From the NCBI GenBank assembly GCA_003024985.2, contig PXIH01S0000335.1: a stretch of DNA of 25,928 bases; one strand, written 5' to 3'. The position numbers and the translations under genes were made by a program. The notes under the pieces were generated by a model. That model saw only the letters and a program-made list of their open reading frames with translations. It did no database searches and was not told the DNA's origin. Positions 1-25,928 of this stretch are shown piece after piece. This stretch comes from Euperipatoides rowelli. Its lineage: Eukaryota > Onychophora > Udeonychophora > Euonychophora > Peripatopsidae. Within the stretch, counting starts at the first letter, position 1. Every line of letters starts with the position of its first letter.

Positions 1-370
1 TTATCATTCACCTTCCTCAAGCGAGTAAGGATGTAGCCCCGCCTACAAGTACCCGCCAGAGCAGCCTCTGGGGTACAACTCAGATGACCACACGTCAACT
101 CATAAAGATTCAGCAACCAAGCATCACTGACTCTATATGAGACACTATTCGCATGGCCATGTAAGATGATTGTAAGTGATCCATTACCGCAGTCCCACAA
201 TCACAAACACACGACATACAACACTTATTCTGGGAGCACCATTCTGCAACAGCAGGGAGCTCCCCCTCTGCTGGTGTCCCCCAAACTCGGAGAGCACCAG
301 TAGGAACGCTGAGCATCAGCTAAAATATTGGTACCACGACCCTCCTTAGTACTAAGGAGCAGCCACCATT
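1..370 (-). other. LINE A 3' UTR (partial)
   Basis: This non-coding stretch follows the ORF2 stop at 371. A block at about 95-160 is clearly similar to 15165-15230 in fragment D: both contain GATTCAGCAACCAAGCATCA. This links D to the A-type 3' UTR. No poly(A) signal or TTAGGG tract is visible before the window edge. Confidence 0.6.
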
Positions 371-1652
371 TCAGTTCAACATCCTCAAAGTCCGAATATA
401 GTATAGGAACAGGGCTCGCATCCAAAGTTCTGGTCTGCTCGTATCTTTAAGATTGTTGTTTACAGCAGCACTGAAAATGCGATAGCTCGTATACATGTAT
501 ATTAACAATACTGCCATCCTCAGAGTTGACAGTAACATCTTGTTCCTCCGTGGATCGTCCCCCCCAATGTTCAGGGGCTACTCCAGAATAGTCCTCTCCA
601 AAAATCGTTTCTCACGCCAAAGCACCCCTGAGTATATGCAGTCTTCAAAGACATGCGTCCACTGCGGGGATACCACATGGCAGACCGGACAATTGTCATG
701 GTTGGTAAGTCCCATTTTAAAATTCCTCCTAGGGGTATTAATTCTGTTGTGGTATATCCGCCAGGCGACATCAGACCACTTACCCGGGAGCATTGTATTC
801 CACAGTTTCCCCCATGGGGGTTAGTGTTATATACAGTACATGACTTAGGGAGAATGTTCTCTCGGGTCATTATTCTTAGGAAATTCTTATACACTTGGGC
901 TGGGCTAAACAGCACCAATGCTTGCACTTTGTCAAACTCCAATGGTTTCGCACTGTTCAGGAGCGTGGGAAGACCACACTCTCCATACTCAATATCTTCT
1001 GGCTCCACTGCATTAATCTCAAGGAGAGAATATCTGGCGCCCATCCAGTCCAGTATCTGGGTGGCAAATTCCCCTACATTTTTTGGCATGCAATCCGTGG
1101 TAATAACATTCCAAATTGGGTAGTTATTTCTATGGGCACCCCAATTGGGGAAATTAACCCCCGCTTCATCTAGGAGTCGATTATGATAGGCGGGTAGGTT
1201 CAACAACATTCCCAGGGTGGCCACCTCCGGGACCACTCTTGCAAGATCAAGAGCGCCCCATAGTTCTTTATATTCATTTGGAAAAGAGCCCTGTGTGAAG
1301 CTCCTTGCAGTGGTAAAAAACAGTTCTGTTCCTCCATATGGCGGGCCCGAGTTCTTCAGCATTGCACACATGACGCTTGCTTCGAGTGTGTAAGAATTCG
1401 CCAGGCAAGGCCGTTTGAACCTGGACACCCGGCAAGCCTGCAGTCTGACTTGGACATCCAGGAAGTCAAGCCCCCCATGCACCAGAGGGAGAACAAGTGT
1501 CTGCTTACCTACCCACCTTCTCCTATTTTCCCCCAGAAAGCATTGACCATGATCTGGTTGATCTTACATTTTTCAAGGCTGGTGGGAGATATGGTGTGGA
1601 GTATAAATATCACTTTAGACATCAAGTATGCTTTGATTACAGTTACCCTATC

Positions 1653-2879
1653 TTAATATGATAGGCGAAACAGCACCCCAGCAAGTCTTTGTGCGGTGGC
1701 CGACATGTCCTTTAACAAAGCTAGATAGCTTGATTGCTCGGCTTTATAACCCCCAAAAGTCACTCCAAGGGATTTGAATCCAATGGTGCTTACCCCTTGA
1801 TTACTCGATTGAAGCACCCTTGTCATCGTTTCAGGTAAGTTCGCCACAAATATCTGTGTTTTCGTGATATTCAGTGATGCCCCTGAGTATGCCTCGAAGC
1901 GTCTGAAAATTTCATACACTTGAGGCAGGGCATCAGCTGAGGAAAGAAACAGGGTTAAATCATCGGCATAAATCGAGACTGGGGCAGGGAGATCCCCGAT
2001 GCAGAAGGCCTGGGAACGAAGCTCCACCTTCAACATCCGTAACAGCGGCTCAATGAAAAAGGAATATAACACCCCCGAGCTAGGATCTCCCTGTTTCACT
2101 CCACACTCGATTTTCACCCTCCGGGATAGGTGTCCATTTACCGCCAGGTCAGTGGCTGATCCTTTGTACAGGAGCTGAATGAGCTTACGCGAAGCATCAT
2201 TAAGCTCCAATGCTTCAAACACTGCATCGAGGAAGTCGTGCAACGCTGAGTCAAAAGCCTTGGCCTGGTCAAGCGATGCCACCAGGAGGGGCTTCTTGCA
2301 TTTATTGGCAAACCATATTATATCCCTGGTGGCAATCAGGTTGCCAAGCATACACTGGCCTTTGATGGTGTATGCTTGCTCGACCGAGACCATGCCCTCA
2401 GCCAGCCATGACAGCATCACCGCCATTATTCGTGAGAAGATTTTATAGTCTCCATTCAACATTGTGATGGGGCGCCAGGCATCAAAGCACCCCAGATCAC
2501 TTTTCTTAGGGATGAACACCGTGTAGGCCTCTTTGAATGACGGTGAGAGCTCAAAAGATGTAAAAATTCCAGCAATAACTTCATGCAGTATATCTATTAT
2601 TTCGGCAAGGAACGCTTTGTAAAATTCATTAGTAAGCCCATCCAACCCAGGCGCTTTTCCATTTTTCAGCCCTTTAATTATATCTGAGATTTCAGTCTTG
2701 GATGGGATGGCAGCAAGTGCCATACTATCCCCATGATCAGCTTTCTGCATAAGATTAGGATGTTCGAGATGCCTGGCCCCATAATGGACTTGGGGTAATG
2801 TAGCATTGTCATGTGGTTTGTTATGGCCTCCCTTATTGCTCCATCTTCTTGATACACATTTCCATTGACTTCGATTCAT
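1653..2879 (-). CDS. LINE A reverse transcriptase segment (open, 408 codons)
   Basis: This is the best-preserved piece of A's ORF2. Visible RT landmarks are GKAPGLDGLTNEFYKAF (residues 75-90), FIPKKSDLG with WRPITMLN (122-142), motif A in LDQAKAFD (Asp at 204), GVKQGDPSSGVLYSFFIEPL (260-279), and the catalytic YADD box (304-307, bases 1970-1959). Thumb-side sequence includes FKSLGVTFGG. All three expected catalytic aspartates are present, so the polymerase core looks intact here. The first roughly 45 residues do not resemble LINE C and probably include out-of-frame sequence from the damaged linker, so the listed start is only the first ATG of the open frame. It is a fragment of a dead ORF2. 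Confidence 0.85.
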   Translation of the reverse strand: MNRSQWKCVSRRWSNKGGHNKPHDNATLPQVHYGARHLEHPNLMQKADHGDSMALAAIPSKTEISDIIKGLKNGKAPGLDGLTNEFYKAFLAEIIDILHEVIAGIFTSFELSPSFKEAYTVFIPKKSDLGCFDAWRPITMLNGDYKIFSRIMAVMLSWLAEGMVSVEQAYTIKGQCMLGNLIATRDIIWFANKCKKPLLVASLDQAKAFDSALHDFLDAVFEALELNDASRKLIQLLYKGSATDLAVNGHLSRRVKIECGVKQGDPSSGVLYSFFIEPLLRMLKVELRSQAFCIGDLPAPVSIYADDLTLFLSSADALPQVYEIFRRFEAYSGASLNITKTQIFVANLPETMTRVLQSSNQGVSTIGFKSLGVTFGGYKAEQSSYLALLKDMSATAQRLAGVLFRLSY

Positions 2880-3320
2880 GTCATCCTGGCTGCCTGTCGA
2901 GGCCTCGCCTGGGTTCTAACTCCAGCCCAAAAGTTTTTACCCGGCCNCGTTAGGCCGTGGCCGATTACCATGCTATCAACAAAGGGATCTTTGGGCTGAG
3001 CCTGCGCTGTTGACTAGCCTTCCGAGGTCTTTGCTTAATAAGTGGCTCGGGTCATTAATGAAGTCGGTTTTATCCAGCAGCTTACTTGTCATCGGCGCTC
3101 TAGGCCTGTGCATTCCATATTACCGAAGCACATTGCGTATCATATCGGGTATTGTTTGCTTTAGTCGTTCCCACTTGACAGCTGGCGGGAGGACATTTTC
3201 ACTCAAAAATTGCGTTATTAGGGCTGCTTGTCTGTTCCTAACCAGTTCATTTTCAAAGGCGCCATCTGGACACTTCCAGATTATTCTTCCAGGCTTCTTA
3301 CTCAGGTCACCTACCAGTAT

Positions 3321-3985
3321 TCACGCACATACTGCCAGGTGGTCAGACGCAGGTAATCTCGTAAGGGCAATGTCCTTACAGGTGATGTGACTGGGGTCAC
3401 TTGTGACAAAGATTTTATCTAGGCACCCTCCTCCCCTCATGAATGTGGGACCCGGTTTATTGTCCATGTGAGAAATCCAGATATTTTGCATGTTGGCATC
3501 AACCAGTGCGTCTTTTAGGTATGTACTCATCTCAACCGATTGATCCCTATTGAAGTCTCCGGCCATTAGAGTCACGGGGGTGTCCACTGACTTCAAGAAG
3601 CGGGCCAGCTTTATTGCCAGGGCAGCCCTGGTTAGCCTTGGTTTAGAGGATAAGTAAACCGATACCAAAGTTACGAGGATACCGTTAATCTCAATTTTGA
3701 CAGCCATCAAGTTTCCATCAATGCAGTTTACTCTTGAACAACAAGTAGAGGGGTGTTAAGCAGCCTTGATTTGTTCAGTATAATTGCGGTCCCCAGCGTT
3801 TGTTTGGGCCAGTATTGGAAAGGAAGACTTCCCATTTCTCTGAATTCAGAATGATTTTTTTCAGTCTTCACTTCCTGTAGGAATCCAATATCTACTTTTA
3901 GATTATCAAGTTGTTGGTATAAGCCACACTGTCTCTCGAGTGTAGCGAGTCCGGCAGTGTTAATAGTTAATATTTTTAGTTCCAT
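3321..3985 (-). pseudogene. LINE A apurinic-type endonuclease domain, one frameshift
   Basis: This is the N-terminal nuclease of ORF2 in the exonuclease-endonuclease-phosphatase fold. Visible catalytic motifs are the N of TINTAGL, the E of FLQEVKT, the D and N of MAGDFNRD, and a closing ASDH. A T-F-M-R...LDKI block sits between the last two, as expected for LINE AP-endonucleases. A frameshift near 3715-3728 separates the first 85 codons from the rest: LINE C reads ISDGNLMVVKINVN through the same point. In LINEs this domain nicks the target site; here it would be the candidate for telomeric-repeat specificity, which is inference only. Confidence 0.8.
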
Positions 3986-4041
3986 TGTGGGATTAATTAG
4001 GCTATGAGGAAAGTTAGTTCTTGACTATTTCATAGTAATAT

Positions 4042-4072
4042 CGCCTGTGTTTTGCAATAAGGGCGCAAGGCA
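4042..4072 (+). repeat. Left terminal inverted repeat of the Sola-like element
   Basis: This 31-bp end pairs with 7686-7656 on the other strand with two mismatches (positions 6 and 25). The shared core is TGTTTTGCAATAAGGGCG. An ATAT copy lies just outside at 4038-4041. Confidence 0.85.
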
Positions 4073-4623
4073 CAAATGATTTATTGTTCGGGAGGGCCAC
4101 AACAAAGAATTTTTCACCATGTAATTGCTTACTGGGTAAGCACCCTTGGGAGTAAAGTTTTAATTTTTAGGTATATTTCTAGGTGTTTGATGCTTAAATC
4201 ATGGCTTTTAAAAATTTGACTTGCTGACATTCCATGACCTTGAAAATGTTACTTATGCCCTTATTACCGATCATTAATAATTTGAACTGTTACTTACGCC
4301 CTTGTAAACATCTCATGAAATATTCATTTTATCAATAATATTGATCACTAAATGCAATAATATTGATCACTAAATGCTCATTAGGGACAATAAAGCAGAG
4401 ATGACATTTTTTTGTTTATTAACTGTAATTGACAGGTTTAACTTACATTTTTGCGAAGGTTGAATAACACAAAATAATAATTGGGAAGATACAAGAATAA
4501 GTAAAAATTTCTGCTTTAGACACTTTTTTGCTAATTGGAAATCAATTAATAAAACACTTTCAAAAAAGTGGAAAAAAAGCTTACTACTGAATACACATTT
4601 TAGATTGTTTGCAATATTAACTT
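4073..4623. repeat. Left subterminal region with TIR-core motifs and a 22-bp tandem duplication
   Basis: No gene is seen here. It lies between the left TIR and the transposase stop. Two inverted copies of the TIR core occur at 4251-4266 (ACTTATGCCCTTATTA) and 4292-4305 (ACTTACGCCCTTGT). A perfect 22-bp tandem duplication occupies 4333-4354 and 4355-4376 and contains CAATAATATTG. Subterminal motif copies are common transposase-binding sites in DNA transposons; that role here is inference. Confidence 0.6.
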
Positions 4624-5760
4624 TTAAACAGAACTATAATTGTTCAAGTTCATCACTGAGATTGTCATGTCTGTTTCATGTAGACAATCACGGGTTTGTT
4701 TAGAATGAGGAAGATTCTTGTACTCTTCATGGTATTGTAAGGGGATTGTAAATTTCTTGCATAATTTTTGTAAATCTTTATATTTTTGTTCAGAAATACA
4801 AATTTGACTGTTGTAAGCTTTGGAAGGCGCTATGTCTCTTATTCTTCTCTTCTTCACGATTATAGTTTCCATTGTTTTTTCATCATCATACCAGAAATTC
4901 ACCAGTTCATTTTCTGCTTCAAATATCACACCACGTATTTGAGACCATTTGATTCGATTTCCTTTATTGTCCGTGGCTGTTAATGGAAAAAATTTGTCTT
5001 GAGTAGAGCTCCAATTGATGATGTCATTGTAATTTAGTTTTTGAACGTTGGGAGGTTTGGCTGGTTCTTTAATGGCTAGAGGTATTACTAATGGCCAACA
5101 GGATGGAGCATAAATCGTTCGATTCCTTATAAACCCTTCTATAGCACTGTGAATGGTATCTGCTCCCATGTATGAATGTCCACTGACTAAAAACTTTAAA
5201 GTTAGTTTTCTCACATTTAGGATCGATTGAAATGTGTGAAACAACATACTAAAAACCGCTCTGTTCTTGTTTTGACCTGCACAATTGTCACAGTACAGAA
5301 TAAGGTCAAAATCACCAGTTCTTTCAGAGGAAATTGATTCTATCCAAAGTCTCACTGCTGTGGCAATTTCATTACACCCTTTTTTACCATCCAATTCACC
5401 CCAAACATAACAGTAACCAGTATTTGTACTGCTGTTGTACACTGTTAGATTGTAAAATGCATACTTCCTTGTGTAATAAAATAGGGCATTTTTTGAATGA
5501 GGAGTAGAGAGTACCTTTTGAAGATCAAAACTTGCAACCACTAATGAGGAATCTGTTTTTGCTTTCTGAATGTCTTCACCATATTCAGCAATAGTACTTT
5601 TCTTTAACTTGTGTTTGTACTGCAGTTTTTCTTGTGGAGCAATTACACCAGCTTTTCTTTTGTTCTTCATTTCAGTGCAGAAAATACACTTGTCTTTTTT
5701 TGGTTTGTGGAAACAAGTTGAAAGTGCGGAATTCTTTCTTGAACACTTGAATTTCAGCAA
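4624..5760 (-). CDS. Transposase catalytic segment (open, 378 codons)
   Basis: This holds the catalytic part of the Sola-like transposase. It opens with a Cys/His cluster (CFHKPKKDKCIFC, residues 16-28). Candidate DDE residues of an RNase H-like fold are Asp79 in VVASFDLQ, Asp158 in LILYCDNCAGQNKNR, and Glu208 in HSYMGADTIHSAIEG. A DNC-G-QNKNR motif followed by H...D..H..IE is a signature I associate with a widespread uncharacterised insect and invertebrate protein family thought to derive from such transposases; the exact family name is from memory. The true protein starts far upstream, so ATG 5760 is only the first Met after the frameshift. Confidence 0.7.
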   Translation of the reverse strand: MLKFKCSRKNSALSTCFHKPKKDKCIFCTEMKNKRKAGVIAPQEKLQYKHKLKKSTIAEYGEDIQKAKTDSSLVVASFDLQKVLSTPHSKNALFYYTRKYAFYNLTVYNSSTNTGYCYVWGELDGKKGCNEIATAVRLWIESISSERTGDFDLILYCDNCAGQNKNRAVFSMLFHTFQSILNVRKLTLKFLVSGHSYMGADTIHSAIEGFIRNRTIYAPSCWPLVIPLAIKEPAKPPNVQKLNYNDIINWSSTQDKFFPLTATDNKGNRIKWSQIRGVIFEAENELVNFWYDDEKTMETIIVKKRRIRDIAPSKAYNSQICISEQKYKDLQKLCKKFTIPLQYHEEYKNLPHSKQTRDCLHETDMTISVMNLNNYSSV

Positions 5761-6910
5761 ACTTTTTTCCTTCTTCCTTCATTTGCTTTTTGTAGTCATC
5801 GAAAATAATCCTTCTGTTCAGACGTGATGGTAAGTACTTCTTTTGTGAATTTTTTCTTGTGTAGTGGGAGGGAACTGCAGGCAATCCCTTGATAAAGGTT
5901 CGTACTCCTTCAATAATATCATCTTTCGTTTTATTTATCTTTTGACAATGGCCTCTGTCATCTTCCTTGGCTGTGTTCATTTGGGTTGCATGTGAAAGAG
6001 TGTATCAAATTTTTTTCTCAGAATCTGCTAACGTTGCCATAAAAATTTTTCTACACACTTCAGTTGACTGACCATTAATCTCCAAATTGTAATGATAAAT
6101 TACATTTCTCTTTTCCTTGTTTATAGTTGTGGACTTCCTTCTTTTAACATCTGCTTTTGTTATATGAGAGCAAATCCAGTCTCTTTGCTGCTGATCACTA
6201 AGTGGATAAAAAGCCGAAAAGACTGCTTGTCGTTCTTCGTCAAGTATGTTCTTGCAATTAAGTGTGCATTTTGTACAAGGGTTTGGTTTTAAAGCTTTTC
6301 CAGGCACAAAGCGCTCTTTTGCATTTTTGTATGGTAGACCAGACTGTTTATCTAACTTTCTTTGCACTCTCTTGTTAACAAATTTAACTTTTTTCGGAGC
6401 ATCACCAACTACTTGTTCGAGATCCGAATCGACACTGTCAGATTCATTTGAAACCATAACGGGTGCTGTCTTTTTCCTTTTTCTAGGCGATTTTGCACTT
6501 GCCTTCTTTACTCTCTTTGTTCTTTCCTCTTGAAGAGGTTCATCATCTTCTGAAGAACTACTATTGCTGTTAGAAGGGTGGTAATTGTCGCTGGAACCAT
6601 TAGAAGAGATAGTTTCTGAATCAGTTTCTTCATCTGAACCTGAAGGTTCCGCAGCTGCGAGATTCACTTGATCTCCTTGAATTTGAGACGTACTGCTAGC
6701 AGAAGGCACACTGGAATGAACTGAATGAATGTTTTGGTTGCTGTCAGGTATATTTAGAGTCATAGAGTTATCAGGCTCCGCATAATTTATTACTGTGTGT
6801 TTTGTTGGTGGTGGGTGCTGTGATGATTCTTGATTGATGACTTGTGGAGATTTGGGATTGTCTACAGATGTAGCATTTCCATGTGAATCTTCAATTGGTT
6901 GATACGCAAC

Positions 6911-7004
6911 CTACAATGAGGATAGTTTTTATTAGTACTTGAATAATAGGCTATTTACTCTAATAATTAAAATATTAAAATAATTATAATAACTACAAAT
7001 TTAC
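6911..7004 (-). other. Candidate 94-bp intron in the transposase gene
   Basis: On the minus strand the exon ends CCACAG, followed by gtaaattt; the intron is AT-rich and ends cattgtag before GTTGCGTATCAACC. Removing it joins EVPQ to VAYQPIED in phase 0 and keeps the frame open to the 6005 stop. Without splicing, a stop follows EVPQVNL at once. Confidence 0.65.
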
Positions 7005-7395
7005 CTGTGGCACCTCTGTAGCATCGTCAACTTCTTGCCTTTCTATTCTAGCCAATTCTGCAGATGCATCTGTTTTACAAGTGCAAATAGCTTTTGCCAC
7101 AGCACCCCATTCTTTGTTTTTGTACCGTACATTTAAAGCACTTTCCACTTTGATATCACCACCTAAAACTTCTGATCCTTTTACAACATCAAGACTGTTT
7201 GTATCATTCCATTCTATGACTAGCCATAGATCATCTCTACAAAAAATACCAGTTTTTGTTCTATTCATGATGGCAACTGATTTGAATGACACGTTTTCAC
7301 TGTTTGGGGCTCTCAATTGACCTAAAAAGAGAGGATAATGAAATTAGAAAGTTATCAACACAGCACAAAAGTACCCAGAAAATTCCAGCATCACT

Positions 7396-7527
7396 ATAGG
7401 TGTTGTGCAATAAGGGCGCAAGTAGCTACTTACGCCCTTCTTTCATATAGTTTTTCCTGTAAAAAATTTATGTGAATGGTAATAAGGGCTCAAGTGGCTC
7501 CTTAAGCCCTTAATGCACAACACCTAT
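7396..7527. repeat. 132-bp inverted-repeat block inside the Sola-like element
   Basis: Perfect 14-bp arms (ATAGGTGTTGTGCA at 7396-7409 and its complement at 7514-7527) enclose two palindromes, 7409-7439 and 7481-7514, each built from the TIR core AATAAGGGC. The outer part resembles the parent TIR (GTGTTGTGCAATAAGGGCGC against GTGTTTTGCAATAAGGGCGC). It may be a small non-autonomous relative inserted near the end, or a subterminal binding array. No clear target duplication is visible. Confidence 0.6.
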
Positions 7528-7655
7528 GGATAGTACCTGTGCCTTAAGCCCCACTCAACTCTCTCATTAATAGAGATACACTTACACCCTTATTACATAT
7601 TATAAAATATTGCTTCCTGGCTACATATGCACTTAACACAAATTTGAAAAATATA

Positions 7656-7686
7656 TGCCTTACGCCCTTATTGCAAAACAGAGGCG
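7656..7686 (-). repeat. Right terminal inverted repeat of the Sola-like element
   Basis: This is the partner of 4042-4072. Read on the minus strand from 7686 it begins CGCCTCTGTTTTGC. An ATAT copy lies just outside at 7687-7690. Confidence 0.85.
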
Positions 7687-7763
7687 ATATATACTAGGGG
7701 TATCTCCGAGGTAAGCAAAGTAAGTCTCAACTGAGAGAATCAAATCACAGGTCTTATTTCCGT

Positions 7764-10122
7764 GGCATTTTGCCACTTACTCGCTCCTTATACTTGTTTG
7801 CCGACGCCTACAAAGCCGGCGACAAGTAATCAGACATCGATGGTGTATTTCTTTTGCTGGGGCCTTTCACCTCTCGTGCCTTTTTTGCGTGAGCTTCGGC
7901 AGCCTCCCCTATGAAGTCCTCAATCAAATCATATTTTCTATTTGATTTTAAAAAAAGCTCTATGCTTATTGAAGGACCTCAAGGCGTCTTCAACATCAAG
8001 CCGCTCCAAGATCGTATCAGGGTATTTACCTTTTTTTTCTTTGTGGCTGTTTGCTTCAAGAAACGTAGATGCCACAGAAAACGTTATCTGGCTTGTCAGC
8101 CGGAGTTTTCTGTTTCTTCACGCACTTTGGCCCACTTAGAGCCTTTCTGTTTCCAGAGGGGAGCGGGACAATACGTCTCAGAATCATCCGCCTCTTTTCC
8201 AGCAGCTTTTTGGCGAAGTGTACTCGCCCCTCACCCGCTGTATCAGTGCGTACATCATACTTATAATCGCGTGCAGGACTCAATGTTGGACGTTGACTCA
8301 ACCCCATACTGCTTCCACCCACCCCTACAAACACTGGGGCCTTAGCGTCATGCGCAGCTGGGCCCGCCGTGGCCATCTTGGCAGCAAGTGCCCATTTCTT
8401 GGCCCACCCTCTGTTAGGGTCAAACACTGGATTAGTATACAGTCTCCAGGCTGCAGTTTCATCTTTGGGAAATCTATCCTGTTTCCCGCCTTTCTCCACT
8501 AAATTGATGTCAGTCCCATCACGTGCATTCCGGCAATTTCGACGAAAGTGGCCAGTTTGACCGCAGCCGAAACACCGCGGCAAGTCCGACATCACTGTAG
8601 CTTCAAACGATTTCCCCGCAAAGTCAATCAGGACCGTCTCAGGTAGTGTGGTTTCCTTCGACATCCTTATGAAAATTTTTCTTCAGCAGGACTTAATATG
8701 TTTAAGGCCCCTATCAGAAGAGGGTGCAAAAATGAATTTGCAGTCATCGGGTGTGCAGGTCCCCCATGACTTCAGGGCCCTACACACCGATGAGTGCGGA
8801 ATAATGGTCGGGACGTTGGTCAACGTTACCAGTACCGGCTTTTCTGAGAGACAATACACTTTGAACCACGTCCCTCCTACGTCAAGTCCAGTTTCGACAA
8901 TGTGGTCTACTGCACCAGGATCACTTAGTGTTATTTCCATGCGGGCGCGGTCGTCACCATTAAATGCCACGATGTTCTTCCCTACGACCACGCCCGCGGC
9001 AGCAAGGTAATCATTCAGGGTAAACCCGTAGGACCCAGAATGTGGACTGGAGATATTTTTCCAATTCCACGGATTCCACTCTAAGGCTTTCTCTGTCAGC
9101 ATCGGATAGGATTATCCCAATTAACGGATCCTCATCACTTGACGAACTGGGTACCACCTCGTGGTATTTCCATCTTTGCAGGCTCAGCCACTAAGCTTTG
9201 CACTTCACATATCCTCTTCTCTCCTAATTTATCTTGCAGCAGCTTTGCCTCATCCCCAATGATGACTTCTGACAGGTGTTCCTGTCATCCATAGCCCGGG
9301 GGGAATCAGGNACACTATCGACCCTGCCACTTTGGCTTTTAGCCTAGGGCAGGAGGGTGGAGCCTCTCATCAAGATTTCTTCGAGTTACCCATACTCAGC
9401 ATTCCCGCTGCCATGCTTTTTGCTTTTGGGTTCCACTGGATTCCTAGCGTAGGCTAGCACCAGGCGCCGATTCAGTTTCGCCATGGTCCTTCTAGACCTT
9501 TGAGTAATTCTAGAAGGAGGGGTGTAAATCACGTCTTTCCTCAAGGAAAGCGGGGGTGAAGCAGTGCTGGAGGGTGAGGAGGTAGTAGTTTCCTCTTCCG
9601 ATTCGACAGTTTCAGTTACATCGACCCAGATAGATATAATCGCCGCCCCTTCCAAACCTTCCTTATTTGTTGGCATCTGTATATCTAGGTCCATAGGTAC
9701 AGTTCCTGACTCAAATGTCATTCCAAGTTGGAGATCGTCATCTGAGCAGTCCGTACTATTGTATTCCACCAACCCAGGTTTGCAGGCAATTTGTGTGTCT
9801 ACTATTGACGTCACGCCCCCGACCATTGACTCCTGGGATTCCTTCATCCTCTGGCCGGGGGAATTTCTGATTCACTCGATGCATTTGACATTGACTCACC
9901 TTCTACCTGATCGCATGCATGATGAGACTGCCCATTCGCCGACTTAGCAGTCTCATCCTCACCGCTGTTTAATTCTATGGCACAGTGTTCAATGCCTTCA
10001 ATAGCCATGATCGTGCCCACTTGGGGGCCGGAAATCAGACCAAGGGGGTCCGAAGTGTCCATACCTTCATCGTCTAACCCCTCAGTATCATTGTTGGGTG
10101 CTGGATTGCAACTAGTCTCCAT
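7764..10122 (-). pseudogene. LINE A ORF1: gag-like RNA-binding protein, broken
   Basis: ORF1 begins at ATG 10122 and can be traced to TAA at 7766-7764 by comparison with LINE C (about 750-790 codons). Order: an acidic Ser/Asp/Glu-rich N-terminus; a basic patch (SRITQRSRRTMAKLNRR) near 9480; a compact domain at 9102-8683 with VAFNGDDRARMEITLSDPGA and VLVTLTNVP; a CCHC knuckle CFGCGQTGHFRRNC; then a low-complexity tail ending with ILERLDVEDALRSFNKHRAF and KYDLIEDFIGEAAE. Breaks: frameshift at 9847-9844, a damaged interval 9385-9103 (N at 9311), TGA at 8683, frameshift near 8060, TAG after NKHRAFFKIK, and TAG at 7810. Such proteins coat LINE RNA in ribonucleoprotein particles. Confidence 0.8.
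8056..8664 (-). CDS. LINE A ORF1 zinc-knuckle segment (open, 202 codons)
   Basis: This open piece carries VLIDFAGKSFEATV followed by CFGCGQTGHFRRNC, a C-x2-C-x4-H-x4-C nucleic-acid-binding knuckle. LINE C has the same pair (MIDFAGQSFEARV, CFACGKSGHIRRNC). The in-frame TGA at 8683 just upstream replaces an arginine codon present in C, so translation from the true ORF1 start could not reach this point. Confidence 0.75.
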   Translation of the reverse strand: MSKETTLPETVLIDFAGKSFEATVMSDLPRCFGCGQTGHFRRNCRNARDGTDINLVEKGGKQDRFPKDETAAWRLYTNPVFDPNRGWAKKWALAAKMATAGPAAHDAKAPVFVGVGGSSMGLSQRPTLSPARDYKYDVRTDTAGEGRVHFAKKLLEKRRMILRRIVPLPSGNRKALSGPKCVKKQKTPADKPDNVFCGIYVS

Positions 10123-11212
10123 TGAACCTGTTTTGCATCAGCTTCCTTAATAAACTTGATTTAATTTTAATAACTCCTCCCACAGGCTTTATCCCGGCTC
10201 CAAATTTGGAGTAGGGTCAGCTGTAGTGTCTCTCTATTGATGACCTAAATTATAGACAAATCCAGCTAGCGGTTTCCGAGAAAACCCAACTTTGCTGTTT
10301 TTGATTTTGGGGTAGGGCAGGCTAATAACCTTATAACTCAGTCAAAAACAGGATTTAAAGGTCCACTTTTTGGTCCCAGTTAGATGCTGTGGCTGTGGCT
10401 AAGGGTACCAAATTTTACAAAAATCCAGCTAGCAGTTTTCGATCCCTGGCAATTCTTTGCATAAAGTATAGCCTATACCAAAGTTTTGATAGCCTTATAG
10501 TTATAATAAGCAGCTATAACGTCAAAATTTCTAAATCAATCTGTCTCAAAGTATGGGAGGATATACCTCCATATATATTCTATACAACTTAAGCCTTATT
10601 AGCCAGTAATAAACGTCAGCTGGCCTTGTGTAGCTGTAAATAAACAAACCAAAATGGCGGCTCACTTCCAATGTTAATTTCTTGTTACCTTGATTAGAGG
10701 CCGAAATTGCAAGACTGACCACTGTAATTGGTGTCTATTTAAAGTTTTGCATTCATAGAACCTCAAGGTATCCACCTTTCTTCTCAACAAAGCGGTTTTA
10801 TACTCTAAATCTTAGCTCCAAAAATCAACACATTATTGACTACAAACCTAAAAGCTAAGATAGCTCCACAATTTGGGCATCATTTGAATATTGGCTACTA
10901 TTATCTTAAAGAACTACTCTCCTAGATCAAGGCCACTCATGTGTGACATTGCCCAAATGTGACAGTGGTCTAATTCAGCTCAAAACTCAAATACCCTATC
11001 CTATTAAGGTTAAAACACAATTACTTAATAAAATTCAGATTTTAGACACAATTCAAAAATAACTCACCTTAATCCTTAGTTTACACCTTCATGCACCTAT
11101 GTGCAAGAAATCAGGTCCAGGAGCAAAGAATTTCTGCCGTTTTATTGCATTTCTCAGGGTCTGACTCAAAAAGCTAACTTTCCAATATGGAAGCCAAACC
11201 GGAAGCCCCAGC
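10123..11212 (-). promoter_or_regulatory. LINE A 5' UTR, probable internal promoter region
   Basis: No protein is recognisable in this 1.1-kb leader. It contains two copies of an AAATCCAGCTAGC-GTTTTC block (10257-10280 and 10418-10442) about 162 bp apart, and the LINE C 5' UTR has related blocks with similar spacing. A YY1-like site lies at 10650-10661. The outer end is exactly at the TTAGGG tract. LINEs usually drive their own transcription from such leaders; promoter activity here is inferred. Confidence 0.5.
10650..10661 (-). promoter_or_regulatory. YY1-like motif in LINE A 5' UTR
   Basis: CAAAATGGCGGC on the plus strand (GCCGCCATTTTG on the element strand) matches the well-known YY1 core. 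Human L1 uses a YY1 site close to its 5' end to place the start of transcription. Here it is about 550 bp in from the 5' end, so a similar role is uncertain. Confidence 0.3.
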
Positions 11213-11230
11213 GTTAGGGTTAGGGTTAGG
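11213..11230 (+). repeat. Telomere-type (TTAGGG)n tract between LINE A 5' end and LINE B 3' end
   Basis: Nearly three perfect TTAGGG units. On the element strand this is the CCTAACCC tail of LINE B's 3' UTR, directly followed by the 5' end of LINE A. Confidence 0.9.
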
Positions 11231-12571
11231 TAACTAACTCATAGAGCCCATGCCCTCGAACATGACCAAACACCGGATTTGGTCCCCGTGTTAAGGCCAA
11301 AGCCCCACTGAGACACACTGGCGCCTGACCACAAGTGTTCGGGGCGCATGGGCTCCCAGGACACACACCCAACAGGTCCCACACCCATGGTCCTGCCCCC
11401 ACTGCACCAACCCGCCCCCGCAGCACTCCTGGTTCCATCTCCAAAGGAGGGATTGACCACAAGATGCTGCAGGATTGGATTGGAATGGAAACAAGGACAG
11501 GGGTACATGAGCGTATGAACATGCAAGGTGCAACAACAAACGAACAAAGGAAACACTAAATACACACAACCTCCCCGAACACAATGAAATCAAGGATGAG
11601 GATGAAGGGTGACAGGTGACCAAGTGCAATGTCATCCTGTCTGCACGGGGAAAGCAAGCCGACCCAATGATATGCCACTCATGTTAAAGGGAAGTTAAAA
11701 AAAACGAACGCCAAAAAAAACAAATTCAAAAATTGAAAAAAAAAACCCACTTAACACAATTCATGATCAAATTGAAAATCCCAATGCCATATAGACTAAG
11801 AATTATTATTAAAAAAACACATGCAACCGGGGAAAGACCCCAGAATCATGTGCCCCAAATATGCCAAAATGAGTGAAAAAAACCCAAAAAGGGGGGGGAG
11901 GGAGCCCCCCCTACCCTGACCACAAACCCTAAAAAGTTTAAAAGGATAAAAAGGTAAACAGGTAAAAACCCACACGACATATGCACAGCGGCACACCCAT
12001 AGACTTAAGATAAAACGGGACCCGCCTGACAAAGTCCCCTTAACACTGTCTTCTTCCATGCACCTTCCAAAGGCACCAGATATCAGGGACATTACAGATC
12101 AATACACCAACACTTTACCGGCTCAGCAATGCCACACAGGGAGCACCACCATGGAAAACCATCTAAACACCCTGGACACCAACTAGCACGGCCGGAAGAG
12201 TACACCAGCATGAAACACTTAGCCAAGCAGTCAAAGCCCAATTGTCTTGCCACCCTCCTAGCCTGCCACCTAGCACCACCCCAACACGGCAACAGAGCCA
12301 GGCCCAGAAACCCGAGCTGGGACTGCACTGTNCACACCCACCCTGGCAACATGGACGAAACACACTGTGAAACGGATGACACTCATACCCCACACCTGAA
12401 CAGCCCCATTGCTGGGGGTGGGAGTGTATATCAGGGGCGATTACCCCTGAAACCCATGGGAAGAATGAAAACCCATTGGGCACTTGCAGGGCACCCCCAC
12501 AGTGGGAAGGTAAGCTTGTCCACAGTGAATGAACAGTAGCGACACAGCAGTGAGACACCCATTGCCCCTCA
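11231..12571 (-). other. LINE B 3' UTR
   Basis: No recognisable coding sequence follows the ORF2 stop near 12572. The stretch has an A-rich patch (11697-11760), a G-run near 11890, and an N at 12332. Its last bases on the element strand run straight into the CCTAACCC tail. Several long open frames here are low-complexity and match no family I know. Confidence 0.55.
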
Positions 12572-14030
12572 CTAGGCATCGCTTCCTAGTACATTGAACA
12601 GTGCAGCCAAATAAAGCTTCAGCATTTCCCAGTACCATAGCTCCAGTCATCGGACCGGCGTGAGGCCAGGCACAACAACTGAGGAAAAGGCGCGTCCAGC
12701 AACATAGAAGTAAAGGTATCTGGGAATCAAACGATAAACCTGGCGGTATCGCTGAATTACCCGTTGGAACCCGGGGTCGACCCGATGCTCGAATCCTCGA
12801 CAGACTCCCACCGCCCTGTCCACCTCCCGCCAAAGCGGTTTCAGGGCCGGGCAGCTACGGAAGAAATGGTCAGAATCCGGCACCAGCCGATCACACAAAT
12901 TAGACTGCATCCGGAGTAAACCCCATCTCCCAACACCTTGCCAGGGTCAGATGAATATCATGCCCTGCCCTCCAACAGGCATCAGACCATCTGCGAGGAA
13001 TGATTTTATTATACATAATAATCCATGCAATTCTCCCCATATACTCAACCGGCCACCCCACCGGTGGTTCCCCCTATGTGTAAATTTCGAAAAAGAAGGT
13101 AAGCATTACGTGTGCTCACATCCTTAAGCTTAACAGCACAATTTCCCCACGCGACACACATCACCGTCAATCCAACATCAACAGACACATGACTCGGACA
13201 ATCCTCCACCCAGCACAGGGGACCCCATGCCAGTTGGAGGCGAGCTACTGAAAATCTGGCACCCAACAGGTCGGTGACTTGTTCGAAAACCATGTCAGGG
13301 TAACAGCCAGGTGTCGTCCCGCATAGAACTTCTGATATAGTGCATGCAGCCGAAGTGATCGGAATATTGTCAAAACAAAACCCCCATCGCGCTGAAACCT
13401 GATTTTGAAAAAAGGGCTGTTGCAAAACCACGGTCAACTCGATGCCCACTGGTCGGGCGTCTACCTCATCGAGTGCCGCCCACAGCTCAACATATTCCGG
13501 TGGCACCTTCTTGGCCCTCAAAACAGACCCCTTTTGCAGCAACATATTGATGCCACCCAAGTTACGAAAAAAGGAACGCATCACAGAATCAAAAACGCGC
13601 ACTTCTAATGTCTCAGTCTCCCATGAAACCAGTCTGCTCACCCTCCGCAAGCGAAGAGCCTTGGCCACACTAGCCAAGTGGGGGAAAGACAAACCTCCAT
13701 CTTTGTGGTCCTGAACCATCACCTCTGTCCCCACCCATCTCCAACGATTCCTACCCCAGAAGAACCCCCCATGATGCCCTGCAAATGCTCTATCTGTGCA
13801 TGATTAAAACTAAAAACCTGCATACAAAAGGTGACCCTGGACAACAGGAAAGCCTTAACAAGCCTAACATGCCATACATAATCAACACTTTGGAAGATCG
13901 GCACAAAGGCACCCCTGAGGCCCTCCAACCGAGCCACTAGGCCGTCAAAATTCCGTCGCTCAAAGACAGCCTGGCCAAAAAAACAGCCTAAGACTTTTAA
14001 AACCCTCAAGGGAGTATTTCACATTACACA
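12572..14030 (-). pseudogene. LINE B ORF2 C-terminal part, broken
   Basis: Three pieces are visible. Bases 14009-13719 carry RT-thumb sequence (VLKVLGCFFGQ, then a FDGLVARLEGL helix). Bases 13734-13045 carry GGLSFPHLASVAKALRLRRV and a long conserved C-terminal region. Bases 12980-12572 carry RRWSDACWRAGHDIH, the knuckle CDRLVPDSDHFFRSC, and ELWYWEMLKLYLAALF ending at TAG 12574-12572. Frameshifts separate them near 13720-13734, 12905-13045 and 12650. The catalytic YADD region is absent because the element is truncated. The C-terminal knuckle is common to the L1/Tx1 group. Confidence 0.75.
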
Positions 14031-14037
14031 GCTTACA

Positions 14038-14050
14038 GGTTAGGGTTAGG
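14038..14050 (+). repeat. Telomere-type TTAGGG tract between LINE B 5' end and fragment D 3' end
   Basis: About two units, GGTTAGGGTTAGG. On the element strand it is the tail of fragment D, in the same starting register (CCTAACCC) as the tail of LINE B. Confidence 0.85.
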
Positions 14051-14200
14051 AAGAAAGAAAAGTCCTCCTGCCTCCTTTCACGGATATACTCCCACCTTGG
14101 TAGAGGGGTGGAAGTACTGGGCCCCACGAAGAAGAGTGTAAGGAATCACAGTTTTTTATTGACAGTACAAGAGTAAGCCGAAAGAAGGGACCACTGAAGA
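14051..14200 (-). repeat. Shared 3'-terminal LINE module (copy in D)
   Basis: Conserved blocks, read on the plus strand: TCCTCCTGCCTCC, a CCACC-N10-GGTGG hairpin, CTGGGCCCC, GTGTAAGGAATC and TTTTTTATTGACAGT. On the element strand the last block is a poly(A) signal, CAATAAAAAA. The module lies directly upstream of the CCCTAA tail. Related copies are at 15439-15560 and 22169-22320. Confidence 0.7.
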
Positions 14201-15406
14201 CTCAGCATACATTTAGCAAAGAAATATGATAGCTTTTCTCAATTACATTTTTTGTTTCCTTCACATTTGTTTGGAGTAATCACAGTAGGAACATCATTAT
14301 TAAACATCGACTAAAATAAATAACAAATAAATAAAACAATGCAATATGCAAGGTCACCTCAACACACCTAGCTAACCTCTAGCTGCGAGAGGATGGGAGG
14401 AACAAGGGGATACAAGCGCAGTAACAACTACCGAGCAGGCGGTGCAAAGGGAAACCTTGGCGCATGGTGGAGAAGCAAGGGCATGACACCATATCTCCAC
14501 CTCCAAATGAAAANTCAGCAATCCAAGTGGAGATGCCATGGCAGCCCAGTGATACGGGTTTTTACTCCAAGCACCACTAGGCTGCTTGAGGGGGTAGGGA
14601 GGATGCAGGAGAGGACTGATGGGAGTAAGGAGGAAATGTCATGCTGAAATTAAAAAACAAAAACATACACATTACACTGCCATAGGCGAGAACTGACTAA
14701 TCTTATATTTACTAACTACACCTCACCGGACTTTGAAGTATCCTTTTATACTCCACTCACTCGGCCCGAGGATCAAGCCTTACCTTGCCCCTCAGGACCG
14801 AAAGAGGAGACAAAGGTCATCGTGCTGGGGACAAACTATCATTGTAGCGTCTCCAGAGGATGGGCACCACATTCCCATTAGCCTAGCTCCCCGTACTTAA
14901 GGGGGGGAATAGTCTCACGGTGGGAATTCAATGCCCCTCCCAATGCCCAGTGATCACAAACACACAAGGAAAAATTCTGCACATTCTCTAGCAGACTTGC
15001 CAAAGATATGGAGGCAGAACAACCATGGCGACTTCAAACCCCTTTTTCAAAGCCACTTTTGTTCATGGCCCCTACACTCATCATGATTGGGGGGGGGGGG
15101 ATTAGCCATCTTGTGACAGCCACAACGAGATAAGCCTCGAGATTGTGACTGCCCAGTCCAAATTGCGTCAATTCCTGAGGATTCAGCAACCAAGCATCAC
15201 TGACTCCACAGAAAACACTATGCGCCATCTGATCTAAAAAGTGGGAGTATTGCCATCATAAATCACACATACACACAATTCGGAAGAGAGCTTCAGCCCA
15301 ACTGAGCCACATGGTTCATCAAGCTGAGTTAAAAACATTCACAGCTTCCACCAGCGCAACCAAAGGCCAAGAAGGACGCCGTGCATGTTTGTCAACGGAT
15401 TTTCCA
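14051..15406 (-). mobile_element. Fragment D: 5'-truncated LINE retaining only 3' UTR
   Basis: No ORF2 coding sequence is seen. The left end carries the 3' module shared with C and E plus a TTAGGG tail. Bases 15165-15230 match LINE A's 3' UTR, so D looks like the 3'-most 1.35 kb of an A-type element. It contains a G-run at 15089-15100 and an N at 14514. Open frames inside it look accidental. Confidence 0.65.
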
Positions 15407-15438
15407 GGTTCAGGTTAGGGCCAGGGTTCGGGTTAGGG
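15407..15438 (+). repeat. Degenerate telomere-type tract between D 5' end and LINE C 3' end
   Basis: Contains two TTAGGG units plus variants GGGTTC and GGGCCA. It forms the tail of LINE C on the element strand. Confidence 0.8.
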
Positions 15439-15560
15439 CAGAAAGGCAAATCCTCCTGCCTCGACTCTTGGGATACTACCACCTAGGAGGGGTGGCAGCA
15501 CTGGGCCCCAAAATTAGAGTACAGGGAATCAAGTCATTATGTTCACAGTTTTCAAGAATA
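15439..15560 (-). repeat. Shared 3'-terminal LINE module (copy in C)
   Basis: Carries TCCTCCTGCCTCG, the CCACC...GGTGG hairpin and CACTGGGCCCC in the same order as D. The AATAAA signal seen in D and E is replaced by a non-matching sequence near 15540, consistent with decay. Confidence 0.65.
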
Positions 15561-15863
15561 TACTGGAGCAGAAGGGTCAGCCTGGATGCAGAGGTTGACA
15601 GCCCCATCATTTTGCAAACATACAAAGCTCTCTGGTGACTACTGCTTGTTATCTCTCAGAGTCTGTAGGTAATACATGAATAAAGCACACATCCACAGTT
15701 CTGGCTTAGCTGTCTTTTTTAAATTGTCCATCGTTGCAGCATTGAATAATCGATAACACGTGTACACATACAGCATAAACACTGCAACCTTGAGGGTAGT
15801 CAATTTCTTAAGAATTTTCCTATTGAGGGCACTCTTCTCTACTGGTAGTAGATTAGCCGCTGC

Positions 15864-17174
15864 CTACTCCAGGAATCCCTTTTCATGCCATAATGCCCCA
15901 GAATACAGACAGACCTCAAAAATATGCCACTCCGTTGGCGCTGAAACTTTGAAAATCAGGCAACCACAAGAAGTTGCAAAACCCATTTTAAAGTTCCTCT
16001 TGGGAGTATTGAGTCTATTATGCCCAGCTCTCCAGATTAAATCAGACCAGCGGCCAGGCAGTCTTGGGCCCCACATATCTGACCACCGAATTCCACTGTC
16101 CCCTATTCTTCTACATGCAGGGATAACATTCATTTGGTGTCCAATTTTTATGAGATTGCGATAAACTTCATCTGGACTCATCAGGACCAGTGGCTGGTGT
16201 ATCTCAAACCTCAGTAGAACTGCATTCACCATCGCCCTTGGGATGCTACTTTCAACATATTCATTTTCAGCAGGACGTGCACTATTTATTTCTCTCCACG
16301 AGTATCTTGTACATAGCAAATCGGTAATTTGAGTTGCCAGTTGTGCATCTTTTAGGCGACAGCAGGCTGTTAATGTCTCAGCTATTGAATAATCGTTTTG
16401 TCTAGCATTCCAATTAGGAAAGTGAATGTTCTCCTGGAGTAACAGTCTGTTGAAATACACAGGTTGTGTGTACAAGTACTCAATTCCTTCCTCAGCAGGG
16501 GTTACTCCAGCCATGTCAAGTGCTAGCCAGAGATCCTTATATTCCCTAGGAAATGATCCTACGGCAAAGCTTCTTGCCATGCAGAAAAACAGCCGGGAAC
16601 CTGATCTGGGAGAGCCTGCATGTGTCAGAATTGCACAAACAACTCTGGAGTCAAGGGTGTTAATGTTAGCCAGGCAGAGCCTCCTGTACCTTGAGATTCT
16701 ACATGTACTCAACCTAGTCTCAATGTCTGGGAAGTTAAGCCCACCCCTCTCTATGGGCAAGACAAGGACTTTCCGCGCCACCCATTTGCGCTTATTTCCA
16801 CCCCACAGGGTGCCCACCATAATTTGGTTAGGCTTTGCAATTTCTCGCTTAGTAGGGGTAATTGTATGGGGGATAAAAGTAATTTTTGACATTAAAATTG
16901 CCTTAATGACATCAGTCCGTGCTCTCAATGACAGGTAGCTAATAGCTCTTGTCATCTGCCTTGATGTGTTGACCAGGTCTCTTGTTAAATTTTCATAATT
17001 TATTCGATCAGATTTTTGGTTGCCGAAAACCACTCCCAGCGACTTAAAGTGCTCCTTGCCCATTTTATATCCTGCTAGGGCAAGCGACAAAAGTTCTGCA
17101 TTTGTTAAGTTGGTTGCATATATTTGTGTTTTGGAAACATTCAGTGATGCCCCCCGAATAAACTCCAAAGTCAT
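15864..17174 (-). CDS. LINE C RT thumb and C-terminal segment (open, 436 codons)
   Basis: This is the longest open frame in the window. It begins just after the RT active site: GASLNVSKTQIYATN (residues 9-23), FKSLGVVFGNQ, LSLRARTDVIKAILMSKITFIPHT, then WGGNKRKWVARKVLVLPIERGGLNFPD, typical of the post-RT region. The later part is the LINE C-terminal region with FPNWNARQND and LPGRWSDLIWRAGHNRLNTPKRN, closing in a degenerate knuckle. ATG 17174 is an internal methionine. The TAG at the end is followed by more in-frame homologous sequence to 15639. Confidence 0.8.
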   Translation of the reverse strand: MTLEFIRGASLNVSKTQIYATNLTNAELLSLALAGYKMGKEHFKSLGVVFGNQKSDRINYENLTRDLVNTSRQMTRAISYLSLRARTDVIKAILMSKITFIPHTITPTKREIAKPNQIMVGTLWGGNKRKWVARKVLVLPIERGGLNFPDIETRLSTCRISRYRRLCLANINTLDSRVVCAILTHAGSPRSGSRLFFCMARSFAVGSFPREYKDLWLALDMAGVTPAEEGIEYLYTQPVYFNRLLLQENIHFPNWNARQNDYSIAETLTACCRLKDAQLATQITDLLCTRYSWREINSARPAENEYVESSIPRAMVNAVLLRFEIHQPLVLMSPDEVYRNLIKIGHQMNVIPACRRIGDSGIRWSDMWGPRLPGRWSDLIWRAGHNRLNTPKRNFKMGFATSCGCLIFKVSAPTEWHIFEVCLYSGALWHEKGFLE

Positions 17175-17523
17175 TGAACACCTTGATCGCCTGTGACAGT
17201 GCTACTGACGATGTTAAATACAATGTAATGTCGTCAGTATAAATTGATACTGGAATTTTTAGGTTGCCAATACAGAATGCATTCGGTTTGAGCCTTTCTT
17301 TTAGTCTTCTAAGGAGAGGTTCAATAAAAAATGAGTAGAGCACCCCGAAGCTGGGGTCGCCCTGCTTGACTCCACGATTAATTGCAACCTTCTTGGACAG
17401 TGCTCCATTTACCGTAAAGTGGGTAGCCGAACCTTTATATAACAGTTGGATAAGCCTCCTGGCTTCCTGACTAACCCCAAGTGCCTCAGACCCTGTCAAG
17501 GAAGCAGTGTGACACTGAATCAA
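17065..17523 (-). pseudogene. LINE C RT catalytic segment with a YTDD active site
   Basis: The frame carries RLIQLLYKGSATHFTVNG, then GVKQGDPSFGVLYSFFIEPL (residues 51-70) and IYTDDITLYL, where the usual YADD box reads YTDD (residues 95-98, bases 17241-17230). ACT in place of GCT is a one-base change. Both catalytic aspartates are kept. Residues before about 18 and after about 120 are out-of-frame sequence beyond frameshifts. Confidence 0.75.
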
Positions 17524-18199
17524 AGGCCTTTGCCTTGTCTAATGAGGTCATCAGGAGAGGCTTATATTTGTTAGCAAACCACAAAATGTCCCTTGTCGCT
17601 GACACGTTACCGAGCATACACCTCCCTTTTATGGAGTATGCTTGTTCCACAGATATAATCCCCTCTGCCAGTCTGGATAACCTGTCAGCCATAATTCTGG
17701 AATATAGCTTATAATCAGTGTTCAACATTGTTATAGGACGCCAGGAGTCAATAGCACCAAGATCACCCTTTTTGGGGATCAGAATTGTATATGCCTCCCT
17801 GAATGATGCAGGCAGCTCCCCTGAGATAAATATACTGACAATTACCTCATACAGGGTGTCAATAATATTGGGAAGAAAAGCTTTATAAAACTCATTGGGA
17901 ATCCCGTCCAGGCCAGGGGCCTTGCCATTTTTCATGGCCTGAATAATTTCAATTATTTCCTGCTTGGTTGGTAGACTAACAAGCGCCTCGTTATCGACAT
18001 GATTAACCCGAGACAGGAGACCATGAAGCTCCCCTCCATCAGGCATTCCACACATCCATTCACTATGCAATGATGACATGTGTTGCCCAATTGCCTCCCA
18101 GAGTTCTTTATCGCCTGAGAAAATCTTCCCATTTACTTCAATTGTCTTCATCACGTTACATTGCCTTGACTTGGCTGTCCTATTTATTTTGCTCCACAT
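17486..18199 (-). CDS. LINE C RT N-terminal segment (open, 237 codons)
   Basis: Contains NGKAPGLDGIPNEFYKAFLP, ILIPKKGDLGAIDSWRPITM, SRIMADRLSRLAEGIISVEQ, and motif A as TSLDKAKAFDSVSHCFL, all in the same order as LINE A. A frameshift just after motif A moves the remaining RT to another frame. Confidence 0.8.
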   Translation of the reverse strand: MWSKINRTAKSRQCNVMKTIEVNGKIFSGDKELWEAIGQHMSSLHSEWMCGMPDGGELHGLLSRVNHVDNEALVSLPTKQEIIEIIQAMKNGKAPGLDGIPNEFYKAFLPNIIDTLYEVIVSIFISGELPASFREAYTILIPKKGDLGAIDSWRPITMLNTDYKLYSRIMADRLSRLAEGIISVEQAYSIKGRCMLGNVSATRDILWFANKYKPLLMTSLDKAKAFDSVSHCFLDRV

Positions 18200-18437
18200 G
18201 CTCTTGTTCAGGTATGCTAATAGCGTGCCCCATTGTGAAACTGGTCATTAATTCCGAGTTAGGAGTAATTTGAGCACTGTTTATGACATCCTCAAGCTCT
18301 TTTTGAACCATTCCTGATGGGTTTTCCATAAACTCCATTTTATCCAGCTTCTTCATTGCCTCTCCTACCTTACCACGCCCACACCTAAATTGTCGTGCCA
18401 CTTTAGTTATATCTGGGATAGTCTGCTTAAATTTTTC

Positions 18438-19154
18438 CTATTTCACTACCGGCGGCTCTTGTGAGCCACCAAGATATTGAGATATTAGTGCTGCAATTCG
18501 ATTACAGGTTTTCAGGTCATTAAGGACATTGCTAGGGCACCTCCAACTCATTGACCCTTTATTTGTTGTATGTTCTCCAATAAGGATTGTCACCTCCACA
18601 TCCCGATGGTCTGACTGTGGCCAATCTACAAGCTGTATGTATTTGCTAGATGCAACATTTGGGACCACAGTAATATACATTTTGTCAAGCCGACTCAAAC
18701 TTCTGGTAAACGTAGGACCAGGCATATCGCCCTTATGAAGAATCCAAATGTCACTGAAATTTGTACTGACAAATGCATTATCAAGATAAGTTGTCATACT
18801 TTGTGACAGGTCTTTATTGAAGTCACCAGCCATTACTATTACAGGACTATCTACTGATTTTAGAAACCAAGCTAGTTTAACCGACATTGCAGTCCTCACC
18901 AGCTGGGGTTTTGGGGGTAAGTACACCGATATTAAAGTGACTTCCACGTTATTTACATTGATCTTAACCACCATCAAATTTCCATCACTAATGTCAAAGT
19001 TTAAACATTGTGTGGGAGAAATTGGGATTTTCTTATTATTTACCAAAATCCCAGTCCCCCAACGCCCATTTTTGCCAGTGGAGGAGAGAAAGACGTACCA
19101 CTTATCAGAAATTATTCCAATATTGTTCGTCTTCACCTCCTGCAGTAAGGCCAA
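18438..19154 (-). CDS. LINE C apurinic-type endonuclease segment (open, 238 codons)
   Basis: Shows LLQEVKTN (catalytic Glu), WGTGILVNN, VTLISVYLPP, VMAGDFNKD (Asp and Asn), GPTFTR...LDKMYIT and the closing PQSDH. These are the expected AP-endonuclease motifs in order. The first 30 or so residues lie in another frame upstream (ORF2 start 19250). It is better preserved than the same domain in LINE A and useful for modelling target specificity. Confidence 0.8.
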   Translation of the reverse strand: MALLQEVKTNNIGIISDKWYVFLSSTGKNGRWGTGILVNNKKIPISPTQCLNFDISDGNLMVVKINVNNVEVTLISVYLPPKPQLVRTAMSVKLAWFLKSVDSPVIVMAGDFNKDLSQSMTTYLDNAFVSTNFSDIWILHKGDMPGPTFTRSLSRLDKMYITVVPNVASSKYIQLVDWPQSDHRDVEVTILIGEHTTNKGSMSWRCPSNVLNDLKTCNRIAALISQYLGGSQEPPVVK

Positions 19155-19364
19155 TGTCTATAGAGCGCAAATTAACTCATGAAACAAACTACACTGTCTA
19201 TACAGTGTAGCAATTCCTGCGGTGTTTATTGATATAGTTTTTAATTCCATGTTGTGGTGTGATTCCAAATGGGGTTACCATTTAGCAGCTCTTTTTAAGT
19301 CAGAGTACCATGCACCAATTTGGTGAAGTGCCGGTGAATGTTGCTGTGTTCAAATATAAAATCT

Positions 19365-21617
19365 TTATAATTTCACCATTTTCACACTCAACCTCTCCTT
19401 ATGCTTATTTGCCGCTGTTGAGGAAACGGATGACAGATCATCCGACATCGATGGCACATCTCTTTTTTTAATTATCATTTTTTCCTTCAACCTCTTGGCT
19501 TGTACCTCAGCTGCCTCTCCAATAAATTCCTCAATGAGGTCATACTTGGTATTCAAAGTTTAAAAAGCCCTATGTTTATTGTAGGACTTTATTGCATCAT
19601 CCACATTCAATTTCTCCAGTATGGGCACCGGGTAATCACCCTTCTTCTCTTTATAACTTTGCGCTTCTAGAAAAGTAGATGCAACTTGGAAAAAATTATC
19701 TGGATGCTCTACCTTTGCTTTTCCTGAAGTACTCCCACCAAACTTACTTTGCCCAACTGTGCTATGCACAGGCTTAATCTTACTCTTTTCAAAACCAGTA
19801 TTTACCCTTGAGCTCTCTGGGGAGGGTGGAAGGTGACTGCTCTTAGCATTATTTGTGGTTCGGTCCATTGTTGGGCCAGGCACCTGTACACTGCCCATGT
19901 TCAGTGTGTCATCCCTATCCCATGACTCAGGAGGTACGTTTACCCCCCTCCTGCCCTTTAGGGTCTCTGCCCAGGGGACTGGGGTCAATCGTAGTGTTTG
20001 GCCAGAGAGCAAGGTGCTGGGAAATGGGGCAGGGTTACTGACTCCTCTCCAGGCCTCCACCTTATCAGCTTGTGGAGCTGAAGATTTTCCCCCATATTCC
20101 ACACTATTTGCAGTATACTCTTGTGTGCTACAGCAATTCCGTCGGATATGACCTGACTTGCCACATGCAAAGCATCTCTGCAGAAAAGTCAAAACCCTTG
20201 CTTCAAATGATTGACCTGCAAAATCAATCATTATTACTTCTGGTACTATTGTTTCCTTTGCCATTCTTACAAACGCTTTCCTCCGGCAAGATTTAATATG
20301 CTTTAAGCTACGGTCGTGGAAGGAGCAAATATATATTTGCAATCATCTGGTGTGCAGCTCCCAAGAAGTTTCAGAGCTTTACACACCGTAGAATGCGGGA
20401 TTAATGCCGGGATGTTGGTCAAAGTGATCAGCACTGGCTTTTCAGAGAGTCAGTAGGCTTTGAAACAAGACCCATCCACGTCCAGCCCAAGATCCACTAT
20501 CCGGTCCACTGCAGTTGGGTCCTTCAATGTAATCTCCACACGGGTACGGTCATCACCGTTGAATGCAACTATGTTGTCCTTCCCGACCACTTTGCCAGTA
20601 GCCGCCAAGTAACTATCAAATGAATAACCAAATGATCTAGATACCCAAAAAGTTGACTGCAGGTATCTCTCCAGTTCAACCGATTCCAATTTAATCCTAT
20701 CTCACTCCTCTTCATCAATCATCTCTTCAATATCAGGACCTGTGTCCTGGGTAGGAGTACTCTCCATGGGAAAAATTTCACCTTCATCTGGGTTAGTTTC
20801 ACGCTTGCCCTCATCACATGAGGGAGCAGGTTGCAGGAAGACCTTGGTTTGTTCCATTTGAAAACCAGCTGATAATAGTTCAGCCTTCACCTCTTTCCTC
20901 ATTTCTGTACCTTTGCTTGAAGAGGTGGCAAATGTTCTGATCTCTGCCAGCGGCTCACGAACCATGTTCCATCTATCCCACAGCTTTTTAGCTCTCACAG
21001 GAGATTGTTTGGCATATGCTGCCGTCAGCCTACGATTCAGCTTTGCCACCACTCGTCTTGACCTTCTAGTTATCCTAGATTCAGGGGTGTTGATCAAGTC
21101 CTTCCATGAAGACAAAGGGGGTGAGTCTGAGCTCAGCCCTGAAGAGAATGACGTCTCCTCCTCAGTTTCGATAATTTCCACTTTCGTCCAACTCATTTCT
21201 GTCTTAGTAGAGTCCAGTGTACTCAGTGGCTCATTTTCAGGCTGCAATTGACTCATCTGAGTGCAGCTAAGCAGTTTGGCTACTCCACCGCTCTGCAAAT
21301 GGTCATCATCTGAGGAGTCAGAGACCATATGAGACCAGCGTTGTCATTGGTGTGGAAATATCCTCAATCTTGCTATTATCCTCAGGAGAGGCCTGGGGTT
21401 GTTGCCCAGCAGGTATAAGTGAGTCCTCCAAATCGGAGCATCTGGGTTTATCATCCAGTTGGCTATCTTCAGGCTTCAGTTCATCTTTACTCAGATCATC
21501 CACCACCATTATGTCAGCAACTGGGTCAATTTCCATTCCCTCTGAACTATCCATACCGGCTGAGGCCACGGGCTCATCTGCCCGGGTTGCCCCCTTTATG
21601 TCAATATCCTCCACCAC
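19365..21617 (-). pseudogene. LINE C ORF1: gag-like RNA-binding protein, broken
   Basis: ORF1 runs from ATG 21617 to TAA at 19365, about 750 codons, parallel to LINE A. Order: acidic N-terminus; Ser/Glu-rich stretch and basic patch (SRITRRSRRVVAKLNRR) at 21328-20702; compact domain with NIVAFNGDDRTRVEITLKDP; knuckle CFACGKSGHIRRNC at about 20180; a Pro/Ser-rich tail; and a conserved end, ILEKLNVDDAIKSYNKHRAF followed by KYDLIEEFIGEAAE. Breaks: frameshift near 21320, stop at 20702, TGA at 20450, a stop and frameshift near 20320, and TAA at 19560. Cytoplasmic RNA coating and particle assembly is the family role. Confidence 0.8.
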
Positions 21618-22036
21618 CTCTGGTAACTCCTATCAATCCATCCTTTGGCACTACACAATTTGCAGCCATCTTTATACAACAGCTCCAAACTCTGATAATA
21701 CCACTTTTTACTTAATAACGTTTTAACCAGACTAGCAAAAAATCCAATTTTTTGGCTGTGGGTCGCGGGCCCCAATAGTTGAAGTCCACCCAATTTTCAA
21801 ACAAATCCAGCCAGGCGTTTTCAAGAAATCGCAATTCCTATTTACAACACTTTAGGGTATGGGTAACTCGCTGATGAATATTTAGCGACTCCTTCTGAGT
21901 TAAGATCCGAAAATTTGACAGCTGGTGTATAATCTTGTAGGTAATTCCCTACCCAAAAGGCAACTTTTTCCAAGTGGTTTTCCGGCAAAAGATCAAAAAC
22001 CAACTGCAGTAGCCTATTTTTTCAAATCTAACACAT
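21618..22036 (-). promoter_or_regulatory. LINE C 5' UTR
   Basis: A 420-bp leader without coding potential, ending at the telomere-type array. Two blocks related to LINE A's leader repeats occur at 21801-21826 (ACAAATCCAGCCAGGCGTTTTC) and, weaker, at about 21965-21985, spaced about 160 bp. This suggests tandem leader monomers, as in some L1 promoters; that role is inferred. Confidence 0.5.
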
Positions 22037-22166
22037 GGGTTAGGTTTTGGGTTTGGGTTAAGGTTTGGGTTTGGGTTAGGGTTTGTGTTAGGGTTAGGGT
22101 TAGTGTGTTAGGGTTTGTGTTAGGGTTAGGGTTAGTGTGTTAGGGTTAGGGTTTGGGTTAGGGTAA
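22037..22166 (+). repeat. Degenerate telomere-type TTAGGG array between LINE C 5' end and LINE E 3' end
   Basis: About 130 bp of TTAGGG mixed with variants TTTGGG, TTAAGG and TTAGTGTG. A perfect 32-bp unit is tandemly duplicated at 22076-22107 and 22108-22139, so part of the array grew by duplication of a mixed unit, not by simple TTAGGG addition. This is the longest such tract in the window. Confidence 0.9.
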
Positions 22167-22168
22167 GG

Positions 22169-22320
22169 TGTAGTTCATCCTACCTCCGCATTGGGTATAC
22201 GACCACCTTGGAAGAGGGGTGGCACGTATTGGGCGCCCAATGTAAAGTGTAAGGAATCGAAAACTTTTTATTGATAGTTCAAGACAAAGTGAAAGATGAA
22301 GGGTCCTACAGATAGGTATC
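22169..22320 (-). repeat. Shared 3'-terminal LINE module (copy in E)
   Basis: Contains CCACCTTGGAAGAGGGGTGG (hairpin), TATTGGGCGCCC, GTGTAAGGAATCG and, on the element strand, the poly(A) signal TCAATAAAAAG. It matches D most closely. Confidence 0.7.
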
Positions 22321-24949
22321 TATAGAACGAAAGAAGACATATGATAGATCTATGACGCCAAAATGCCGACAGCCCGCCCATAATCTCCAGGTCATTCAGA
22401 GAAAGGAAACCGCACTGAAACGAGGTAGGCCAACCCAGGTCTGCTCCAGCCAAGGGCCCCGAATGCGCCTGGCAGTAAGGTAGGGTGCACCGAAGCACAT
22501 CCATAGCCGATGCCCCCCCCCCCCACACACACAGACCAAGGCCACAAAGGATACACCATACAGATACCAATCCGTTTAATCAGTGCAGTCTCCCCACACC
22601 AACAGACCCGGAAAACAGGTTAGGCCGTTCCGCACCATGGTGTCTTAATTACTTTTAAAATAACGATGTACTTCTAGAATCTAATTTAAATAAAACAAAA
22701 TATTAATTTCCCTAATAAAACAAATTAAATATCAATATGTGGATGTCAATGTAATTCGAAAGGTCCCTCAATCACTCTTTGGCACCCTCCAAAGAACGAC
22801 TGAGGATGGGAAAGGGTGGGATACAAGTTCCACTATGTAAGAGTAAATTACTACTCCTACACAGGAGCCAAATTTAGTGATTCCCGGTTAAACTTGCCGG
22901 AGGCAGACCGAGAAACCACATCCAGCTCAAAGGATCAGGAGGTGGGGGACTCTCAGTGTGAGTTGTACAAAAGACAAAGTCGATTGTTACACCAGAAAAA
23001 CACCGTGACAGTGATCATAGGCAGGGGTCTAATCCTTATTAAGCAAGTGCACCCAAGACCACTGCTGAGAGGGGGGTGGGAGGAAGTGACTGGAGATGGA
23101 GTATGGAATTAGGATTAATGAGATGAGTTCAAAAGTAACAAAAAAACCAACAATAACACACGTAGACAGATTACACATTGCAAAACACAGGTAGTCAAAA
23201 TTCACATAATACAAAACAAATATGACTACTAATGTGCACCTATTACATTCATAACGAAACACGAACACTCATTTCAAAAAATCCCACATTAAGGTCAGGG
23301 GCGGGGGAGGCCGAAGCCAGTACGAGGTGGGCCAACCCAGCCAGGAACTGCATGTGGCCCCATCGCGGCATGCAGCCAATGAATGCAACTCCGCTCATCC
23401 ACAGCATTGCACCCATTACCCAGCTGGGTACACGAGGATCACCCTTAGAATTTAATCATTTTACCAGGTCCGACATCCCTCGCCCCAGACACCCATTGGG
23501 ATAACATTCATCTCGTTACACTTTTGATGGCATTTAATCTCGAAGTTTGGATCCAAAAATTGTTAGAACCTCTCCCAATTCTAAATTAGGAGTCACAAGT
23601 TGACCATCGTTCATCCTTGCCACAGTGACAACCAGTACATAGGAGCTGTCACCATGACAAGTATCACAATTCGAGCCAATACTGGAAGCGGCAATGATCA
23701 AATCATGATCAGGACATTATCTGAACAATAATGATAAAGCAATTCGATTGTTTCTCATTCACTTCCCAAGTTCTCTCCTCAGGCAACCGTAGCTGCTTGC
23801 AATCCAATCTTTGCATCAAACTCTGGATCAAGGCAAGACTAACACAGATCGTTCCAATTTCGCATGAAGGGCCCTATCAAGTACTCGATCACCTACCTTA
23901 AAAGATTTCCATTCCAAGTTCTCCCATCAGGGCAATGATCCCAGATAGGAAACCCGATAATCGTATAACCGAATCATTGTAGACGGCTACGCAGGCAGAT
24001 CTACCTACTCATGTGTCACAGGTAATTCCAACATAGCACTAATGATGAGATGGGGAGGGCCATTTCCACCCGTCCCACTAGGCCCATGCCACCAAAATAC
24101 AACAGTGTAAATTGGGGGATATATTTGTTACGTAGATACCTGGACTCCTTCGATTTCATCAAAACAATCAATGATCTCAAGCGTTGATGAGCCCCANNAT
24201 GAATGTGAACTACACTAGTCATCAAGCCCACAGACCTCTTCCTACATAATTCAGACAATTGATCGGCAAAAACAAACATTTCTGCCACAACAAAGGAAGA
24301 ACCCACTCACAGGCCCTGTTGCCAACTGGACTCATCCCTGGGACATTCATTGGAACCATGAATATCAAACACAAGGAAAAATAGTTTCACTGCAGCTATT
24401 AACTCGATGCCCGAAGTCGACCGCCTCTATGGGATCCAGTTACTCAACGAAGAGCAGATATTACATAAAGAAGACACAAACACAAACTTTCACACTGCAA
24501 CCAGTTACTTTTGGCCTAATCATGCTCAATATATATATCATCATAATAATATGTTTAAAAAAAATGGGGGGGGGGCATGCACAGTAGAAAGGGGAGGGTC
24601 CCCGCATGCACAGTAGATTCTGGTACCCCCTTTTGTAACACCCCCATCAGATCTCAACATTCTAAATCTGATACATCAATGATAATGAGCTGTGACAATC
24701 GGAAGTTGTCAACCAATCAAAATAACACAAAAAACCTCTATTTATCTCGGGATTAATTTAAGGTAAGAACAACAATTACACCACCAACCAACAAAAAAAA
24801 AAGGGGGGGGGGGGGGGCATGCACAGTAGACAGGGGAGGATCCCACACATGTGCAATAGATTCTGGTACCCCCCTTTGAAACACCCCCATCAGATCTCAA
24901 CATTTGTGACCTGATTGGTTAATCTTTTTAGAATCCGACCAAGGGGAAT
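22321..24949 (-). other. LINE E 3' region, no gene recognised
   Basis: A 2.6-kb stretch without recognisable coding sequence. It has a C-run at 22515-22524, a weakly duplicated block (ACGAGGT-GGCCAACCCAG at 22420-22438 and 23322-23340, with similar sequence for about 70 bp after each), poly-G runs, an NN at 24197, and a 95-bp direct repeat (24566-24660 and 24803-24903). Confidence 0.5.
24566..24903. repeat. 95-bp direct repeat pair in LINE E 3' region
   Basis: Copies at 24566-24660 and 24803-24903, about 240 bp apart. Each starts with a G-run, then GCATGCACAGTAGA, and ends ACACCCCCATCAGATCTCAA. Copy 1 repeats GCATGCACAGTAGA internally; copy 2 has a decayed second version. Confidence 0.75.
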
Positions 24950-25785
24950 CTATGCCTGTGGTCCATGCTTCTTTTGCTGACTATATCGCAGGGCATCAAT
25001 GTAAAACCCAAAAACCACAGCGTACCATAGTTCTGGTTTTTTCAGTTTAATTTTTTCTGAGTTGCGGAATTAAATATCTTATAGCAAGTATAGAGATAAA
25101 GGAAAGAAGCTGCTCTTTCAATCCATTTGATTTTTTTCCGGCAACCAGTAGGTAGCGCAGTGACCGGATCATCCACCATTGAGCTCAATTTCTCTATGCT
25201 TTTCCTTCTCTCAATTTCAAGGGCCGCTGTGTAATGACAATTATTGAAAATATGAAAGTCATCATTGTCGGCACTATCACACAACAAGCACAGGGGTGTC
25301 TCCTGAAGCTTCATTAGCCAATTTCTCCTTGACGATGCCAGCCTATTGTGCATAGCTCGCCAAGCAACATCAGACCACTTAGCAGGGATCAAATTATTCC
25401 AAATGGATCCCCATTGAAATTTCAAATTACCTATCGATTTAGGGATATTGACGGGCATATTGGAACATTTAATACTCATTACTATGAATCTGCCTGGCTG
25501 TGTAATATGAAAGTGACCTTTTATCCTGAAATCTAGTTATTGAGGCTTTAATAATTTCATTTGGAATAGTCCTATTTAGGGTTTTATTAGTATCTCTTGA
25601 GATGGCATTGATTTCCCCATGAGCAAATCTGGCCCCCAGCCAGTCAGATACCTGTGTGGCAACGGCCTCCACTCCTTTCAATCGACATTGAGAGGCAAGA
25701 ATTTCACGCACCGAGAAATCAACTCTACTCGATTTCCAATTAGGGAATATAACTTTCCCTCTAGAAAACACCCTGTTGCAGGGTT
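24950..25785 (-). pseudogene. LINE E ORF2 C-terminal part, broken
   Basis: Two open pieces (25771-25469 and 25479-25042) plus a short tail to TAG at 24952-24950. Features: GKVIFPNWKSSRVDFSVREI, SDWLGARFAHGEIN, then IPAKWSDVAWRAMHNRL and a knuckle CLLCDSADNDDFHIFNNC (C-x2-C...H-x4-C), and finally KKPELWYAVVFGFYIDALR. These line up with A and C in order. Frameshifts lie near 25475 and 25045. It lacks the RT core because of 5' truncation. Confidence 0.75.
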
Positions 25786-25928
25786 GCCACAGGCTACCAA
25801 AATGCTACTAAATGCTACTATTTTTCATCTGAGGTGACTAAGGCTACTTTTTTAAGCAAAAAAAGGCCAAAAAGCAACTATTTTTAAGAATATGGTGACT
25901 ATTATTCATACTAGGCGACTTTTTTTAA
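25786..25928. other. Unclassified TA-rich repeat-like sequence at right edge
   Basis: Beyond LINE E's truncation point the sequence is built from recurring GGCTAC, TGCTACTA and GTGACTA words separated by T-runs or A-runs. No coding sequence or TTAGGG is visible. It could be part of another mobile element continuing outside the window. Confidence 0.4.

Follow-up and report, generated by a model that had tools for sequence, protein, structure and literature searches.

The question raised by this locus is why LINE units stand in a row with telomere-type repeats between them. The window, the whole stretch of 25,928 nucleotides that was analysed, had been read from its letters alone as carrying five LINE units in the same orientation, A, B, D, C and E. 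The five units and their common orientation were recovered, as an array on the minus strand, but unit A was found to be interrupted by a second transposon.

Layout of the array and its TTAGGG tracts

LINE A (1..11212, minus strand) runs from a 3' end beyond the window to a 5' end at 11212, which belongs to a class of 5' ends common to four other places. Coding homology places the C-terminal part of ORF2 from 386, the reverse transcriptase at 1656-2974, the endonuclease at 3138-3985 and ORF1, with a CCHC knuckle, at 7956-9154 in a frame open to 9871. The interrupting transposon is marked by a DUF7869 ORF (4624-5778); the relatives of this ORF with a printed organism were from insects, the majority of the matches being without organism name. 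LINE B (11231..14038, minus strand) is 5'-truncated and contains C-terminal ORF2 fragments (12599-13773) and a 3' end of a different subfamily; another B-type 3' end, at C110:49207, likewise abuts a tract. LINE D (14052..15406, minus strand) is also 5'-truncated, and only its 3' part is present. It was assigned by its family 3' end (covariance-model match at 14066-14167) and by a nucleotide match to a LINE region elsewhere in the genome (78.5% identity across 829 bases), whereas coding pieces were found in A, B, C and E, all with the minus strand as coding strand. LINE C (15439..22036, minus strand) has a tract as its 5' limit, without a known 5' end, and encodes reverse transcriptase and zf-RVT (15657-18211), endonuclease (18411-19250) and ORF1 (19488-20686 by homology, the frame remaining open to 21343). 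LINE E (22169..25792, minus strand) comprises a 3' end and the C-terminal part of ORF2 (24959-25792), and the scaffold ends 136 bases beyond it.

Tandem-repeat finding with TRF and reading of the units revealed TTAGGG-type tracts at all four boundaries, each G-rich on the plus strand as described in the first-pass annotation. The tract between the 5' end of A and the 3' end of B (11213-11230) has three perfect repeats, that between B and D (14039-14051) two, that between D and C (15407-15438) is degenerate (TTAGGG, CCAGGG, TTCGGG, TTAGGG) and that between C and E (22037-22168) contains about 21 units, including TTTGGG, TTAGTG and other variants. Given the minus-strand position of the LINEs, the polarity could be specified further: read in LINE sense, each tract is a CCCTAA run that comes immediately after the upstream element's 3' end. 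At up to two mismatches, TTAGGGTTAGGG matched the window 28 times, compared with a shuffle mean of 2.48 and a shuffle maximum of 7, and chance was rejected as the origin of the tracts in this head-to-tail array, in agreement with the first-pass annotation. The four tracts accounted for 24 of the 28 matches; three others were on the plus strand (10306, 21852 and 23289) and one was on the minus strand (11921).

Family junctions across the genome

The genome was scanned with a 3'-end motif free of telomere letters, which gave 66 matches as against 14 in the control. Forty of these were read as sequence and 23 of the 40 belonged to the family; the remaining 26 of the 66 are outside the counts. At least two TTAGGG units came next in 18 of the 23 family 3' ends, one unit in three and none in two, whereas the same test was positive at 0.65% of positions drawn at random from these loci, which are themselves enriched in tracts. 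The array phenomenon is, therefore, not local to the window, and the outcome named in the first-pass annotation as contrary evidence, copies that mostly end in poly(A) or some other tail and have random flanks, was not obtained: no poly(A) was seen before the repeats. The junction register was constant, 22 of the 23 ends beginning with CC(C)T[A/T]A[C/T] by inspection, and CCTAACCC followed the family 3' end on many contigs in one register. The two ends without repeats were a decayed copy (C1132) and a CACTAA-like variant (C2727); at C2280:21633 a single TTAGGG unit was present, the 3' end on C3038 was cut off by the contig end, and telomere repeats were absent from the C150 3' junction, which adjoins rDNA. 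These counts apply to relatives of tract-linked copies, from which motif and covariance model were built, so that divergent non-telomeric subfamilies could have escaped; a weak covariance-model match without tract (C89; 24.7 bits, E 0.0098) was left out of the family count.

A CCCTAA run that follows the 3' end in a single register could also be nothing but the element's own tail, copied like the microsatellite tail of other LINEs, with sites otherwise random. This reading is already disfavoured and very unlikely, since the repeat also precedes the elements. Scanned for intact 5' ends of one class, the genome yielded six matches (control 0), five of which began within 4 bases of a tract, directly after it. 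Furthermore, a truncated copy on C3576 was found to lie within a CCCTAACC stretch that belongs to a dispersed repeat, and it is flanked at either end. In this one case unoccupied relatives have CCCTAACC and, hence, the TTAGGG repeat is a target and not merely a tail. With 3' as well as 5' junctions in telomeric repeats across copies, the family belongs to the telomere-repeat-targeting LINEs.

What follows a tract was an identifiable LINE in 20 of 35 junctions examined; in the other 15 it was not a LINE by protein or 5'-end motif, nine of these having less than 300 bases available. Family matches were retained on 20 (reverse transcriptase) and 18 (ORF1) of 4324 contigs, and the 23 contigs with the tract 14-mer included 12 of the former and 12 of the latter (p 1.9e-24 and 2.8e-25). 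One orientation was kept on 16 of 17 contigs with at least two family features, a count in which several features may stem from a single element and are then not independent; C3709 has family pieces in both orientations. A 9.5-kb copy on C2280 (L096) is bordered by tracts at both ends, and its ORF1, endonuclease and reverse transcriptase lie in long open frames.

Two further origins of the chains were considered. A single array could have been multiplied, mainly by segmental duplication or break-induced copying and not by repeated insertion; this would have a precedent in some MoTeR arrays, for which break-induced replication and break-prone interstitial TTAGGG tracts are described (PMC7367193). 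However, adjacent units, as far as examined, belong to different subfamilies and are unlike each other in truncation point and tract sequence; thus the array is not a simple multiplication of a single unit, and copying is very unlikely as the main source. Short reads could also have joined different LINE copies via TTAGGG in the assembly, as the scaffolds contain large N runs and the tract on C207 runs into N. We regard such an artefact as having a negligible probability, because most of the tracts that were read are shorter than 50 bases, with the same register on many contigs, and the internal insertion on C3576 is independent of bridging tracts.

Protein and RNA affinities and known systems

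In a PDB sequence search the reverse transcriptase matched LINE-1 ORF2p (9.4e-31) better than R2 (1.5e-20), and R1 and Jockey reverse transcriptases were not among the 10 matches; the endonuclease matched LINE-1 with 2.5e-05. LINE-1 ORF2p is, therefore, the nearest named solved protein for both domains, which points to the L1 group (L1/Tx1) among the references compared, i.e. solved structures. Matches of the endonuclease regions to Pfam Exo_endo_phos were under the curated cut-offs. In a tree of 71 reverse transcriptase sequences, without a named Tx1 reference, A, C and L096 formed their own clade outside the Xiphophorus-protein group.

The RNA 3' end of the family can, as judged by its sequence, form a covarying hairpin: outer hairpin cells pair in 126 of 132 cases in type I 3' ends (22 sequences), with several pair types per position, and in 39 of 42 in type II (seven sequences). 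The covariance model places the corresponding RNA domain, on the minus strand, at 14066..14167 in D, 15454..15550 in C and 22178..22279 in E, where three of the six outer hairpin pairs are broken. In stringent-type LINEs the ORF2 protein recognises a stem-loop in the 3' tail of its own element (PMC4176376); the stem-loop here is a likeness by sequence. 'TX1' in that account names mutant proteins and was rejected as a reference to the Tx1 clade. Covariation was observed alongside a fixed register, one target and many diverged subfamilies in one genome, which makes this L1-group case material on how L1-type endonucleases acquire specificity for TTAGGG, a repeat used by vertebrates too.

MoTeR and FoTeR have a restriction-like endonuclease, TRAS and SART are R1-clade LINEs with an R1-clade reverse transcriptase, and HeT-A and TART form oriented chains near chromosome ends, to which they attach via a poly(A) tail. 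MoTeR1 and MoTeR2 of Magnaporthe oryzae are arranged head-to-tail with (TTAGGG)n spacers that range between half a unit and over 20 units and include variants such as TTTGGG and TTCGGG (PMC7367193); in FoTeR of Fusarium oxysporum TAACCC repeats come after the 3' end, and both group with CRE, SLACS and CZAR (PMC12857005). The window array matches this layout in its head-to-tail order, TTAGGG-type spacers, variant units and repeats after the 3' end. Unlike these elements, the family has an AP-type endonuclease by its matches (L1 in PDB, Exo_endo_phos below cut-off), which separates it from the CRE group, as well as a separate ORF1 and a reverse transcriptase nearest L1 among solved structures, and the chromosome-end position demonstrated for MoTeR/FoTeR is here a probable one. 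TRAS and SART of Bombyx and other insects also insert into telomeric repeats, and the AP-type endonuclease of TRAS1 cuts these in target-primed reverse transcription (PMC7265360, PMC2868851). Their target is TTAGG instead of TTAGGG (TTAGG x4 was absent from the assembly), and SART1Bm depends on a poly(A) tail, whereas the family here shows no poly(A) before the repeat. Athena also forms a head-to-tail chain near chromosome ends (PMC2861651); the family resembles Athena and HeT-A/TART in its oriented chains but differs by internal site-specific insertion, and it differs from HeT-A/TART also in having no poly(A) before the repeats.

The earlier suggestion that TTAGGG-associated LINEs of L1/Tx1-like type lack a good description was not supported, since Tx1-1_ACar of the green anole is named as a telomere-repeat-specific Tx1 LINE in PMC10088271, citing Kojima and Jurka 2013 (Repbase Reports). 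The likeness, a Tx1 LINE inserting into telomeric repeats, is one of description, and arrays do not appear in the relevant part of that account; PMC11203168 refers to Tx1 in snails and makes no mention of telomeres. In the literature covered, mostly outside subscription journals, no L1/Tx1 TTAGGG arrays were recognised beyond the anole citation. Similar behaviour is, therefore, already known in fungi, silkworm and lizard, the family here is a distinct set of elements, and telomere-repeat targeting arose in separate LINE lineages.

Target use, proposed chain growth and probable position at chromosome ends

In sum, the family very probably consists of L1-group LINEs that are site-specific for TTAGGG/CCCTAA repeats, with a CCHC knuckle in ORF1 and with an AP-type endonuclease, a reverse transcriptase and zf-RVT in ORF2. 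The endonuclease would nick the G-rich strand inside TTAGGG, at TTAGG/G as predicted from the register, and the RNA 3' end, recognised via its hairpin, would be reverse transcribed from the nick. Chains would grow because every insertion leaves TTAGGG on both sides, so that the next copy may land alongside in the same orientation.

Alternatively, as in HeT-A/TART and Athena, a CCCTAA tail of the RNA could anneal to the G-rich overhang in which a chromosome ends, reverse transcription could then lengthen the chromosome and telomerase could add TTAGGG before the next element attaches, an endonuclease being unnecessary. The polarity fits, as the 5' ends of the elements face the same way as the 3' end of the G strand; the tracts are short, truncated copies sit directly on them, and the C150 array has rDNA on its 3' side while the scaffold stops on its 5' side. 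Against this, the C3576 copy is flanked on both sides by a dispersed repeat, and A, C and L096 retain the endonuclease region. We consider end attachment unlikely as the explanation of the chains, but it could coexist with endonuclease-driven insertion.

With site-specific insertion, one polarity is explained by an oriented target alone and a chromosome end is not required. The target arrays are nevertheless probably host telomeres or subtelomeres, with the chains at chromosome ends. No assembled telomere was seen in the gapped scaffolds, all 24 exact TTAGGG x3 matches in the assembly were more than 3 kb away from the nearest contig end, and six of seven places sampled for unique DNA beside arrays were all N. 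The telomerase profile PF12009 had no match in the genome, nor in any of 14 control genomes. Among host marker genes, COX1 gave no match, whereas HSP70 matched on C85, C380 and C425; the C380 match, the one of the three that was read, looks bacterial by eye. Long chains and telomerase-type repeats might together form functional chromosome ends, a probably animal counterpart of MoTeR telomeres whose builder would be an L1-group element that supplies its own target-cutting enzyme and may heal broken ends, rDNA included; we put this forward as a speculative and rather doubtful possibility. The arrays are a further case of LINE chains with interstitial telomere tracts, which may make chromosome ends unstable or cap them.

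Some 14-mer tracts were rejected by eye as LINE junctions. The one on C523 is a minisatellite, those on C577, C647, C735, C4189 and C4198 are ends of a dispersed repeat, those on C630, C1946 and C852 look similar to such ends, and those on C1922, C4129 and at C1885:6934 are isolated repeats.

Telomere-type tracts between the LINE units

The window comprises the right-hand 25,928 bases of scaffold C150 (69,387 bases) in an assembly of 100.9 Mb and 4,324 contigs. Its minus strand carries LINE coding pieces: a CCHC ORF1, an AP-type endonuclease, a reverse transcriptase and zf-RVT. The endonuclease matches to Pfam scored under the curated cut-offs, as did one of two matches for CCHC. Telomere-type tracts of one polarity had been proposed at four LINE boundaries, and indeed four TTAGGG-type tracts were found at 11213-11230, 14039-14051, 15407-15438 and 22037-22168, all G-rich on the plus strand. 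TTAGGGTTAGGG with up to two mismatches occurred 28 times in the window versus 2.48 times in shuffled sequences, and 24 of the 28 lie in these tracts. In LINE sense, each tract reads CCCTAA and is located between the 3' end of one unit and the 5' end of the next, the latter counted whether full or truncated. Inside LINE A, a DUF7869-type transposon protein and another ORF (4624-5778 and 6005-6910, minus strand) are found between ORF1 and ORF2; the named relatives nearest to the DUF7869 protein come from a stick insect (49% and 52%). Beyond LINE E, the scaffold end (25793-25928) has short tandem sequences, one kind AAATGCTACT-like and one with units of 21 bases.

Junctions of the family with telomere repeats

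Units C, D and E have a 3' end of ~100 bases in common with copies on other contigs. A pattern taken from this end, without telomere letters (AATAAA N{2,9} ATTCCYTRYA), matched the genome 66 times and its reversed control 14 times. Forty of the 66 matches were assessed, 39 as sequence and L060 only by covariance model, a search that gave no match at this locus; 23 belonged to the family and 17, including the weak model match L050 (24.7 bits), did not. At least two telomere units followed within 40 bases in 18 of the 23 family ends, a single unit in three (C3576, in another repeat; C2280:21633; C3038, at a contig end) and none in two (C1132, decayed; C2727, with variant CACTAA-like repeats). 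Random places in the same loci gave 0.65% in this test, an overestimate of the background because the loci were partly picked for tracts. Ten further 3' ends, found via tracts or neighbours, brought the total to 33, of which 26 had at least two units, five had one and two had none. Read by eye, 22 of the 23 ends found by the motif have CC(C)T[A/T]A[C/T] as the first bases past the element and, therefore, the junction is in a single register. The 3' end of unit B is of a different type; a second such end (C110:49207) adjoins a tract, and two partial matches (C1238, C1912) stop short of the 3' end. At C943:34142, with the contig end ~160 bases away, a 3' end minus its final bases directly meets CCCAAACCCAAACCCTAACCC, which looks like a start of copying within the 3' end.

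A hairpin is predicted in the RNA of the 3' domain from an alignment of 29 of the 33 ends, four cut or weak ends being excluded. In type I (n = 22), six outer pairs adjoin an ACC/GGT core, which served to position the stem. They show standard pairing in 126 of 132 cells, with exchanges between CG, TA, TG, GT and AT, and unit E of the window accounts for three of the six breaks. Type II (n = 7) has a different stem sequence around TCAGCTACCCA with 39 of 42 cells paired at the best of four offsets. These counts are without shuffle control and refer to a stem picked by eye from the same, related sequences. The covariance model R1 was built on a structure from RNAalifold.

Several copies begin with sequence capable of forming a hairpin, for example GATTGGCTGA..TCAGCCTG. 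A pattern for such 5' ends gave six genome matches and none in the control; five begin at most 4 bases from a tract, and at the sixth (C2280:21152) ~370 bases with tRNA-like repeats lie between tract and start. In this region (C2280:21150-21560), a TTAGGG unit and the LINE 5' end flank a tRNA-like stretch and three tandem tRNA-like units of ~90 bases (by eye); ARAGORN called no tRNA in it. A second class of 5' ends, CTTCCTGTTTGGCTTCCAT and variants, follows a tract at five places, including LINE A. In total, 20 of 35 junctions had a recognisable LINE after the tract, by protein match or 5'-end motif, and nine of the remaining 15 offered less than 300 bases to inspect. One copy of 9.5 kb (L096, C2280:1830-11420) has a tract at each end and open frames for ORF1 (764 aa), endonuclease (332 aa) and reverse transcriptase (916 aa), the latter two being in different reading frames in this sequence and read separately.

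Target use, chromosome ends and precedents

Among solved structures, the best named match of the reverse transcriptase was human LINE-1 ORF2p (9.4e-31), followed by R2 (1.5e-20); a chain labelled just RNA-directed DNA polymerase matched with 6.5e-31. LINE-1 was also nearest to the endonuclease (2.5e-05). The top database protein for the L096 frame was from Xiphophorus (31% identity), and A, C and L096 formed a separate clade in a tree of 71 sequences.

In one case, on C3576, a 5'-truncated family copy of ~438 bases is inserted within a dispersed repeat, flanked by CCCTAACCTTACCCTGAA and CCTAACTCAAACTATG and with the 3' register of the arrays. A related repeat copy without LINE (C735) reads ACAGTCCTAACCCTAACCCTAACTCCAACTA, and variants are present on C577, C647, C4189 and C4198. 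Since unoccupied relatives exist, target and tail can be distinguished, and the telomere-like sequence preceded the LINE. In this DNA-transposon-like repeat (copies on C577, C647, C735, C4189 and C4198; L032, L035, L036/L037, L093 and L094), CCTAACCCTAAC-type sequence precedes [C/A]AACTA..TATTAA; this built-in telomere-like site is the LINE target on C3576.

The sequences show the target, the register, both junctions, one internal insertion, a potential hairpin and the domain content. We propose that the G strand of the target is nicked, that target-primed reverse transcription would start at the nick and that leftover repeats could be used again as target. An oriented target alone accounts for the single polarity, which is therefore not evidence for chromosome ends. 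Attachment to ends may be an extra route beside site-specific insertion. C150 holds an rDNA fragment on the 3' side of the array (C150:7500-9430, L097:1-1930). It comprises spacer and the start of 18S rRNA (Rfam match L097:1362-1857), where it breaks off; next comes an internally deleted LINE that carries a tract at its 5' end. An array on an rDNA-bearing end would be compatible with this arrangement, but the rDNA/LINE junction is without telomere repeats and close to N's and could be an assembly join. N's make up much of the sampled scaffolds. TTAGGG is assumed to be the host telomere repeat; four tandem TTAGG units did not occur in the assembly.

Family reverse transcriptase was found on at least 20 of the 4,324 contigs and ORF1 on at least 18, lower bounds because 100 of 409 and 59 of 86 candidates, respectively, were scored. 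The 23 contigs with TTAGGGTTAGGGTT include 12 of the former and 12 of the latter. Reverse transcriptase matches were kept at 165 bits or more (36-66% identity, query itself excepted); those dropped were weaker, mostly at ~30% identity or below, and some at 37-61% were second pieces on retained contigs or on C1132, C1912 and C46. ORF1 matches ranked under C1138, C46 among them, were dropped. Sixteen of 17 contigs with at least two family features had one orientation and C3709 was mixed, features within one element not being independent.

According to the cited articles, MoTeR arrays have the same layout, variant units included (PMC7367193), and FoTeR has the same 3' TAACCC runs, but both belong to a LINE group other than the L1-group family described here (PMC12857005). 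TRAS1 also has an AP endonuclease, and TRAS/SART use the same strategy with TTAGG instead of TTAGGG as target (PMC7265360, PMC2868851). The first-pass annotation noted no well-described L1/Tx1-like TTAGGG version; that such a version is undescribed is not supported, as a telomere-specific Tx1 element of anole is cited in PMC10088271. In view of these precedents the strategy is already known, and added here are the LINE family, the formation of arrays by an L1-group element and the diversity of the family.

Besides, the assembly contains bacterial-looking sequence, judged by eye, with an HscA-like HSP70 on C380 (L110) and a SecY-like stretch on C85 (L049), which has an HSP70 match too, perhaps from a symbiont.
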